The position numbers and the translations under genes are program-made. A stretch of DNA of 64,000 bases. Source: a virus. The notes under the pieces were generated by a model that saw nothing but the letters and a program-made list of their open reading frames with translations, was not told where the DNA came from and did not search any database. This document shows positions 1 to 64,000 of this stretch, in pieces; the first letter of the stretch is position 1, and each line of letters starts with the position of its first letter. The stretch spans positions 1-64,000 of IMG/VR virus record IMGVR_UViG_3300025660_000003. One strand, 5' to 3'.

Positions 1-312
1 GGGGGTCAGGCCACAGCCGGTCGCCAGCACACGGTCAATGACGTACTGCGGCTGGTTGCTGATGGCGAAGTCCCGCTGACCCTGCTCGACGTGCCACTTC
101 ATCCGGCGAAGTCGCGCCTCGACTGCCGCCCTGACCAGCTCTGTGCTGTCGTCCATCAGGACGACCACACTCGTCGGCAGCGCCGTGGGCCAGAAGGCTG
201 ACCAGTCCGCGTTTGCGGCGAGGGCCGCAGCAGCCTTGGCCAGCATTTCGTCTAGGTTGACGAAGTTCCACTGGGGTATGGCCCTGAGCTGCTTCTGTTC
301 GGCTTCGTACAT
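1..312 (-). CDS. Hypothetical protein, 3' end outside window
   Basis: An open frame of 104 codons without a stop runs off the left edge. The ATG is at 312-310 and the protein begins MYEAEQKQLRAIPQWNFVNL. It is charged, has no membrane segment, and shows no motif I recognise. The start is supported by a promoter-like GGCTCAG-N16-GTAGTA element that ends 14 nt upstream of the ATG. Codon use matches the neighbours, so I take it as a real truncated gene of unknown function. Confidence 0.7.
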   Translation of the reverse strand, partial: MYEAEQKQLRAIPQWNFVNLDEMLAKAAAALAANADWSAFWPTALPTSVVVLMDDSTELVRAAVEARLRRMKWHVEQGQRDFAISNQPQYVIDRVLATGCGLTP

Positions 313-326
313 GGTGTCTCCGGGGC

Positions 327-355
327 TACTACGGGGTGGGTCGGGAGTCTGAGCC
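327..355 (-). promoter_or_regulatory. Phage promoter-like element GGCTCAG-N16-GTAGTA
   Basis: On the minus strand GGCTCAG (355-349) is followed by exactly 16 nt and GTAGTA (332-327). The start codon of the leftmost gene is 14 nt further on. The same bipartite element with identical spacing occurs seven times in the window, always before a start codon. This copy touches the stop codon of the upstream gene. Confidence 0.7.
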
Positions 356-356
356 G

Positions 357-935
357 CTACCAGCGACGGTAGCTGCCCCGACCTTGGCTCCGGCCCCGGC
401 GGGGCTGCTGGTAGCTCTGGTTGCTGCGGTTCAGGTCTTCAGCCGTCTTCCAGCAGAGGTCGGCACAGACCTGGTTGCCGCCGGTCTTGACGCCCGTGTG
501 CTTGTTGGTGCGGACCTTGCTCACGAACTTCGGGGCTCCGCAGTGGCAGCGCGGGATGCTGACCACAGCCTTCCAGCAGTCCCGCATCCGCAGGATGACC
601 CGCTTGGTGATCTCGTCGATGACGCCCGTGCGGTTGACCCGCTTCTGAGCGGAGGCGATGCCACGCTCGCGGCCGTCTCGGCTGCGGTACATGACGCAGA
701 CCCGGATGGCGTCCTTGGCGACCGCTCTGGTCATGTCGCCTTCGATGGTCGAGTAGACCAGCACCCTGATCTTGCCGTCCGTGTTCGGGACCTCTCGGGC
801 GAACACTCGCTCCTTGGTTCCGTCGATGGTCGTCTCGATGAAGAGCGCCCTTGCGAACAGGGCCAGCAGTTCGGTCGCCAGCGTGCGGCGGTGGTCTCGG
901 TCGCGGGGGTCGTACTTGCTCGTCGGGTGGGTCAT
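357..935 (-). CDS. Hypothetical protein with C-terminal zinc-ribbon-like cysteines
   Basis: 192 residues. The central part is a well-formed alpha/beta sequence (TIEGDMTRAVAKDAIRV, then RVNRTGVIDEITKRVILRMR). It is followed by a CxC pair (RCHCGAPKF) and a later CxxxC pair (QVCADLCW) that could bind one zinc. The tail is basic and rich in Arg, Gln and Gly, which would suit nucleic-acid binding. A GGAG Shine-Dalgarno lies upstream of the ATG at 935, and a GGCTCAG-type promoter lies at 992-964. Function is unknown; a nucleic-acid-binding role is inference. Confidence 0.75.
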   Translation of the reverse strand: MTHPTSKYDPRDRDHRRTLATELLALFARALFIETTIDGTKERVFAREVPNTDGKIRVLVYSTIEGDMTRAVAKDAIRVCVMYRSRDGRERGIASAQKRVNRTGVIDEITKRVILRMRDCWKAVVSIPRCHCGAPKFVSKVRTNKHTGVKTGGNQVCADLCWKTAEDLNRSNQSYQQPRRGRSQGRGSYRRW

Positions 936-963
936 CGCTTGCTCCGTATCGTTCGTCCACCTC

Positions 964-992
964 CACTACTGACGGGGTTATGTTTCTGAGCC
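964..992 (-). promoter_or_regulatory. Phage promoter-like element GGCTCAG-N16-GTAGTG
   Basis: Minus-strand GGCTCAG (992-986), 16-nt spacer, GTAGTG (969-964). It lies 28 nt upstream of the ATG at 935. It is back-to-back with the plus-strand copy at 1024-1052, so the two form a divergent promoter pair in the 133-nt gap between genes. Confidence 0.75.
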
Positions 993-1023
993 CCAAATCG
1001 CAGATAGTTTCCGCGAAAATAGG

Positions 1024-1052
1024 GGCTCAGAACGCAGGGCACGTCAGTAGTA
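1024..1052 (+). promoter_or_regulatory. Phage promoter-like element GGCTCAG-N16-GTAGTA
   Basis: GGCTCAG (1024-1030), 16-nt spacer, GTAGTA (1047-1052), then 16 nt including GGAG before the ATG at 1069. It drives the PAPS-reductase-like gene. It mirrors the divergent copy at 992-964, and GGGGCTC/GAGCCCC ends flank the AT-rich centre between them. Confidence 0.75.
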
Positions 1053-1068
1053 GGGGTGAAGGAGAGAC

Positions 1069-2457
1069 ATGGCACGACGACCCCGAACGCTGGTGATCTT
1101 GAGCTACGGCCTTGGCTGGGACAGCACCGCCATCCTGGTCCGCTGGCTGCTCGACCCCTCCAGCCGAGACTTCGACCTCCGCGACCTCATCGTCGTCACG
1201 GCGATGACGGGGGACGAGTTCAAGTCGATGGGCGTCCTGGTCGAGAAGTACATCCTCCCCCTGATGCGAGCCCACGGAGTCCGCTTCGTGCAGGTCGCTC
1301 GCGGCGGGGCCAGCACCCGCGCTGGCGTCACCATCCTCGATGACTCCCGCTCCCCCACGAAGGTCTACCTCGACGGCGTCTACAAGCTGTCCGACGAGAT
1401 GCTGGAGTCAGCCACCGTCCCGCAGTTCGGTGGAGCCCGACTCTGCTCGCAGAAGCAGAAGGGCGTCCCCCTCGACTTCATCATCGACAAGCTGACCAAG
1501 GGCAAGCCCTTCCGACACGTCATGGGCTTCAACGCCGACGAGTTGAACCGGGTCGCCCGCGATGCCAGCTACTCCACCGTCACCCGCAAGTCCGAGTACC
1601 CGCTGGTCACCTGGGGCTGGGGCCGGGCGAAGCTCTCCGAGTACGTCCGCGAGTCCCTCGGTGTCGAGTGGGAGAAGAGCTGCTGCACCTTCTGTCCGTT
1701 CGCTGGCTCCTGCAAGGCCGAGAAGATGGAGGCCCTGACCTCCCGCTACACCGCCGAGCCCGAAGCCGCCGTGCTGGCCCTGACCATCGAGCGTCGGTCC
1801 CTGGCGATGAACGTCCGCCAGCCCCTCTTCGCCAAGACCTCCCTGTTCGACGTGCTGGCACAGACCGATCCCGCACTGGTCGCCCTCTTCGAGAAGGACT
1901 GGAACTCCGCGAAGGCCTGGAGCCTCTACCGCGTCCGCCGCAGCTTCCGTGGAGTCGGACAGGCCGTCCGCAGCCTGGAGTGCATCGCCACCGGCCCGAA
2001 GGCCCGGATGCTTGCCCGGCAAGCATCGTTCGGCGAGGTGGAGCACACCGCTGGTTCGCCCCGTGTCTTCGTGCAGCGCAAGGTCGAGGACGTGTTCCCC
2101 GTCAACGAGGATATGTACGTCGTCGCCCCGGCTGGTGTCGCCCCGAAGACCAACGCGATGTTCGACGCCTACTGGGTCCGCACCGGAGAGGTCGAGGCAG
2201 CCCGAGCGACCGGGGCCGATGAGCCCTGTCCGAAGGCACGGGCGATGAGCTTCGTGCTCCGGTACGTCGTGACCCACGCGGCCAACACCTTCACCAAGGG
2301 CGATGTCCAGCGAGCCGCCGGAGCCTCCGGGGTCTTCACCAAGGAGGCCGGAGCCGCCTACGACGAGCTGAAGGCCGAAGGCCGGTTCGGCAAGGTCGGC
2401 AAGCGCATGACTCTGGCCCCCGCCGCCTGGGGCTCAGTCGAAGCCTCACCCGCGTAG
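1069..2457 (+). CDS. PAPS-reductase-family (PP-loop) protein
   Basis: 462 residues. The N-terminus has a PP-loop-like motif, SYGLGWDST (residues 12-20), where the phosphoadenosine-phosphosulfate reductase family has SGGxDS. Further conserved parts are FRHVMGFNADE and a cysteine cluster C205, C206, C209, C215 (CCTFCPFAGSC) as in iron-sulfur or zinc-bearing family members. The region after about residue 250 is an extension ending in a winged-helix-like segment. The family activates or reduces adenylated sulfur compounds or acts in nucleotide modification; the substrate here is unknown. The start is chosen for its GAAGGAGAGAC ribosome site. A second promoter-like element sits at the 3' end. Confidence 0.75.
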   Translation: MARRPRTLVILSYGLGWDSTAILVRWLLDPSSRDFDLRDLIVVTAMTGDEFKSMGVLVEKYILPLMRAHGVRFVQVARGGASTRAGVTILDDSRSPTKVYLDGVYKLSDEMLESATVPQFGGARLCSQKQKGVPLDFIIDKLTKGKPFRHVMGFNADELNRVARDASYSTVTRKSEYPLVTWGWGRAKLSEYVRESLGVEWEKSCCTFCPFAGSCKAEKMEALTSRYTAEPEAAVLALTIERRSLAMNVRQPLFAKTSLFDVLAQTDPALVALFEKDWNSAKAWSLYRVRRSFRGVGQAVRSLECIATGPKARMLARQASFGEVEHTAGSPRVFVQRKVEDVFPVNEDMYVVAPAGVAPKTNAMFDAYWVRTGEVEAARATGADEPCPKARAMSFVLRYVVTHAANTFTKGDVQRAAGASGVFTKEAGAAYDELKAEGRFGKVGKRMTLAPAAWGSVEASPA

Positions 2458-2459
2458 TC
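2431..2459 (+). promoter_or_regulatory. Phage promoter-like element GGCTCAG-N16-GTAGTC
   Basis: GGCTCAG (2431-2437), 16-nt spacer, GTAGTC (2454-2459). It lies inside the last codons of the preceding gene, whose TAG stop forms part of the second box. It is 15 nt upstream of the ATG at 2475. Confidence 0.65.
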
Positions 2460-2474
2460 GGAGCAAGGAGATCC

Positions 2475-2702
2475 ATGCCCAGGTACACCAAGGCGCAGAA
2501 GGAACGAATGACCCGCTGGGCAGCTCGGTGGTGGGCTCAGTGCTTCAACGAGTGTCCGCCCCGGCACCCGAATCGAGAGCTTCACGCTCGGGCCTACGGC
2601 TTCTGGATGAACCGCACCGACCCGCTGCTCTCCCTGGATCTTGACGCGCTGTACGCGAAGACCGACGAGCTGCTCAGCACGAGACCGCCTAGTCGTCCGT
2701 GA
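2475..2702 (+). CDS. Small hypothetical protein (75 aa)
   Basis: 75 residues, Trp- and Arg-rich in the first half (MTRWAARWWAQCFNECPP), with no recognised domain. It has a clear AGGAG ribosome site and its own GGCTCAG-type promoter. It converges with the nuclease gene on the other strand and the two overlap by 14 nt at their ends. Short phage proteins of this kind are often host-takeover factors, but nothing in the sequence shows that here. Confidence 0.65.
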   Translation: MPRYTKAQKERMTRWAARWWAQCFNECPPRHPNRELHARAYGFWMNRTDPLLSLDLDALYAKTDELLSTRPPSRP

Positions 2703-3081
2703 ACTCCGGTGCGGGGACGTGTTGCCCCCCGCTGAAGTAGCAGGCCGGTCCCGGCAGATGGAACGACCCGAGGTCGGTCTCCCACCAGGTATTCACCATC
2801 TCCAGGTCGAGCATCCCGTACAGGTCGTCGGGGAGGCTCCCTAGCCCCGGCTCGATGAACCACTCGCCCTCGTATGTCCCCTGCGAGTGGAAGCCCTGTA
2901 GCGCCCTGTGGACGGCTCTCTCGCGTGGTCCCTGGTCCAGTACGACCAGGATGATGCGGAGCTTGAACGGGGAGCCCACCTGAAGGTCTTGTAGCCGACG
3001 TGGTGGGTTTGACGACCGGCCGACCTTGAAGGCTCCGGTCGTGTGGGACTGGATCAGGTAGAGGTGCTCACCGCCCCGCAT
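2689..3081 (-). CDS. GIY-YIG-like nuclease, Mug113/T5orf172 type
   Basis: 130 residues. The order LYLIQS - FKVGRSSNPPRRLQDLQ - ERAVHRALQGF - GEWFI is the signature of the T5orf172/Mug113 branch of the GIY-YIG nuclease superfamily: reduced GIY strands, conserved Arg, His and final Glu. An upstream in-frame extension is possible, but it would read through the coding region of the neighbouring gene. The ATG at 3081 gives a protein that begins just before the domain. The start overlaps the preceding gene by 14 nt, so the two are probably co-translated. Likely an endonuclease acting on DNA; target unknown. Confidence 0.8.
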   Translation of the reverse strand: MRGGEHLYLIQSHTTGAFKVGRSSNPPRRLQDLQVGSPFKLRIILVVLDQGPRERAVHRALQGFHSQGTYEGEWFIEPGLGSLPDDLYGMLDLEMVNTWWETDLGSFHLPGPACYFSGGQHVPAPEFTDD

Positions 3082-3232
3082 CGGGCTTCTCCGGCTTCTT
3101 GAACCCATCGCACTTGCAGGCCGCCCCGTCGCACTCCTGCCACAACGGGAGGAGCGGACGGAACTCGCGTCCGTGCAGGTGGCGGGGGTGGCCGCAGGTA
3201 CAGACATCGGCCCACTTGGGGTCGGGCTTCAC
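3068..3232 (-). CDS. Small Cys/His zinc-binding protein (54 aa)
   Basis: 54 residues from a GTG start two nucleotides after the stop of thyX. It has the pattern C11-x-C13-x-H15, H20 and then C34-x4-C39-x-C41, a spacing seen in many short phage and bacterial CxCGH proteins that probably bind zinc. It lies between thyX and the GIY-YIG-like gene in the same direction with almost no spacing, so it is part of that operon. Function unknown. The GTG start is inferred because no ATG is available in frame. Confidence 0.65.
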   Translation of the reverse strand: MKPDPKWADVCTCGHPRHLHGREFRPLLPLWQECDGAACKCDGFKKPEKPDAGR

Positions 3233-3234
3233 GG

Positions 3235-4203
3235 TTACTCGCCGAGCAGCTTGTCGAGCTTCGCCAGCAGCTCCTTGCGCTCCCGGCCCTTGCCGAGCTT
3301 GGAGCCTTCGATGGCCCGAGCGATGACCACCTTGCGGTTCAGCTCGTCGAGGTCCGGGAGGACCGCGTGCAGGAGGGTCCGAATCCCCTGCACGTCGAAC
3401 CGGGACAGGTACATGCCGTTGAGCCGGTAGTCCTCGAACGCCTCCCAGGCCCACGGCACCCACACCTTCACGATCTCGGCGATGGCCTCGGCGTAGGAGC
3501 GGATCTCCTTCTGGGCGTGGGGGTCGAGCCGCAGGCCCAAGAAGTGGAAGAGGTTGTGGAGGTCCATCTTCCAGTACGCCTCGGTGTAGGTGGAGAGGGG
3601 CAAGTCCTTCCGGGCCACCTCCTTCGCCACACCGAAGGCCAGCCGCTCCTCGTAGAGCGCCCTTGCGTGGCCGTGAAACTCCGCTTCGCGCATGGAGAGG
3701 TAGGTCGGGGCGCTCATGTTCTCCGGCCCGCCGATGTTCGACAGGGTGTCCCTGGTGCCCCGGAACCCGAAGCCTTTCGGCCTCTCGAAGCCGTCCGGCC
3801 AGTCGGTCACGACCCCGCTGGAGCCCTGCTTGTTGTCCTTGCTCTGCGACCGCCACTCGGTTGCGAGCTGTGCGGAGTCGATGGCGGGGGCGTAGCGGGT
3901 CGAGGACTCGTTCACGTTCGCCGTGCGGTGGCGAATCCACTGTCGCCAGGCGTCCATCGGCACCCGGACGCGGATCTTCAGCTCGCACATCTCGAACGGC
4001 GTCGTGTGGCGGCAGCGCATCAGGTAGCGGAGCAGGTGCCGGTTCGAGGCGTCGGTGCTGGTGTCCGCAGACCCGAAGAAGCTGACCCGGGCCGCGTCGA
4101 TGATGGAGCGGTCGTCGCCCATCACGTCGATGAGCTGGACGTGCCCATCGTTCAGGACAGGGATGGGGGTCGTGAACGGCAACAGGCGGTCAGGCAGACT
4201 CAT
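3235..4203 (-). CDS. thyX: FAD-dependent thymidylate synthase ThyX
   Basis: 322 residues. It carries the ThyX motif RHRx7S (R91-H92-R93 with S101, in RHRTANVNESSTRY) and the upstream family segment HTTPFEM (residues 66-72). The enzyme makes dTMP from dUMP using methylene-tetrahydrofolate and FAD/NADPH. Phages carry it to supply nucleotides during replication. It is longer than typical ThyX (about 220-250), with extra sequence around residues 110-190 and a basic C-terminus. It is first of a three-gene minus-strand operon and diverges from the putative spanin genes. Confidence 0.95.
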   Translation of the reverse strand: MSLPDRLLPFTTPIPVLNDGHVQLIDVMGDDRSIIDAARVSFFGSADTSTDASNRHLLRYLMRCRHTTPFEMCELKIRVRVPMDAWRQWIRHRTANVNESSTRYAPAIDSAQLATEWRSQSKDNKQGSSGVVTDWPDGFERPKGFGFRGTRDTLSNIGGPENMSAPTYLSMREAEFHGHARALYEERLAFGVAKEVARKDLPLSTYTEAYWKMDLHNLFHFLGLRLDPHAQKEIRSYAEAIAEIVKVWVPWAWEAFEDYRLNGMYLSRFDVQGIRTLLHAVLPDLDELNRKVVIARAIEGSKLGKGRERKELLAKLDKLLGE

Positions 4204-4209
4204 GCGGGG

Positions 4210-4271
4210 CTCCCAGGGTGAGGTGGTGTTCTGTCTATACCCGCAGGGCTAGTAGAACCCACCCTGGGGAG
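4210..4271. repeat. Imperfect dyad between thyX and the spanin genes
   Basis: CTCCCAGGGTG (4210-4220) is matched in inverse by CACCCTGGGGAG (4260-4271), with one extra G. Each arm contains the purine-rich ribosome site of one divergent gene. It may be an operator for both directions, or simply two copies of a preferred leader. CTATAC and TAGTAGAA lie between the arms; no GGCTCAG element is present. Confidence 0.4.
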
Positions 4272-4277
4272 ATGCAC

Positions 4278-4589
4278 ATGCCTGAGACACCACCGCCCGC
4301 CGCTCCCACCATCCCCTCGCCGGGGAAGTGGACTGATCTTGCGTTCAAGGTGCTGTCCATCCTGGTGGTCCCCTTGTGCCTGTGGGGGGTCAAGCTGGAA
4401 GTCGGCCAGGCTGTCCAGGACACGAAGATCGAGACCCTGGAAGTAGAGGTGGTCGCCGCCAAGGCCATCAAGGCTGGCGTCCAGGCCAACACGGTCACCC
4501 TCGGACGGGTAGAGGAGAAGCTCAATGGGACGAATGCCCGGCTGGACGAGATTCGGTCTGATCTGCGTCGCAGCCTGCCTCCTCGGTAG
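4278..4589 (+). CDS. Membrane/coiled-coil protein, putative i-spanin
   Basis: 103 residues. A proline-rich N-terminus is followed by one hydrophobic segment (about 21-40, FKVLSILVVPLCLWGV) and then a helical, heptad-like region rich in E, V, A and K to the end. This is the layout of an inner-membrane spanin (Rz type) or a small holin-associated protein. A lipoprotein gene starts inside its 3' end in another frame, as in Rz/Rz1. The start is the ATG at 4278, with GGGGAG seven nt upstream. In Gram-negative lysis the pair would fuse inner and outer membranes; this role is inferred from architecture, not homology. Confidence 0.55.
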   Translation: MPETPPPAAPTIPSPGKWTDLAFKVLSILVVPLCLWGVKLEVGQAVQDTKIETLEVEVVAAKAIKAGVQANTVTLGRVEEKLNGTNARLDEIRSDLRRSLPPR

Positions 4590-5193
4590 TTGCGGCGACC
4601 CCACCCCCGTCCTGGAGCCCAACCTCGACGAGCTACTCAGCGGGGATTTCGATCTCATGGACATGGATTCCGATGGCGTCATGGACGTTCGGGACGATTT
4701 CCCTGGCGACGACGACTCGTCTGGCGACGACGACTCGTCTGGCGACGATGACTCGGCCCCGCTGTTGACCGTGGACCCGGTGGCGGTAGCGAAGGCCTGG
4801 GGAGTAGAGCCCACCCCGAAGTCGGAGCCCGCCTACGAGCCGGACCGATCAGGGAAGAAGCACGCCCCGGTCCCGGAGCTGATGGTTGAGGCTGCTGCGA
4901 TGCAGGAGCAGCGGGTGGTGGTGAAGCGGACCGACGTGAAGACGGAGATCCTCGATACGGACGTTGAGGATCTGGCAGCGGCGATCAGAGCGGCCCGGTA
5001 CGCCCGGCTCGACGAGTACGCGCAGAAGTGGCACTGGAAGGTGGAGGCCCCGAGCGACTGGCTCGTCAGGCACCCCGAGAAGCTGGAGTGGTGGAAGGAG
5101 TGGGTGGAGCTGAAGCCGGAGGCCGATGCTCTTGCACTCGCTCGCGCGGCTGTTGCGGTCAAGGAAGCTGCTGGCGAGGTGCCTGGTGACTGA
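4525..5193 (+). CDS. Lipoprotein, putative o-spanin
   Basis: 222 residues. The signal peptide ends in the lipobox L-G-S-C at C23 (CVAACLLGSCGDP). The gene begins within the preceding gene in a different frame, overlaps it by 65 nt, and has a strong GAGGAG ribosome site. Mature region: an acidic linker with three six-residue GDDDS(S/A) units, then a helical Trp-rich domain. Overlap plus lipobox suggests an outer-membrane spanin. It is longer than usual for that family, so a different phage lipoprotein (for example surface exclusion) is possible. A lipobox with such an acidic linker suits a Gram-negative host. Confidence 0.55.
   Translation: MGRMPGWTRFGLICVAACLLGSCGDPTPVLEPNLDELLSGDFDLMDMDSDGVMDVRDDFPGDDDSSGDDDSSGDDDSAPLLTVDPVAVAKAWGVEPTPKSEPAYEPDRSGKKHAPVPELMVEAAAMQEQRVVVKRTDVKTEILDTDVEDLAAAIRAARYARLDEYAQKWHWKVEAPSDWLVRHPEKLEWWKEWVELKPEADALALARAAVAVKEAAGEVPGD
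4705..4758 (+). repeat. Three 18-bp tandem units within the lipoprotein gene
   Basis: Units at 4705-4722, 4723-4740 and 4741-4758. The first two are identical and the third differs at a few bases. They encode G-D-D-D-S-S repeats directly after the lipoprotein N-terminus and are probably an unstructured acidic tether. Confidence 0.85.
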
Positions 5194-5461
5194 ACCGACC
5201 AAGCGTGAGATCCAGGCTGCTTTCGGGCAACGGGTCTACGAGTATCACGACGACAAGGGGACGGTGTACTACTCGTTCACCCAGGCTCCGAACATCATCT
5301 CGCCCCCGAAGCGGCTCAAGATGCAGAACCGGATCGGTGTCCATCTGGTGAACTTCGTGACGCGACTTCGGCGATTGAGCGACTCCATGCAGGTGCCGGA
5401 GGGGACGGCGGGTAGGGTGCCCCGCGTTGAGCAACACCCCCCTCCCGGAAGAAAACCATGA
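5186..5461 (+). CDS. Hypothetical protein (91 aa)
   Basis: Begins with a GTG that overlaps the lipoprotein stop by 8 nt and ends in an ATGA overlap with the next gene. Core region: REIQAAFGQRVYEYHDDKGTV, then a basic helix (RIGVHLVNFVTRLRRL) and a proline-rich tail. An upstream in-frame start at 5126 exists but would overlap the lipoprotein by 68 nt. Translational coupling on both sides supports it as a gene. Function not recognised. Confidence 0.5.
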   Translation: MTEPTKREIQAAFGQRVYEYHDDKGTVYYSFTQAPNIISPPKRLKMQNRIGVHLVNFVTRLRRLSDSMQVPEGTAGRVPRVEQHPPPGRKP

Positions 5462-5823
5462 GCGACAACGGCACCCCCCAGCAGCCTCCCCAGCCCCACA
5501 TCTTCGGTGAGGTCGAGCCCGACGAGCTTCAGCGGCTCGCCGGTCTGAAGCAGCAGGCGGACGGCATCATTCACCAGATGGGCGTCAACCGCGTCAACGA
5601 GCACCGGCTGATCATGCAGCTCAGTCAGTGCGAGCAGGCGACCAACGAGATCGTGAAGGTCGCGGGCGAACGCTTGGGCATCCCCAATGGCACCGCATGG
5701 TCCGTGACCAGCGACGGCAAGGCCGTCTCGGTCGGTCCGCAGCCGACACCTCCGCAGATGCGGCCGAACCTGTCCGCCGTCCCGACGCCGGACGCGGGCG
5801 AGGACACGACGCCGGAGGCGTGA
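5458..5823 (+). CDS. Hypothetical protein (121 aa)
   Basis: 121 residues. A helical centre (DELQRLAGLKQQADGIIHQMG ... EHRLIMQLSQCEQATNEIVKVAGERLGI) lies between Pro/Gln-rich ends. The shape suggests a small coiled-coil bundle. It is the first gene of the neck run and overlaps the preceding gene by 4 nt. It could be a scaffold-like or assembly factor, but no family is recognised. Confidence 0.65.
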   Translation: MSDNGTPQQPPQPHIFGEVEPDELQRLAGLKQQADGIIHQMGVNRVNEHRLIMQLSQCEQATNEIVKVAGERLGIPNGTAWSVTSDGKAVSVGPQPTPPQMRPNLSAVPTPDAGEDTTPEA

Positions 5824-5837
5824 AGGGCAGGGTGTAG

Positions 5838-7235
5838 ATGACGACCAACCAGTGGGAGAGCGCCGGGCCAGTTCCGCTGCCCCCCAAGAACACTCAGGTC
5901 GTCAGCCCGTTCACCATCGGGATGCTCGATTTGCGGTGGGAGGACCCAGCGGTCCTCGCCCGCAACGTCGGGTTCACTCTCGTTGGGGTGAACATCTACC
6001 GCTCCGAGGCGTCTGACAGAGGCCCCTTCCGCCGCATCAACGAGTTCCCCATCGGGGGCACGTTCTTTCGCGACCGCACGGACTACGCACGCATCGACCG
6101 GGAGGCCGTGCGGTGGGACTCGGACTGGCTCTACAAGGGCAACGCCCCGAACGACCGGCGATGGACCTTCTGCACCCGCAACGTCATCTCCAAGCGGTTC
6201 AACTCGGCCCCCAATCAGGACGCTGACGACGCCGACTCGCCCACCGACGTACAGCTCTTCATCAACGGCGAGGAGATCCCCGTCGCTGATGTCTTCGGCT
6301 CCACTCGCCAGGTCACCCTCGTCAACGCCCCCGGCTTCGACGCAGCCACGGAGACCATCGAGGACCCGGTGATCCCCACGGCTACCGACGTGGTGGAGAT
6401 CAGCTACTACACGCCGAAGAACCACGTGAAGTCCGGGCTGGACATGAACCTCTGGTACCGCTTCACGTCGGTTGCCATCGACGCCAGCACCCCCAGCGGC
6501 TACGTCGAGACCCCGCTGGACTGGTGCGAGCCCCGGAGCCTGGTCGAGGTCGAGTCACTCGACTGGATCTGGCGGGAAGCCATGCGGCGGAACGCCTGGA
6601 TTCTTCAGCAGGGCGGGGAGCGGGTGAAGCTCTTCATCCGCAAGACATCCGGCGTCCCCTGCGATTGCCAGATCGAGGACAAGACCAGGGAGTACAGCAA
6701 GCAGCCCTCGCAGCGGTGCCTGGTGTGCTTCGGCTCCGGGTTCGTGGGGGGCTACGAAGGCCCCTACGAGGGCATCATCGTCCCCGACGATGCAGAGCGG
6801 CGGATCTCGCAGGCGGTCGGTGGTCGTCGCAAGGAGCACACCTACGAGGTCTGGACCGGCCCCAGCCCGCTGTTGACGCAGCGGGACTTCGTGGTCAAGC
6901 AGACCAACGAGCGGTACAGCATCGGGCCGGTACGACGGCCCAGCCATCGGGGCAACCTGATGCAGCAGCACTTCACCATCGCCTACTTCGACCAGGGCGA
7001 CATTCGCTACAAGGTGCCCATCTACGGGACCACGGAGCTTGCCTGGCCGCAGACCAGAGGTCAGCAGACACCTCGCGTCTTCTCTCCCCGGCCCGTGGAC
7101 CAGGCCCTTGAGGGTCTGCCCCAGTGGCCGGAAGGTGCTGACGGCGACAACCCGCAGATGACTGAGAAGTCGAACATCCCGGATGCACGGGAGCGGAGAG
7201 GCCGTTCCCGCGTCTGGGAGAACACTGAATACTGA
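5838..7235 (+). CDS. Virion structural protein, putative neck/connector, Zn-binding
   Basis: 465 residues. N-terminal beta-rich part with a fibronectin-like strand order (RWEDP..GFTLVGVNIYRSE). Residues about 135-200 hold an Ig-like unit (VQLFINGEEIPV...VEISYYTPKN) that resembles modules in the sheath and baseplate proteins. C-terminal half: WIWREAMRRNAWILQQGGERV, then CxC-x16-CxxC (CDCQ...RCLVCFG), a likely structural zinc site. Its position before tail-completion-like genes and the sheath suggests a head-tail connector. Start ATG at 5838; the stop overlaps the next ATG in TGATG. Confidence 0.65.
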   Translation: MTTNQWESAGPVPLPPKNTQVVSPFTIGMLDLRWEDPAVLARNVGFTLVGVNIYRSEASDRGPFRRINEFPIGGTFFRDRTDYARIDREAVRWDSDWLYKGNAPNDRRWTFCTRNVISKRFNSAPNQDADDADSPTDVQLFINGEEIPVADVFGSTRQVTLVNAPGFDAATETIEDPVIPTATDVVEISYYTPKNHVKSGLDMNLWYRFTSVAIDASTPSGYVETPLDWCEPRSLVEVESLDWIWREAMRRNAWILQQGGERVKLFIRKTSGVPCDCQIEDKTREYSKQPSQRCLVCFGSGFVGGYEGPYEGIIVPDDAERRISQAVGGRRKEHTYEVWTGPSPLLTQRDFVVKQTNERYSIGPVRRPSHRGNLMQQHFTIAYFDQGDIRYKVPIYGTTELAWPQTRGQQTPRVFSPRPVDQALEGLPQWPEGADGDNPQMTEKSNIPDARERRGRSRVWENTEY

Positions 7236-7858
7236 TGGCCGGTCACGGCAAGGTGAAGGGCATCTACGCAGGCCCGGTCGCCAAGGTGCTGGACATCCCG
7301 GTCACCAAGGGTCTGCTGGAGAAGCTCGGCAAGTGCATGGTCGCGGCCTACGTCAAGGAGGCCAAGAAGGACTTCGCCAAGCGCGGCTGGTCCGGCGAGG
7401 CCCGTGACGGTTCGGCCCCCATCTGGGACTCATTCTCGTACCGCATCAGGGGCGACCGGACCATCGAGGTGCTGAGCACCTTCCCCGACATCGAGGTGTT
7501 GACCACTCAGGACATCCCCTCGCGGCGGATGACATGGCTGACGCAGGAGGGCAAGAACATGAAGCCCTCGCAGTACCCGGTCACCCCACGGGAAAAGAAG
7601 CTGGGGATGAAGCTGGGTGGCCGCGTCTCACAGAACAAGCGGATGCCCCTCGTGGTCCCCATGAAGGACAAGAGCGGCACGGTCGTCTTCCGCACAGCCC
7701 CATTGAAGATGCAGGACGCCTGGGTCCACCCCGGCATCGCGCGGTTCACCTTCATGGAGCGGGCGGTACGCACCGGCAAGGCTGGCTGTGTCCAGATCCT
7801 TGCTGATGAGGTCAGGAAGTCGCTAGGGCTGGAGCTGACGAAGCGGATGCGAGGATGA
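7235..7858 (+). CDS. Putative neck/tail-completion protein
   Basis: 207 residues. An N-terminal helix (LLEKLGKCMVAAYVKEAKKDFAKRGW) leads into beta strands and the segment WVHPGIARFTFMERAVRTG followed by a terminal helix. This order resembles the HK97-gp10-like tail completion fold found in many tailed phages. Translationally coupled to the gene before (TGATG) and after (ATGA). Assignment rests on pattern and position; sequence similarity is distant. Confidence 0.55.
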   Translation: MAGHGKVKGIYAGPVAKVLDIPVTKGLLEKLGKCMVAAYVKEAKKDFAKRGWSGEARDGSAPIWDSFSYRIRGDRTIEVLSTFPDIEVLTTQDIPSRRMTWLTQEGKNMKPSQYPVTPREKKLGMKLGGRVSQNKRMPLVVPMKDKSGTVVFRTAPLKMQDAWVHPGIARFTFMERAVRTGKAGCVQILADEVRKSLGLELTKRMRG

Positions 7859-8430
7859 TCGAGGCCGAGGTCACCTGCCAGTGTGCTCAGATTGCTCTGC
7901 CGGATCTGCGGCTGTCCATGGTGAACGGTCAGGTCGTCTATCTGGATGAGGCCGATGCAAAGGCATCGGTGGACCTTCAACGGGCGTGGAGGGCGAAGGC
8001 CGTCATCGTCAAGTACATCAAGCGATTCCGAGAGCGAAGGGCAGCCCGGCTGGCCCTCCCGGAGCCCCCTACGCAGCAGGGGGTAGGGTTCCTGCCGCCG
8101 GGACCGCTGGAACAGACCGTGGTGGTCGATGTCGAGGCGATAGCCCAGCGTGTCGCAGAGCTGCTGGAGCCTCGCCTTGTAGCCAGCGTCACAGCCTCCG
8201 TGGTGGCCGCTCTGCGCTCCGAAGGCCCCGTGGTGGTCGCTGGTACCCCGGCTGTGCCCGCCCCGCCACAGGCGCTCGTGGGGGATGACGTGCCGGTGTT
8301 CATCCCGTCGAAGATCGGCAACGCCCTGGAGGCCGACCTTGAACTCCAGGCGACCACGGCCACTGAGGGGGTAGTGTCTGACGCGGCTGCTGCCTTGCGG
8401 GCCGCCCGGAAGAAGCAGGAGCCGACATGA
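7855..8430 (+). CDS. Hypothetical protein in neck operon (191 aa)
   Basis: 191 residues. The N-terminal region has two close cysteines (VTCQCAQIAL) and a basic helix (YIKRFRERRAARLAL). Then come a Pro-rich linker, an amphipathic helix (VEAIAQRVAELLEPRLVASV) and the short motif DDVPVFIPSKIG near the C-terminus. Overlaps its neighbours by 4 nt on each side. Its place before the actin-like gene suggests the two act together, but no function is recognised. Confidence 0.65.
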   Translation: MIEAEVTCQCAQIALPDLRLSMVNGQVVYLDEADAKASVDLQRAWRAKAVIVKYIKRFRERRAARLALPEPPTQQGVGFLPPGPLEQTVVVDVEAIAQRVAELLEPRLVASVTASVVAALRSEGPVVVAGTPAVPAPPQALVGDDVPVFIPSKIGNALEADLELQATTATEGVVSDAAAALRAARKKQEPT

Positions 8431-9431
8431 GCAAGAAAAAGACCCTTGGGGTCGGGCTGGACATCGGGACGATGAACATCGTCTCCGCTCGCAGCGTCGG
8501 TGGCAGCATCGAGACGAAGCGGATGCGGGACGCCTTCATGTCCATGCCCCCGAACAAGACCCGGATGCTCAAGCTCTCGGAGACCAGCTTCGTCGAGCGC
8601 GAACATGATGTGCTCCTGCTGGGCGATGCTGCGATGGAGATGGCCAACGTCTTCGGTGGCAATCCCCGCCGTCCCCTGGCTGGTGGGCTCATCGCTGCCG
8701 GGGAGTCCGATGCGCTGGGCGTGTTGAAGCTGCTCATCAAGAACGTGCTCGGGGAGCCGCAGATCGAGAACGAGGTCTGCTACTTCAGCGTCCCCGCTGC
8801 CCCCCTCGACCAGCCCGGCAAGGACATCATCTACCACCGGGGCGTCTTCGAGCGCATCGTCGAGGAGTGCGGGTTCGAGCCGTACCCCGCGAACGAGGCC
8901 ATGGGCATCATCTTCAGCGAGTGTGCTGCCGAGGGCTTCTCCGGCCTGTCCTTCAGCTTCGGCTCCGGGATGACCAACGTGGCCCTGGCCCTCAACACGA
9001 CCGAGGTGCTGTCCTTCTCCGTCCAGCGGGGCGGTGACTGGATCGATGAGCACGCAGCTCAGGCGGTGGGGATGACCCAGGCTCAGATGTGCGCCCTCAA
9101 GGAGAGCGGCATCGACCTGATGACCCACGAGACGCAGCCGGAAGAGGCCCTCACCCTGTACTACAAGGCGATGATCGACTTCGCGCTCGACCAGGTGGCG
9201 GCCCACTTCGTCGCGCAGTCCGGCCAGTTCACCTTCCCGAAGCCCATCCCCATCATCGTCTCCGGCGGGACGAGCATGGCGGGCGGGTTCATCGACTTTT
9301 TCAACAAGGTCTGGCGCAAGAAGAAGCGGAAGTTCCCCATCGAGGTCAGCGAGATTCGCTCGGCCAAGGACCCGCTCAACGCGGTGGCCTTCGGGATGCT
9401 TATCCAGTCCATGCAGGAGTACGAAGAATGA
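8427..9431 (+). CDS. Actin/Hsp70-fold ATPase (MreB/ParM-like)
   Basis: 334 residues, about the length of MreB or ParM. Three nucleotide-binding motifs are in the correct order. Phosphate-1 is VGLDIGTMNIV (D12). Phosphate-2 is SFSFGSGMTNVALAL (about residues 174-188). The adenosine motif is IPIIVSGGTSMAGGF (about 273-288). It therefore belongs to the actin-like ATPase superfamily and may form filaments or act as a chaperone-like ATPase. It sits co-translationally inside the neck/connector operon rather than in a replication or segregation cluster, which is unusual. Which branch (filament-forming, FtsA/PilM-like, or reactivase-like) cannot be told by eye. Confidence 0.8.
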   Translation: MSKKKTLGVGLDIGTMNIVSARSVGGSIETKRMRDAFMSMPPNKTRMLKLSETSFVEREHDVLLLGDAAMEMANVFGGNPRRPLAGGLIAAGESDALGVLKLLIKNVLGEPQIENEVCYFSVPAAPLDQPGKDIIYHRGVFERIVEECGFEPYPANEAMGIIFSECAAEGFSGLSFSFGSGMTNVALALNTTEVLSFSVQRGGDWIDEHAAQAVGMTQAQMCALKESGIDLMTHETQPEEALTLYYKAMIDFALDQVAAHFVAQSGQFTFPKPIPIIVSGGTSMAGGFIDFFNKVWRKKKRKFPIEVSEIRSAKDPLNAVAFGMLIQSMQEYEE

Positions 9432-9991
9432 GCCCCCACATCGAGCCGACCGACATCCAGCCCGACGCCCCGGGTCCGATCCGCATCCGCCACATGCTCT
9501 GCGACGCCGAGAGGCCGGTGCGGGGCAACGACGGGAAGGACTACAGGTTCACCTGCCAGTCGAAGTGCGACAACGAGACCACCTACGCCTGCACGGGCTC
9601 CGAGCACAAGGTCCCGGGCACCGAGGTCATCTGCACCTGCCCCTGCCACCAGTCGATGCAGGGCGTCACCATCGAGAGCTTCGACAAGGTCACTGTGACC
9701 CCGGACGGCAAGCTGAACGTGGAGGGGTTGAAGCTCAGTCCCGTGACGGCTGAGTCGCAGTGCCGCGTCCGCATCACCGTCGAGATCCTCGACTACCCGG
9801 ACTCCGACCTGGACGTGCTCAAGGTGGACGCCCGTGGGACCACCTACTCGTTCATCCTGGACGAGGCGGTCATCTCCAACAACCGTGAGGTGAAGCGGGT
9901 CGATCTGCCGGACGGCGGGTGCGAGCTGGTGGCCAGCCCGGATGTCGCGTGGTCCATCGTGGGTACGGAGCACGGCGTCCCTAGCCACTGA
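9428..9991 (+). CDS. Cys-rich hypothetical virion-module protein (187 aa)
   Basis: 187 residues from the ATG that overlaps the actin-like gene stop (ATGA). The N-terminal half has a cluster of cysteines (MLCDAERP, FTCQSKCDNETTYACTG, VICTCPCHQ) likely to bind zinc. The C-terminal half is beta-rich (CRVRITVEILDYP, GTTYSFILDEAVI). The open frame continues upstream, but that part lies over the actin-like gene and is not used. Function unknown; translation is coupled to the ATPase. Confidence 0.65.
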   Translation: MSPHIEPTDIQPDAPGPIRIRHMLCDAERPVRGNDGKDYRFTCQSKCDNETTYACTGSEHKVPGTEVICTCPCHQSMQGVTIESFDKVTVTPDGKLNVEGLKLSPVTAESQCRVRITVEILDYPDSDLDVLKVDARGTTYSFILDEAVISNNREVKRVDLPDGGCELVASPDVAWSIVGTEHGVPSH

Positions 9992-10016
9992 TCTCCCTAT
10001 CCCTGGCAGGAGGTAG

Positions 10017-11210
10017 ATGTACTTCCAGCTCACAGAGGCGCTCAAGCGACGGTTCATCGAGGAGCTACGACGCTACTGGTCGTATCACCCGAAATACCGT
10101 GACGACCTTGTGCAGAACATCCAGGGGAAGTTCAGCTTCAAGGAGCGGCCCCAGCACGGGATCATCATCAAGACCGGCTCGGGCAACCGGGTAGACCTCT
10201 CAGCCGACAACTACATCGGCGTGGTCGAGTCCTACTGCCTGATGACCCGGGTGAAGAACAAGCCCGGCCTCTCGGTCGAGTGGGTGCGCGAAGACTCCGT
10301 CGCCATCCAGAACAACAACGGCTACTTCCCGTCGCCTCCCGGCCTCTACTACCTCGACGTGCAGGAAGAGGGCGGGAGCCTGGTCTTCTACGTGGACCCC
10401 CTCGTTGAGGTCTTCCACGAGCCCGTGAGCATGATCGACACGACGAGCGGGCAGCTCCAGCAGACCCCGGTGACCGGGAGCCTCCGGCTCTACGAACAGC
10501 CGTCCCGTTTCCAGCTTGTCGAGGGCGTGAACTACGACCTGAACGCCACCGGGGGCATCACCCTGACCAACCCGCTGACGGGCGGCCGGTGGTTGCAGGC
10601 CGACTACCGCTACCCCACACCGTCAACAGGGCCGTACCCCATCACGGAGATGCACGCGAACAACGTGGCCATCCCCGGAGTGGTCATCGCCTTCGGGCGG
10701 CGGGCACAGGCTGGCGACCAGGTGGCCATCATGGTCCACGACATCCGGCGTCCGGCCTACATGGAGTACGGCGGGAAGTGGGAGCTGACCCTCGACTGCG
10801 ACGTGATGAGCCGGGATGTCCACGCCCAGCAGGAGATCGTGGATCAGACGGTCATCTACCTCTGGGGCGTCCTGCGCTCGCACCTCTCGCACAAGGGCAT
10901 CGAGATCACGGATGTCTCGATGGGTGGGGAGTCCGAGGAGGTCTACGACGAGAACGGCGACGACTACTTCTACAACGCGAACTTCACCATCACCTGCCAG
11001 ACCGACTGGTCCATCCATGTCCCCATCGACGGCTGGATGCGGCAGGCGGCTCCCCTGACCCGCGCCCAGGCCGCCCAGATTGCCGCACTCTCCGACGATG
11101 ATCTTCGGGGTGAGGACGGTAACATCAAGGGTCTGGAGGCCCTCGGTGTCGAGGCGGTGCAGGACCCCTTCTGGTCCGGCCGACGAGGGACCTTTGAGAT
11201 GGTGAAGTAG
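10017..11210 (+). CDS. Virion structural protein, tail-terminator-like
   Basis: 397 residues with a perfect AGGAGG ribosome site. N-terminal helix FQLTEALKRRFIEELRRYWSYHP; middle part beta-rich with an Ig-like unit (GITLTNPLTGGRWLQADYRYP). The C-terminal part reads VIYLWGVLRSHLSHKGIEITDV...YFYNANFTITCQTDWSIHVPI, a pattern I associate with tail terminator or tail completion proteins of contractile tails. Its position just before the sheath gene fits. Assignment is by pattern and context. Confidence 0.5.
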   Translation: MYFQLTEALKRRFIEELRRYWSYHPKYRDDLVQNIQGKFSFKERPQHGIIIKTGSGNRVDLSADNYIGVVESYCLMTRVKNKPGLSVEWVREDSVAIQNNNGYFPSPPGLYYLDVQEEGGSLVFYVDPLVEVFHEPVSMIDTTSGQLQQTPVTGSLRLYEQPSRFQLVEGVNYDLNATGGITLTNPLTGGRWLQADYRYPTPSTGPYPITEMHANNVAIPGVVIAFGRRAQAGDQVAIMVHDIRRPAYMEYGGKWELTLDCDVMSRDVHAQQEIVDQTVIYLWGVLRSHLSHKGIEITDVSMGGESEEVYDENGDDYFYNANFTITCQTDWSIHVPIDGWMRQAAPLTRAQAAQIAALSDDDLRGEDGNIKGLEALGVEAVQDPFWSGRRGTFEMVK

Positions 11211-11218
11211 GAGCGAGC

Positions 11219-11503
11219 ATGGAAGAGGTCCGCCACAAGACGGCGAAGTCGTGGTTCGACGCCATTGAGACAGCGAACGGCCATGAGCTGCTGGTGGGTG
11301 ACGTTCCCACACGGCGGTCTCTCGGCTTCTTCGACCACACCGACGAGAAGCACCACCTGATCGGCCTGACCCTGATGGACGTGACCTTCTCGGACTACCT
11401 GGACCAGTTCCCGAAGGACCGCCGGGAGGCAGTGAGCCACAGTGTCCGGGAGTATCTGAAGACCCCGGAGAGCCGCAAGAAGCTCATCGAGAGCCGCGCC
11501 TGA
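11219..11503 (+). CDS. Hypothetical protein (94 aa)
   Basis: 94 residues, charged and soluble, with no recognised motif. The C-terminus is helical and basic (REYLKTPESRKKLIESRA). A GGAG ribosome site lies just upstream, and the stop overlaps the next ATG (TGATG). Part of the neck operon leading to the sheath. Confidence 0.65.
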   Translation: MEEVRHKTAKSWFDAIETANGHELLVGDVPTRRSLGFFDHTDEKHHLIGLTLMDVTFSDYLDQFPKDRREAVSHSVREYLKTPESRKKLIESRA

Positions 11504-11931
11504 TGCCGACCTACGAATACCAGTGCGAGTGTGGCGTCCAGTTCGAGGCCCGTGCCTCCATCGCCAACAGGGATCAGACGAAGCCCTGCCCCGCCTGTCC
11601 TGAGCAGGGCAAGCCCATCCCTCCCTCCGGCGTCCACGGTCATTTCAAGAAGGAGGTGACCGGCCCCGTGCCTCAGAACACGGGCATCCACGACCTCGAC
11701 ACGAAGATCGACCGCGTGATCGGCCAGTCCAGCCACCAGGGCTGGGAGGTGGCCGAAGGGCGGAAGCGGATGAAGCAGGAGGTCATGCACCGTGAAGGCG
11801 TCACGGGCCACGACCTCTCGAAGAATCTCGACGGCTCCTACCGGGTGCTCAAGCCGGAGGAGCGGGGTCTCCACGAACGCAGCCAGGCGATTCACCAGGC
11901 GGCGGGGGAGCGAAAGAAGCCGAAGGGGTAG
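11503..11931 (+). CDS. FmdB-type zinc-ribbon protein
   Basis: 142 residues. The N-terminus MPTYEYQCECG...KPCPAC has C8-x-C10 and C29-x2-C32, the single zinc ribbon of the FmdB/putative regulatory protein family common in phages. The rest is charged and probably helical. In phages such proteins often sit beside structural genes without an established role. It is the last gene before the leader of the sheath. Confidence 0.7.
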   Translation: MPTYEYQCECGVQFEARASIANRDQTKPCPACPEQGKPIPPSGVHGHFKKEVTGPVPQNTGIHDLDTKIDRVIGQSSHQGWEVAEGRKRMKQEVMHREGVTGHDLSKNLDGSYRVLKPEERGLHERSQAIHQAAGERKKPKG

Positions 11932-12157
11932 TCGATAGTTTGACTATCCCGCACCCTTATCAGCGAAGGGCAAGTTCCTAGAACGCGCCCAGGCACCTCC
12001 TCTCCGCACCGGAGATGGTCAGACAGACGACAGGATGAGTCCCAGCTTGTGCTTCCCCTGATGGGGACCTGCCTCCCGCGCTTCGGCGGGGATGGACACG
12101 ATGAAGCCATACGGACTGATGCTCGAACCCTGTTGACCACTCTCGTGAGGTGCCCTG
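11932..12157 (+). promoter_or_regulatory. Structured leader of the tail sheath gene
   Basis: A 226-nt gap with four small hairpins. GATAGT-TTG-ACTATC (11934-11948) comes right after the preceding stop and may act as a terminator or operator. TCTCCG-CAC-CGGAGA is at 12001-12015, TCCCC-TGAT-GGGGA at 12054-12067, and CCCGC-N6-GCGGG at 12075-12090. Two of them share the frame CCTCC-stem-loop-GATGG with hairpins at 29232 and 29328. No GGCTCAG element and no clear sigma70 box were found. It probably holds the late promoter and post-transcriptional control for the most abundant tail protein. Confidence 0.5.
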
Positions 12158-15100
12158 ATGTCGTTCCCCGGTCTGAACTACGCCCCGCCCAACGTCTACA
12201 CCCGGACTGAGTTCGAGAACCCTCTTCAGGGGGCCATCGAGTCTCTGAAGGTCCCGATCTTCATCGGCGAGGGCAACGAGTACCTCTCCCAGGTGGATCT
12301 GGAGGTCGTGCGCGGCTCGTCCGCGACCATCGACCAGCGCATCGTCGGCGAAGACATGACGGGCCGTGCGGTCGCCAGCGTCTCGGCCACGGGCGTCGTG
12401 ACGCGGAGCGCCTTCGACGGCGTCCTCAACCGGGTCCAGGTCCAGAACCTCCCCGTCGTGGACGGCACGGGTCGGGGCACGACCAGCAACAGCCGCAGCG
12501 ACGTGACGGTGACCCTCAACGGTCTGCCGGTCGTGGTGTCGGCCCTGGACGGTGCTTCGGGCATCCTGACTCTCGCGCAGTCCCCGGCCCTGGGTGACCT
12601 CGTGCGGGTGAGCTACTTCTTCAACCGTGAGGACACGCTCGTCACGGACGACCTCTCGGAGCAGGTCACCCTCCTGGCGGCCATCATCCAGGCCAGCGTG
12701 GGCATCAAGGACGTGAACGCCCCGACGCCGGGCACCACGACCATCGACCTGCACGCTGACGTGCTCGGGCCGACCGGCCAGGTCATCGTCCCGGCGAACA
12801 ACGTCCTGAACCTCATCGTGGACGGAGTCACGGCGGCCATCACGCTGACGCCGAAGGCCGACTACACGATGCAGCAGATCGCCAACGTCATCTCGGCGGC
12901 TGGTGTCGGGACGCTGACGGGCGCGACCTTCGTGAACAACCACGGTGAGAGCACCCTCTCGCTGAACTCCGACCACGACCTGACGGTCATGGAAGGCACG
13001 GCGAACGCCCTGCTCGGTCTGGTGACGGGCTCCGTGAGCGTCCGCCGGAAGGCCTTCTACACGTTCAACGGTCCCATCGTGGACGGCACCAACGGCGGCG
13101 TCACGACGACTGACCCGAGCCACGTCACGGTCAAGGTGGACGGCGTCCAGGTCATCCCCGTCACGGTGGACGGTGCGACTCGGGCCATCACCCTCGCCCA
13201 GGCCCCGGAGGCCGGTTCGACGGTCACGGTGACCTACTGGTTCAACACCTGGCAGGACACCTACGACCACCTGGCCCACGTCAACGTCACAAGCGTCGAA
13301 CGGGTCGGCGACGTGCCCGGTGGCAGCCAGTACACCCAGGAGGCCGACTTCGTCCTTCAGAACGACCGGGTGATGTGGGGTACGGCGGCCACGGTGGTCA
13401 GCGGCATCACGACCACCGGGTCGGAGCTGCTCGATGACACGCAGGTCACTCCGACGCTGGTGGACAACCGGACCTTCATGTCCCCCTGCCTGGCGGTCAC
13501 GTCCGCACAGGGCGCGGTCAGCACTAGCGACTTCCAGCTCCCCCTGAACCCGACCCTCGGCAACGGCCGCTCGACGAGCCTCGGTCAGAGCCTCTTCCAG
13601 AGCATCAGCAACAACCGCATCGGCGTCCCGGTGAACCGGCCCGACGTGGTGGATGTCTACTGGGGCTTCTCGGTGGCAGACGCGCTGGTTCGCGGCAAGG
13701 TCGAGGCCATCAAGGTCGAGGGCAGCGTCATCACGCTCCCGGTCGAGGTCCCGGTCGGAGCCAGCGTCTTCGCCAGCTTCTATCACAACATGATCGTGGA
13801 CATGGAGTACACGCTGGCCGTGGTCCTGCCCGGCATCAGCGGCGTCGGTACCTACACCATCGCGGACTCCGGCGGGAACTCCGTCTACACCCCGACCTTC
13901 GACAACAGCACGAAGTCGGCGGGCCTGACGGGCATCGAGATCGTCTTCCCGAGCGGCAGCGAGCTGACCCCGGACCTCCACTTCGAGGGTGGTGCCGGGA
14001 CCGGCTTCACCGGCCCCATCGAAGAGGTGGTCACGGTCACCCTCGCGACGACGCAGGACACCCCGGCGAAGTTCACGGTCTCCGGCCCGTCGCCCTATGC
14101 CTTCATGCCCGGTGAGTCCGACCTCATCGCCATGACGATCAACGGGGACACCGTGCTCCCGGTCGCGGGCACCGACATGGACGTGCTCTCCGGCGGTGGC
14201 CTGGGTGTCATGGCCCACTTCGTCAGCAACGAGATCGCCTACCCGGACGGCATCGACTTCGACGTGGCCGACTTCACGGGCGGCGACGAGCAGGTCATCC
14301 TCACCATCGACGCTGTGGAGGTCACGGCGACCGTCGAGTCACTGGCCAACCAGACCATCGACGCCTGGGTCGCCTCCATCAACGAGGCGGCGGACGGTCA
14401 CCAGGGCGTCGCGGGCGTCGGTGCCCCGACCACCACCAGCTTCGAGCTGGCAGCGGGCAGCCGTTCCGCCGTGGACAACTACTACGCCGGGTGGCGGGTG
14501 GTCGTCGGCAGCGGTGCTGGAGCCATCACGGCCGGTACGGTCGGCACGGTCCTCAGCTACGTCGGAGCCACGGGCATCATCACGCTCACGGCGATCATCG
14601 ACGGGGCCAACGCCTTCGTGGCGGCGGACCCCTACCGCATCTACAACCCCGACACGATGGCCGAGATCAAGGGAGCCACGCGCTTCAACGGTCCCATCGA
14701 CCTGTCGGGTGCTGCGGGCTTCGACACCCTGACGATGCGGTTCAACTGCCTCGCCACGGCGGGTGCGGTGAACATCACCGCAGCGGTGGCGGCCCTGCAC
14801 TCCTCAGTGTCGGTGCTGGCGTCGGCCCTCAACACGGCGTTCCGTGGGGCCTCCGGTGACGACATCCTGACGCCTCCGGCGGGCGGCTCCCCCATCGCAG
14901 TCGTCATCGGCGGTGATGTCCTCCTCTCGGGTCTGGACTTCATCTTCACGGCGGACGGCAACGGTCGCCTGACGGTGGTGGTGCAGCTCCCCGGCCTCTC
15001 GACGGCGGGCTTCCTGGAGTTCGTTTCGCAGGGTGCGGCGGTCGATGACTTCTGCAACCTCGCGGGCTTCGACGCGGGCACGGCGGGCAGCGGCCAGATG

Positions 15101-17467
15101 AAGCTGAACATCGGCGAGGTGGCGAAGAGCTACCGGCTGACGCAGGGCGGCGTGAACGTCCACGACCGGCTGATTCTTCGCAACCGCATCCACCCCGGCG
15201 GCTTCTCGATGAGCGCCCTGGACGCGGTGGATCAGTGCCAGCTCCTCGTGGGTGCGGGCTCCGGCAACGCCAAGGCGGGTCTGGCGAACGCGGACTTCGG
15301 TGAGGCGGCCCACGGTGCCACGGTCCACGGGGCCACGATGGTCGGCCGGGTCGGCTTCGCAGGCGGCACGAACACGGCGGGCGAGCCGCAGGTGACCTTC
15401 TACGACGGCACGGGGGCACAGCCCGCGAACAACGTCCTGGCGTTCACCCTCGACGGCGTTCCCTTCAGCGTGACCTTCGCGGCGTCGGCAACGGGCACGG
15501 TGAACCTGCTGGGCATCGCGGCTGCTGCGGGCGACCGCATCATCCTCCAGATCCAGACGGCTCTGGCTGCTCTGCCCGGTGCGCCCTTCGGCAACCTGGC
15601 AACCATCCAGGGTGCGTTCATCTGCCGGGCAGAGGGAGCGGGCATCCGGCTCACCAGCACGACGATGCACGAGAGTGGCGTCATCGTGATGGGTGGCGGT
15701 TCGGCCAACGCGGTCCTCGGGTTCACCGAGGGCACGGTCGCGGCCCGGCAGCTCGTCACGGCGGGAGAGCTGGCGTCGGCACTGAACTCGCACCGGGAGA
15801 ACAACATCCCGGACTTCCTGCACGACTTCTCGGCCATCAACGCGGCGGCTGCTGAGTTCGCTGCGCAGGCGGTGGCCAAGGTGGTCGAGGACACGGCCTC
15901 CCGGAAGTTCCTGACCATCGCCTCGGCGGGTCCGGCCACGACCGACTACGGCACCGGCTCCACCATCGCCCTGCTGGGAGCCACGACGCGCTCCTGGCTC
16001 TTCGTGGGCACGGGCATTGACGAGTTGAGCAACGCCGGTTCGGCGGGAGAGGCGGCCCTGAACGGGTACTTCGTCACCTCCTCCGATGGTGTGAACGGCT
16101 CCGGCTCGGCGGACACTTCGGTGCTCAACGCGGGCACCGGACAGGATGGGACCATCGGCCAGACCTACCGCGACGCGGTGACCGGCCTGACGTTCACCAT
16201 CCTGCCTCGCGGCTGGCACGACAACCCGGCGGGTCCCTGGATCGCCTACCCGGCGGCGGCGACGTTCCGGTTCGCGGTCAGCCAGACGGTCACGACCGAC
16301 GCGAACATCCCGGTGCGCTCCATCCCCGGTCTGGAGATGAAGGTCGCGAACACGGCTGATGTGGGTGTGAGCGACACGGCCATCGTGCAGACGTACCCGC
16401 GAGGGGGCGAAGAGCCCGCCATCGGGGACATCTACTACGCCAGCTACGTCTACCAGAAGCAGGATTTCACGACGGGCTTCTTCACGAAGATGTCGTCCAT
16501 CATCGCGGCCTACGGTGCCATCCACCCGGAGAACCCGGTGTCGCTGGCGGCCTACCTGGCGATGATCAACGGTGCCGTCCTGGTGGGCGTCAAGCAGGTG
16601 CCCCGGGCGACCGGGACCAACTTCGCCAGCGTCACGACCTACGTGGCGGCGGTCACGGAGCTGGAAGGCGTCCTGCCCGGCCACATCGAGCCGGACCTGA
16701 TCACACCCCTGCTGGGTAGCTCCACGCAGCTCTTCCAGTTGCTCGCTCGCAGCAACGACATCCAGAGCAGCATCCGCTACCGCAGCGAGCGCACCAGCAT
16801 CATCGGGATGTCGGCGGGCGCGACGGAGGCCCAGGCGAAGACCCTGGCCGGTGTGATGTCGAACGACCGGATGCGGATGGTCTACCCGGACATGGCCCTC
16901 ATCGACATCGAGGAGGACGACGGGACCAGCAAGGAGCACCTCATCGACGGCCCGATGCTGGCCGCGATGCTGACCGGCTCCGTGGTCAGCCCGAACTACG
17001 ACGTGGCGTCCCCCTGGACGCGGCGGAAGTTGATCGGGCCGAGCCAGCTCGCCAGGACGCTCGACGCGGTGCAGCAGAACCAGCTCGCCCAGGCGGGCGT
17101 CACGGTGCTGGACGACAAGCCCCCCTTCATCCGGGTGCGACACGGTCTCACGACCGACATGACCAGCATCCTGACGAAGACGCCGACCGTCCGGCTCATC
17201 GCCGACCACGTCCAGCAGCAGAGCCGGTCCACGCTGGACCAGTTCATCGGGCTGAAGTTCCTGCCCGGCGTCCTCTCGCAGGTCGAGGGGCGGCTGGCCA
17301 AGATGTTCCAGACGCTCGTGAAGCAGCAGATCATCGCCATCTACACCGGCCTCAAGGCCCAGGTGGATGCCGAGGACCCGACGACGGCCAACGTGGAGGC
17401 CTTCTACCAGCCGGTCTTCCCGCTGCTCTACATCGTCCTGACGTTCCACCTCCGCGCGAGCCTGTAG
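12158..17467 (+). CDS. Giant tail sheath protein (1769 aa)
   Basis: The N-terminus (SFPGLNYAPPNVYTRTEFEN, then VPIFIGEGNEYL) and residues from about 1420 to the end match contractile-tail sheath architecture: SLAAYLAMINGAVLVGVKQV, DLITPLLGSSTQLFQLL, IIGMSAGATEAQAKTLAGVM, WTRRKLIGPSQLARTL and a helical C-terminus. Between them lie more than 1000 residues of beta-rich, Gly/Thr/Ala-rich domains that typical sheaths of 450-700 residues lack. Two copies of an Ig-like unit start near residues 110 and 317 (VTVTLNGLPVVV..., VTVKVDGVQVIPV...). The insertions would decorate the outside of the tail. GAGGTGCCC precedes the ATG. Confidence 0.85.
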   Translation: MSFPGLNYAPPNVYTRTEFENPLQGAIESLKVPIFIGEGNEYLSQVDLEVVRGSSATIDQRIVGEDMTGRAVASVSATGVVTRSAFDGVLNRVQVQNLPVVDGTGRGTTSNSRSDVTVTLNGLPVVVSALDGASGILTLAQSPALGDLVRVSYFFNREDTLVTDDLSEQVTLLAAIIQASVGIKDVNAPTPGTTTIDLHADVLGPTGQVIVPANNVLNLIVDGVTAAITLTPKADYTMQQIANVISAAGVGTLTGATFVNNHGESTLSLNSDHDLTVMEGTANALLGLVTGSVSVRRKAFYTFNGPIVDGTNGGVTTTDPSHVTVKVDGVQVIPVTVDGATRAITLAQAPEAGSTVTVTYWFNTWQDTYDHLAHVNVTSVERVGDVPGGSQYTQEADFVLQNDRVMWGTAATVVSGITTTGSELLDDTQVTPTLVDNRTFMSPCLAVTSAQGAVSTSDFQLPLNPTLGNGRSTSLGQSLFQSISNNRIGVPVNRPDVVDVYWGFSVADALVRGKVEAIKVEGSVITLPVEVPVGASVFASFYHNMIVDMEYTLAVVLPGISGVGTYTIADSGGNSVYTPTFDNSTKSAGLTGIEIVFPSGSELTPDLHFEGGAGTGFTGPIEEVVTVTLATTQDTPAKFTVSGPSPYAFMPGESDLIAMTINGDTVLPVAGTDMDVLSGGGLGVMAHFVSNEIAYPDGIDFDVADFTGGDEQVILTIDAVEVTATVESLANQTIDAWVASINEAADGHQGVAGVGAPTTTSFELAAGSRSAVDNYYAGWRVVVGSGAGAITAGTVGTVLSYVGATGIITLTAIIDGANAFVAADPYRIYNPDTMAEIKGATRFNGPIDLSGAAGFDTLTMRFNCLATAGAVNITAAVAALHSSVSVLASALNTAFRGASGDDILTPPAGGSPIAVVIGGDVLLSGLDFIFTADGNGRLTVVVQLPGLSTAGFLEFVSQGAAVDDFCNLAGFDAGTAGSGQMKLNIGEVAKSYRLTQGGVNVHDRLILRNRIHPGGFSMSALDAVDQCQLLVGAGSGNAKAGLANADFGEAAHGATVHGATMVGRVGFAGGTNTAGEPQVTFYDGTGAQPANNVLAFTLDGVPFSVTFAASATGTVNLLGIAAAAGDRIILQIQTALAALPGAPFGNLATIQGAFICRAEGAGIRLTSTTMHESGVIVMGGGSANAVLGFTEGTVAARQLVTAGELASALNSHRENNIPDFLHDFSAINAAAAEFAAQAVAKVVEDTASRKFLTIASAGPATTDYGTGSTIALLGATTRSWLFVGTGIDELSNAGSAGEAALNGYFVTSSDGVNGSGSADTSVLNAGTGQDGTIGQTYRDAVTGLTFTILPRGWHDNPAGPWIAYPAAATFRFAVSQTVTTDANIPVRSIPGLEMKVANTADVGVSDTAIVQTYPRGGEEPAIGDIYYASYVYQKQDFTTGFFTKMSSIIAAYGAIHPENPVSLAAYLAMINGAVLVGVKQVPRATGTNFASVTTYVAAVTELEGVLPGHIEPDLITPLLGSSTQLFQLLARSNDIQSSIRYRSERTSIIGMSAGATEAQAKTLAGVMSNDRMRMVYPDMALIDIEEDDGTSKEHLIDGPMLAAMLTGSVVSPNYDVASPWTRRKLIGPSQLARTLDAVQQNQLAQAGVTVLDDKPPFIRVRHGLTTDMTSILTKTPTVRLIADHVQQQSRSTLDQFIGLKFLPGVLSQVEGRLAKMFQTLVKQQIIAIYTGLKAQVDAEDPTTANVEAFYQPVFPLLYIVLTFHLRASL

Positions 17468-17474
17468 CCCCTAG

Positions 17475-17505
17475 GCGGGGTCAGGGCATGAGCCTCTGAC
17501 CCCGC
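17475..17505. terminator. Bidirectional hairpin after the sheath gene
   Basis: Perfect 10-bp inverted repeat GCGGGGTCAG (17475-17484) and CTGACCCCGC (17496-17505) with an 11-nt loop. It starts 8 nt after the sheath stop and 10 nt beyond the stop of the convergent minus-strand gene. No long T-tract follows on either side, so it may be a GC-rich terminator or an mRNA-stabilising hairpin. Confidence 0.75.
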
Positions 17506-17514
17506 ATCTAGGCC

Positions 17515-17832
17515 TCAGAGGATGCTCACGGTCGTCTTGGTCTCGACCTTGAGCTTCGCAGCGACCTTCAGCACCGCGAAGACGGGCGGCTTGCGACCGT
17601 AGGAGTGCTTCGGAACCGCCGAGAGTTCATCCACCTTCTCCTGGAGCCGGGCCTTGTCGGTGGTGACCCAGTGCTCGAAGGTGTCGGTGGTGACGGTGTG
17701 GGCGGGGTAGCCGTGCCCAGGATTGGTGCGGCTCCGCTCGTCACCCTCAACGTGGTGGGAGTCGGTCTTGTAGATGTGGACCGCGAAGTGCGGCCCCTCG
17801 GGGATGTCGGCGGGGGTGTTCACCCTTTGCAT
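17515..17832 (-). CDS. Hypothetical protein (105 aa)
   Basis: 105 residues from the ATG at 17832, chosen because AGGAG lies 7 nt upstream. A GTG 24 nt earlier is also possible. Soluble, His-rich centre (SHHVEGDERSRTNPGHGYPAH) and a helix DKARLQEKVDELSA. It follows the coiled-coil gene by 20 nt in the same direction and ends at the bidirectional hairpin. No family recognised. Confidence 0.65.
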   Translation of the reverse strand: MQRVNTPADIPEGPHFAVHIYKTDSHHVEGDERSRTNPGHGYPAHTVTTDTFEHWVTTDKARLQEKVDELSAVPKHSYGRKPPVFAVLKVAAKLKVETKTTVSIL

Positions 17833-17852
17833 TTCAGTGCTCCTGTTCGTGT

Positions 17853-18791
17853 TCACACGCGGTTCAAGATCGCCCCACCGCTGGCGGGGGTCAGATCGAA
17901 GATGCGATCCTCTGCCTCGCGGAGTAGCTCCGTCAGCCGCTCGACCTCTTCGGCGTGGGCCTCTGCCCTGGCGGCAAGCACGTCCTTCGCCTGACGCATT
18001 TCAGTGTTCGCGGCGTTCCGCTCATCCATCGCCTCATGCCACCGCTTCTCGGCAACTTCGGTCTCCTCACGGGCGGCCTTGACCTCCAGCTTCATCTTGT
18101 CGTAGTCCACCATCGCAGCCCGATACTTCGCGGCCTGCCTGCCTGCGACCTTCACGTCGGTGCGGGCCTTCCCCTTGGGGAAGTAGTGGCCCCACACCCC
18201 ATGGGACGAGACGACCTTGGAGACCTCGTGGGAACAGAGGGTCAGCCTGGTCCTTCGACCCGCCGCTCGCCATTCCTCGTACCAGACATCGTCGTCAGGC
18301 CCCAGGTAGCTCAAGTGGGGGAACAGGAACCGAAGCTCCGGCCGTCTGAGGACGTTCCCTTTCCTGATGGGCTCCGTCATGTAGGGGCGGATCGACTGGC
18401 TCTCACGCTCGCCAGCCCACCAGTGCCCGCCCTTGTCCTGACGCACGCTGGTCAGGCTGTCCGGCGAGAGGTGGCCCTCGACCACCTTGTTGGTGCGGGT
18501 GGATGACTCCTGCGGTAGTCCGATCTCCGGCAGATCGAACATCCGGGGGTTCGGCTTCGGGAAGTCCCGTGTCTGTCGATAGGTCTCCATCTGGGCCTTC
18601 GTGAGCCACAGCTCCTCGACCACTCCTGTGTGGAGGTTGAACAGGTGGTGGCTGACGTAGACGTTCATGTCCGCCGACGTGATGTACTCCACGTCATCCA
18701 GCGTGACCCGCGACACCACCTGAGCGTAGTGCTGCGTCACTCGATAAGACGAGTCGGCTCGAAGGACGAATGCGCGGGTCTCATGGTCCAT
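17853..18791 (-). CDS. Hypothetical protein with C-terminal coiled coil (312 aa)
   Basis: 312 residues. The N-terminal two-thirds form a mixed alpha/beta region (AFVLRADSSYRVTQHYAQVV...LTLCSHEVSKVVSSHGVWGHYF). From about residue 225 a long charged helix runs almost to the end (KMKLEVKAAREETEVAEKRW...AEEVERLTELLREAEDRI). The start is the ATG at 18791, only 5 nt after the GTAGTA box, so the transcript would be leaderless or nearly so. A more upstream ATG lies between the promoter boxes and is unlikely. Function unknown. Confidence 0.65.
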   Translation of the reverse strand: MDHETRAFVLRADSSYRVTQHYAQVVSRVTLDDVEYITSADMNVYVSHHLFNLHTGVVEELWLTKAQMETYRQTRDFPKPNPRMFDLPEIGLPQESSTRTNKVVEGHLSPDSLTSVRQDKGGHWWAGERESQSIRPYMTEPIRKGNVLRRPELRFLFPHLSYLGPDDDVWYEEWRAAGRRTRLTLCSHEVSKVVSSHGVWGHYFPKGKARTDVKVAGRQAAKYRAAMVDYDKMKLEVKAAREETEVAEKRWHEAMDERNAANTEMRQAKDVLAARAEAHAEEVERLTELLREAEDRIFDLTPASGGAILNRV

Positions 18792-18796
18792 GGGGC

Positions 18797-18825
18797 TACT
18801 ACGCTCGCAGTCGTGCATCTGAGCC
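18797..18825 (-). promoter_or_regulatory. Phage promoter-like element GGCTCAG-N16-GTAGTA
   Basis: GGCTCAG (18825-18819), 16-nt spacer, GTAGTA (18802-18797) on the minus strand. It is followed after 5 nt by the ATG at 18791. It lies in the gap after the 82-residue gene and would drive the coiled-coil gene and the 105-residue gene. Confidence 0.7.
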
Positions 18826-19074
18826 CTAGACGTTCAGGGCTTCCAGAGCCCTTCTGACGAGCTTCCAGACCGGGTAGCTGAGCCGTGGGTAGTCGAGGAC
18901 ATCGGCGGTCCTGGAGACCGCCTTGGGGCTCCCCTTGCGCATCAGACGGATGGCGTAGTTGCCTCGCCTCGCCTGCTTGCCAGTCCAGCTCGTGTTGTGG
19001 ATGAGCATCCGGCCGATCTCGAAGGCTTTGCTCTCCCGGCCTCCGGGCCACATCTCGATCTTGACGACGAGCAT
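18826..19074 (-). CDS. Small protein co-translated with the ubiquitin-like gene (82 aa)
   Basis: 82 residues beginning MLVVKIEMWPGG, with a beta-strand start, a conserved-looking RRGNYAIRLMRKG strand and a C-terminal helix (PVWKLVRRALEAL). Its ATG overlaps the stop of the ubiquitin-like gene by one nt (TGATG). The opening resembles a small family I associate with mobile elements and phages, but I cannot name a function. Third gene of the GHKL ATPase operon, so it is probably a partner of those proteins. Confidence 0.7.
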   Translation of the reverse strand: MLVVKIEMWPGGRESKAFEIGRMLIHNTSWTGKQARRGNYAIRLMRKGSPKAVSRTADVLDYPRLSYPVWKLVRRALEALNV

Positions 19075-19337
19075 CAGGTGATGCCGCCGGGGATGTTGAA
19101 GATGCGCTTCAGCGTGTCCCGGATCACGTCGGGGTCACGGACGATCTGAAAGCACGCCCCTGCTGAGATATGGGTGGTGGTGTCGCAGAGGTCCTGGCCC
19201 TGCACCACGATGATCTCGCCCTTGCGCATCAGCTCGTTGTCGGCCTCGGAAAGCAGGCAGCCCACGTCGTAGTCCGGGTGGACCTGCATCGGTCGGGCTT
19301 TGTCCCCGTCGATCAAAGTGACGTTGATGGCAGGCAT
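19074..19337 (-). CDS. Ubiquitin-like beta-grasp protein (87 aa)
   Basis: 87 residues. The strand-helix pattern follows ubiquitin: strand INVTLID, strand ARPMQVHP, helix DVGCLLSEADNELM, strand EIIVVQGQDL, then the turn CDTTTHIS and last strand ACFQIVRD. The middle part (VVQGQDLCD...IS.G..FQIV) parallels the ubiquitin segment IFAGKQLEDG...LHLV. A tail of about 18 residues follows, with Gly84-Gly85 two residues before the end. Start ATG at 19337 overlaps the ATPase stop (TGATG). No E1, E2 or JAB peptidase gene was recognised in the window, so conjugation is not shown; a protein-binding role is equally possible. Confidence 0.65.
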   Translation of the reverse strand: MPAINVTLIDGDKARPMQVHPDYDVGCLLSEADNELMRKGEIIVVQGQDLCDTTTHISAGACFQIVRDPDVIRDTLKRIFNIPGGIT

Positions 19338-21781
19338 CAGACCGGCTCCTCCGGCTCCATGGCCTTGCGGCGGTGCTCTGCGCCAACGCTCGTCGCCAGC
19401 GTCGTGAGAGCCGAGCATTCCAGCATGGCCTCGAACTCTGGCTTCGTCTCCACCGTCCAGTGCCAGAAGGGCGTCTTGCCGTTGCGGACTCTGTATAGGG
19501 CGGTCGTGCAGATGTGCTGGAGCAATCGCTTCTGGGCCTCCATCTGGAAGGCGGGGCTGTAGCCGTACAGGGTGCTTTGGATGGTCTCGTGATCGACAAA
19601 GACGGTGATGTCGATCACGACACGATCCTCATCCGCGTCGTTGATGGATACGGTGAGCAGTCGTTTCGACGGCCAGTCCGGGGGGAGATCCTTCGCCGTC
19701 ACCTGATGGATCTGCGGGCTGACCTGATCTGCGCTCGCCGTGTCTGTCGCCCCACCGCCCTTGTTGGTGGATGGCTGGGCCTTTGGCCCCAGCGGGCGGA
19801 GCTGGATCGACTGCTCCAGAGCAACACCATCCGGTGTGGGCACCGAGACGTAGATCACAGAGGGGATGTCCTTCTGGCTGATGTTCCCCCTCACCTTGAG
19901 GCGGGCTTCCCCATACGAGTCCGTCCATGTGATCGACGCTGGTGTCGAGGTCCACGCACTACGCGGCATGACGTGAAAGGGCGTGGTCCCATCCGGGACG
20001 GCGTTGCAACCGAGCCGGAGAGTGATGGTTCCGCCGACGTGCGCTCGAAGCGCCTCCTTCGAGTGCGTGATGAGCCGGAACGGCCCCTTGGGGTTGGGGA
20101 AGGTCGGGTTCTGTGAGCGGGCCTTGGACACCTGGCTGGTCGTACTTCTGAGGAATCGGACGTGGGCGTGGGCGTTCTGCGTGAACGCATCGGACCCCGG
20201 AGACTTGAACCCCTTGACCCTTTCGGCCTCGTAGCGGTCGCGGGCCACTGCCAGTACACCGGCATCACCCGAGATGCGGGTCTGGATTGCCTTCTGCATC
20301 CGCCGGACGATCTCGTGGCTGGTTCGCAGCGTCCGGTCTGACGAGACCATCTCGCGCTGGAGACCTCTGGACAGCGTCGAGAGGTCCACGTACAGGATCA
20401 TGTACTTCCGCAGGCTGCCGATGATGGACCTGTTCCCCATGTACCAGTCTGGGGTCGCCAGATGCACCGTGAAGGTGTCCTGCATGATGATGACCTGCTC
20501 TGGAATCCTGCCGTTCCACGTGGTCAGGGGCCGTTCAAGTACCCGCCCCTTGCGGCGCTTACCAGCAGCGTTGCCATCGTTCTTGGTCTTGGTGGGCAGC
20601 TTGTAGCGGTCATCCTGTGCCTCGACATCTGTCCTGGCGATTCTCTTCGTGATGAACGCCTTGACGCCCACCTTCTCGAAGGCTCCAGAGCGGCTTTCAA
20701 ACTCGATCAACCAGTCGAAGGACGCCTCGAAGCAGTTGAGCTTGCTGGTGTTGTTCTGGGCGCGGTGGGGTCGCGCCATGTTGTCGAGGATTCGGGTGAT
20801 GCCGCCTTTACACACCTTCCTTGTCGCCCCCCGAACCTTGTCGGTGGCCTTCGTGCGTTTGCGGGGCTTCTCCGACACATTCCGAAGTTCCACCAGGAGG
20901 TACGGAAGGAACGGTTCTGGGCAGATGCGCTCGAAGTCCCGGTAGGGGGAGTTCCCGTGGACGTTGATGAGCTGGGGGGAGATCCCCTGGTACTCAAAGT
21001 GGGTGATGGCTGTCCCGGGTCTGAACGGGACCCCGGTGGATGGCACCCAGTTCTTGTCCCGCTTGCGCTCACGGGCTTCTGCGGCCAGATCCCAGTGATA
21101 CGCCTCCTCTGGCGTCAGCCACGGGACCTGACCCTCGTTGTTCGTGAGGGTCAGCCAGTGGGTCTCCTCGGCCTTCGTCCAGGGCACCTTGACGATGAAC
21201 ATGATGGAAACGCGGTCGTCGTCACCAGGCTCCAGGAGATCAGGGCTCCGGCGGGTGAGGATCAGCGTGCTGTCGCTCCACCGAAGCGTCTTTGCGCTCC
21301 CGTCGTGCCAAGTGCCGATGGTGTAGGGCTTCGCGGTCTTGGCGTTCTTGTGGACTCCACCCAAGGTCTGAGGGACCTGTGCGTGCGTCTGACCGCAGCC
21401 GTAGTCCCGGTAGATCACGTTGTCCAGCGTGTCGCCTGGCGTGAGGGCGACCACGATGTTCTCTGCGAGTTCGGCTCTGCGGTCACTGGATACCCCGGCC
21501 AAGCCCGCGACCCCAAACTGACGCAGCACCGCTTCCTGGGGGGAGCCCGGAGCATCCTCACCCCGCAGCAAGGCCCGCTCCACACCGAGTTCGATCATGG
21601 CGTCCTGCGAGTTCTGCACCCGCTCGCCGAGCTTGAGGACGGCACTGTTGCTGCCCTCAATGGTGGCCCGGTGTCCGAAGGGGACGAAACGGTAGCCGTG
21701 GTCTGCTACCAGCAAGTCGGCAGCCACCCTGGCTGCCGAGCTGGTCCGGGCCATCATCAGATGGCGAAGAGCTTCGATCAT
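19337..21781 (-). CDS. GHKL-superfamily ATPase (814 aa)
   Basis: The N-terminal 200 residues carry the GHKL (Hsp90/MutL/MORC-like) ATP site. The N box is E53xxxN57xxD60-A61 (ERVQNSQDAM), G1 is D126-Y-G128-C-G130, and a G2-like lid is GTWHDGSAK (156-164), with GGVHKNAKTAKP between. The following 600 residues are unrecognised and mostly beta-rich, with a basic stretch (KPRKRTKATDKVRGATRK) that may touch nucleic acid. Such ATPases work as ATP-gated clamps in DNA repair, chromatin (MORC) and restriction-type systems. AGGAG precedes the ATG at 21781. It is first of a three-gene co-translated operon with the ubiquitin-like protein. Confidence 0.75.
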   Translation of the reverse strand: MIEALRHLMMARTSSAARVAADLLVADHGYRFVPFGHRATIEGSNSAVLKLGERVQNSQDAMIELGVERALLRGEDAPGSPQEAVLRQFGVAGLAGVSSDRRAELAENIVVALTPGDTLDNVIYRDYGCGQTHAQVPQTLGGVHKNAKTAKPYTIGTWHDGSAKTLRWSDSTLILTRRSPDLLEPGDDDRVSIMFIVKVPWTKAEETHWLTLTNNEGQVPWLTPEEAYHWDLAAEARERKRDKNWVPSTGVPFRPGTAITHFEYQGISPQLINVHGNSPYRDFERICPEPFLPYLLVELRNVSEKPRKRTKATDKVRGATRKVCKGGITRILDNMARPHRAQNNTSKLNCFEASFDWLIEFESRSGAFEKVGVKAFITKRIARTDVEAQDDRYKLPTKTKNDGNAAGKRRKGRVLERPLTTWNGRIPEQVIIMQDTFTVHLATPDWYMGNRSIIGSLRKYMILYVDLSTLSRGLQREMVSSDRTLRTSHEIVRRMQKAIQTRISGDAGVLAVARDRYEAERVKGFKSPGSDAFTQNAHAHVRFLRSTTSQVSKARSQNPTFPNPKGPFRLITHSKEALRAHVGGTITLRLGCNAVPDGTTPFHVMPRSAWTSTPASITWTDSYGEARLKVRGNISQKDIPSVIYVSVPTPDGVALEQSIQLRPLGPKAQPSTNKGGGATDTASADQVSPQIHQVTAKDLPPDWPSKRLLTVSINDADEDRVVIDITVFVDHETIQSTLYGYSPAFQMEAQKRLLQHICTTALYRVRNGKTPFWHWTVETKPEFEAMLECSALTTLATSVGAEHRRKAMEPEEPV

Positions 21782-22536
21782 GGGGTCTCCTGTTCCGCAC
21801 TACGGGCGTCGGTTTCGGACTGAGCCCCGCAGTCAACGGTCGGTCCTTCGATCAGCCAGGACCTCGCGGGGCCATGGTCGTTGCGCTGGTCCCAGCCGGG
21901 GCGGTTCTCGGTCAGCCACTTGCGGGCCTCTGCCTCAGCATCGCGGCGAACGGCGTTGTTCGCCCTGTCCATCGCCTGCCTGGTCGGCATCGGCATGTCG
22001 TCGGGGAACTCCAGGTAGTAGCTGGTGTAGTGCTCGTAGTGGTTGATGTTGTCGCGGGAGTGCGGGTACTCCACGGGGAATGCCTGGATGGAGCCCTTGG
22101 CGTCGAGCACCTGGACGGTGCCGTGCTTCGGCCCCAGCTCCTTCAGCCGGACGGAGTAGCGTTGCCCGATGCGGACATCGACCGGCTCCCAGCCGTGGAT
22201 GTACCACCAGATGCGCTGGATGCCCTTGTCGTCGAACAGCCCGTTGTGGCCGTTGCTGGTGGACTTGGCTTCCCACCCCTCCGGGAGCACCACGGAGAGC
22301 GTGTTGCACCCGCCGACCATCTGCGTGATCCGGCCCCCACCTTCGAGGATCTCCATGCCCCACAGCTCCAGGGCTTCGCGGGAGCCGTCCTTGTCCGGGA
22401 TCTTCCCGGACGCAGCTCGCTGCGACATCTCGACGGCGACTCCGACCCCCTCGCCGGGCTTGCAGCCACCCATGGTGATGCCCATCGCGGCCATCTGGAA
22501 CGGATTGTCGTCGCGGTCAACTGTCTTGCGGCCCAT
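21778..22536 (-). CDS. Hypothetical protein (252 aa)
   Basis: 252 residues from the ATG at 22536 with GGGAGACCT just upstream. N-terminal half is glycine-rich (MAAMGITMGGCKPGEGVGVAVEM). The middle looks like a beta-sandwich (RIGQRYSVRLKELGPKHGTVQVLD) and the C-terminus is charged (ARKWLTENRPGWDQRNDHG). Its stop overlaps the ATPase start in ATGA, so read-through from its promoter can feed the ATPase operon. The internal promoter at 21826-21798 lies within its 3' end. No family recognised. Confidence 0.65.
   Translation of the reverse strand: MGRKTVDRDDNPFQMAAMGITMGGCKPGEGVGVAVEMSQRAASGKIPDKDGSREALELWGMEILEGGGRITQMVGGCNTLSVVLPEGWEAKSTSNGHNGLFDDKGIQRIWWYIHGWEPVDVRIGQRYSVRLKELGPKHGTVQVLDAKGSIQAFPVEYPHSRDNINHYEHYTSYYLEFPDDMPMPTRQAMDRANNAVRRDAEAEARKWLTENRPGWDQRNDHGPARSWLIEGPTVDCGAQSETDARSAEQETP
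21798..21826 (-). promoter_or_regulatory. Phage promoter-like element GGCTCAG-N16-GTAGTG
   Basis: GGCTCAG (21826-21820), 16-nt spacer, GTAGTG (21803-21798) on the minus strand, inside the end of the 252-residue gene. The ATG of the GHKL ATPase is 16 nt downstream with AGGAG between. Confidence 0.7.
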
Positions 22537-22557
22537 AGGTCTCCCTTGTTCATCAGG

Positions 22558-22586
22558 GACTACGCCCGCCGGGATTCTTCTGAGCC
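22558..22586 (-). promoter_or_regulatory. Phage promoter-like element GGCTCAG-N16-GTAGTC
   Basis: GGCTCAG (22586-22580), 16-nt spacer, GTAGTC (22563-22558) on the minus strand. The ATG of the 252-residue gene is 21 nt downstream. Confidence 0.7.
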
Positions 22587-22635
22587 CGCTAGTTAGCCGA
22601 TAATCCGGGGGAGGTAGAACCCGTGGAGGCTTCCG

Positions 22636-23034
22636 ATGACGACCCCCCTCAATGACCGCGAGGTGCCCGAGCGCATCGCCAGCGTGATCGACCGTCTGGC
22701 GATGGCCTACATCAAGATGACTCGTCAGGCGTCGGCCGTCATCGTCGGGGACATCTTCACGTCGAGCTGGGGCTGGGAGCAGACCAACGTGGACTTCTAC
22801 CAGGTGGTCAAGACGACCCCGAAGATGGTGATGATCCGCAAGATCGACTCGAAGACCCACCGGCAGACCGGCGATATGAGCCGGTCGGTCATGCCCGTCG
22901 TGAACACGATGAAGGGGCCGGTGCTCCGCAAGAAGCTGGATGCGTACCAGGGCACGCCGATGCTGAAGATCAACACCTACAGCCGGGCCTACAAGTGGGA
23001 CGGCAAGCCCCAGAATGAGACCAGCTACGGCTAG
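22636..23034 (+). CDS. Conserved phage/mobile-element-type hypothetical protein (132 aa)
   Basis: 132 residues. The segment GDIFTSSWGWEQTNVDFYQVV is a pattern I have seen in small proteins of phages and integrative elements, without a known role. It is followed by beta strands (KMVMIRKIDSKT) and a basic C-terminal half. TGGAGG lies 7 nt before the ATG. It is one of the few plus-strand genes of the accessory block. It converges with the next gene and shares 4 nt with it at the stop codons. Confidence 0.7.
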   Translation: MTTPLNDREVPERIASVIDRLAMAYIKMTRQASAVIVGDIFTSSWGWEQTNVDFYQVVKTTPKMVMIRKIDSKTHRQTGDMSRSVMPVVNTMKGPVLRKKLDAYQGTPMLKINTYSRAYKWDGKPQNETSYG

Positions 23035-24128
23035 GCCTCCGCTGCCTGCTTCTCCGCGATCATGGCCTGGTGCTTGGCGACCCCCGAACCGTCCCCGTCG
23101 CAGGGCCGGAGGTGGTTGAACAGGGCGAGGCGGATCTTCTCCTCGTGCCGGTGGTTGAGCGCACCGAAGTAGCCACTCAGCGTCATCCCACAGGCCCTTG
23201 CGCTGGCGATGTGGCTTGCCCGCACCTCCGTGGTGACGCTGTCCCAGTCGTAGGGGTCGGTGACCTTCTCGACTTCGGGCTCTACGCTCGCGAAGGTGGG
23301 CTCGGGCACACTGAGTCCGAGGGCATCGGGGTCGGTGGTGAACGCGGCCATCGGGGCGTCGGCCTTGTCGTCCTGGAGGATCTTGCCGAGGGCCAGCGGG
23401 AGCAGGTCCTCGTCGTCCGGCTGGTCCGGGGGAGCATCACCAGTGGTGGCCCACCCCTCGTCCTCGTCGATGCCCGCGAGTGCATCAGCGATGGGGTCCG
23501 CCTTGGCGATGCCGGAGGGGTCGGAGAAGGCGTCCGTGCCCTTGCCGATGCCGGAGACGTTCGGAGCCCCGAACGCGGCAGCATTGGCAGCGACGACCGC
23601 CGGGTCACTGGGGCCGACCGGGACCGCGACGACTGGCAGCTTGTAGGTCGGCGTCCGGTGCGTGCGGTCCTCGATCACGGTGTCCTTGGCGGCCAGGTCA
23701 GACAACCCGCGACGAGCTGAGTCCAGCGAGATGTTGGCGATGGTGGCGACCTCGCGGGGGTTGGCGGCTCCCTGTGCGAGTCGCTGCCGCTGCTGGAGCA
23801 CGGCGAGGGACACCAGCTCCTTGTAGTTGTCGATGAACCGATCTGAGCAGGCGTCGAGTTCCGCCAGCAGGTCGGCCATCAGCGACCCCTTCGCCGTGAA
23901 CAGGTACTCGTTGTCCTCCAGGGTCAACAGCCCCTCCCCCGTCGTCATCCGGTTGAGGATCTGCTGCACCGCACCGGGGGCGATGTACGACCGGCTGTAG
24001 ATGGCGGGGGCGTCCTTCCGGCGAGCCATGATGAACGCCGAGACGTGCTTGGCGGTCGTCGCGAGGTCAGCGACCGCTCGCTCGCGGATGATGTAGAGGA
24101 TCTGGAAGGTGCGGGCGTTGATGGCCAT
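23031..24128 (-). CDS. Hypothetical protein with winged-helix-like N-terminus (365 aa)
   Basis: 365 residues from the ATG at 24128, chosen for the AGGAG upstream. Residues 1-170 are helical and look like two winged-helix-type units (GAVQQILNRMTTGEGLLTLE, and NPREVATIANISLDSARRGL). A long acidic, Pro/Asp-rich linker follows (DEDEGWATTGDAPPDQPDDEDLLP), then a short helical C-terminal domain (HIASARACGMTLSGYFGALN). This could be a DNA-binding regulator or adaptor. Upstream, a weak variant of the GGCTCAG-type promoter may exist but does not meet the pattern. Confidence 0.6.
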   Translation of the reverse strand: MAINARTFQILYIIRERAVADLATTAKHVSAFIMARRKDAPAIYSRSYIAPGAVQQILNRMTTGEGLLTLEDNEYLFTAKGSLMADLLAELDACSDRFIDNYKELVSLAVLQQRQRLAQGAANPREVATIANISLDSARRGLSDLAAKDTVIEDRTHRTPTYKLPVVAVPVGPSDPAVVAANAAAFGAPNVSGIGKGTDAFSDPSGIAKADPIADALAGIDEDEGWATTGDAPPDQPDDEDLLPLALGKILQDDKADAPMAAFTTDPDALGLSVPEPTFASVEPEVEKVTDPYDWDSVTTEVRASHIASARACGMTLSGYFGALNHRHEEKIRLALFNHLRPCDGDGSGVAKHQAMIAEKQAAEA

Positions 24129-24215
24129 GTCGTGTCTCCTGGTTCTGGGTCGTCTACCCCTGACGCCGCATGGTGAACCCCCTCTCAGACACGCGACCAC
24201 TAATTCGACACCCTC

Positions 24216-24247
24216 TTGACAGTGGCGAGAACGACCATTAGGGTCGT
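24216..24247 (+). promoter_or_regulatory. sigma70-like promoter with overlapping dyad operator
   Basis: TTGACA (24216-24221), a 17-nt spacer and TAGGGT (24239-24244). The ATG of the MerR gene starts at 24252, so the leader is very short. ACGACC (24231-24236) and GGTCGT (24242-24247) form a dyad over the -10 box, the expected place for autoregulation by the encoded MerR protein. Unlike typical MerR-activated promoters with 19-20-nt spacers, this spacing is normal, which would favour repression. This host-type promoter differs from the GGCTCAG class. Confidence 0.6.
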
Positions 24248-24251
24248 GGGC

Positions 24252-24665
24252 ATGACGGATTCACCCCTGCACTTGAGCCTCACAGAGCTGGCGGACAAGT
24301 CGGGCTTCACGGCCCGGACCATCCGGCTCTACATCAGCAAGAAACTGCTGCCCCCGCCGCTCAAGGCAGGTCGAGAGGCGGCTTACGGCCAGGTCCACCT
24401 GGATGTGTTGCACAGCGTCAAGGGGTTGAAGGACTTCGGGCTGACGCTCGAACAGATCCGCAACCAGCTTCAGGAGCAGGGGGTCATCGACCCGACTCTG
24501 CCCGTCCCCGTGCCCTGGCTCATCATCCAGCCCGCAGACGACGTGGCGGTGATGGTGCGTTCCGATGTCGCCCCCTGGCGACGCAACCTGATCGACCGTG
24601 CCCTCGTGGACTTCGTCCGCGCAGTCACACCGAAGAACCTGGGCGACGAGCCCACGGGAGAATGA
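24252..24665 (+). CDS. MerR-family transcriptional regulator
   Basis: 137 residues. It has the N-terminal MerR helix-turn-helix and wing (SLTELADKSGFTARTIRLYISKKLLPPP...AYGQVHLDVLHSVKGLKDFGLTLEQIR) and a short C-terminal effector region without conserved cysteines. It binds DNA as a dimer, probably at its own promoter dyad. It overlaps the VIT-vWA gene by ATGA, so it is co-expressed with it. The ATG at 24252 is used because an upstream TTG in frame is part of the -35 box. Confidence 0.85.
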   Translation: MTDSPLHLSLTELADKSGFTARTIRLYISKKLLPPPLKAGREAAYGQVHLDVLHSVKGLKDFGLTLEQIRNQLQEQGVIDPTLPVPVPWLIIQPADDVAVMVRSDVAPWRRNLIDRALVDFVRAVTPKNLGDEPTGE

Positions 24666-27334
24666 AGATGGAACCTGCTGTGAACACCCTCATCGACACG
24701 TCCACCGGCAAGGCCATCGACCTCGCCATGCAGAGCCTGGAGGTGACCGGACGGGTCTACCCCGTGGGCTCATTCGTGCGCGTCATCCACCGCTTCCGCT
24801 GCCTCGGCACCCGACCGATGGAGGCCATCTACGTCTCGCAGCTCCCGACCAACGGGGTGCTCCGGCGGTTCAAGGTCATCGGCGAGAACTTCGAGTCCGA
24901 CTCCAAGCTGGAGAAGCGCAAGAAGGCCCGCGAGACCTACGAGGAGGGCGTCGCAGGCGGTCACCTCTCCGTGCTGGCCGAGACCAACCAGGACGGCATG
25001 GTCAGCCTGACGGTCGGCCAGGTGCAGCCCGACGAAGAGATCAGCGTCATCATGGACGTGGTGGTCGGCGTGGACATCAAGGACGCGGGCTTCCGCTTCC
25101 GCTACCCGTTCACCCTCGCCCCGAACTACCACCCGCAGGCGAAGGCCACGGCGACCGAGGCCGGAGGCACCATCGAGCTGCCGTCCGACGTGTTCGGTGA
25201 CCTGGTGCTCCCCGAGTGGAAGGCCAGCGGCTTCGGTCTCCACGAAGTCACGTTCAACCTGCTGGTCTTCGGCGGTGGCGACCTGGTCACCTGCTCGTCC
25301 CCCTCGCACCGCATCACGGTGTCTCCGCAGGGCGACGGCTCCCACAAGGTCAGCCTCGCAGGCATGGCCGACACCCCGAACCGCGATCTCGTGATCGACG
25401 TGTCGGTCCCGGAGGCCAAGCCCCTCCTGTTCGCTGACGCGACGCTCCTCGGTGCGACCCCCACGGGGAACGAGCCGGTGACGCCCGCTGATGCAGCTCG
25501 CTGGACGGCCCTGGTGCCCTCCACAGCCCTCCCGAAGACCACAAGGCAGCCCCGGAAGGTCTGCTTCCTCCTGGACCGCTCCGGCTCCATGACGGGCGGC
25601 TACAACCACGACCCGACTGCCCCCATCCTTGGGGCCAAGAAGGCGCTCCTGGCCTGCCTGTCGCTCCTCCAGTCGGATGACGAGTTCGGCATCGTCCACT
25701 TCGGTTCGGACGCGACGAAGTTCGACAACCGCATGGGCAAGGCCGACGACGTGAACCGGGCTCGTGCCGCGAAGTGGGTCGAGGCGATCCAGTGCGCAGG
25801 TGGGACCGAGATGCTGACTGCCCTGTCCGCCGCGACCCAGGTGCTCGGTGGTCCCGGAGGCGACATCTTCCTGATCACGGACGGTGAGGTGTACGGCACG
25901 GGTGCCATCGTCGAGCAGATGAGTGCGAGCGGCAGTCGCGTCCATGTGCTCGGCATCGGGACGGCAGCTCAGCACCGTTTCATGGCACAGCTCGCCCGCC
26001 GGACGGGTGGGGTGGCCGACATGGTGTCCCCCAGCGAGAACGTGGCGGCCACGGGCCTCAAGCTGTTCGGCAAGGTCCGCGAGCCGGTGCTGACCGACAC
26101 GACGGCCAAGGTGGACGGCGTGGACGTGAAGAACGTCGGGACGGTGTGGGGCGGCCTGCCGGTCCTCATCAACGACCCCAGGGGCGACGGCTCCCTGCCG
26201 GGGACCATCCTCATCGACGGCAACGGGCTGAAGAAGGCCAAGGCGGTCAAGAAGTTCGCCAAGGTCGAGCTGCCGGACGGGCTCGTGTCCCTCCTGTGGG
26301 CTGGGCGTCGCATCGAGGATCTGTCCTCGAAGCTGGACATGGCCGGACAGGGGCCGATGAAGGACCGCATCGAGCAGAAGATGGAAGACGTGTCGGTGGG
26401 CTACAGCCTCGCCAGCCGGGTGATGAGTCTGGTGGCCGTGGTCGAGCGCATCGGCGACCAGGCGGGCGTCACGCCTGACCAGACGGTCGTGCCGGTGGGC
26501 GTACCCGAGGGTTCGGGGACCGTGTTCCCGGCCGCCGTCGCCCACGCCTCCATCCTCGGTCAGGCCGGTGTCGGGATGGGGAACACGGGGATGCTTCGCA
26601 GCATGACCCTGAGCAGCCCGCTCCGCAGCCGCAGGGACTACTCCTCGACTGGTCGGAAGGGCTTCGCTCCCCAGATCCGCCGCCGGGCCGGTCACATCAT
26701 CCCGGAGAGCAGCCGGGGTGGTCAGCCGATCAGCGTGAACTACTCGATGTCCATCGACAGCAACCTCGGTCCGGCGACCAAGGGCGGGAGCTTCGGCGAT
26801 TTCGACGATGGCGTGCGCAGCGCGGCTCCACCGACGATGGACTTCATGGACCTGGAGCGGGAGCGCGGCCCGGTACTGAAGGACAACCAGGATGCCTTCG
26901 ACGGTATCTTCGACAGCTACCAGAAGGGTCCGATCCCGGTCGCGGCCGTCTGCGGTGCCGCCACCTCGTCGGAGCCCTACGACGACGGGACCTTCTACCC
27001 GCACAACGATCTGCTGGTCAGCCTCTCCGAGCTGCTGGCGGACGGCGGAGTCCGGGGCAACACCCTGGAAGAGCGGGTGCTTCACACCCTCCTCCTGCTG
27101 TTCCTGGTCTCCCTGGAGTCCCAGAAGCAGCCCGGGGTCTTCGACGCCCACATCGTCCGGCTCGTCGAGTTCCTGACGGCGAACAAGCGGTCGGTGTCCG
27201 GCCGGGCCAGCCTGGTCCACAAGGGCATCAAGCTGGGTGTCAGCGGGGAGGCACGGCTCCGGGAGCAGTCGATCGTCAGCCTGTTCCGCAAGCCCACGTC
27301 GGACGCCTGGGAGGCGGTACGGCTCGCCGTCTGA
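24662..27334 (+). CDS. VIT and von Willebrand factor A domain protein
   Basis: 890 residues. Residues about 20-160 match the VIT domain (VRVIHRFRCLGTRPMEAIYVSQLP, with RKKARETYEEG). A vWA domain follows from about 297, with a complete metal site: D305-x-S307-x-S309 (DRSGSM), T382 and D407 (ITDGEV). The C-terminal 350 residues are Gly/Ser-rich, then helical and unknown. No signal peptide or membrane segment, so it is probably cytoplasmic. Such proteins act in metal-dependent protein binding; the role in a phage is unknown. It is coupled to the MerR gene, and this pair looks like cargo taken from a bacterium. Confidence 0.85.
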   Translation: MKMEPAVNTLIDTSTGKAIDLAMQSLEVTGRVYPVGSFVRVIHRFRCLGTRPMEAIYVSQLPTNGVLRRFKVIGENFESDSKLEKRKKARETYEEGVAGGHLSVLAETNQDGMVSLTVGQVQPDEEISVIMDVVVGVDIKDAGFRFRYPFTLAPNYHPQAKATATEAGGTIELPSDVFGDLVLPEWKASGFGLHEVTFNLLVFGGGDLVTCSSPSHRITVSPQGDGSHKVSLAGMADTPNRDLVIDVSVPEAKPLLFADATLLGATPTGNEPVTPADAARWTALVPSTALPKTTRQPRKVCFLLDRSGSMTGGYNHDPTAPILGAKKALLACLSLLQSDDEFGIVHFGSDATKFDNRMGKADDVNRARAAKWVEAIQCAGGTEMLTALSAATQVLGGPGGDIFLITDGEVYGTGAIVEQMSASGSRVHVLGIGTAAQHRFMAQLARRTGGVADMVSPSENVAATGLKLFGKVREPVLTDTTAKVDGVDVKNVGTVWGGLPVLINDPRGDGSLPGTILIDGNGLKKAKAVKKFAKVELPDGLVSLLWAGRRIEDLSSKLDMAGQGPMKDRIEQKMEDVSVGYSLASRVMSLVAVVERIGDQAGVTPDQTVVPVGVPEGSGTVFPAAVAHASILGQAGVGMGNTGMLRSMTLSSPLRSRRDYSSTGRKGFAPQIRRRAGHIIPESSRGGQPISVNYSMSIDSNLGPATKGGSFGDFDDGVRSAAPPTMDFMDLERERGPVLKDNQDAFDGIFDSYQKGPIPVAAVCGAATSSEPYDDGTFYPHNDLLVSLSELLADGGVRGNTLEERVLHTLLLLFLVSLESQKQPGVFDAHIVRLVEFLTANKRSVSGRASLVHKGIKLGVSGEARLREQSIVSLFRKPTSDAWEAVRLAV

Positions 27335-27355
27335 CGCTGATGCGACTATGGATTC

Positions 27356-27389
27356 ACCTCCTGTAGGGGCGCTGTCCCCTACAGGAGGT
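27356..27389 (+). promoter_or_regulatory. Hairpin burying the ribosome site of the PLD nuclease gene
   Basis: Perfect 14-bp stem: ACCTCCTGTAGGGG (27356-27369), 6-nt loop, CCCCTACAGGAGGT (27376-27389). The Shine-Dalgarno AGGAGG (27383-27388) lies wholly in the 3' arm, and the ATG follows at 27393. Translation should be low unless the hairpin is opened or the RNA starts inside it. It also sits 21 nt after the VIT-vWA stop and may act as a transcription attenuator; no T-tract follows. Confidence 0.75.
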
Positions 27390-27392
27390 CCC

Positions 27393-27839
27393 ATGCCCCG
27401 CAAGCCCTACGTCTCGACGTACTTCTCGCCCCGCAAGGGGGCCGCAGAGCAGGTGGCCGGGTTCATCGACCACTGCACGAAGTCCATCGACATCGCGGTC
27501 TACTCCCTGACCCACCCCGACATCGAGGCAGCCCTGCTGAGAGCACACGCGAGAGGCGTGAAGCTCCGGGTGCTGACCGACGACCTCCAGTCCCGCAGCA
27601 AGTGGTCGGCAGATGAGCGGCTGGAAGCTGCTGGTGTGCCCCTGCGGAGGGACACTCAGTCAGGCTCGATGCACCACAAGTTCTGCATCGGCGACCGCAA
27701 GGCGGTCATCACCGGCTCGTTCAACTGGACGAAGAATGCCGACCGCAAGAACGCCGAGAACTTCGTCATCGTCCGGCTCCGCAAGACGACGGCCACCTTC
27801 AAGGGCGAGTTCGACCGCATCTGGGAGCTGAACGCCTAG
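27393..27839 (+). CDS. PLD-like nuclease, single HKD motif
   Basis: 148 residues. It has the phospholipase-D-type nuclease core: IDIAVYSLTHPDIEAALLRAHARGV, then the HKD motif H94-x-K96-x4-D101 and GSFNWT. A single HKD per chain means it works as a dimer, like bacterial Nuc endonuclease. There is no signal peptide, so it is expected to act in the cytoplasm on DNA or RNA. Its ribosome site is masked by a 14-bp hairpin, which fits tight control of a toxic enzyme. It converges with the HTH gene and shares 4 nt with it at the stop codons. Confidence 0.85.
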   Translation: MPRKPYVSTYFSPRKGAAEQVAGFIDHCTKSIDIAVYSLTHPDIEAALLRAHARGVKLRVLTDDLQSRSKWSADERLEAAGVPLRRDTQSGSMHHKFCIGDRKAVITGSFNWTKNADRKNAENFVIVRLRKTTATFKGEFDRIWELNA

Positions 27840-28210
27840 TCCTCCCAGACCCTCTTCCGCCGGGGCTTCTCTGGCTCCGGCAGGGGGATGTGCCTCCAGG
27901 TCTTTCCGAGCCCGATGTTCGCGATGGTCTGCCTGGTGACCCCGTAGTCGGTGGCCACGGCAGCGGGCTTCTCCAGGTTGGCGAGCCTGACTCGGATGAC
28001 CGGGATGTCCGTAGACGACAGCTTGCAGCCCCGCAGGGTGACCTCCGGTGGGTCAGGTCGGTCGAGGTCCGGCCACGACTTCCCCTTCACCAGATTCGAT
28101 ACGGTCCCGGCCGTGACCTTGAACTCAGCGGCGAGGATCTTCTGCTGCTCACCTTCGGCCACACGGTCGATGATGGTCTGAGCCTGGTCCTCTGTGAGTC
28201 GCTTGTTCAC
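27836..28210 (-). CDS. Small protein with two helix-turn-helix units
   Basis: 124 residues from a GTG at 28210. Two similar HTH units are visible: KRLTEDQAQTIIDRVAEGEQ...EFKVTAGTVSNLVKGKSW, and IPVIRVRLANLEKP...DYGVTRQTIANIGLGKTW. Each ends in the GKxW pattern of short HTH proteins often found next to phage nucleases. C-terminus basic. An AT-rich inverted repeat lies 25 nt upstream and is a possible operator. The GTG start is inferred; a longer open frame upstream would cover that repeat. Confidence 0.65.
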   Translation of the reverse strand: MNKRLTEDQAQTIIDRVAEGEQQKILAAEFKVTAGTVSNLVKGKSWPDLDRPDPPEVTLRGCKLSSTDIPVIRVRLANLEKPAAVATDYGVTRQTIANIGLGKTWRHIPLPEPEKPRRKRVWED

Positions 28211-28234
28211 GCGGACAGGGTACTTCGGCCCCAA

Positions 28235-28253
28235 AATCAAGTCTATTTTGATT
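28235..28253. repeat. AT-rich inverted repeat between HTH and tail tube genes
   Basis: AATCAA (28235-28240), 7-nt spacer, TTGATT (28248-28253) in an AT-rich island that stands out from the GC-rich surroundings. A TATATG sits at 28268-28273. It lies between divergent genes, so it may hold an operator for the HTH protein and a promoter for the tube gene. The TTGATT to TATATG spacing is only 14 nt, too short for a normal sigma70 promoter. Confidence 0.45.
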
Positions 28254-28320
28254 CTCGCTAGGGCTTCTATATGCCGGGAGTAGTGAGCGACAGGCGAAGC
28301 CCCCGCCACGGAGAACGATC

Positions 28321-29187
28321 ATGCCGAACCTGGACAATGGCCCCGCGAACGGACTTGGAGGTTCCTCGTACCTCTACGATTTCGGGACCTCTCCGAACAC
28401 TCGGACGGCGGTGAGCCAGAAGGTTCGCCTGCTGACCCCGCACTACGGGTCGAGCGCAGCGATGCACCAGATGGGCGTCGTCTCCAGCTTCAACCCCTCG
28501 CAGAGCCGGACGGTCGAGCCCGTGCGTGGCGTCGGCTTCGGAGATCAGGTCGCGGAGCTGGTGCCGAGCGTGACGGAGCCGACGACGGGTTCCTTCGAGC
28601 GTGCGCTCCTGTACCTCTGCAACCTGTGGCAGGCCACGGGCTACGCCTCTGGCGTGGACGGGCCGGTGCGGTCGCTGGCCCACCACAAGTGGCCGTTCGA
28701 CATCGAGCAGCAGCTCGTCTTCTCGACGCTGGCGGACATCGATCTCGGCGTGGCCAACAGCGGCCACGCGGGCGGCACGGGCTCCTTCGACGGCGGCATC
28801 AAGCAGACGGTCTACCCGGCGGTGACGCCGGACTTCGGCGGTGGTGGCGGCCCGAGCGGGCACGGCTCCGGTGGCCCCGCCACGGCTCCGGGAGCAGCCC
28901 GTGGTCACTCGGCCATCATCACCATCTACGAGGCCTGCTGGTTCACCTCCTGGTCCGCCACGTTCGCCAAGGACAGCGGCATGATCATGGAGAGCGGCGA
29001 CGTGACCGTCTCCGATGTCCACGACTTCGCTTCGATGTACGGCGAGTTCCTGGCGACGGGCAACGACCCGACCATCGGGCAGCTCGGCTCCATTCGCTTC
29101 GGTGAGAGTGACTCTGGGTTCCAGATCGCGCAGGTCGGTGGCGACCTGACGGGTGGTTCGCCGCAGTCGCCCTTCATCAACACGTAG
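28321..29187 (+). CDS. Putative tail tube protein
   Basis: 288 residues. Beta-rich centre GVVSSFNPSQSRTVEPVRGVGFGDQVAELVPS, then TEPTTGSFERALLYLCNLWQATGY and HHKWPFDIEQQLVFSTL. This order fits tail tube proteins of contractile tails: a pseudo-Hcp fold with a characteristic GFGDQ-like turn. A Gly-rich loop (FGGGGGPSGHGSGGPA) interrupts it near residue 180. Its place, before the chaperone-position genes and the tape measure, supports the call. GGAG precedes the ATG. It is separated from the sheath gene by about 10.8 kb of accessory genes. Confidence 0.65.
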   Translation: MPNLDNGPANGLGGSSYLYDFGTSPNTRTAVSQKVRLLTPHYGSSAAMHQMGVVSSFNPSQSRTVEPVRGVGFGDQVAELVPSVTEPTTGSFERALLYLCNLWQATGYASGVDGPVRSLAHHKWPFDIEQQLVFSTLADIDLGVANSGHAGGTGSFDGGIKQTVYPAVTPDFGGGGGPSGHGSGGPATAPGAARGHSAIITIYEACWFTSWSATFAKDSGMIMESGDVTVSDVHDFASMYGEFLATGNDPTIGQLGSIRFGESDSGFQIAQVGGDLTGGSPQSPFINT

Positions 29188-29445
29188 CCGTCCGGGACAG
29201 GTAGCCGGGCTGGGTAAGATGTAGACGACCACCTCCCCTACAGGGGGATGGTTCATGTGACCTCGGAAACAGCCGGTGGCCCTCAACGGACCAAACGGAC
29301 AAATGTGACGACCCTCGCTTGCTCTGTCCTCCTCTCCTACGGGAGATGGCTGAATGTGCTGACGACGGATATGGCCTGATCACGACCGCTTGTTCTGTCC
29401 AGAGCCCCCGCTGCTGTTCCCGTCAACAACCAGGGGAACGTGCAG
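29188..29445 (+). promoter_or_regulatory. Structured leader before the tail chaperone-position genes
   Basis: 258 nt without a gene. It holds two hairpins of the same build as in the sheath leader: CCTCCCC-TACAG-GGGGATGG (29232-29251) and CCTCCTCTCC-TACG-GGAGATGG (29328-29349). It also has a direct repeat: ACGACC-CTC-GCTTGCTCTGTCC (29308-29329) and ACGACC-GCTTGTTCTGTCC (29382-29400). No GGCTCAG element. It probably carries a late promoter and RNA-level control. Confidence 0.45.
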
Positions 29446-30627
29446 ATGCAGATCGACTTCAAAGCTCTGGAGCAGGCTCTTGCTCCCATCGAGGAGATCG
29501 GCCAGGGCGAGCTGACCTTCGAGGCCGCTTCGACCACCATCACCTTGCGCGTCCTGTTGCCCGCCGAAGAGGTGGAGGCCCAGAGGTACGCCGCTTCGGT
29601 GCTCCAGGACGAGGTCGAGGGTGACCACTCGGCGGTGGACTATCTCGACCGCTTCCGTATTGCCTGCCTGTCCCACTCCGTCGTCGCCATCGGTGACATG
29701 GACTTCCGGGGCCTGGAGTACGTCGAGACCGGCGAGGTGCTCCCCAACGGGAGCCCGATCAAGGTCACCAAGTCGAAGGCGCTGCGGACGCTCCTGGCTC
29801 GCTGGACTCGCTCCACGCTGACGGTGGTGTACTCGAAGTTCAGCGACCTGACATCCAAGGCCGAGGCCGCTGCTGAGAGCCTCATCGAATACACGCCTTC
29901 GGATCTGTCCGCCGAACTCGACCGGCTCAACAAGCGGGTGGCCGAGATCACGGCGAAGATGGAACATGAGAAGATGATCGAGAAGGCGAAGTTCACCGAG
30001 CAGGTGGGGTCGATCTCCAAGGTCACCACAGAGGCCATGGAGCGGTCCCCCGCCACACCGGCCATTGCCGCCCCGGAGCCGAACCCGGAACAGGCGTTGC
30101 CTGCGGCGTCCCGCCGCACCGGCCCCATCAGCCCCACCACCGCCCCGCCACCGGCCGCCAGGGAGCCCAGAGCGGCCCAGCCAGCTCCGGCAGAGCAGCC
30201 GGTCCATCGGGCGGCCCCGCCGCGTGCGGACTCGTCGTTCATCAACCCGGACGACGACGAGTCAATGAACGCTGCTCTCGACGCGGAGCACAACCGCATC
30301 GTCGCGATGCGTCGTCGTGCAGCCGAAGGACAGCCCGCTGTGGATGATGCGTCCGCCCTGGAGCAGATTCACCCGCAGACGGCCCACCGCCGAACGCCTC
30401 CGCATCTGGAGGCCAAGAAGGCAGAGGCCGACGTGGGGGTGCTGGACGCTGCGGCACAGACGGCTCAGGAGATCGGCGAGATCGACGGCAAGCCGGTGTT
30501 TGCCCTCCCCGCACAGGACTTGGGGGTGAAGGCCCCTCCTGCTCCGGCTGATGCACGGTCAGCCATCAACCCGCCTGCGGCCACTGTGTCCGAGAACCCC
30601 CGGTTCAAGGCCCGCATCAAGCCCTGA
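29446..30627 (+). CDS. Putative tail assembly chaperone (first gene)
   Basis: 393 residues from the ATG at 29446 (AGGGGAA 9 nt upstream; a GTG six nt earlier is also possible). N-terminal 150 residues form a compact domain (IDFKALEQALAPIEEIGQGELTF...STTITLRVLLPAEEVEAQRYAASVL). A coiled coil follows (DLSAELDRLNKRVAEITAKMEHEKMIEKA), then a long Pro/Ala-rich disordered region. Position between tube and tape measure is that of tail assembly chaperones. No frameshift signal was found joining it to the next gene, so the two appear to be separate proteins. Confidence 0.5.
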   Translation: MQIDFKALEQALAPIEEIGQGELTFEAASTTITLRVLLPAEEVEAQRYAASVLQDEVEGDHSAVDYLDRFRIACLSHSVVAIGDMDFRGLEYVETGEVLPNGSPIKVTKSKALRTLLARWTRSTLTVVYSKFSDLTSKAEAAAESLIEYTPSDLSAELDRLNKRVAEITAKMEHEKMIEKAKFTEQVGSISKVTTEAMERSPATPAIAAPEPNPEQALPAASRRTGPISPTTAPPPAAREPRAAQPAPAEQPVHRAAPPRADSSFINPDDDESMNAALDAEHNRIVAMRRRAAEGQPAVDDASALEQIHPQTAHRRTPPHLEAKKAEADVGVLDAAAQTAQEIGEIDGKPVFALPAQDLGVKAPPAPADARSAINPPAATVSENPRFKARIKP

Positions 30628-30636
30628 TCGAGACGA

Positions 30637-31842
30637 ATGCTCCCGAAGACCACACCAGAGCAGCGCACCCGCTTCTACACCGACATCGAAGGACTCCTCT
30701 CCCCAGGATTCTTGACGCATTCGGTCGTGGTCAACGGTGTGCGCCTGCATCTGCGGTCCCTGGGGGCAGGCGACCTGTTCATGCTGAAGGCCCGAACAGA
30801 GGGGGCCTCGGGTCGTGAATGGCGGGTGTGGTCGGTCGCCACGGCCATCTGGATGGTCGAGGGGCGTTCCGTCCTGGGCCATGACGACGTGATCCCCTTC
30901 CTGGCCCGGTTCATCCGGGGACTGCCGAAGGTTTCGCTGGAGATCCTGTTCTCCCTCCTGCTCGGGTTGTGGATGCGGGTGGGTGCCGCCGTGAACTCCA
31001 CGGAGGTCTTCTGCTTCGAGACGGCTTCCCGCTACAAGTGGAAGACCGTGGGTGCCGCTGGCCTGCTGAACACTGGTGTCCCCGGAGCGAACCGGCTCGG
31101 CTTGAACGCGGTCCAGCGCATCTGGACTGCCTTCAACGAGATGGAGGACTCCCGCCGGGACGATGAGACGGCGTGGGAGGGGTTCAAGCTGGTCGCTAGC
31201 TCCAACGCCCCCAAGGCCGTCAAGAAGCTGGACGGCAAGGACACGCAGCGGCGGACGGAGACGACGGAGACGCGGCAGAAGCAGCTCGACATGCACTACT
31301 ACCAGCAGCTTGGTGTGGTGGACGCCAAGGGCGCTGTCCACGGCACGGACGGCTCGATGCACCGCATCCAGGGGGCCAAGACGGTCGAGGACCTCGAAGA
31401 CGAGATGCGTCGGTGGGTGACTGACGACCAGGACATCCACGACCAGGTGGTCGCTGACTACAAGGCCCGCATCAAGGCCAGCCGCGAGGCAGAGCAGGTC
31501 CAACGGGCAGAACGACGAGCAGCCATCGCAAAGAAGCGGGAGCAGATGGGCTGGGAGGCCGGGGACTTCCGACCGCAGCCGCTCGTGGCCATGACCACCC
31601 AGCAGCTCCAGCACATGCTGGCGGGCCGGGGTGCTGGTCGCCCGGATGGTGTCAGCTTCATCCCGAAGGCTCCGAGCGCGGATCGGCTCTACGACAAGTA
31701 CGTGGACGAGGCGGCCGGTGCAGGCCAGTTGGAGGTCGTGGACGGCAAGGTGCTGGACGCCGGGGCGAATCCCGATACGGATGAACGGACGCTCAACCAG
31801 TTGATCAGGGGTCGCAACCCTGCCTTCGGAGCGGGGGAGTAA
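30637..31842 (+). CDS. Putative tail assembly chaperone (second gene)
   Basis: 401 residues. N-terminal half is helical with hydrophobic stretches (FLARFIRGLPKVSLEILFSLLLGLWMRVG) and resembles chaperone proteins encoded just before tape measure genes. The C-terminal half has a charged helix (VVADYKARIKASREAEQVQRAERRAAIAKKREQ) and a flexible end. Starts 9 nt after the preceding stop and ends 3 nt before the tape measure ATG. Function is taken from position and shape. Confidence 0.5.
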   Translation: MLPKTTPEQRTRFYTDIEGLLSPGFLTHSVVVNGVRLHLRSLGAGDLFMLKARTEGASGREWRVWSVATAIWMVEGRSVLGHDDVIPFLARFIRGLPKVSLEILFSLLLGLWMRVGAAVNSTEVFCFETASRYKWKTVGAAGLLNTGVPGANRLGLNAVQRIWTAFNEMEDSRRDDETAWEGFKLVASSNAPKAVKKLDGKDTQRRTETTETRQKQLDMHYYQQLGVVDAKGAVHGTDGSMHRIQGAKTVEDLEDEMRRWVTDDQDIHDQVVADYKARIKASREAEQVQRAERRAAIAKKREQMGWEAGDFRPQPLVAMTTQQLQHMLAGRGAGRPDGVSFIPKAPSADRLYDKYVDEAAGAGQLEVVDGKVLDAGANPDTDERTLNQLIRGRNPAFGAGE

Positions 31843-31845
31843 GCC

Positions 31846-34800
31846 ATGTCCATCAACGAGGTTATGAACTGGACCGTGAACTTGGAGGCCAACACCTCCC
31901 AGTTTATGAAGGACCTCAACGATGCCGCCAAGGGCATCAATGTCGAGTTCGACAACAAGGGCCTGGTCAAGAGCTTCGCCCGTGCGCAGGGCGACATCCA
32001 GAAGCTCCTCTCGGACACCGTGTCGGCGGGTGCCACGGCGGGCTTCTCCAACGCGAACATCAAGGGCCTGAAGAACAAGCTGAAGCCCATCAGCGAAGAG
32101 ATCGAGACATCCCTCAAGAGCATCTTCGACCTCCAGGTGAAGGGTTCAACGGAGGCCGCGAAAAACTGGAGCCAGGCCGCCAAGGACATCCACGCCAAGG
32201 CCATCGAGACAGAGCGGATGAAGATGAATGAGGCGGAACGCCGCTTCAAGCTGGAGAAGAAGAGCACCGACCGGCTCATCAAGCGTCGCGCGACCGCTCG
32301 TCAGGATGCTGACCGTCTGGAAGACCGGAACGCGAGTGAGCGGGCCAAGGACTGGATGGAGTCCATCGGCGGGTCCTTCGCCAAGCTCAAGAGCGGGGAC
32401 CTGGCGGGGGTGCTGTCGGGTGCGGGCAAGGGTGCGACCGCTCGTGGCGTCGGGATGCAGGACAAGGCAGCGGCGGCGGGCGAGGCCGGTGGGATGATGG
32501 GCAAGATGGGCGGCCTCATGGCCAAGATCGGCCCCATCATCGCGGGCATCGGGGCGGTCGTTGGTGGCTTCGCGGCCTTGGCTGCGGTGGTGATGCTGGT
32601 GGATGCAGCCGTGAAGGGGCTGAACAAGACCATGCTGGACAGCGGGGTGGCTGGTGCCGACATGGCGAGCCAGTTCAACCAGCTCGGCGACACGATGGAC
32701 AACATCCGAAAGTCGGCCACTAGGTCGTTCGGGTTCAACCAGATCTGGGGTGTGTCCGGCAAGGACCACCTGGAGATCCTCGGGGCCTTCAACGCGGCGG
32801 GCCAGACCATCCACGAGATGGGCACCGAGATGGACCGGCTGCGGCAGTACACGCAGGCGGCCCTGACCTACAGCAAGCTCCTGGGGCTGAGCACGCAGGA
32901 GGTCAGCTCATCCATGGCCTCCTACATGGAGGAGCTGGGGCTGACCCTTCAGGGCGTCCAGGGTCGCTTCTCCAACATCACGTCGGCGGCCAAGGAGAGC
33001 GGCTTCGGGGTCAAGCGATTCTTCAATATGGTCCTCCAGGCCACGTCGGGGATGTCGATGTACAACGTCCGGCTCGAAGAGGCCGCCGGACTACTCATCC
33101 AGCTCGGGGACATCCTGGGCGAGAAGATGGGCGGGGACTTCCTTCAGACCTTGACGCAGGGGTTCAAGCAGGAGGGCACGCAGGACCGCATCAAGAAGAC
33201 GATGACGACGGGTGTGGACCTGTCGTCCCGCATCCTCCGCAAGGACGCGGTGTACGCCGCCGAGGAGTTCCAGCGGAAGGTCGCTGAGCTGACCGAGGCG
33301 GAAGGTGGCCCGGCGGTGCAGGCTCTCCTCAAGGCGTCTGGTCTCGAAGGGCTGGAAGGTGAGGACTTCGCCAAGAAGGTCGGCAGCATGTCCCCGGATG
33401 ATCTTGCGCTGTTGCAGGAGAAGCTGCGACAGACCGGATCGGCGGGTGCTGGCCTCTCTCGGTCGCTGCGGGATGTGGGGAGCCTCGGCAAGTCCTTCAA
33501 GGGTGGTCTGGCGGGGACACAGGCAGCCCGTAGCTCCGCTGGAGCTGGCGCGACCCTGTTCCTCAAGCTCAACGAGATGAACCGCCTGCTCGGGCCTTTG
33601 CAGGACATCGACATGTCCTCTGAGGCAGGCATGAGGCAGATGATGGCCTTTGAGCAGCAGACGGGCATCTCTGGCGAGGAGGCCATGAAGCTGTCGGAGA
33701 CTGGCAAGGCGATGGAGGCGAAGTTCCAGCTCATGCAGGAGGCACAGGGCGGGACTGCTGCTGACCGGGCTGCCTTCAACGATGCGGCGGGCAAGGAGTT
33801 CGGCATCGCCCTGGACGAGGCGACGGGCAAGGCGTTCCGGCAGGACGCCGATGGCAACCGGGTCGGCAGCGAGATCAAGAATCTGGAGGACTTCTTCATC
33901 GGCATCGGGTCGAACCTGATCGGCTGGGAGCCGTCCCAGATCGCTGAGGACATCCTGCTGGCTCAGGAGATCGCCAGCAACACCACGGACATCGCCAGCA
34001 TCCTCGAACGTGGGATCGAGTGGCTGCTGACCGGCATTTACGACACCGTGAAAATCATCGCGGGATTCATGGGGGCGGGGCTCGACAAGTCGGAGAAGGC
34101 CGCGAAGTCGGAGGCTATCGAAATCCTGTCGGAGCAGGCGAATGCCGCTGCTGATCAGGTGCGGGCGTACCAGAAGGAGATCGACGCGCTGAAGGACAAG
34201 CGCAGGACAGCGGACTCATCTGAGTACGCCGGGATCGACGCTGAGATCGCGGGCAAGGAGGGCTTGCGGGATGACGCGGGCATCGGGGCGTCATCTTTGA
34301 GGCGGCAGCTCCGGTCAGTCCAGCGGATCAACGACAAGAAGGGCTTTTTCGACTGGGACAAGGCGTCCGACTTCACGGGCAATGCCGACCGAATGGATGC
34401 TCCGGGGCGACGAGCGGACTACGAGAAGACTTACGGGGAGGGCTGGGAGGACAAGTACGTCGAGGAGCTGCGCAGGCTGGCTGTGGCAGCCGACCCCTCG
34501 CTGGGTGACCAGACCACTGACATCCTCGGGTACGAATCGGATGCGATGTTCGATGCGATGAATGCCATTGACCCCGAGTGGGTTGGTAGCGGGGAAAACG
34601 TGGCGGCTCGCTGGATGGACGATGACAGGGCCGTGGACTGGGACGAGCTGGAGGCAGAGGCAAGGGCAGCCGATGACCAGCGGACTGGTGACCAGACCAC
34701 TGACCTAGAAGCCGCCTTCGACAAGCAGACCGACGATCTGGACAGGTCTGCTGATGAGCGTGAGCGGGATGCACTCCAGCAGCAGGTGGCAGGGCTCATC

Positions 34801-35199
34801 AACGAGTCTGGCTTCAAGGGTGATGTGGACAGGGCTGCGGCGGGCATCCTCGGGGGCAACCCCGGCAGCGTCGCGATGGGTGCCGAGATGCCGGGCGGCG
34901 GGACGCTCTTCGATGCCCTGGCCGCCATCGGTGATCAGGATGTGATGCGGGCGGCTTTGAGGGGCAACAGGCCCGCCAACGACTTCCTCATGCAGATCGG
35001 GGCTGGTGGCCGGGTGAAGTTCGCCCAGCGCATCAACTCAGCCGACACCGTGACGGCGACGGCATCGAAGCCCGGCGGCCCAATTCAGTCGTCCGGTCGG
35101 AAGGGCTCCGGTGGTTCGACGGTCGTGATCAACAGCTTCGGCAACGCTGCCGAAGTCGTGCGGGGCATCCAGGCGGCCGTGGCGGCGGGGGTCGTGTAA
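31846..35199 (+). CDS. Tape measure protein
   Basis: 1117 residues. N-terminus typical of tape measures (WTVNLEANTSQFMKDLNDAAKGI). Long helical stretches rich in Ala, Lys and Glu follow, then a hydrophobic Gly/Ala region at about 225-260 (KIGPIIAGIGAVVGGFAALAAVVM) and more helical, Gln-rich segments to the end. It sets tail length and is packed inside the tube. At about 0.15 nm per residue this implies a tail near 165-170 nm (inference). Acidic, Asp-rich repeats (DQTTDILGYESDAM..., DQTTDLEAAFD) occur near residues 885-965. Directly follows the two chaperone-position genes. Confidence 0.85.
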   Translation: MSINEVMNWTVNLEANTSQFMKDLNDAAKGINVEFDNKGLVKSFARAQGDIQKLLSDTVSAGATAGFSNANIKGLKNKLKPISEEIETSLKSIFDLQVKGSTEAAKNWSQAAKDIHAKAIETERMKMNEAERRFKLEKKSTDRLIKRRATARQDADRLEDRNASERAKDWMESIGGSFAKLKSGDLAGVLSGAGKGATARGVGMQDKAAAAGEAGGMMGKMGGLMAKIGPIIAGIGAVVGGFAALAAVVMLVDAAVKGLNKTMLDSGVAGADMASQFNQLGDTMDNIRKSATRSFGFNQIWGVSGKDHLEILGAFNAAGQTIHEMGTEMDRLRQYTQAALTYSKLLGLSTQEVSSSMASYMEELGLTLQGVQGRFSNITSAAKESGFGVKRFFNMVLQATSGMSMYNVRLEEAAGLLIQLGDILGEKMGGDFLQTLTQGFKQEGTQDRIKKTMTTGVDLSSRILRKDAVYAAEEFQRKVAELTEAEGGPAVQALLKASGLEGLEGEDFAKKVGSMSPDDLALLQEKLRQTGSAGAGLSRSLRDVGSLGKSFKGGLAGTQAARSSAGAGATLFLKLNEMNRLLGPLQDIDMSSEAGMRQMMAFEQQTGISGEEAMKLSETGKAMEAKFQLMQEAQGGTAADRAAFNDAAGKEFGIALDEATGKAFRQDADGNRVGSEIKNLEDFFIGIGSNLIGWEPSQIAEDILLAQEIASNTTDIASILERGIEWLLTGIYDTVKIIAGFMGAGLDKSEKAAKSEAIEILSEQANAAADQVRAYQKEIDALKDKRRTADSSEYAGIDAEIAGKEGLRDDAGIGASSLRRQLRSVQRINDKKGFFDWDKASDFTGNADRMDAPGRRADYEKTYGEGWEDKYVEELRRLAVAADPSLGDQTTDILGYESDAMFDAMNAIDPEWVGSGENVAARWMDDDRAVDWDELEAEARAADDQRTGDQTTDLEAAFDKQTDDLDRSADERERDALQQQVAGLINESGFKGDVDRAAAGILGGNPGSVAMGAEMPGGGTLFDALAAIGDQDVMRAALRGNRPANDFLMQIGAGGRVKFAQRINSADTVTATASKPGGPIQSSGRKGSGGSTVVINSFGNAAEVVRGIQAAVAAGVV

Positions 35200-35202
35200 C
35201 CC

Positions 35203-35826
35203 ATGCCACGGGACAACACCCCGGTCTTCAAGAGCGCCTTCGTCTCGGCTGAAGATGAGTTCAGCGGGCTCGGGGTGCGTCCGGTGGTGTTCGACATCCT
35301 CGGCCCGGACCTGGCGACCAGCATTCTTCCGCCCGACCTGCGGATGGTGCTGCACGTCAACCCCTCGTCGATGTCCCCGCAGTACAGCAAGCAGACCGAG
35401 CGCATCCAGACCAAGGGCGGCTTCGTCGAGCAGCACTGGGGCGAGGCGGCGAGGTCCATCAACTTCAACATGGCCACCGGGGGGTTCAAGCGGCTCTACA
35501 GCGGCCTGTCGAACGTCACGGGCGGCGGGCACGACACAGAGGGCACCCGCCGGGAGACTATCGCCTACGACAAGTACCTGGACCTCCTGGCCCTCTTCCA
35601 CAACAACGGGAGCATCTACGACGCCTCCGGGCAGATCGCCTTCCAGGGCATCCTCAAGGTCACGTTCGACGGCGGCATCTACCTCGGCTGGTTCGCCTCG
35701 TTCAACGTCCAGGAGGATGCTGAGAAGCCCTATCAGTTCGACCTGACCGCTGAGTTCACCGTGGCCCACGAAGTCCTGCGGCTGCGGACGACCCTCTCCA
35801 CGGCCAACCCCGGCGTAGGGAGCTGA
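35203..35826 (+). CDS. Baseplate/tail-hub-associated protein, short paralogue
   Basis: 207 residues. Core: LRMVLHVNPSSMSPQYSKQTERIQTKGGFVEQHWGEAARSINFNMATGGF, then LALFHNNGSIYD and GIYLGWFASFNVQEDAEKPYQFDLTAEFTVAHE. It shares this order with the next gene (INPQSLSMNY..., FQAWGEEQPKLTISAKCGAF, YRHNGYIYD, FEMEFTVNA). The pair probably binds the tape measure end of the tube or the hub. Genes of this type follow the tape measure in many contractile-tail phages. Confidence 0.65.
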   Translation: MPRDNTPVFKSAFVSAEDEFSGLGVRPVVFDILGPDLATSILPPDLRMVLHVNPSSMSPQYSKQTERIQTKGGFVEQHWGEAARSINFNMATGGFKRLYSGLSNVTGGGHDTEGTRRETIAYDKYLDLLALFHNNGSIYDASGQIAFQGILKVTFDGGIYLGWFASFNVQEDAEKPYQFDLTAEFTVAHEVLRLRTTLSTANPGVGS

Positions 35827-35828
35827 TC

Positions 35829-37193
35829 ATGGCGAAGCCCATCCTCGGCAGCCTCCAGGTCGGAGCAGCGACCCGCTTCGCCAGCAACGGGCAGCCCGTC
35901 GCCAACAGCGGGTACGCCCCGGATGTCACCCAGGCGCAGTTGGAGTCGCCTCCGGCTCCTGGGGAGTACGCAGGGCTGAAGTCCGGGCCTGAGTTCGGCA
36001 TCGAGTACGAGGCCAACCAGACCACGCCCATCGACGGCAGCAAGGACCTGCTCCGGGTCCTCTCGCCCTTTATGATCCAGGTCGAGCCGCCCCTCATCAC
36101 GGGCAGCTCCCCGAACGTGCAGGGTGGCAAGAAGGACTACGCGGGCATCTACGGCGGGGGCCACAGCGGAGCCCCTGGAGCGTTCAACGCGGCCCGGAAC
36201 CGGATCATCCAGGACCTCCCCGGCGGGGAGCAGATGTCCAACGCGGGGTCCGTGGACAACTACGTCGCTGGTGGGCTCCAGCGACGGGGTGCTGGTGGTG
36301 ACTCAGAGCGAACTATCGACGTGAAGGGCGAGGGGCCGACTCGTCTGGGTGCCCCTGCCATTGCCGACCTCTACACGGCGGTGGACATCACGATGCAGCT
36401 CCGGGCGCTGGTGAACACGCCCCCGCTCATCCTGCTCATCAACCCGCAGTCGCTCTCGATGAACTACACGAAGATCCAGCAGTTCAGCGACCGGACGCGC
36501 TACGGCTTCGTGTTCCAGGCATGGGGCGAGGAGCAGCCGAAGCTGACGATCTCGGCGAAGTGCGGTGCCTTCATCACCAGCGGCAAGGGCGTCCAGTGGG
36601 CCAGCCGTAGGGACTCCGCTGCGTGGCAGAACCTCGCGACGGCGTTCCAGTTCTACCGGCACAACGGGTACATCTACGACACCGTGGGCAAGTCGAACGC
36701 GCACCACATGGTCGGGGCGCTCTCCATCCACTACGACGGGTGGGTCTACTACGGGAACATGGAGTCCTTCTCCTACGCCTTCGAGGAGGAGACACAGCTC
36801 GGCGGTATCGTCTTTGAGATGGAGTTCACCGTGAACGCGATGGTGGACACCACCAAGCAGTCGGTCGTCGTCACCCCGATGCGGTCCCCGACCCCCTCGC
36901 GCTCTGACCCCCGCTACCAGGGCTTCGAGAACCGGGCTCTCCCCAGCCCCGGCGATGTCTCTGTCGGCCAGGGGTCGGGCGTCCACCTGGGCGGGCACGA
37001 CTTCTACTCCCTCAACGGTGTCGAACGCCCGTCTGACGTGGCTCCTGACGGCACGACATCAGCCGCCATCACCGGGGCCTCCGGTGGCCAGTCAGCTCCG
37101 AAGTCCTCCGGCGGTTTCCAGTCGGCTACGGCTGTGGAGGTCGCGGACGCTCCGGCCGCACGGCCCCCGACGCCCTTTGGCGTGAGGCGGTAG
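35829..37193 (+). CDS. Baseplate/tail-hub-associated protein, long paralogue
   Basis: 454 residues. The first 190 and last 90 residues are Gly/Ser/Pro-rich and probably flexible. The core, about 195-345, repeats the fold of the preceding gene: PLILLINPQSLSMNYTKIQQFSDRTRYGFVFQAWGEEQPK, YRHNGYIYD, GWVYYGNMESFSYAFEEETQLGGIVFEMEFTV. Starts 2 nt after its neighbour's stop. Likely arose by duplication and forms the upper baseplate or tail-tip ring with it. No enzymatic motif seen. Confidence 0.65.
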   Translation: MAKPILGSLQVGAATRFASNGQPVANSGYAPDVTQAQLESPPAPGEYAGLKSGPEFGIEYEANQTTPIDGSKDLLRVLSPFMIQVEPPLITGSSPNVQGGKKDYAGIYGGGHSGAPGAFNAARNRIIQDLPGGEQMSNAGSVDNYVAGGLQRRGAGGDSERTIDVKGEGPTRLGAPAIADLYTAVDITMQLRALVNTPPLILLINPQSLSMNYTKIQQFSDRTRYGFVFQAWGEEQPKLTISAKCGAFITSGKGVQWASRRDSAAWQNLATAFQFYRHNGYIYDTVGKSNAHHMVGALSIHYDGWVYYGNMESFSYAFEEETQLGGIVFEMEFTVNAMVDTTKQSVVVTPMRSPTPSRSDPRYQGFENRALPSPGDVSVGQGSGVHLGGHDFYSLNGVERPSDVAPDGTTSAAITGASGGQSAPKSSGGFQSATAVEVADAPAARPPTPFGVRR

Positions 37194-37196
37194 ACC

Positions 37197-40100
37197 ATGG
37201 GTCTCGAATCACGGCCATACGTCGGCACCTGGCGGCTCAACGGGCGGCAGCTCATCCAGCACACGCCGGATGCGCTGGTCTACGTCAACGGGGAGACATC
37301 GCTCCCCGGCTGCTCGAAGTGCAGTGGCCGCATCGACATCCAGCGATTCTTGACCGAGGTGTCGGTGGACGCGGGCACGGAGCCGGGTTCGGCCTCTGCC
37401 AGCTTCTCGCTCGCCATCCCGCGACACCACAACGAGTCGTTCGCCCGGGACGCGAAGTTCCTGCTCCGGCCCGGCCTCGAAATCCACGTCTACATGCGGG
37501 GCTACTTCCCCGTGGCGGGCCTCTACAACAACCTGGCCGAGGGCAAGGTGCAGAACGAGATCACGTCGCTGGGGGACGTGACCCCGGCCATGATCGAGGC
37601 AGAGCAGCTCCCCGACCCTGCATCGCCGGGCACCTACGGGGTGGACGACATCCTCGGTGGGGCCGATGTGGACGCTGAGACCAGAGCGAACGCGGCAACC
37701 ACGGCAGCGATGATGAACACGCTGGAGTCGTACCTCCAGCAGCGGTACCCCGGAGCGAAGCTCTCCGTGAACTCGGCCTACACCCCGGCGAGGCCCCAGG
37801 GAGGGCACGCCGACAAGAGCCAGCACTACCAGGGCAGCGCGGTGGACATCCAGGCCACCTCCGATGCAGGGCCAATCTCGTCCCCGGACATCTGGCGGTC
37901 GGTCGAGAAGCTCCGTGAGACGGGCCACCTCCCACGGGGAGGCACCGGGGCCTACGTCTACGACGGGAGTACCCCGGACAACCCCCTGTGGGCCGGGTAC
38001 GTCCACATGGACCACCGGGGCAGGAGCGCCTGGTGGGTCCATGATCAGGCGACTCAAACGATGGTGCCTGACCCCGTTGCCTACAAGGGGGTGCTCCAGA
38101 CAGGGCTCGGTGGCTTGCCGGAGCCGAACAGCACCGTGCAGGGCTACGACGCCTCTGAGCCGCCCCCGGCTGTCGCCCCGCCTGCGACGACAGCGGGAAT
38201 CCAGGAGCCGGTGACCCTGGCCACGACAGCTCAGGTGGGGCCGTCATTGCTGGAAGAGCAGGGGCTCGCCGGGCTGGGCATCGAGGACACGCTGGCCTAC
38301 CCCTACTACCACGTGTTCCACGGGGTCATCACTGAGGTGAGCCACAGTGCTTCGGGTGGGGTGGGCAGCATCTCGGTGAGCTGCTCGTCGATGCTCCACT
38401 TCTGGCAGTACCAGAACATGAGCACCAACGCCTCGCTGTTCGGTGCGAGGCCCACGAACTCGAAGCTCAAGATGAGCCTCGTCGGCCACAACTTCACGGG
38501 GATGCACCCCTACCAGATCATGTACACGCTGCATCACGACATGGTCGGGGCAGCGGGTGGGGTCGGCTGGGCGCTCTCCAACAAGACCAACCAGACCGCC
38601 GTGAGCGAGGTGGGTGGCGAGTCCCTCTACTCGCTCAACATCCGGTACTGGCAAAAGCGGTTCTCCGGCAAGGCCATCCGGCTGCGGATGCACGGAGCCA
38701 CAGGCGACCTGTTCAGCACGATGGCCGCAGCCTGGCTGGGTCGCACGTCGTCGTCGAACATCATGTCTTTGATGCGGAAGCGGTACAGCACGGCGAAGCC
38801 GAGCGCGGTCAAGGGTGTGCTGGAGCGGGTCGGCCTCTACAACAGGAACAAGCGGGCAGCTCTGGATGCCCTGGAGGCTCTGGAGTTCGCAGACCAGAGC
38901 CACGGGGGGAACGTCGCGAACAAGCCCGACTTCGGGATCAACATCGTCGAGATGCAGGCGTTCGTGTCGAACATCGGCAACTGGGGCCAGGTCAACCTCT
39001 TCGAGTCGTCCTACGAGAGCAAGCTGGACGTGGCCCAGAAGGTCATGGAGATCACCGGCTTCGAGTTCTATCAGGACGTGGACGGCGACTTCGTTTTCAA
39101 GCCGCCGATGTGGAACCTCGATACGAGCGGGAGCCGCGTCTACCGCATCGAAGACATCGACATCATCAACATCGGCTACTCGGAGAAGGAGCCACAGGTC
39201 ACCTACATGACCTGCAAGGGCAGCCAGTTCAAGAACACCGCAGGGACGGGGCTGGAGAACGAGTGGGGCGTCCGGGGGCAGTACATCGACTACCGGCTGG
39301 TCGCGCAGTTCGGCTGGCGTCCGGGCAGCTACGAGACGGCCTACTTCAACGACTCCAAGAGCATGTTCTTCAGTGCGGTCAACCGCATGGACGTGCTCAA
39401 CATCGGCATCAACTCGGCCAACGTGACCATCCCGGTGCGGCCGGAGATCCGCCCTGGCTTCCCCGTCTACGTCGTCTACATGGACGCCTTCTACTACTGC
39501 AACAGCTTCGCCCACAGCCACGCGGTCGGCGGGCAATGCACCACGAGCCTCCAGCTCGTCGGCAAGCGGGCGAAGTTCTATCCGCCGGGCCGCCCCGGGT
39601 CAGGGGGCGCTGGGTTCCTGGCCGACGTGGACCTGGGCAACACCATCCTGCCGCAGCGACCCATCCAGGTGCTCTCCCCCGATGGGACTCCGAAGCTCTC
39701 CGGGTTCCCGAACGTGGTCATGGCCCTCGACCCCACGGCCATCAACCCGTTGTTCTTCGTCGTCGGCAACGACATGGCGGACATCAGCGACGTGCGGGTC
39801 ATCAAGTACCTGCTGAAGTTCGGTGAGGAGGACGGGCGCATCTTCGACAGCGTGAAGACGCTGGAGAACGGCGGCAAGGTCTACACGATGACCACGGGCC
39901 AGAAGACCGGAGCTGGTGAGGACTCGCAGCCCATCACCGTCCGCTTCTACTTCCAGGAGGACGACTTCAAGGGCACGGCCTCTGTGCCGCAGAGCGGGGA
40001 CCCCAACGCGGAGCAGCCGTTCAACATCATTGCGGAGGCCATCAACTACGAGCGGCTGGTGGCCGAGGCCACGGTTGCGCAGGAGAAGGACCAGGAGGCG

Positions 40101-42398
40101 GTAGACCGTATCAAGTACGACATCATCACCATGCAGTCGGAGAAGGCGAACCTGCAACAGTCGGCGGATAGCAACACCGACCAGGTGCAGGCCAAGCTGG
40201 AGACCTTGTCGGCTGATGTGGCGGTGCTGGAGGACGAACTTCGGGCCAAGGTCGCTCAGTTCAACCTGGCGAAGAACATCATCCAGGAGAGCTGGAAGGA
40301 CCCCAGCAACCCCAAGGCTCGCGGCGTCGCATTCCTGCTGGAGATGCTCGACCAGGTGGGGGCCGCCTACCGGACCTCCGATGACTTCCAGGGTCGGGGT
40401 GACCTCGGCAGCGCGACCGCCCTGCTCGACATGCTCTCCGACAAGAAGGCCATCTTCTCCAACGGCTCCCAGCCCGGCAGCTACCGCTACTACTCGGCCT
40501 CGCACCCCGACAAGGAGCACCAGGGGCCGAGCGTCATCGAGTACGTCTCTGACGTGAAGGGAAAGACACAGGAGTCGGCCCCGGCCAAGATCGACGGGGC
40601 CATCCCCACCATCAAGATGTTCTCACCCCACCCCACGGCACCGTTCGAGGGGGCCATCGTCCCAGAAGCGGAGCTGGTGGATGGCCAGCCGGAGGTCGGC
40701 ATCAGGGTGCTGGATGGCAGCGGGAAGGAAGGTGGGGTCTCTCTCGCTACCAGCGACATCATGGAGCTGATGTTCTCGGTCCAGGTCGTCACGGTGGTCA
40801 AGAGCGTCACCACGAACTTCCGCACCACCAACATCGGCAGCCTCGGTCCGGCGGCACGGGCGAAGATCAGCGCACAGCTCGCTCCGGTATCGGCTGCGGC
40901 TCTCACCGCGACCATCGCGGACATCTTCGAGCCCCAGTGGGACTCCCTGAAGGCCAAGGTCACTCAGGGCATCACGGCCATGAAGGCGAAGGCCACCGAG
41001 GGTGGCTGGAACGTCGGGACGGTTCTGGCTCCAGCCTTTCCCGCCACGGTCGTGCTCTACAAGCAGTCCGTGTCCACGGGCACCAGCGGGGGCGATGACC
41101 TGTTCGGTGACGCCACGCTGGCGGACCTCATCTTTGCCGACAACCCCGATGGGACCATCGACCTGGGGCCAAAGGGTGCGCAGGCCACGCAGTTCGACCT
41201 CCTGAGCCACGCAGGGGCAAAGCTGGGGTCCGACTTCTATCGGAAGCTGGAGACCATCCGCCGAACAGCCGCCACGGCCCTCAAGGCGGCCGGTGCCAAG
41301 GGGCCAGAGTCGGATGAAGTGATCGGCGTGTTCAACACCGCTCTCGGGGCCGTCATCGGCACGTCGGTGGCCCCCAGCAACACCCGCAAGGGTCGGGAGA
41401 CCCAGCGGAAGACAACGACTACTTCCAGCCCGGTCTTCCCGGTGTCCGACGCCCGTGGCTACGAGGTCATCGGGTCGTACCGCTACGGACGCGAGGTGAG
41501 CATCGAGCCGGAGGGGGTGTTCGACCAGCTCCACAAGACCGACCTGTTCAGCCTCCTCGACAAGACGCTGGTGGAGCAGATCCTTCGGTCCTTCGTCCAG
41601 GGTCAGAGCATCGCCACTCCGTCTCCATCGCCGGTCCAGGTCGGGGACAAGACGGTGACTCGCCCCGTGGGCAACGGTGAGATGAGTGTCCAGAGCGGAG
41701 CTGCCACCTCCCGCTACCTCAACGACGAGGTGGTTCGCCAGCTCCGGTCGAAGAACCTGACCGACAAGCAGATCCTGGACTACGGCTTCCTCCTGGACGG
41801 CGGCGAGTCGAACCAGCTCCAGTTCAGCCTGGCGAACATCTTCACGGAGCAGAACCTCGACGGCATCCAGAAGATCCCGGTCATCAACGCGGCCTACTCG
41901 CTTGCCGACATGGACCTCCAGCAGGGCGGGCACATCTGCGACTGCAAGGCCGCAGAGGCGGACGTTCACATCCTCGCGTTCGGCCAGGAGCAGTTCCTTT
42001 CCTTCTCCCAGGCAGGCTCTCCGGCCCATGAGGGGCTCGGGGATGACCCGGCGGATGCTGGCACCCGATGGGTGGCCATGACGGCAGCTCAGGCGTCTGT
42101 GTCGTGGCAGCAGCAGCAGGAGGCTCTGCGGGGCCAGGTGCTCGACAGAGGCGGGAGCCACATCGTCAAGCAGGTCGTGGAGACCCTCGGCATCGACACG
42201 GGGCCGAGCGGCAACGACTTCACGGAGACCCTGGGCATCGAAGGTCTGGAGCCCGGCATCAGGACGAGCGTGTTCGAGAAGACCAACGCCGAGGCACAGC
42301 GCAACTTCACGGATGAGGATGGGCCTCTCCAGGAGGCCATCCGGGAGGCAGAGCAGAACGGCCTCAACCTGACGACGCCGCCAGGGGGTGACCAGTGA
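37197..42398 (+). CDS. Baseplate hub protein with M15-type peptidase domain
   Basis: 1733 residues. N-terminus hub-like (ASASFSLAIPRHHNESFARDAKFLLRPGLEIHVYMRG). An inserted peptidase domain at about 170-290 has the M15 metal motif H210-x2-G213-x-A215-x-D217 (SQHYQGSAVD) and the second site VH270MD. This fits a D-Ala-D-Ala-type peptidase that cuts the peptide part of the cell wall during entry. From about 360 to 820 it is gp27/hub-like (HVFHGVITEVSHSASGGVGSISV, FYYCNSF). The rest is helical and beta-rich of unknown fold, with a coiled coil near 950-1030. Ends in ATGA overlap with the spike gene. Confidence 0.75.
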   Translation: MGLESRPYVGTWRLNGRQLIQHTPDALVYVNGETSLPGCSKCSGRIDIQRFLTEVSVDAGTEPGSASASFSLAIPRHHNESFARDAKFLLRPGLEIHVYMRGYFPVAGLYNNLAEGKVQNEITSLGDVTPAMIEAEQLPDPASPGTYGVDDILGGADVDAETRANAATTAAMMNTLESYLQQRYPGAKLSVNSAYTPARPQGGHADKSQHYQGSAVDIQATSDAGPISSPDIWRSVEKLRETGHLPRGGTGAYVYDGSTPDNPLWAGYVHMDHRGRSAWWVHDQATQTMVPDPVAYKGVLQTGLGGLPEPNSTVQGYDASEPPPAVAPPATTAGIQEPVTLATTAQVGPSLLEEQGLAGLGIEDTLAYPYYHVFHGVITEVSHSASGGVGSISVSCSSMLHFWQYQNMSTNASLFGARPTNSKLKMSLVGHNFTGMHPYQIMYTLHHDMVGAAGGVGWALSNKTNQTAVSEVGGESLYSLNIRYWQKRFSGKAIRLRMHGATGDLFSTMAAAWLGRTSSSNIMSLMRKRYSTAKPSAVKGVLERVGLYNRNKRAALDALEALEFADQSHGGNVANKPDFGINIVEMQAFVSNIGNWGQVNLFESSYESKLDVAQKVMEITGFEFYQDVDGDFVFKPPMWNLDTSGSRVYRIEDIDIINIGYSEKEPQVTYMTCKGSQFKNTAGTGLENEWGVRGQYIDYRLVAQFGWRPGSYETAYFNDSKSMFFSAVNRMDVLNIGINSANVTIPVRPEIRPGFPVYVVYMDAFYYCNSFAHSHAVGGQCTTSLQLVGKRAKFYPPGRPGSGGAGFLADVDLGNTILPQRPIQVLSPDGTPKLSGFPNVVMALDPTAINPLFFVVGNDMADISDVRVIKYLLKFGEEDGRIFDSVKTLENGGKVYTMTTGQKTGAGEDSQPITVRFYFQEDDFKGTASVPQSGDPNAEQPFNIIAEAINYERLVAEATVAQEKDQEAVDRIKYDIITMQSEKANLQQSADSNTDQVQAKLETLSADVAVLEDELRAKVAQFNLAKNIIQESWKDPSNPKARGVAFLLEMLDQVGAAYRTSDDFQGRGDLGSATALLDMLSDKKAIFSNGSQPGSYRYYSASHPDKEHQGPSVIEYVSDVKGKTQESAPAKIDGAIPTIKMFSPHPTAPFEGAIVPEAELVDGQPEVGIRVLDGSGKEGGVSLATSDIMELMFSVQVVTVVKSVTTNFRTTNIGSLGPAARAKISAQLAPVSAAALTATIADIFEPQWDSLKAKVTQGITAMKAKATEGGWNVGTVLAPAFPATVVLYKQSVSTGTSGGDDLFGDATLADLIFADNPDGTIDLGPKGAQATQFDLLSHAGAKLGSDFYRKLETIRRTAATALKAAGAKGPESDEVIGVFNTALGAVIGTSVAPSNTRKGRETQRKTTTTSSPVFPVSDARGYEVIGSYRYGREVSIEPEGVFDQLHKTDLFSLLDKTLVEQILRSFVQGQSIATPSPSPVQVGDKTVTRPVGNGEMSVQSGAATSRYLNDEVVRQLRSKNLTDKQILDYGFLLDGGESNQLQFSLANIFTEQNLDGIQKIPVINAAYSLADMDLQQGGHICDCKAAEADVHILAFGQEQFLSFSQAGSPAHEGLGDDPADAGTRWVAMTAAQASVSWQQQQEALRGQVLDRGGSHIVKQVVETLGIDTGPSGNDFTETLGIEGLEPGIRTSVFEKTNAEAQRNFTDEDGPLQEAIREAEQNGLNLTTPPGGDQ

Positions 42399-44815
42399 CC
42401 GACCAGTACGGCAGAGCGTGGAACACCCTGGGCCGTGTCCATCGCGGGCACCTGACCCAGGAGCCCTTCGCCAAGAAGAAGAAGCTCGACGACATGAACC
42501 CCGACAAGGGGGGCAGCCTGGGGCTGGGCGTCGCCCGTGTGGTGGGCATCGACTACGAGGAGCACTTCGTCACCCTGCGTACCGTCGTCGGCACTGAGCA
42601 GGAGTTCGAGCGCGTCCCTGTCCCCCTGACGTACCCCGGTGCGGGCTGTCGGCACTTCTTTGGGGCCATGCCGGAGGTGGGCGACTACTGCGTGGTCGGC
42701 TGGCTGCCCCAGGAGTCGTCGGAGAAGCACGGCGGCAGCAAGACCCCCGTGATCCTCAACTGGATCATCCCCGGTGTCTGGCCGGGTCGTGACTGGCTCG
42801 CGCTCTCGAACTTCACGGAGGACGAGCACGACTCAGGCACCAGCCGCAACCGGGAGGAGGTCAAGGGGGTCTTCGACCAGATCCGGCACAAGCTCAGGCA
42901 CCTCCAGCCGGGCAACATCCTTGCGTCATCGTCGCAGGGTGCCGACATGGTGCTGGATGAGAACGTCCACCTGGCCAACCGCCGGGGCAACGAGTTCATC
43001 CTGCGAGACGCCGATCAGGCGGTGGTCACCCGTGCGCTCCAGCAGTTCACAGCTCTGGCAGGCAGCCGCACCTACGCAGGCATGGTCCAGCGTGACGCTC
43101 TCCGGCTCCCGACCACGATGTTCAGCGACGGGTTCGTGTGGGACGGCCCGACCCAGGCATACGCAGGGGTCGCCCTGCATGAGGGTGACCTCCCTGTGGA
43201 TGGGACATACCCCGAAGGGTATGTGACCCCTGACCCGCAGCTCACCCGGACGTTCGATGCGGACGGCAAGCTCACCAAGGGGCTGTACCAGTACCCCGCT
43301 TTCCTCGACCCCTACGTCTTCCTGCGGAACGGTGGCTACATCGACGAGGATGGCGTCGCCGTGGACTCCCGGCACCTCAACGACGCGGTGTACGGCGGCA
43401 AGGGCATCTACCGCATCGGCACTGGGTCGCTCGCCAACACCGTCCTCGACCCAGGAGTCCCCTCCCTGACGGAGCACCGGATCGAGGTGTCCCACACCTC
43501 CGATGGCCTCCTCCCGGTCACGGAGCAGACGGATGGCTTCGATGCCGAACGGCTCCCAGGCTCAGACCCCGATACCCCGGGCGTCTCCGGCAACCAGCCC
43601 TACATCGAGTGGGTCATGGGCTCGGTCGTCGGCAACGACCCCTTCTCCGGGCAGGGCCGCAAGGAGTACGGCCTCCCCCTGGTCGCCCGCGTCTTCGATG
43701 AGACCGGGGGCCTGAGCCCCACCATCCAGGCAGCTCGCGTCGCGTCAGCAGGGAAGTCCGGCGGGACTCCTCTGGTGGAGCACGCGGCGACGTTGTTCAA
43801 GCTGACCCCGCCCTCTGGCCGTCTGGCTCCGACCTGGTGGTCCATCAACAAGCAGGGGCAGGCTCGTGTCAGCCTCTCCGGGCCGCCCACGGGCTACGGC
43901 CTCGACATGGCTGTCTCCGGCGGGATGCGGCTGGCTGTCGGTGGCGGGCTGGAGCTGCTGCTCAAGGGCGGCATCCACATCGGCACGCTGTCGAAGAATA
44001 GCCTCCGGCTCCGTAGCGAGCAGGGGCCGCTCATCCTCTACGGCGGTGGCTCCGACCGTGGTGATGCGAGCACCCTGGAGCGCCTCCAGGGCACGAACGG
44101 CGGCGAGAGTGGTGTGCCCAGCGTGGACATCCACGCCCGGACGAATGCCGTGTTCCGTGCCGAGAAGCAGATGCTCATCAAGGCAGAGCTGCTGGAGGCC
44201 AACGCGAAGGCGGTCAAGGTCGTCGGCCACGACGAGATTGCCCTGACGACCTCGAAGCAGCTCTCGGCATCTGCCGAGGACGTGAAGTTCACGGTCAGCG
44301 GCAAGCGAACCGACAACTTCTCGGGTCCGAAGCAGCTCGATTCGACCAACGGAGCCCTACACGAGCGGAGCTACACCCCGAACTTCCCAGGCGTGGTGTG
44401 CGAGGAGGTCAACTACGAGTCGGGTGACCGCGAGGAGACGTTCCAGAACGGCAACCACACGACGAGCATGGTCATCGGCGACATGACCTACGAGACCGAC
44501 CAGGGCACCTGGAAGGCACGGTCGGGCCAGAACAGCCAGGAGGTCAGTGCGGACGGGGTCATCGGTACGGCCACGACCGGGAGCGCGAAGCTCACCGCGA
44601 CGGCAGGTGCAGCGGTGATGAAGGGCTCCACCTCGGTGCTCGTCGAGGCGACGGCAGGCCCGCTGACGCTCAAGTCGTCCAGCTCCATCTTCTTGCAGTC
44701 CTCCGGGAACGCCCCGGACATCGGTGGGGTGCTCTGCGCAGGTTCGCTGGAGCCCTTCACGAACCTGCCCTTCTCTACCTGGGGCCTGGGTGCCTCTGGA
44801 GTGGTGGTGTCCTGA
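42395..44815 (+). CDS. Baseplate central spike, gp5/VgrG-like
   Basis: 806 residues. N-terminal OB-fold region: GVARVVGIDYEEHFVTLRTVVG...VPVPLTYPGAGCRHFFGAMPEVGDYCVVGWLPQ, as in tail spike and gp5 proteins. A middle domain (130-440) follows. The C-terminal part has short beta repeats typical of a triple-stranded helix (GLDMAVSGGMRLAVGGGLELLLKGGIHIGTL..., LIKAELLEANAKAVKVVGHDEIAL..., TSVLVEATAGPLTLKSSSSIFL). It would be the membrane-puncturing tip below the hub. No lysozyme domain is seen; the hub's peptidase may replace it. Confidence 0.75.
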   Translation: MTDQYGRAWNTLGRVHRGHLTQEPFAKKKKLDDMNPDKGGSLGLGVARVVGIDYEEHFVTLRTVVGTEQEFERVPVPLTYPGAGCRHFFGAMPEVGDYCVVGWLPQESSEKHGGSKTPVILNWIIPGVWPGRDWLALSNFTEDEHDSGTSRNREEVKGVFDQIRHKLRHLQPGNILASSSQGADMVLDENVHLANRRGNEFILRDADQAVVTRALQQFTALAGSRTYAGMVQRDALRLPTTMFSDGFVWDGPTQAYAGVALHEGDLPVDGTYPEGYVTPDPQLTRTFDADGKLTKGLYQYPAFLDPYVFLRNGGYIDEDGVAVDSRHLNDAVYGGKGIYRIGTGSLANTVLDPGVPSLTEHRIEVSHTSDGLLPVTEQTDGFDAERLPGSDPDTPGVSGNQPYIEWVMGSVVGNDPFSGQGRKEYGLPLVARVFDETGGLSPTIQAARVASAGKSGGTPLVEHAATLFKLTPPSGRLAPTWWSINKQGQARVSLSGPPTGYGLDMAVSGGMRLAVGGGLELLLKGGIHIGTLSKNSLRLRSEQGPLILYGGGSDRGDASTLERLQGTNGGESGVPSVDIHARTNAVFRAEKQMLIKAELLEANAKAVKVVGHDEIALTTSKQLSASAEDVKFTVSGKRTDNFSGPKQLDSTNGALHERSYTPNFPGVVCEEVNYESGDREETFQNGNHTTSMVIGDMTYETDQGTWKARSGQNSQEVSADGVIGTATTGSAKLTATAGAAVMKGSTSVLVEATAGPLTLKSSSSIFLQSSGNAPDIGGVLCAGSLEPFTNLPFSTWGLGASGVVVS

Positions 44816-45393
44816 TGGCCTTGACCCGTGCCCTCTACTACGCCGACCTGGTGGCCCTCAAAGGGGCTGGCCTGTTCGCGTTCAACGGTGTGCCCTTCGA
44901 TGACGTGGCTCAGAGCATCGCGGCGGCGATGATGGCCTGGGGGCCTACCGTCCAGCTCGAAGGGGTGGCGGTAGGGACGGCAGGGGCCGGGACCATCAAC
45001 ACGCCCACCAGCAAGATGATCCTCGCCCCCAACGCTCCGGTGGTCATCGCGGGGCTGGCCTCTGCCGGGATGGTCGGGCCACTGAGCATCTCCCTAGGCA
45101 CCGTGGTCAGCTCCGCCCTGGCGAAGACCATCTCGGCATCCGGCGGCTACTCCGGTGCGGTCGTCGGCGTCGGTGTCGGTGCTGATGTATCGAAGGTGAC
45201 GGTGGCCGGTGAGGCGAAGCTCAGCAACACCCTGGCCGCTCTGCTAGGCACTGGACCGGCTGCCTCGATGATGGCCCGGGGCCTTGCCTCTGGCATTTCA
45301 AAGCTGCTGTTGACGGCCACGGGCGCGGGTAGTGTGGTGGGCTCCCCAAGTACGGCCCCAGCAACGGGCACCTCTACCTCGGTGATGGTCTGA
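44815..45393 (+). CDS. Baseplate/tail-tip protein (192 aa)
   Basis: 192 residues, rich in Gly, Ala, Ser and Val and low in charge. N-terminus MALTRALYYADLVALKGAGLFAFNGVPFDD; then beta-rich repeats (VQLEGVAVGTAGAGTI, SKMILAPNAPVVIAGL). The order suggests a small trimeric spike-associated or plug protein. Coupled at both ends: the stop of the spike overlaps its ATG, and its stop overlaps the next ATG (TGATG). No PAAR motif was found. Confidence 0.6.
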   Translation: MALTRALYYADLVALKGAGLFAFNGVPFDDVAQSIAAAMMAWGPTVQLEGVAVGTAGAGTINTPTSKMILAPNAPVVIAGLASAGMVGPLSISLGTVVSSALAKTISASGGYSGAVVGVGVGADVSKVTVAGEAKLSNTLAALLGTGPAASMMARGLASGISKLLLTATGAGSVVGSPSTAPATGTSTSVMV

Positions 45394-48300
45394 TGGGTAT
45401 CGAGTTCACAGGTCACGTCCTGCGTGCTCCCCGGATCGCTCCGGGGAACTCGGCGACATCCAGTCCCCCGGAGAACGGGGTGGTTCGAGACGTTCAGGTG
45501 CCCCCGGCACGGACGGCTGCCGATCCCCTCATCGTGGACTTCGCGGGTGACCAGTACCGGGCCGCCGTGCTCGAAGGCCCCGGCACCTCCCCGCATGAGT
45601 ACCTGGTCTGGACCGCCGTGTCCTCGCAGCTCGCTCAGGTCGAAGACGCGACCTGGTGGATGACCGATGGCACCGGCAGCATCCCGGCCGGAGAGACCTT
45701 CAGGGTCATCGTCACCGACGACGGCGGGCGGGACATCGGCCAGGTGACCCACCTGGTCATTGCCCGTGGCGACGTGGTCCATGTGGACGAAGGCTGGGTG
45801 GACGTGAACAACCCGGCGGCAGGACGCCTGGGCTCCCTGCCCTTCTACGTCGTCGTCCCCGCTCTTGCAGACCAGGACCCCGTGTCGGGCGTCGTGACCC
45901 TGAAGGACAGCAACGTCTTCACGGCCACCGGAGCGGGCCTTGTCGCGAGCACCCTCGCCACCCTCTTCGGTACGGGCCTGTCCCTCGACCGGGGGGATGC
46001 CGTCATGGAGGCCCGCTACACCCTGTCGTCGGTGAAGTTCTGGTGGACCCGGAACGACCGCTACGAGACCCGGTTCGGCTGGAACAACGCCCTTCAGCGG
46101 TGGATGCCCTACAAGGGCTCGGCTCCCGTCAACCTGGGGCGGCTGCTCTTCGACACGACGTACAAGCTCTCCCCACCCTTGAGCAACCTCCCTGTCGGCT
46201 CTGTGCTGCCTGGTGACGCCCTGGTGGGCGACCAGTACGCCATGCTCCGGCTGGGCTCGTCTGCGGGCGCTCTGAGCCTCCCTGTGGGCGTCAACGACGT
46301 GGACGGGTTCACAGGTGTCGAGGTCGTAGCCGACTCGGCTGTGGAGTCCCTGTACGACTTCACGGCATCGACCATGGCAGCGGTCGTGGGTCAGACCAAC
46401 GGCATCCTCCAGTTCAACCCGCTCTACACCCAGGAGCACGCGGGCCAGAGCCTCTGGTACGTCTACCGGGGCTTCGCCGCTGATGCCGATGGCGTCGTCG
46501 GCACCCTCATCGCTCCCGACGACCTGTTTCTTGCTCCCGTCCCCGGCCCGACCGACCGTCCCTTCGTCCGCATCAACAACAGGACGCCTCTGGCGGTGAC
46601 CCTGGTGGCGGATGAGGCAGCTCTGGGTGCCGTGGCTCCAGTCGAAGGAGCTTGCGCAGTCGCCCTGACGACGGGTCGGCTGAAGCTGTCCACGACCGAC
46701 ATCGACAAGTCGGACCCGACGAAGCTGGGCACCTTCGACAAGCACTTCCTAGGGGCGGTCATCGTCTACGACGGGGTGGCCCTCAACGCGACCCCACAGC
46801 CCACGAAGGGGCCTCGACCCCTGGTGCAGGCAGACGGGGTGACGACGACGGTGCATCCAGTCGAGCTGATGTACCTCCCCGCTGCCTTGCCCTGGCCGGA
46901 AGACGCAGGAGGCGGGATCTTCTCAGGGCTCGGCATCTCCGGCGTCTTGCACATGCCGGACAAGACCGGAGCAATCCCCGACCCGGAGGGGGTCAACCCC
47001 GCACTGGTCGTTGTCCCGGTACGGCCGGGTGGTGATGCCCTGCCTGCCCCTGGTGGTGGCGTGCCTCCGCAGACCATCGGGTTGATTCGCCAGATCGAGG
47101 ACGGGGTAGGAGACACCATCCTGTTCTCGAAGGCCGGAGCCGTCGAAGAGCTGATCGTGGTGGACCGCAACAGCGACCTGCCGGACTTCCCGTTCAATGT
47201 CCCTGGTGGGGTGGCGTACATCACCCGCGAGGCGACGACGGTGGCGGCAGCTCCGCACTCGGCGGTACAGCTCGGTTCGGAGACCCGGACGGCCTTCGCC
47301 GGTCAGGTGGTCTACTTCCTCCAGGCGTCCCTCAACCCCTCGACCTACACCGAGACGGCGGTGCTCTACTCCAAGAGCCGCATCGTCTTCCGGTTCGAGG
47401 GCGACGAGGTGCTGTACTTCGCCAGCGACGGGGTGGCCCACGACTGGCTCGCCAGCTCTCTGCCCGTCCAGGCCTCCTACACCTCGACGGAGGTGGCTGC
47501 CTCCATCCAGGCCCGCATCACCGCGCAGGCGGGCACGGCCACTTGTCGGGCTGCGGGTGACCGGGTGGTGCTCGAAGCGGCAGACCCCACGACCGGCTGG
47601 GTCGAGATCGGCTGGGGCTTCCCGAAGGACTTGAGCGGGGCGTCTGCCCTCGGATTCTTGCCGGGCTGGCGAGTCCTGGGCGGGCAGCCGAACTGGCTGA
47701 CGGATGCGGGCGTCTCGATGGGCCTGTCCCGGAGCCTGCTCAACCTCGACCGCAGCAAGCCGGACGCGGACTACCTCGCCCAGTACCGGCTCGAAGACAC
47801 GGTGCTGGCTACCGCTGTGCAGGGGACGCCCTTCACCTTCTTTGACTTCCCGCCTGTCGAGGACATCGCCGGGTTCGATGACGGGGTGTTCTTCAACCTC
47901 CAGACCATCGCTCTCCAGGGTGACGACCTCCGCATCATCGACAAGCGGCTGGGTCACCTGGATGAGATCGAGCACAGGTTCACCGAGGGCAAGTTCGCCT
48001 GGCTGGACAGCACGGTCTCATCGAACCTGGTGCAGCAGCGCACTTCGGTCGTCAACCTGGGCAACCCCCTGGTGGTCCCTGAGTCCCTGCTCCCCGCCCC
48101 CGGCATCAACGGGAACTTCATGGCAGCCGAGGATGCTGCCCGGTACGTCGTCCAGCAGCAGGGCGTGGACTACCTCATCACTGACGACGGGGTGTCAGGG
48201 AACGTCCAGCTCGTCACCCGCTACGGGGCTCGGGTTGACTTCGGAGGCCAGGGAACCTTCACCCTCGCCGGGACCACGTTTGAGGACCCCGACGCGAACT

Positions 48301-51300
48301 TCGTGGCGACGATGCAGCCTGGTACACGCATCAAGCTCCCCGAAGGGTCGTACTTCGTCGATTCCGTCACGGATGCAACCCATGTGGAGGTCTCGCCGCC
48401 CTTCATCTCGACCGCGACTAGGGCGACCCCGTGGGAGGCGTTCGCAGGCTTCCCGGACAGCGTTTACGACCCGGCAATCGTCGCGGATCAGGTGTTCAAG
48501 CCGTTCGATCACCTGCCTGACGAGCCCTTCCGGGTTCGGGTGCTTTCACCGCTCGGCAATATTGTGATTGCGGATTTCACGGCGAACGTGGAAGACGCGA
48601 ACACCAGTGGTCGTCCAGTCAGTCTCCGGTTCGGTGCGGTAGCTCCGGGAGCGGGGGTGACGGCCTCGCTCTCGCCCCTGACGTTGACCACGCTCGGCGT
48701 GGTGGCGAACAACCTCCTGGTGCTGCCCTCGACGACGCACGTTGACGAGGCGGCCTTCAGCATCCGGGTGGGGACAGAGCTGCACGAACAGGGTGTCGGC
48801 CTTCTGCCGGTGGCTGCCTTCACGGCTGACCCGGTCAACGTGGAGTACCTGACGGCCGCGTGGAACGACGGCACGGTCGTCCACCCCAAGGGCGAACTGA
48901 AGTTCAACTCAGTGCTGCTGGTGGACCTGGAGTCCAGTGCGGTCGTGCTGGTCGAGACGCTGAGGCTCGCTGCCAACCTGACGGCGGGGGCGGCTGAGTA
49001 CGACCAGAAGACGGGCGACATCCGCATCGCGGCAGCGGACGTGACGACCCACGCTGGGACACAGCTCTACTTCACCGAGCAGATGATCACGCGGAAGCCT
49101 GGGGCCGACGTGGCGATCAGCCCGATGGTCGGGGCGGTCTCGTTCCGCAAGCCCATCAACAAGGGCAGCCTGGTCGAGATCGAATACTGGCTGGCCGACT
49201 CAGAGGGCCGCCGCGTCGGCACCCCGGCGGACCGGACCATCGAGTTCTTGCCTGTCTTCGTCCGCCGGGAGGCGATGGTCAGGCTCACCGATCACGAGTT
49301 CAATCTTGACCCAAACGGGTCACACGTCATCGACACCCGCATCAAGCCGGTCGTCTACCTGGGACCGAAGCAGCAGAACTTCGGCAAGGTGGACTTCACG
49401 GTGGACACCCCGAAGCACCTGCTGGGGCAGCGGCTCTCGTTCAACCGGGACCTGGCGACGTGGATCGTCCCGGAGGTCAACTACGCCGTGTTCGATGCAC
49501 TGGGCGGCGAGCGTGCCTTCCAGACATCGCAGAAGCCGGTCTATCGACCCCCCTTCTTCATCAAGGCGGGCAAGGACAACTTCGGGCTCCGTGGGGATCG
49601 GTCGGCCGACTTCGAGGTCGGTCAGATGCTCCGCATCGGGCCGGAGTGCTTCTACATCACGGAGATCCGCTACTTCGCTGACCCGGACACGACCCGGTTC
49701 GACATCTACCCGTCCACCGTGGGCGAGGTGGGGTCCCGTTCCCCCGGCAACGATGTCCTGACGCTGGTGACGGCTGGCCCCATCACCCCGGTCCTCGATC
49801 CCGATGGAGCTGCCCCGATTGCGACAGCAGCTCCGCTGGGGTTCATGCAGGAGATCGTGCTTGCGGACTTCCCGTTCGAGCCGGTCAACGCGAAGCAGAA
49901 CAGCATCACGTTCCTGGGTGACCTGACCACCTTCGCTGTGCCCGGTCACATCATGGAGATCGCCGGGCTCCCCTTCACCATCGCCTCTGCATCGTTGAGC
50001 GAGGATGGCACCCGCACGAAGATCATCTTCACCAGCCCCTTCCGGCTGGCTATCGACCCCGCAGGGCTCCCCACGGTCCGGCTCTCGTACCGGCCGGTCT
50101 ACCCGCCGGAGGTACGTCAGTTCGTGGGCGTCGGCCCCTACGTCGCCTCCGAAGGCGTCGATCTGACCCTCTCTGGAGAGTTCATCGCGGGCGTCGAGCA
50201 GCCGGGCCGCACGCTGGCCGAGGGCACTGAGTTCGAGGTTGACCCAGAGACGGGTGCCGTCCAGTTGCTCGCCCCGCTCCAGGAGCCCCTGGGGCCGAAG
50301 CAGAAGCTCCTGCTCTCGTTCACGAAGATCCGGGTCATGGAGCCCTTCTACTCGGGCGGCCAGGTGCAGTTCCCCCGGTGGGCAGCTCAGTACAAGCACA
50401 TCGTCGTCCCCTCCGTGGACAACGGCTACCTGGGCGGCACGCTGACGGCCCGGTACACCTTCGACAACCCCGACTCCTTCTACTTCCGGGCGCTCCCCCT
50501 CCGCAGCTACCTGGGCGAGGCGGTCGCACAGGCGGTCGCAGAGATGCAGCAGGGGCAGTCGTCGGGCGGCCCCCTGCTCTCATCGTCCGTGGGGACGAGC
50601 AACTGGCAGCAGGGCAACCTCGGTCTGGCGTCCCAGCGGCGAGACCTGCTCGACAAGGACCGGGCGGCCCGCAGTCTGCTGACCTTCTACAACAACGCCG
50701 TCGTGGCGTTCGAGCAGGTCGAGGAGGCCATCACCGGGAAGTTCATCGGTGACCGCGACGGCAAGTTCCGCTTCTGGGTCGGACGGGGCGAGGAGTACGC
50801 CCCGCCGGGCTTCGAGGACGAGTACACGGGCGAGCTGAACCCCTCAATCGTGTGGAGCAGCGTCTTCAACGCGACCGACCTGACCCGCGACATCCAGTTC
50901 CTGACGAGCGATCCCCTGGTGCGGCCGACGCTCTGCACGCTGGTGGATCTCCAGTTGTTCGGGGAGCCCCTGGGGGCATCACAGCTCCGCGACCTGATGG
51001 ACCAGCAGCGCGCGCTCATCCGCAACGACGTGGACGACGTGGTGCTGCTGGCGTCCTCGACCCCCCGCACCATCCCGACCAACGCACCTCCGTACTTCAC
51101 GGTGGAGGCCGATGGCTCGTTCGCCCGGATGGGCTCTGCCCACAGGTACTCCCGGCTGTTCCCGACCACGACGGAGGTGTTCTTCACCCTCATGCCGGGC
51201 ATCGAGGCTGACGTGTCGGTCGCGGGCGACGTGGGCTCCTACGCCTGGAACCGCATCACTACGACGGGGACAACGGAGTCCACCTACCGGGCTCCCATCG

Positions 51301-54300
51301 GCCAGGTCGGCAACCCCGTCATGGGGGCCATCGGCAACATCTCCGAGAAGGTGCTTCAGATGCGGCTCCCGCGAGCCCGCATCCTGAGCTACCACCCGGA
51401 GGGTCTGGACAGCTCTGCCTTCGGTCTGGCAGTCACGCTGCCCTGCGTAGTCGTCTCCAACGTCCCGCTGGCTGACCTGCCGATGGACCCCGCGACGGGC
51501 TTCCCCGACGTGAGCCGATTCTTGTCACAGAACGTGACAGGTGACACGGCGGACGCCGTGGCAGGTGACCCCGTGTTCGCGCTTCCGGGCTTCGAGGTCG
51601 GTCAGAGGGTCGGGTGGGGCAAGCCGGACGGGCGGCTCCTGGCGGCCCTGTTCCCGGAGGAGATCGATGTCTTCGGGTCGAAGACCTACACGGGGCTCTT
51701 CATCAACGAGGTGCTCCACGGCTGCGTGCTGACCTTCCGGGACCGCCAGGACAACCCCATCAGCGACCCGAACCAGATCCTCGTCGGCACGTCGCCGACG
51801 AGTGGCATCGCTGCGCACATCTTCGGACTCATCGAGTCCGACACCATCTACGTCGTCCCGCCGGACACGGCCAACCCCATCAGCGACCCGGCCACTGAGT
51901 CGCCCACGATGGAGATGCAGCAGCAGGCCGCCTTGCTCTCCCCGGCCTTCCGGCAGGGCTTCGACCTGGCGGTGGACACTTCCGGCCAGGTCAAGGATCT
52001 GTCCCTCCCGTCCTGGGGCGACCCCTCCCTGTTCCCCATCAAGGAGCTGCTGGGCCAGAAGACCCCGGAGCCGATGAGCCACCTTGAAGGGGTGGTGGAC
52101 TTCGCCAACGTGGACCAGCTCCCGCTGCGGACACCGGCCCTGCTCGGCAATCCGCAGGACGACGCGGGCGACTACGCCATCCCCTACATGAAGGGCACGA
52201 ACACGGAGCTGGCCCGGTTTGAGCAGGTCACCAACGTCATCGGCCCGCTCATGGCTGCCGATGCGGTGGACGGGGGCTACTTCCCTGACGAGATCCTGTT
52301 CGTGGACGGCGAGGTCCCGGCAGCTCCGCTGCTCATCGCCGGATTGAACTACCGCGAGCCGGGTGCCCTGATGGTCCCGACGAAGACCGACCCGGCGGCG
52401 ACGCTGGGGACGGCTCCTGGCCGCGAGGGTGACTTCCTGCTGATGGAGGTCAACACAGCATCTCCGCAGGGCTACCAGGGCATCCTGACGGTGGGTGGGC
52501 TGCGCAACGTGAACACGGGCGGGACGGACTGGTCGTGGATCGAGCCGCCACGCTTCGTCACGCAGGTCAATCAGGGGTCGGCGACCCGGTTCATCTTGAA
52601 CAAGTACGCCGTCCACACGACGCCGGGTGTCTACCCGGTGGACCCGCAGGTCGTGAGCCCTCCGGGCGTGCGGATCTTCGATGACATCGCCAACGGCAAC
52701 ACGGTCCTGTCGTTCCAGGACGTTGTCTTCGGCCTCAACGATGCTGCGGCCATCAACGTCGGCAACCTGAACACCGTCCTTGCGGCCCATGCGGACAACG
52801 CGGTGCGGGTCAACCTCATCTCCCGGCCTGACGACACGGTGGTCAACGGTCTGGCTGGTGCCGTCTCCGTCGCGAACATGAAGGACGGTCGGGTCATCCT
52901 GACCATCCACATCCGGGCGGGCTTCGCGCGGATCACGGACTACCAGGGCGGCGACACTGGCTGGATCGCCCATGCCGGTGTCACCTTCGGTGGCTTCGAC
53001 CCCGTGGGTGGTGAGCCTGCTCCGGGTGCGGTGGCGGACAACCGGCACATCATCATCTCGGGCTGGTCGGGGCAGGTCCCCTTCACGCCTGCCGTGGGCA
53101 CCGAAGTCCAGTGGTTCATGCCCCATGACCACCTCGACCCCGCAGGAGCGAACGACCGGAAGATCAGCAAGTACGGCTGGGAGTTCGGCATCGACCTGGA
53201 CACCAGCGTCACAGGGGAGAGCACGTCGGCCTACATCGACTCCGACCGGCTGACCTTCCACGAGGTCGTGGACTTCCGCCTGGCACGGCCTCGTGGCTTC
53301 CAGCACGACAACGGCGTCGGTGCCATCCGGGTCTACCAGACGATGTTGCAGGTCACGGAGATCACCCTTGGCGGGGCGGTCTTCTCCACCGTCAACGACG
53401 TGATCGGGGCTGGCCTGTCCATCAGGAGCCGGGACGGCTCGACCACGACCATCGAGGGCACCTGGAACCCGGCCCCCACTCCGGCAGAAGAGGGCTCCAT
53501 CCGGGTCATGGCTTTCGAGTATGCCAACACCGGGATCACGGTGGGGGACAGCACGGCCTCTGTGGTGGCCTCGCAGACCACTGACCCTTCCGGCTCCGAC
53601 ATCCTGGTCGGTGACGGCTGGGCAGAAGCGGACCGGATCGACAGCATCGTGGCTACGACGGGCGACATGGACAACGTCCAGAAGGGCGATGCGGTCTACA
53701 TCGACCGTTCGGCCACAGCTCTCCCGGACGCGGCGACGGAGAAGGCGGGGACGTTCATCACCCGGTTCGCCATCAAGCCGACCGCCGGGCCGAACCTGTA
53801 CCTCCCGGTGGCCAAGAGCACCTACGCAGGCACGGGCAACGGCTTCGTCACCACGCGGTTCCCTCGCGTCCTGTCCATGGACGTGCTCCTTCAGCGGTTG
53901 GAGATCGACGACCACCTGATGCTCCCGGCCACGGGCAAGCTCTTCATCGCCATCCGACCAGCCGACCTGAACTCCGCTGTGCCGGGCACGTTCACGCAAG
54001 CTCTCTTCAGCGTGGACTGGACCGGGTTCGACCTCGGCGGCCCGAACCCGAAGCTCATCCTTGGGGCCTTCGACACCTGGCGGTGGGCTGACGACGCCCC
54101 CATCGGGGCGAGTCTCGCGGCCATCGCCTTGCTGATCTCCAACGCTGATGTGGTCGGCCGCCAGATGACCTGGCACGACAACGCAGTCGGTGGAGCTGGA
54201 GCCAGCCCGTCCGGGGTCATGCAGGTGAACGTCAGCGTGCGGGGTGGCGACCTCCCGGACGATTCTTCCGTCGTCGGGCATCACAGCATCGGCCCTGGTG

Positions 54301-56525
54301 CGACCGATGCTGCCTACGGGTTCCACGGCATCACCTACGAGACGATCTACAACCCCACCAGTGTCCCCGTGGTCAACATGGTCGCTGTGGTCCCGCTTGC
54401 CGGGAAGGTCAGGGTCACCCCTGGGACGCCCCACGCCAACGAGACGTTCGACCCCACCAACGAGGTGCCGGTCTATCTCAACGTCCCCTCGCTCCTGCAC
54501 TTCCACATCGACGCCACCCAGGGCGACACCCTGAACAACCCACAGGGCCACATCGGTCTCGGCAACGGCATCGCCTGTCTCCTGCCGGGGACTGAGATCC
54601 GCACGGAGGACGCCGCCAACAACCCAGCATTCTTCGCTCTCGGTGGGGTGTTCCTGGAGCCATCGACTCCGATGTTCCCGCCATCCCTCGATCCGGTTTC
54701 GACCCCGAACGTGGTGGATGCCACTCGGTCGATGGGTCTAGGTGCGGTGGGAATGCGCTCATCGACCACGGCCGAGGAGGTCCACTTCGAGGTCCGGCGA
54801 GTTCGACGGTGGCACGGGCAGCAGAACGCCATCAACGACGCCTTCCAGCCCTTGCAGTACGCCTACGAGATCCGCCGGGGCATCGTCACGGCCTTCGCCC
54901 GGAACGAGCAGCAGGTCGGCATGGTGACGGCCCTGAACTTCCAGATGAACTGGGCCGTGGCGAATCCAGCCCTGCCCCTCGTCGCGGACGTGTGGAACGA
55001 CAACGACGGGGATCTGCACAGCGGCACGAACCTCGGACCGTTCAACTCCGGGGACGTGAACATCAACCCCGGCGACACCTTCCGGCTGCTCGACGACAAC
55101 GACGTGGTGCTGGAAGAGGCTGTCGTCGCAGAAGTGGTGTCGGGCTCAGCCCTGAAGCTCCGGGCTCCGGGCTTCTCCACTCAGACGGCGGCCAGTGTGG
55201 TCGGTCGTCGGTTCGAGGTCTGGCTCCGTCAGGCCCCGATCCCGCATGAGCAGAGCAACGAGCAGCTCCTCGAACTCATCACCGACTCCGTGGTTCACGT
55301 CACGGCGGCAGACCACACCGACCCCGACCCCCAGAACTGGGTCGGCGGCTACGTCCCGGAGACGGCTGGCGGTAGCGCGTGGGCGGACGTGAGCAACAAG
55401 CTGCTGGACGACTCGGCTGGTGGCGTGGACTTCACGGCCCTGGGCGTCCGGGCAGACGACATCGTGATCATCGACCCGATGGGCACGCTGCCGGTCGTGG
55501 ACGAGCGGGGTGCCCGTCCGCTGGGCGACCGCAGCGTTCCGACTCGCACGCCCGCCGGGGCCTACCAGGCAGGCCCGGCATCCAGCCTGGACGACAACCG
55601 GGGCTTCTACCGGGTGGCCACGGTCGCCGCCGGGGAACTCGGCATCGACCCCATCCACCTGTTCGCGGGGACGCTGGGTGGCGACGTGCTGATGGCTGCT
55701 GTGCGGACCAACCTGGTCTACGCCATCTATCCGACCGTCAGCACTTCGGTCCTCTCGACGGATGGTGCAGAGGGCCAGAACGACCTGCGACCGACCCGCA
55801 AGGCGGTGGGCGGCACGTTCACCAGTGGAGTGCCCGTCGAGGACAAGCACTCGATGAGGCCCTTCAGCTACCGGATCATCCGGCCCAGCTCGCTCTTCAG
55901 CTCTGACATCGTGGACACGGTGCTGATGATGCGGGAGCGGATGCTCTCGCTCATCGAGCTGTTCCGCAGCTCGACCAAGGGGACGAAGGGCGGCTTCTAC
56001 TGGACCTGGCAGGACGCGGACCACGTCGAAGACCTTGGTGACCCGGCGGACCCAGACTCCGGGCTGGGGCTCTTCCCGAACCGGCTGGTGACGACCATCG
56101 TGGGCGAGACGAGTCGTTCACCATTCGTGAACACGAACGACTGCCTGTCCATCCTGGACCGCCGCTTCTGGATTCACGACACGAAGCTGGACCTCCGCGA
56201 GCCCGACCCGAACAACCCGTTCGGTATGCGTGAGGTGACGGGCGGGGTGGCCTTCGACGGCGTGGGCGGCCCCTACACGGCCTATACGGACGTGACTGTG
56301 GGTGGTTCAGAGGTCAGGCCGGTGCTGACCGACCACATCAACCTGGTGCTCGACGTGCGAGATCGACTCCGAGACATCCGATACACCTGGCTGGCCTACC
56401 GGACGCACAGGTACATCGGGACGCTGGCTCGAATCGCAGCCTTCGACGCGGCCTTGCCGGTACGGCTGGAGGAACGCGAGCGGGCGATGCTGCTGGAGAG
56501 CACGGCTGGAGAGGCGACGGAATGA
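45393..56525 (+). CDS. Giant baseplate/tail protein (3710 aa)
   Basis: 3710 residues in one uninterrupted frame, the longest gene in the window. Nearly all beta-rich and modular, with Gly, Asp, Val and Thr frequent and few cysteines. Ig-like units recur, for example VAISPMVGAVSFRKPINKGSLVEIEYWLADS and EFEVDPETGAVQLLAPLQ. One module ending SALGFLPGW resembles units in the sheath and gp25-like proteins. A helical part lies near residues 1690-1800. The C-terminus is helical (LDVRDRLRDIRYTWLAYRTHRYIGTLARI). It lies between the spike and wedge genes. It may form baseplate arms, a collar around the spike, or host-binding fibres. Confidence 0.7.
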   Translation: MGIEFTGHVLRAPRIAPGNSATSSPPENGVVRDVQVPPARTAADPLIVDFAGDQYRAAVLEGPGTSPHEYLVWTAVSSQLAQVEDATWWMTDGTGSIPAGETFRVIVTDDGGRDIGQVTHLVIARGDVVHVDEGWVDVNNPAAGRLGSLPFYVVVPALADQDPVSGVVTLKDSNVFTATGAGLVASTLATLFGTGLSLDRGDAVMEARYTLSSVKFWWTRNDRYETRFGWNNALQRWMPYKGSAPVNLGRLLFDTTYKLSPPLSNLPVGSVLPGDALVGDQYAMLRLGSSAGALSLPVGVNDVDGFTGVEVVADSAVESLYDFTASTMAAVVGQTNGILQFNPLYTQEHAGQSLWYVYRGFAADADGVVGTLIAPDDLFLAPVPGPTDRPFVRINNRTPLAVTLVADEAALGAVAPVEGACAVALTTGRLKLSTTDIDKSDPTKLGTFDKHFLGAVIVYDGVALNATPQPTKGPRPLVQADGVTTTVHPVELMYLPAALPWPEDAGGGIFSGLGISGVLHMPDKTGAIPDPEGVNPALVVVPVRPGGDALPAPGGGVPPQTIGLIRQIEDGVGDTILFSKAGAVEELIVVDRNSDLPDFPFNVPGGVAYITREATTVAAAPHSAVQLGSETRTAFAGQVVYFLQASLNPSTYTETAVLYSKSRIVFRFEGDEVLYFASDGVAHDWLASSLPVQASYTSTEVAASIQARITAQAGTATCRAAGDRVVLEAADPTTGWVEIGWGFPKDLSGASALGFLPGWRVLGGQPNWLTDAGVSMGLSRSLLNLDRSKPDADYLAQYRLEDTVLATAVQGTPFTFFDFPPVEDIAGFDDGVFFNLQTIALQGDDLRIIDKRLGHLDEIEHRFTEGKFAWLDSTVSSNLVQQRTSVVNLGNPLVVPESLLPAPGINGNFMAAEDAARYVVQQQGVDYLITDDGVSGNVQLVTRYGARVDFGGQGTFTLAGTTFEDPDANFVATMQPGTRIKLPEGSYFVDSVTDATHVEVSPPFISTATRATPWEAFAGFPDSVYDPAIVADQVFKPFDHLPDEPFRVRVLSPLGNIVIADFTANVEDANTSGRPVSLRFGAVAPGAGVTASLSPLTLTTLGVVANNLLVLPSTTHVDEAAFSIRVGTELHEQGVGLLPVAAFTADPVNVEYLTAAWNDGTVVHPKGELKFNSVLLVDLESSAVVLVETLRLAANLTAGAAEYDQKTGDIRIAAADVTTHAGTQLYFTEQMITRKPGADVAISPMVGAVSFRKPINKGSLVEIEYWLADSEGRRVGTPADRTIEFLPVFVRREAMVRLTDHEFNLDPNGSHVIDTRIKPVVYLGPKQQNFGKVDFTVDTPKHLLGQRLSFNRDLATWIVPEVNYAVFDALGGERAFQTSQKPVYRPPFFIKAGKDNFGLRGDRSADFEVGQMLRIGPECFYITEIRYFADPDTTRFDIYPSTVGEVGSRSPGNDVLTLVTAGPITPVLDPDGAAPIATAAPLGFMQEIVLADFPFEPVNAKQNSITFLGDLTTFAVPGHIMEIAGLPFTIASASLSEDGTRTKIIFTSPFRLAIDPAGLPTVRLSYRPVYPPEVRQFVGVGPYVASEGVDLTLSGEFIAGVEQPGRTLAEGTEFEVDPETGAVQLLAPLQEPLGPKQKLLLSFTKIRVMEPFYSGGQVQFPRWAAQYKHIVVPSVDNGYLGGTLTARYTFDNPDSFYFRALPLRSYLGEAVAQAVAEMQQGQSSGGPLLSSSVGTSNWQQGNLGLASQRRDLLDKDRAARSLLTFYNNAVVAFEQVEEAITGKFIGDRDGKFRFWVGRGEEYAPPGFEDEYTGELNPSIVWSSVFNATDLTRDIQFLTSDPLVRPTLCTLVDLQLFGEPLGASQLRDLMDQQRALIRNDVDDVVLLASSTPRTIPTNAPPYFTVEADGSFARMGSAHRYSRLFPTTTEVFFTLMPGIEADVSVAGDVGSYAWNRITTTGTTESTYRAPIGQVGNPVMGAIGNISEKVLQMRLPRARILSYHPEGLDSSAFGLAVTLPCVVVSNVPLADLPMDPATGFPDVSRFLSQNVTGDTADAVAGDPVFALPGFEVGQRVGWGKPDGRLLAALFPEEIDVFGSKTYTGLFINEVLHGCVLTFRDRQDNPISDPNQILVGTSPTSGIAAHIFGLIESDTIYVVPPDTANPISDPATESPTMEMQQQAALLSPAFRQGFDLAVDTSGQVKDLSLPSWGDPSLFPIKELLGQKTPEPMSHLEGVVDFANVDQLPLRTPALLGNPQDDAGDYAIPYMKGTNTELARFEQVTNVIGPLMAADAVDGGYFPDEILFVDGEVPAAPLLIAGLNYREPGALMVPTKTDPAATLGTAPGREGDFLLMEVNTASPQGYQGILTVGGLRNVNTGGTDWSWIEPPRFVTQVNQGSATRFILNKYAVHTTPGVYPVDPQVVSPPGVRIFDDIANGNTVLSFQDVVFGLNDAAAINVGNLNTVLAAHADNAVRVNLISRPDDTVVNGLAGAVSVANMKDGRVILTIHIRAGFARITDYQGGDTGWIAHAGVTFGGFDPVGGEPAPGAVADNRHIIISGWSGQVPFTPAVGTEVQWFMPHDHLDPAGANDRKISKYGWEFGIDLDTSVTGESTSAYIDSDRLTFHEVVDFRLARPRGFQHDNGVGAIRVYQTMLQVTEITLGGAVFSTVNDVIGAGLSIRSRDGSTTTIEGTWNPAPTPAEEGSIRVMAFEYANTGITVGDSTASVVASQTTDPSGSDILVGDGWAEADRIDSIVATTGDMDNVQKGDAVYIDRSATALPDAATEKAGTFITRFAIKPTAGPNLYLPVAKSTYAGTGNGFVTTRFPRVLSMDVLLQRLEIDDHLMLPATGKLFIAIRPADLNSAVPGTFTQALFSVDWTGFDLGGPNPKLILGAFDTWRWADDAPIGASLAAIALLISNADVVGRQMTWHDNAVGGAGASPSGVMQVNVSVRGGDLPDDSSVVGHHSIGPGATDAAYGFHGITYETIYNPTSVPVVNMVAVVPLAGKVRVTPGTPHANETFDPTNEVPVYLNVPSLLHFHIDATQGDTLNNPQGHIGLGNGIACLLPGTEIRTEDAANNPAFFALGGVFLEPSTPMFPPSLDPVSTPNVVDATRSMGLGAVGMRSSTTAEEVHFEVRRVRRWHGQQNAINDAFQPLQYAYEIRRGIVTAFARNEQQVGMVTALNFQMNWAVANPALPLVADVWNDNDGDLHSGTNLGPFNSGDVNINPGDTFRLLDDNDVVLEEAVVAEVVSGSALKLRAPGFSTQTAASVVGRRFEVWLRQAPIPHEQSNEQLLELITDSVVHVTAADHTDPDPQNWVGGYVPETAGGSAWADVSNKLLDDSAGGVDFTALGVRADDIVIIDPMGTLPVVDERGARPLGDRSVPTRTPAGAYQAGPASSLDDNRGFYRVATVAAGELGIDPIHLFAGTLGGDVLMAAVRTNLVYAIYPTVSTSVLSTDGAEGQNDLRPTRKAVGGTFTSGVPVEDKHSMRPFSYRIIRPSSLFSSDIVDTVLMMRERMLSLIELFRSSTKGTKGGFYWTWQDADHVEDLGDPADPDSGLGLFPNRLVTTIVGETSRSPFVNTNDCLSILDRRFWIHDTKLDLREPDPNNPFGMREVTGGVAFDGVGGPYTAYTDVTVGGSEVRPVLTDHINLVLDVRDRLRDIRYTWLAYRTHRYIGTLARIAAFDAALPVRLEERERAMLLESTAGEATE

Positions 56526-56758
56526 GTGGGCTGACCGAGGAGCAGGTGACCGAGCGGCTCAAGGCAGCGGGCATCGACCCTAGCGCCTGGGGCGCAATGG
56601 GAGGCCACGGCCCGCAGACGCCGAAGTTCGCCCTCAGCATCGCAGCGGATCTCAAGAAGGTGTCGGCTCTCCTTCAGGGGGTGGTGGACGAGAAGCAGGT
56701 CAAGGTGCGGTCCTTGGAAGAGCAGCTCGCCCGGTTGCGCTACGGCGGGGGTAGCTGA
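56522..56758 (+). CDS. Small helical baseplate-operon protein (78 aa)
   Basis: 78 residues, mostly helical: LTEEQVTERLKAAGIDP at the start and a coiled-coil-like end (DLKKVSALLQGVVDEKQVKVRSLEEQLARLR). Overlaps the giant gene by ATGA and abuts the next gene by one nt. Probably a small assembly factor or linker; no family recognised. Confidence 0.65.
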   Translation: MSGLTEEQVTERLKAAGIDPSAWGAMGGHGPQTPKFALSIAADLKKVSALLQGVVDEKQVKVRSLEEQLARLRYGGGS

Positions 56759-59751
56759 TGCCCGTCGATGACAGAACTGGCCAGTGGGGGACTCTCAGCC
56801 TCACCATCCCCGACTTTCTTGCCGACGTGCGGGACGCGATCAACGACTTCGCGGAGCTGCTCATCAGCGTCCTGGAGATCGCCAATCAGGTGTTGGAGTT
56901 CGTGAAGGCGTTCATCCGGGGCTACATCGACCCGATGGTCATCCTCATCGAGGCCATCATCGACGAGATCACGGCCATCCTGACCGACCTGCGGGAGATC
57001 GGCCTCTACATCACCGGGGACTGGGCCTTGCTCGGCTGGCCACCGGAGGATCTGCGAGGCGGCTTCAGCGAGTACGAGCGTCGGATGATCGCCCGGTTGA
57101 GCGACCGGACCGACCCGACGCGACCGGACTTCTCCAGCAAGGTGAAGGTGCTGGGGTTCTTCGGCTACCTCTCGGTGGACCCCAGCGAGTTCGAGCGGCT
57201 CATCAACTTCGTCACCACGATCATCAAGATGTTCGGGTTGAGCTTCTTCCCGGACACCTCCGGGCTCCCGGTGCCGACCATCCAGGACACCCTGTACGGC
57301 CCCGACACCGTGGCGGTCGGGACGGCCTTCCAGTTCGGTGCGCTCAAGCAGGCCCTCACGACCTCCGATGGGACGCCCCCGGCCAGGTGCCGGGTGACCT
57401 GGATCGCGCAGCCCGCTTCTGCGAAGCACCCGATGAACCCCTTCCCGGTCACCGGCCCCTCCGGCTACATCGTCACCGTCTCCACGCTCCCGGACGGCAT
57501 CGCCCTCAAGTACGCCCGGCCGAAGGCGAACACCGACAAGAAGGCTGCTGGCGGCGACCCTGACAAGCTGGCCCAGCCCCGTGAGTCCGGCTCCGTCCTC
57601 GACTTGAACGGGACGCCCCTTGTGCTCCACGGTGGGGCCGAGATGCTGGCGTTCGAGGACTCGGGCTTCGGCTACAACGAGCACATGGACGACGGCATCC
57701 CCGAGGACGGGAGCTGCCAGGTCTTCGGGCTGCTCGACCCGTCATCGAACGAGATCATCCCGCTGGAGCTGCTCGGCAACGCTGACGCCCTGGGGACGCC
57801 TCTCGACGGCAAGGGGGAGGACTTCTACCTCCAGCGGACGTTCCTGGTGGGGGCAGGGGTCGCCCTCGCTCAGTGGTTCTCTGGCGAGTACGGGGCGGTC
57901 TTCCACATTGACGACATGCCCCGTGCAGCTCGCTTCGAGAAGCAGTCGGACGGGACGTTCGACCTGGTGGATGACGGCCCGGCGGTCAACTACTACGTCC
58001 GGGTCTGGGCGACGGGCAAGGAGGTCGCAGAGGCTACGAGGGTTCCGCAGTGGGACTTCGAGGCCCAGCAGGCCAAGAACAACGCCACCACCTCCGGGCA
58101 GCCCTTCGTCGTCGGCCTCAAATGCGGCCCCTCCGGCATCGGGATGCCCTCTGGCCCTCGCAAGATCACCTTCGTCAACGCCAACACGAACGAGTACCTG
58201 CACGCCCTGGAGACCGCCTTGATGGTGCTGGTCTTGAGCCGGTCGGACTTGCCGTTGCTGGATGAGCTGGTGGGATCGAAGCCAGAGGCCACGGCACAGG
58301 GCTACCGCGACGGCAAGTGGGCGGGACAGGGCTTCGCTCTGACGGCGACGGGTCTGGAGGACTCCAGGCACCTTGTCAGCCTGATGTACCCGAACACCAA
58401 GGCGCTGGAGAAGCCGAACCAGCCGCTTCAGGCGTGGCGGACGGTGCTGTTCCAGAAGGTCCGCCAGATGGCGCAGGACATCTACGAGCAGACCGGCCCG
58501 ATGCCCGATGTCGAGAAGATCATCGTCGATGCCACCACAGAGCTGCGGACGGTCACCTGGGATGCCTTGCTGGACGCGGACGATTCAGCGGGAACCTCCG
58601 GCCGTCTGTACGTGGCGAACGTAGAGGCTGTGGGCGGGGAGTCGCCCGCGATGTTCAAGGCACTGGACCCGGCGAACCCCGTGGCCGGGATGTCGGAGTT
58701 CGGTGTCGCCCCAAACGTCATGTCGATGGGTGTCGCTGCGCAGGACGTGGAGACGTTGTTCTTCGACCCGGCCTACGGCGGTCGGGGGCCGCTTCGACAC
58801 CGGGCCAGTGACTTCGTGCTCTGGGACGGCGGCAGCATCGAGATCGTCTACGAGGAGTCCGACCCGGGGAACGTCAGGGCGCTCAAGGCTAGCTCGCCCG
58901 CGAGCCTGGTCCGCATCTACGACAAGTTCACGGACAAGGACGGGAAGCTGCTCATCCCCGAGGACTGGCGGCAGTATTTTCAGGCTGTCGAGGCACAGGC
59001 GAAGGTGGTGGGCTCCGCTGACAAGTCCCCAGTCTTCGTCTCTGGAGCCTCGCAACTGGTGAAGTACACCAAGAACGGCGTCATGGTCGCTGACTGGCCC
59101 GGAGCCCTGTTCCTGCGGGGCCTCTTCCGGCTCTACGAGAACGGGCTCATCTACCAGCAGGCGGCCATCGCTCTGCGGGTGGCAACGGCGGCATCGAGCC
59201 GCGCACCGGAAGACGGCGAGTGGATCGCCATGCGGTTGTTCGACGCCTTCCCGGAGCTGGAGACGTTCTTGAACGCGGTCGAGAACTGGGTGAAGTCCCT
59301 CGCGTCCGCCGCGCAGTCGATGGCGGACGCCATCATCAAGTACATCGAGTTCGTGCAGGCGCAGATCGTGGAGCTACAGCAGCTCATCGCCCGCATCAAC
59401 GGGCTGATCCAGTCGTTCATGGCCTTCAGCTTCTCCCTGCCGGAGTTCAGCGGCTTGATGCTCCTGTCGGACGGCACGGACGGGGTGCTGTCTGACCTGG
59501 TGACGGCCAAGAACAAGCCCTCGGACAGCCCCCTGTCCTACGCAGCGGGTCTCGCCCTGGTCATCCCCTTCGGCCCGTCCTTCATCTTCGACCTCATCGC
59601 TCTGGCTGGTGGGGAGGACAACGAGGGATCGACCCCCAATCCCGACCCCAACGTCACCATGACGATGATCGGGGCTCCTGACCCCATCGGCATCGAGCAG
59701 ATCCCGCCGGGTGCGGGGCCAGCTCCGACCGATGAACCTGACGTGCTGTAG
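56758..59751 (+). CDS. Large virion/baseplate protein (997 aa)
   Basis: 997 residues. The N-terminal 90 residues and about 820-910 are amphipathic or hydrophobic helices (VRDAINDFAELLISVLEIANQVLEFVKAFI...; MADAIIKYIEFVQAQIVELQQLIARINGLIQSFMAF). Between them lie beta-rich domains with an Ig-like start (CRVTWIAQPASAKHPMNPFPVTGPSGYIVTVSTLPDGIAL). The helices at both ends could bundle in a trimer or hexamer. Position between the giant protein and the wedge genes suggests a baseplate part. No enzymatic motif recognised. Confidence 0.65.
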   Translation: MPVDDRTGQWGTLSLTIPDFLADVRDAINDFAELLISVLEIANQVLEFVKAFIRGYIDPMVILIEAIIDEITAILTDLREIGLYITGDWALLGWPPEDLRGGFSEYERRMIARLSDRTDPTRPDFSSKVKVLGFFGYLSVDPSEFERLINFVTTIIKMFGLSFFPDTSGLPVPTIQDTLYGPDTVAVGTAFQFGALKQALTTSDGTPPARCRVTWIAQPASAKHPMNPFPVTGPSGYIVTVSTLPDGIALKYARPKANTDKKAAGGDPDKLAQPRESGSVLDLNGTPLVLHGGAEMLAFEDSGFGYNEHMDDGIPEDGSCQVFGLLDPSSNEIIPLELLGNADALGTPLDGKGEDFYLQRTFLVGAGVALAQWFSGEYGAVFHIDDMPRAARFEKQSDGTFDLVDDGPAVNYYVRVWATGKEVAEATRVPQWDFEAQQAKNNATTSGQPFVVGLKCGPSGIGMPSGPRKITFVNANTNEYLHALETALMVLVLSRSDLPLLDELVGSKPEATAQGYRDGKWAGQGFALTATGLEDSRHLVSLMYPNTKALEKPNQPLQAWRTVLFQKVRQMAQDIYEQTGPMPDVEKIIVDATTELRTVTWDALLDADDSAGTSGRLYVANVEAVGGESPAMFKALDPANPVAGMSEFGVAPNVMSMGVAAQDVETLFFDPAYGGRGPLRHRASDFVLWDGGSIEIVYEESDPGNVRALKASSPASLVRIYDKFTDKDGKLLIPEDWRQYFQAVEAQAKVVGSADKSPVFVSGASQLVKYTKNGVMVADWPGALFLRGLFRLYENGLIYQQAAIALRVATAASSRAPEDGEWIAMRLFDAFPELETFLNAVENWVKSLASAAQSMADAIIKYIEFVQAQIVELQQLIARINGLIQSFMAFSFSLPEFSGLMLLSDGTDGVLSDLVTAKNKPSDSPLSYAAGLALVIPFGPSFIFDLIALAGGEDNEGSTPNPDPNVTMTMIGAPDPIGIEQIPPGAGPAPTDEPDVL

Positions 59752-59759
59752 GAGCTGCA

Positions 59760-60662
59760 ATGCCGTCATTCACAAAGATGGGCAGCTTCCCGGTCGGGTA
59801 CTTCCGGGCGACGACCGCATGGCTGTTGCGTGAGCGGCGGGATGTCGTGACCCGCATCGCTACGTTGCAGGCAGAGATGGCCCGCATCGGCTTCGTCACC
59901 ATGAACTACCGGAAGGTCACGGTGGGCGACAGCACCAAGGCGACGGCAGAGCGGCTCGGCTTCTCCATCCCAGAGGGCACCACCCTCGCCCGGCTGGTGC
60001 AGGCGTACATCGCCACAGGCGGCAACCCGTTCAACATCTCCGGCTTCTTGCACCCGAACACCACCGAGGTCTCTCCGCAGGCGGACGGTGGTGTGTCCGT
60101 GGCACAGGACTACCCCGGCGGTGGTGCTCCGGGAGCGCAGTCAGTCGCCTACGACAACCCCCTGCCCGAAGGTCCAGAGGACGGCAGCACGAACCCGAAC
60201 AAGTCCGGCTACGAGGCATACGAGGGCGGCTACATCGACCACCCCGGCTACAAGCCCGCACGGATGGGTGGCCGGATGGACCGTGGTTCCTGGGACGACG
60301 CCACGGTCGTCCGGGTCATGCACGACACCCGCAACTGGGCGAACAAGGAGATCAAGGCCCGGCTCCAGAACAGGGAGTGGCAGATCATCAAGCTCTCCGA
60401 TTGCTGGGAGCAGCTCCGGGTGGAGCGTGACGAAGTGCTCATGGAGGCATTCGGCGGGCAGCTCATCGACCTGCCGGGTCTGGACGATGAGACGTTCGAT
60501 CCCAAGCGGCTCTGCCAGGTCATCATCGCGGACATGTACTCGGTCCTGTTCGACGTGGACGACTCTGGCATCCCCACTGGGTTCAAGCCGAACCCAGGGC
60601 TCGGGCTCCTTTTCTTCGCCTACAAAGACGTGCCCGCAGACGACGCAGGCCCCATGGGCTGA
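59760..60662 (+). CDS. Baseplate-operon structural protein (300 aa)
   Basis: 300 residues. N-terminal coiled-coil-like helix (TTAWLLRERRDVVTRIATLQAEMARIG), a Gly/Pro-rich middle with several Tyr (SGYEAYEGGYIDHPGYKPARMGGRMD), then a compact C-terminal domain (VMHDTRNWANKEIKARLQNREWQIIKLSDCWEQL). Starts 8 nt after the preceding stop with GGAG. Function unknown; expected to be part of the baseplate because all neighbours are. Confidence 0.65.
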   Translation: MPSFTKMGSFPVGYFRATTAWLLRERRDVVTRIATLQAEMARIGFVTMNYRKVTVGDSTKATAERLGFSIPEGTTLARLVQAYIATGGNPFNISGFLHPNTTEVSPQADGGVSVAQDYPGGGAPGAQSVAYDNPLPEGPEDGSTNPNKSGYEAYEGGYIDHPGYKPARMGGRMDRGSWDDATVVRVMHDTRNWANKEIKARLQNREWQIIKLSDCWEQLRVERDEVLMEAFGGQLIDLPGLDDETFDPKRLCQVIIADMYSVLFDVDDSGIPTGFKPNPGLGLLFFAYKDVPADDAGPMG

Positions 60663-60669
60663 CGGTTTC

Positions 60670-60698
60670 GGGCCTATACCTCGCCAGTGGTGAGGCCC
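60670..60698 (+). promoter_or_regulatory. Hairpin before the gp25-like gene
   Basis: GGGCCT (60670-60675) pairs with AGGCCC (60693-60698), and inside it ACC (60678-60680) can pair with GGT (60689-60691). It lies 7 nt after the preceding stop, and TAGGAGG with the ATG at 60709 follows directly. It is the only gap of more than 40 nt in the 35.2-64 kb run. It could be an RNA processing or attenuation site. CTATAC lies inside it. Confidence 0.4.
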
Positions 60699-60708
60699 TA
60701 GGAGGTTC

Positions 60709-61884
60709 ATGTCCCTGGAGTTCCAGCTCGCGTGGCCCTGCCCCCATCTGACGGTGGAAGAGGTGGTGTCCCTTGGAGACGATCGGAGGTCGCTGAACAC
60801 GCGACAGCCGGTGGCGTCCAGTGGACAGGTGCGCGTGCTCGCCAACGACGACTTCTTCATCCCCCGCGAGGGGGTGCTCTCGGCGGCCGTGCTCTCCAGC
60901 TCCGTTTCTGGCCCCTTCGACATCATCGAGAACGAGGACACCCTGACCGTCGAGGCCAGTGGCGGTACGGCCACCCTGTCCTTCGGGGCGGTGGGGACCA
61001 TCCGGCTGACCACGGATCAGGTCATCCAGCGAATGACCATCGCGGCCTGGGAGCACGTCGAGATTCGCAACGACAACGGCTACCTGGTCTTCGTGGACAC
61101 GAACAAGGTCGGCCCTTCGGCCTTCGTCAAGGTGCGGGGCACGGTGGCATCTGCCCTGGGCTTCGGTCAGCCGACGCTCTCGGGCCGCCAGTGGGCTGCC
61201 TACGGTAAGGAGGTCTACCCCGGCTGGGACCTCTACCTCCGGCCCGACACCATCACCAACCGCTTCCCCCGGTTCCGCAAGCCGCTCCGCTTGAACCCGA
61301 TGCTCAAGGTGACCTACTCGGTCCCGGTCGCTCGCTGCCTGCGATGCCAGGCCGGGTTCATCGAGAACGACTTCCGGTTCGACGCCAGCGGCAACATGCT
61401 GCTCATCCAGAACGAGGACCTGCTCTACCAGGCGGCCCTGAAGATTCTGCTGACCGACAAGGGGAGCAACCCCTTCTTTCCGTGGTACGGCACGACCATC
61501 CGGGAGCGCATCGGCAGCAAGGCCCTGGCGGGCGTCGCCTCAGTCCTCAGCGAGGACGTGCGGAAGGCCCTGAGCCGCGTCCAGTCGCTCCAGACGGAGC
61601 AGGCGAAGTACCAGCAGGTCACGTTCAAGGAACGGCTCTACAGCGTCCTGGCGGTGAACGTGAAGCGGCACACGCAGGACGCGAGCACCTACCTCATCGA
61701 GGTCACAGTGCAGAATGCGTCTGGGGAACCCATCTCCCTGAACATCGTCTTCTCGGTGCCAGAGGTGGTGGCCCTGATGGGGAGCAACGGTTTGATGCTC
61801 GGTACTGAGGCGGCAGGGCTCGGGACCACAGAGGCTCGTCAGCTCTTCAAGAATGACCGCAACCTGCTGACCGGAGGCCAGTGA
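60709..61884 (+). CDS. gp25/XkdS-like baseplate wedge protein with extra N-terminal domain
   Basis: 391 residues. The C-terminal part (about 239-350) has the wedge pattern NEDLLYQAALKILLTDKGSNPFFPWYGTTIRERIG...LSRVQSLQTEQAKYQQVT...RLYSVLAVNVKRHTQDASTYLIEVTVQN, as in T4 gp25/XkdS-like proteins. The N-terminal 200 residues are beta-rich and contain SALGFGQPTLSGRQW, a unit also seen in the sheath and giant protein. A CxxC pair (CLRCQAG) lies near residue 211. The fused N-terminal domain makes it 2-3 times longer than gp25. Overlaps the J-like gene (TGATG). Confidence 0.7.
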   Translation: MSLEFQLAWPCPHLTVEEVVSLGDDRRSLNTRQPVASSGQVRVLANDDFFIPREGVLSAAVLSSSVSGPFDIIENEDTLTVEASGGTATLSFGAVGTIRLTTDQVIQRMTIAAWEHVEIRNDNGYLVFVDTNKVGPSAFVKVRGTVASALGFGQPTLSGRQWAAYGKEVYPGWDLYLRPDTITNRFPRFRKPLRLNPMLKVTYSVPVARCLRCQAGFIENDFRFDASGNMLLIQNEDLLYQAALKILLTDKGSNPFFPWYGTTIRERIGSKALAGVASVLSEDVRKALSRVQSLQTEQAKYQQVTFKERLYSVLAVNVKRHTQDASTYLIEVTVQNASGEPISLNIVFSVPEVVALMGSNGLMLGTEAAGLGTTEARQLFKNDRNLLTGGQ

Positions 61885-64000
61885 TGGCTGCTTACCCAGA
61901 GTTCCGAGGCCCGGACGGCACGCTCCGGCAGAAGTTCATCCTGTCCACGACCCTCCCCGACCAGGTGTTCACCGGGACCATGCCCACGGACACGGTGGAC
62001 ATGCAGGTCTCCGTCCGGGGTGGGGCGTTCACCAGCGACCCGGACTACATCACCTTCGAGGGGACTGGCTTCACGGTCCCGAACCCGTCCGCCTTCCCTG
62101 ACGGTCTCCAGCTCCTTCCGGGTGGCAACGAGATCAAGGTCAAGGCCATCCTCTCCACAGGGGCGGTCACGCAGGAGGCGGTGCTCCAGGCCAACCTCTC
62201 GCTGGAAGCAGACATCGGGGAGCTGGCCGACCCGCCGACCGGCATCTTCTTGGAGCGGTTCAACTCGACGGTGACGGTGACCGTCGAGGGTCTGACCAGC
62301 TCGACCGTCGCGGGCTACCACTTCTACGCCTCCACTCAGCCGGGTGGCGGTGACGTGGGGTACTTCCGCATCAACCCGTCGCTGGTCATCTCCGGCGAGG
62401 TGGTGGAGGCCACGGACGCCCTGGCGACCCTCTCGGTGGACGCGAGCATCGTGCTCGACTCCGAGGGATTCCACGCGGCCGACCCCTTGAACTTCCGGTT
62501 CAAGGGCACGCAGGAGGACGCGGACGACCTGGTGCTCGGCACGAACTTCGATGAGCTGCTGGAGGTCCCGGAGACGGCCAGCAAGCTCCGCATCGCGACG
62601 ACCATCCAGACGGTGCGGGAGACGCAGCAGTACAGCTTCGAGCACGACCGTCAGGCATCGCTGGAGAGCGCCAACCCGGCCCTCCCACACGCTGACCTGG
62701 CCACGGTGCCGGAGACCGACCCGCTCTACTACGTCGCCACGGCCATCCACATCATCAACGGCGAGGAGGTCGAGAGCTTCTTCAGCCCGGAGGTGCTGGG
62801 GGCTCCCCTGCGCATCACCCCGACCGTGGGCTCATTCCCGCAGGTGACCCGTCAGCAGATGGTCAGAGGGGCGGTCCTCTCCATCTACCGGAGCCAGCCG
62901 CAGGTTCGGGTGGACCCGGGCTCAGCTCTGCGGGACACGTTCATCGACCCCTTCACGACCGAGACGGATCGTGTCCGGTTCATCGTGGACTTCTTGCACA
63001 ACGCGATGAGCTTCCCGACGTTGCTGCTCATCGACGACCCCGGCTTCACAGGCACGTCGATCCCCGTCGCGCAGTCGTCGTACAAGACGGCCTTGCGGGA
63101 GGCGTTCTTCCTGACCTCGGACGCACAGGTCCAGACGATCATCGACAACGCCTTCGACAAGCTCGCCAGCAACTACGGCGTCATCCGGGACGGCGGCAAG
63201 CGAGCCAGAGGCGAGGTCACATTCTTCGTGACCAACCGGCCCACGACCTCCATCACGAAGACCATCGGGACCATCTGCATCGGCGGCGGGGTGAACTTCC
63301 GCACCACATCCACGGCGGTCATCTCGTCCACGGGAGCCTCCCGGAACTTCAATCCGTCCACGGGCCGCTACTTCGGCCGGGCCTTCATCCAGGCGGACGT
63401 GGCTGGGTCGGCGGGCAACTTGTCCGAGGGGCAGGTCTCGGTCATCTCCAACAACACGTTGAACGTCCAGGTGACCAACGAGTCCCGGACCTTCGGCGGC
63501 ACCGACAGGCAGTCGAACCGCGACCTCGCCCTCGAAGCCATGCGGGTCATCGCCTCCGTGGATTCCGGCACCCGCATGGGGTACGTGGACACCGCCATCA
63601 AGACGCCCGGCGTCGAGCAGGTGAGCGTCATCGAGGCAGGCAACCCCCTGATGATGAGGGACCGCACGGATGCCGGACGCCACGTCGGCGGCAAGGTGGA
63701 CATCTACTTGCGGGGCAGCTCAGAGGCCAAGGTCACGGACTCGTTCGCCTTCGGCTTCCAGACTCGTCAGGCCCAGCAGTTCGAGCCGGTCGGCGACCTG
63801 GCGACTCTTCGCTTCAGGGCGGTGGACCCGGCCCTCTCCGAAGAAAACCCGCTCATCGAGATGCTGGACCTGCCCAGCATCGATCTGGTGTTCGAGAACG
63901 CCAGCAAGAGCCAGGTCTTCGACCTGACCAACGTGGTCTACGCCTCGTTCGATGAGATCCAGCTCGACACGACCCTCAACGACCCCACGATCCACGACCT
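61884..64000 (+). CDS. Baseplate J/gp6-like wedge protein, 3' end outside window
   Basis: 705 codons are visible from the ATG at 61884, with no stop before the window edge. N-terminal 200 residues form beta-rich domains (FTGTMPTDTVDMQVSVRGG, VTVTVEGLTSSTVAGYHFYA). From about residue 440 the baseplate-J pattern appears: FIQADVAGSAGNLSEGQVSVI, TFGGTDRQSNRDLALEAMRV, then GYVDTAIKTPGVEQVSVIEAG and GGKVDIYLRG. The first phrase is the usual entry of the J core. It would form the wedge ring with the gp25-like protein. The gene is larger than common gpJ (about 300-480 residues). Confidence 0.75.
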   Translation, partial: MAAYPEFRGPDGTLRQKFILSTTLPDQVFTGTMPTDTVDMQVSVRGGAFTSDPDYITFEGTGFTVPNPSAFPDGLQLLPGGNEIKVKAILSTGAVTQEAVLQANLSLEADIGELADPPTGIFLERFNSTVTVTVEGLTSSTVAGYHFYASTQPGGGDVGYFRINPSLVISGEVVEATDALATLSVDASIVLDSEGFHAADPLNFRFKGTQEDADDLVLGTNFDELLEVPETASKLRIATTIQTVRETQQYSFEHDRQASLESANPALPHADLATVPETDPLYYVATAIHIINGEEVESFFSPEVLGAPLRITPTVGSFPQVTRQQMVRGAVLSIYRSQPQVRVDPGSALRDTFIDPFTTETDRVRFIVDFLHNAMSFPTLLLIDDPGFTGTSIPVAQSSYKTALREAFFLTSDAQVQTIIDNAFDKLASNYGVIRDGGKRARGEVTFFVTNRPTTSITKTIGTICIGGGVNFRTTSTAVISSTGASRNFNPSTGRYFGRAFIQADVAGSAGNLSEGQVSVISNNTLNVQVTNESRTFGGTDRQSNRDLALEAMRVIASVDSGTRMGYVDTAIKTPGVEQVSVIEAGNPLMMRDRTDAGRHVGGKVDIYLRGSSEAKVTDSFAFGFQTRQAQQFEPVGDLATLRFRAVDPALSEENPLIEMLDLPSIDLVFENASKSQVFDLTNVVYASFDEIQLDTTLNDPTIHD

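What the first reader, a model, noticed from the sequence alone, without database searches (positions are those of the whole stretch)
327..22586. A seven-copy bipartite promoter class: GGCTCAG-N16-GTAGT(A/G/C)
Copies at 355-327(-), 992-964(-), 1024-1052(+), 2431-2459(+), 18825-18797(-), 21826-21798(-) and 22586-22558(-). The spacer is exactly 16 nt in all seven, and each lies 5-28 nt before a start codon. Other GGCTCAG words inside genes (for example 2534, 30462, 44911, 55141, 62931) lack the second box. The boxes do not match sigma70, sigma54 or sigma28. All seven precede non-structural genes, so this may be an early or middle class read by a phage RNA polymerase, sigma factor or modified host enzyme.
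Basis: partly seen in the sequence, partly recalled or inferred. Interest (0 to 1): 0.82.

Follow-up and report, generated by a model that had tools for sequence, protein, structure and literature searches.

The report
Jumbo phage's own promoter class
A very large, uncultivated bacterial virus switches on its non-structural genes from about twenty near-identical two-part start signals that are probably read by a diverged sigma factor of its own riding on the host's RNA polymerase; the principle is known from a few smaller phages, but this signal and its likely reader are new.

Summary
The window belongs to a 141,696-bp viral record with 20 exact copies plus one 1-mismatch copy, zero at any other spacer from 8 to 25 and zero for the reversed pattern. 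Sixteen of 21 lie within 60 nt before a called start codon (2.6% expected), none before structural genes. A relative with about 65% protein identity carries 36 copies as GGCTCAA-N16-GTAGT, with promoters kept at 5 of 6 shared genes. So this is a promoter class.

The record is a fragment of a jumbo phage: relatives' contigs overlap exactly and add up to at least 274 kb. No RNA polymerase was found in the fragment. The missing part, seen in two relatives, encodes two sigma-like proteins. One (S2) has weak region-2 and region-4 similarity to ECF sigmas, its model matches mainly sigma factors in the PDB, and its gene has a housekeeping-type promoter. S2 with host core RNAP is the most likely reader, giving a delayed-early/middle class. 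This is inferred, not shown. Closest known: phage 7-11 (GTAAtg-16-aCTA). Unexpectedly, the same promoter occurs in a defence island and an integrative element of two bacterial genomes.

The parts
328..355 (-). promoter copy GGCTCAG-ACTCCCGACCCACCCC-GTAGT, 15 nt before g1 (ATG at 312)
965..992 (-). promoter copy GGCTCAG-AAACATAACCCCGTCA-GTAGT, 29 nt before g2; divergent pair with 1024
   Evidence: identical copy in relative G002; a site is kept at the orthologue in G009
1024..1051 (+). promoter copy GGCTCAG-AACGCAGGGCACGTCA-GTAGT, 17 nt before g3 (PAPS-reductase-like)
2431..2458 (+). promoter copy GGCTCAG-TCGAAGCCTCACCCGC-GTAGT, overlapping the 3' end of g3, 16 nt before the ATG at 2475 of a 75-aa ORF
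18798..18825 (-). promoter copy GGCTCAG-ATGCACGACTGCGAGC-GTAGT; in-frame ATG of g19 only 6 nt after GTAGT (leaderless start expected)
21799..21826 (-). promoter copy GGCTCAG-TCCGAAACCGACGCCC-GTAGT, inside the end of g23, 17 nt before g22
22559..22586 (-). promoter copy GGCTCAG-AAGAATCCCGGCGGGC-GTAGT, 22 nt before g23
1..312 (-). g1, downstream gene (cut by the record end)
357..935 (-). g2, downstream gene
1069..2457 (+). g3, downstream gene, weakly PAPS-reductase-like
17853..18791 (-). g19, downstream gene (start set at the ATG after the promoter)
19337..21781 (-). g22, downstream gene of unknown function
21778..22536 (-). g23, downstream gene of unknown function

Best explanation
GGCTCAG (-35) and GTAGT (-10), 16 nt apart, form a phage-specific promoter class of a jumbo phage. 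Shown by sequence: copy number, fixed spacer, orientation, position just before start codons, restriction to non-structural gene units, and conservation across relatives. Inferred: transcription starts about 6-9 nt after GTAGT, giving very short or no leaders. Inferred: after early expression of a phage ECF-like sigma factor (S2) from a housekeeping-type promoter, S2 replaces the host sigma on the host's core RNA polymerase and reads this class, switching on replication, nucleotide-metabolism and takeover genes (delayed-early/middle). A second sigma-like protein (S1, two region-4 domains) may assist or serve another class.
For: Promoter class. Co-directional gene runs behind the sites cover 69 of 87 non-structural-region genes and no structural gene. 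Relative G009/G017 (about 65% aa identity) has 36+7 copies of GGCTCAA-N16-GTAGT with extended consensus GGGCTCAAC...CCGTAGTAGG; 5 of 6 shared downstream genes keep a site. Sequence just upstream of the -35 box is A+T-rich in intergenic copies (50% against 34%). Reader: an HMM of ECF sigmas run against all phage proteins ranks S1 (E 1.7e-10) and S2 (0.0064, region-2 and region-4 segments in the right order) first; hhalign ranks them 1 and 2 of 121 orthologue pairs. Pfam Sigma70_r4 on S1, E 1e-16; Sigma70_r4_2 on S2, E 0.0014, below the curated cut-off. The Foldseek hits of an S2 model are mainly sigma factors, best local match a sigmaA region 4 (prob 0.98, rmsd 2.6). S2 sits behind TTGNNN-N16-TAGNNT in both relatives and behind a similar site in LR745208. 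LR745208 has a different class (CTAAA-N16-CCGAT, 49 copies), a diverged S2 and an S1 with the same recognition helix, so S2 fits the promoter change better than S1. Precedent: phage 7-11 sigma with host core RNAP reads GTAAtg-(16)-aCTA, starts 6-9 nt from the element (PMC8948821).
Against: S2 is not in this record, only in close relatives. S2 stays below Pfam's cut-off, region 2 is recognised only weakly, the structure model has low confidence (pLDDT 51) and no Foldseek hit has E below 0.029. The link between S2 and the promoter rests on three lineages. The same promoter occurs in two bacterial genomes without an S2 homologue. No transcription data.
Confidence: 0.6

Rival explanations
1. The class is read by an alternative (ECF-type) sigma factor encoded by the host, used by the phage for early transcription.
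For: Box spacing resembles ECF promoters (from general knowledge). The same promoter sits in a Deltaproteobacteria contig (2 copies) and an Actinomycetales integrative element (3 copies), whose genomes gave no S2 homologue.
Against: In those two genomes the motif is confined to one contig. In 379 genomes of the first one's phylum and 149 of the second one's order no other genome has more than one match. A strict scan of 85,000 species genomes found 5 stretches; only the Deltaproteobacteria one holds two matches, so no chromosomal regulon is visible. The true host is unknown and may not be held.
Confidence: 0.2
2. The reader is S1 or another phage DNA-binding protein acting with host sigma or core (appropriation, in the manner of T4 MotA/AsiA or gp33/gp55).
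For: S1 is a clear Sigma70_r4 protein conserved at 86% between the two relatives. PMC7824862 describes minimal single-HTH sigma factors and gp33-like proteins in jumbo phages.
Against: S1 keeps an identical recognition helix in LR745208, whose promoter class is different, and that class is absent here. S1 shows no region 2 for the -10 box.
Confidence: 0.13
3. The motif is not a promoter but a repressor operator or an element of the mRNA leader.
For: Position close to start codons would also suit an operator or leader element.
Against: Asymmetric boxes with one fixed 16-nt spacer; A+T-rich sequence upstream; four divergent pairs, one with only 11 nt between the two first boxes (118472/118484), which leaves little room for other promoters; sigma70-like sites in the promoter-bearing regions no more frequent than in shuffled sequence.
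Confidence: 0.05

Closest known systems
Late promoters of Salmonella phage 7-11 (GTAAtg-16-aCTA) read by its sigma factor gp47 with host core RNAP
   Same: Bipartite, 16-nt spacer, several copies before phage gene units, phage sigma with region 4, promoter changes between relatives (PMC8948821).
   Different: Different boxes; 8 promoters rather than 20-40; late rather than replication/takeover genes; 7-11 is a phiEco32-like phage, not a jumbo phage; gp47 was shown biochemically.
phiEco32 middle/late promoters (tAATGTAtA) and sigma gp36
   Same: Phage sigma directing host RNAP to a phage-specific class (PMC8948821).
   Different: Single-element promoter; gp36 lacks region 4.
CTAAA-N16-CCGATAGG class in the distant 485-kb relative LR745208.1 (found here)
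   Same: 49 copies before mostly small ORFs; same phage clade (DNA polymerase 50%, S1 51% identity).
   Different: sigma28/FliA/WhiG-like boxes; none in this phage, and none of GGCTCAR-N16-GTAGT there.
Jumbo group 2 phage sigma factors (PMC7824862)
   Same: Jumbo phages lacking RNAP but coding for sigma factors, including minimal HTH versions.
   Different: The phages of that paper were not tested here; this phage has a family A, not family B, DNA polymerase.

Membership tests
phage-sigma promoter class (7-11 / phiEco32 type) | over-represented phage-specific element with fixed spacing before phage gene units | tested here: met
phage-sigma promoter class (7-11 / phiEco32 type) | phage genome encodes a sigma factor | tested here: inconclusive
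   S1 clear by Pfam region 4 but no region 2; S2 weak; both only in relatives' contigs
phage-sigma promoter class (7-11 / phiEco32 type) | transcription starts 6-9 nt downstream; initiation needs the phage sigma | not testable with these tools
   needs RNA 5'-end mapping and in vitro transcription
ECF sigma factor (protein S2) | sigma region 2 and region 4_2 domains | tested here: inconclusive
   Sigma70_r4_2 E 0.0014 below the cut-off; region 2 weak; fold hits mainly sigma factors with E 0.03-0.5
sigma70 housekeeping promoter | TTGACA-N16-18-TATAAT | tested here: not met
   boxes differ; consensus scan finds sigma70-like sites at or below shuffle level in 40 kb and none at these copies
sigma28 promoter | TAAA-N15-GCCGATAA | tested here: not met
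   0 copies in G000, G002, G012, G009, G017
sigma54 promoter | TGGCAC-N5-TTGC | tested here: not met
   box sequences and 16-nt spacing differ (alignment)
phage multisubunit RNA polymerase system (phiKZ/AR9 type) | phage-encoded beta/beta' subunits | tested here: not met
   PF00562 no hit in the 6 related viral records, LR745208 and Tunturi_5; no NADFDGD-like motif in the relatives' called genes; no complete genome was available

The most novel reading that the evidence does not exclude
The promoter has been taken up by host-side mobile elements as a tripwire: an operon in a Deltaproteobacteria defence island (two copies) and anti-restriction/integrase/resolvase genes of an Actinomycetales integrative element (three copies) would be expressed only when an infecting phage supplies the matching sigma factor.
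Probability: 0.1. Interest if true: 0.85.

Novelty: new variant of a known kind. Interest (0 to 1): 0.55.

Why it matters
It gives a defined, predictable regulon and a named candidate reader for a jumbo phage clade that is known only from metagenomes, and it shows that relatives rewired their promoter class completely (GGCTCAR-GTAGT against a sigma28-type element). That makes sigma/promoter co-evolution and jumbo phage timing directly testable in vitro without the phage or its host. A very tight orthogonal promoter would also be a useful tool. If the bacterial copies respond to the phage sigma, it would be a new way for mobile elements to sense infection.

Tried and rejected
(1) DNA search of the phages collection with the window: no match. 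(2) Sigma region 2 and region 4_2 in this record: only sub-threshold hits; the sigma-like genes lie outside it. (3) Contig G017 first looked like an unrelated phage with the same motif; a 127-bp exact end overlap with G009 and 137 bp between G002 and G012 show these are pieces of the same genomes, so G017 is not independent evidence. (4) A looser scan of viral contigs gave over 100 stretches; most of those examined are one conserved coding sequence in prophages, not promoters. (5) Single strict matches in other genomes (L092, L094, L254, L256) lie in long open frames, and L096 is a lone match outside one; treated as chance. (6) AlphaFold of full-length S2: pLDDT 41, unusable; the C-terminal half: 51, region-4 part about 74, used only as supporting evidence. 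(7) No second promoter class for structural genes was found; the residual signal is the opposite strand of divergent pairs. (8) One promoter-string literature search gave nothing relevant.

Full report
1. Observation. All seven GGCTCAG-N16-GTAGT sites exist exactly as listed. The window is bases 1-64,000 of a 141,696-bp viral record with 20 exact copies and none of the reversed pattern. Spacers 8-15 and 17-25 give no hit, 16 gives 20, with about 0.04 expected from word frequencies. A position weight matrix separates 21 sites (25.7-43.8 bits; the 21st, at 124561, has GGATCAG) from the next best match at 11.2. An unbiased count of all spaced 5-mer pairs ranks this motif first. The wider consensus is GGGGCTCAGAA(C)-N13-(C/A)GTAGTAGGGGTGAA.

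2. Position. Sixteen of 21 sites lie within 60 nt before a called start on the same strand (2.6% expected); the other five include a small uncalled ORF (2431), a tandem pair (101176, 101250) and a copy inside g92, 147 nt before g93 (121208); at 18825 an in-frame ATG lies only 6 nt downstream. No GGCTCAG lacking the second box is so placed (0 of 28). There are four divergent pairs (992/1024, 101104/101176, 118472/118484, 135515/135525). Gene runs behind the sites cover 69 of 87 non-structural-region genes and no structural gene. They include SNF2 helicase, helicase loader and DnaB-like genes (g67-g69, named from their sequences), primase, DNA polymerase A and an exonuclease. The -35 side is A+T-rich upstream in intergenic copies. 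Sigma70-like consensus sites in 40 kb are not above shuffle level.

3. Relatives. A DNA pattern scan of viral contigs found related phages. G002 is nearly collinear with the record and has 11 copies; G009 (169 kb) has 36 copies, nearly all with GGCTCAA as first box. Five of six shared downstream genes keep a site in G009. G009 and G017 (105 kb) overlap by 127 exact bases, and G002 and G012 by 137, so the phage genome is at least 274 kb and the present record is a fragment.

4. Reader. The fragment has no recognisable sigma factor above cut-off and no RNA polymerase was named in family scans; the relatives have no PF00562 hit. In the missing part two genes stand out: S1 (G012 32318-32899, G017 58091-58672; two Sigma70_r4 domains, E 1e-16) and S2 (G012 61705-63015, G017 87768-88760). 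An HMM of ECF sigma factors taken from a Deltaproteobacterium ranks S1 and S2 first among all phage proteins, S2 with region-2 and region-4 segments in order (E 0.0064); profile comparison ranks them 1 and 2 of 121 orthologue pairs. An AlphaFold model of S2's C-terminal half is weak (pLDDT 51), but its PDB matches are mainly sigma factors (E 0.03-0.5), with a local match to sigmaA region 4 at probability 0.98. S2 is preceded by housekeeping-type promoters, TTGCTA-N16-TAGGCT and TTGACC-N16-TAGCTT, read by eye from the sequence. A distant 485-kb relative, LR745208.1, has S1 with the same recognition helix, a strongly diverged S2 and another promoter class, CTAAA-N16-CCGATAGG, 49 copies. S2 therefore tracks the promoter change and S1 does not; with three lineages this is suggestive only.

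5. Mechanism. Early host-sigma transcription makes S2; S2 with host core RNAP reads GGCTCAG/GTAGT; replication and takeover genes follow. The first step and the S2 link are inferred. Start sites 6-9 nt after GTAGT are expected by analogy with phage 7-11, where a phage sigma reads GTAAtg-(16)-aCTA (PMC8948821); at 18825 this would give a leaderless message.

6. Outside the phage. A strict scan of 85,000 species genomes gave five stretches. Two are real by clustering: a Deltaproteobacteria contig (SBGO01000334.1) with two copies scoring like phage sites (35.5 and 32.6 bits), in front of an AAA-ATPase/SWIM/MoxR-like/DUF2201 operon in a defence island, and an Actinomycetales contig (DBPQ01000107.1) with copies (30.6, 23.0 and 8.9 bits) before integrase, resolvase and ArdC-like genes. 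In both genomes the motif is confined to that contig, no S2 homologue was found, and no other genome among 379 and 149 relatives has more than one match. Either these elements use a reader not recognised here, or they respond to phage-supplied sigma.

7. Verdict. A real promoter class of a jumbo phage, new in sequence and probably in its sigma factor, of a kind known from phiEco32-like phages.

Noticed in passing
LR745208.1, e.g. 1608-158899 and 464670/464698 (loci L116-L125): 49 copies of a sigma28/WhiG-like promoter CTAAA-N16-CCGATAGG with long extended conservation, before mostly small ORFs of a 485-kb phage.
   Followed up: partly
L100:4895-4922 and 10183-10210 (G015 contig C712, SBGO01000334.1): Two phage-type promoters in front of AAA/MoxR-like/DUF2201 genes in a defence island (IetA-like AAA, CARF-AAA-HTH regulator, type IV restriction enzyme nearby) of a Deltaproteobacteria MAG.
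   Followed up: partly
L103:3820-3847, 7617-7644, 8627-8654 (DBPQ01000107.1): Three copies before ArdC-like, integrase and resolvase genes of an Actinomycetales integrative element.
   Followed up: partly
window 24252-27839: g26-g28 (MerR regulator, VIT/VWA protein, PLD nuclease-like) are absent from relatives G002 and G009 and have a strong sigma70-type promoter TTGACA-N17-TAGGGT: an acquired cargo.
   Followed up: no
G000 110653-113333 and 129470-130662 (L011, L012): Stretches without confident gene calls in an otherwise dense genome.
   Followed up: no
G017_64 and G017_72 (L109, L110): Intein-like insertions appear to lie in a recombination-type ATPase gene and another large replication-region gene; seen by eye only.
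   Followed up: no
viral contigs, e.g. L127, L133, L137: A conserved prophage coding sequence contains GGCTCAACCGCACC...CGTAGTAGG by coincidence; a trap for motif scans.
   Followed up: yes
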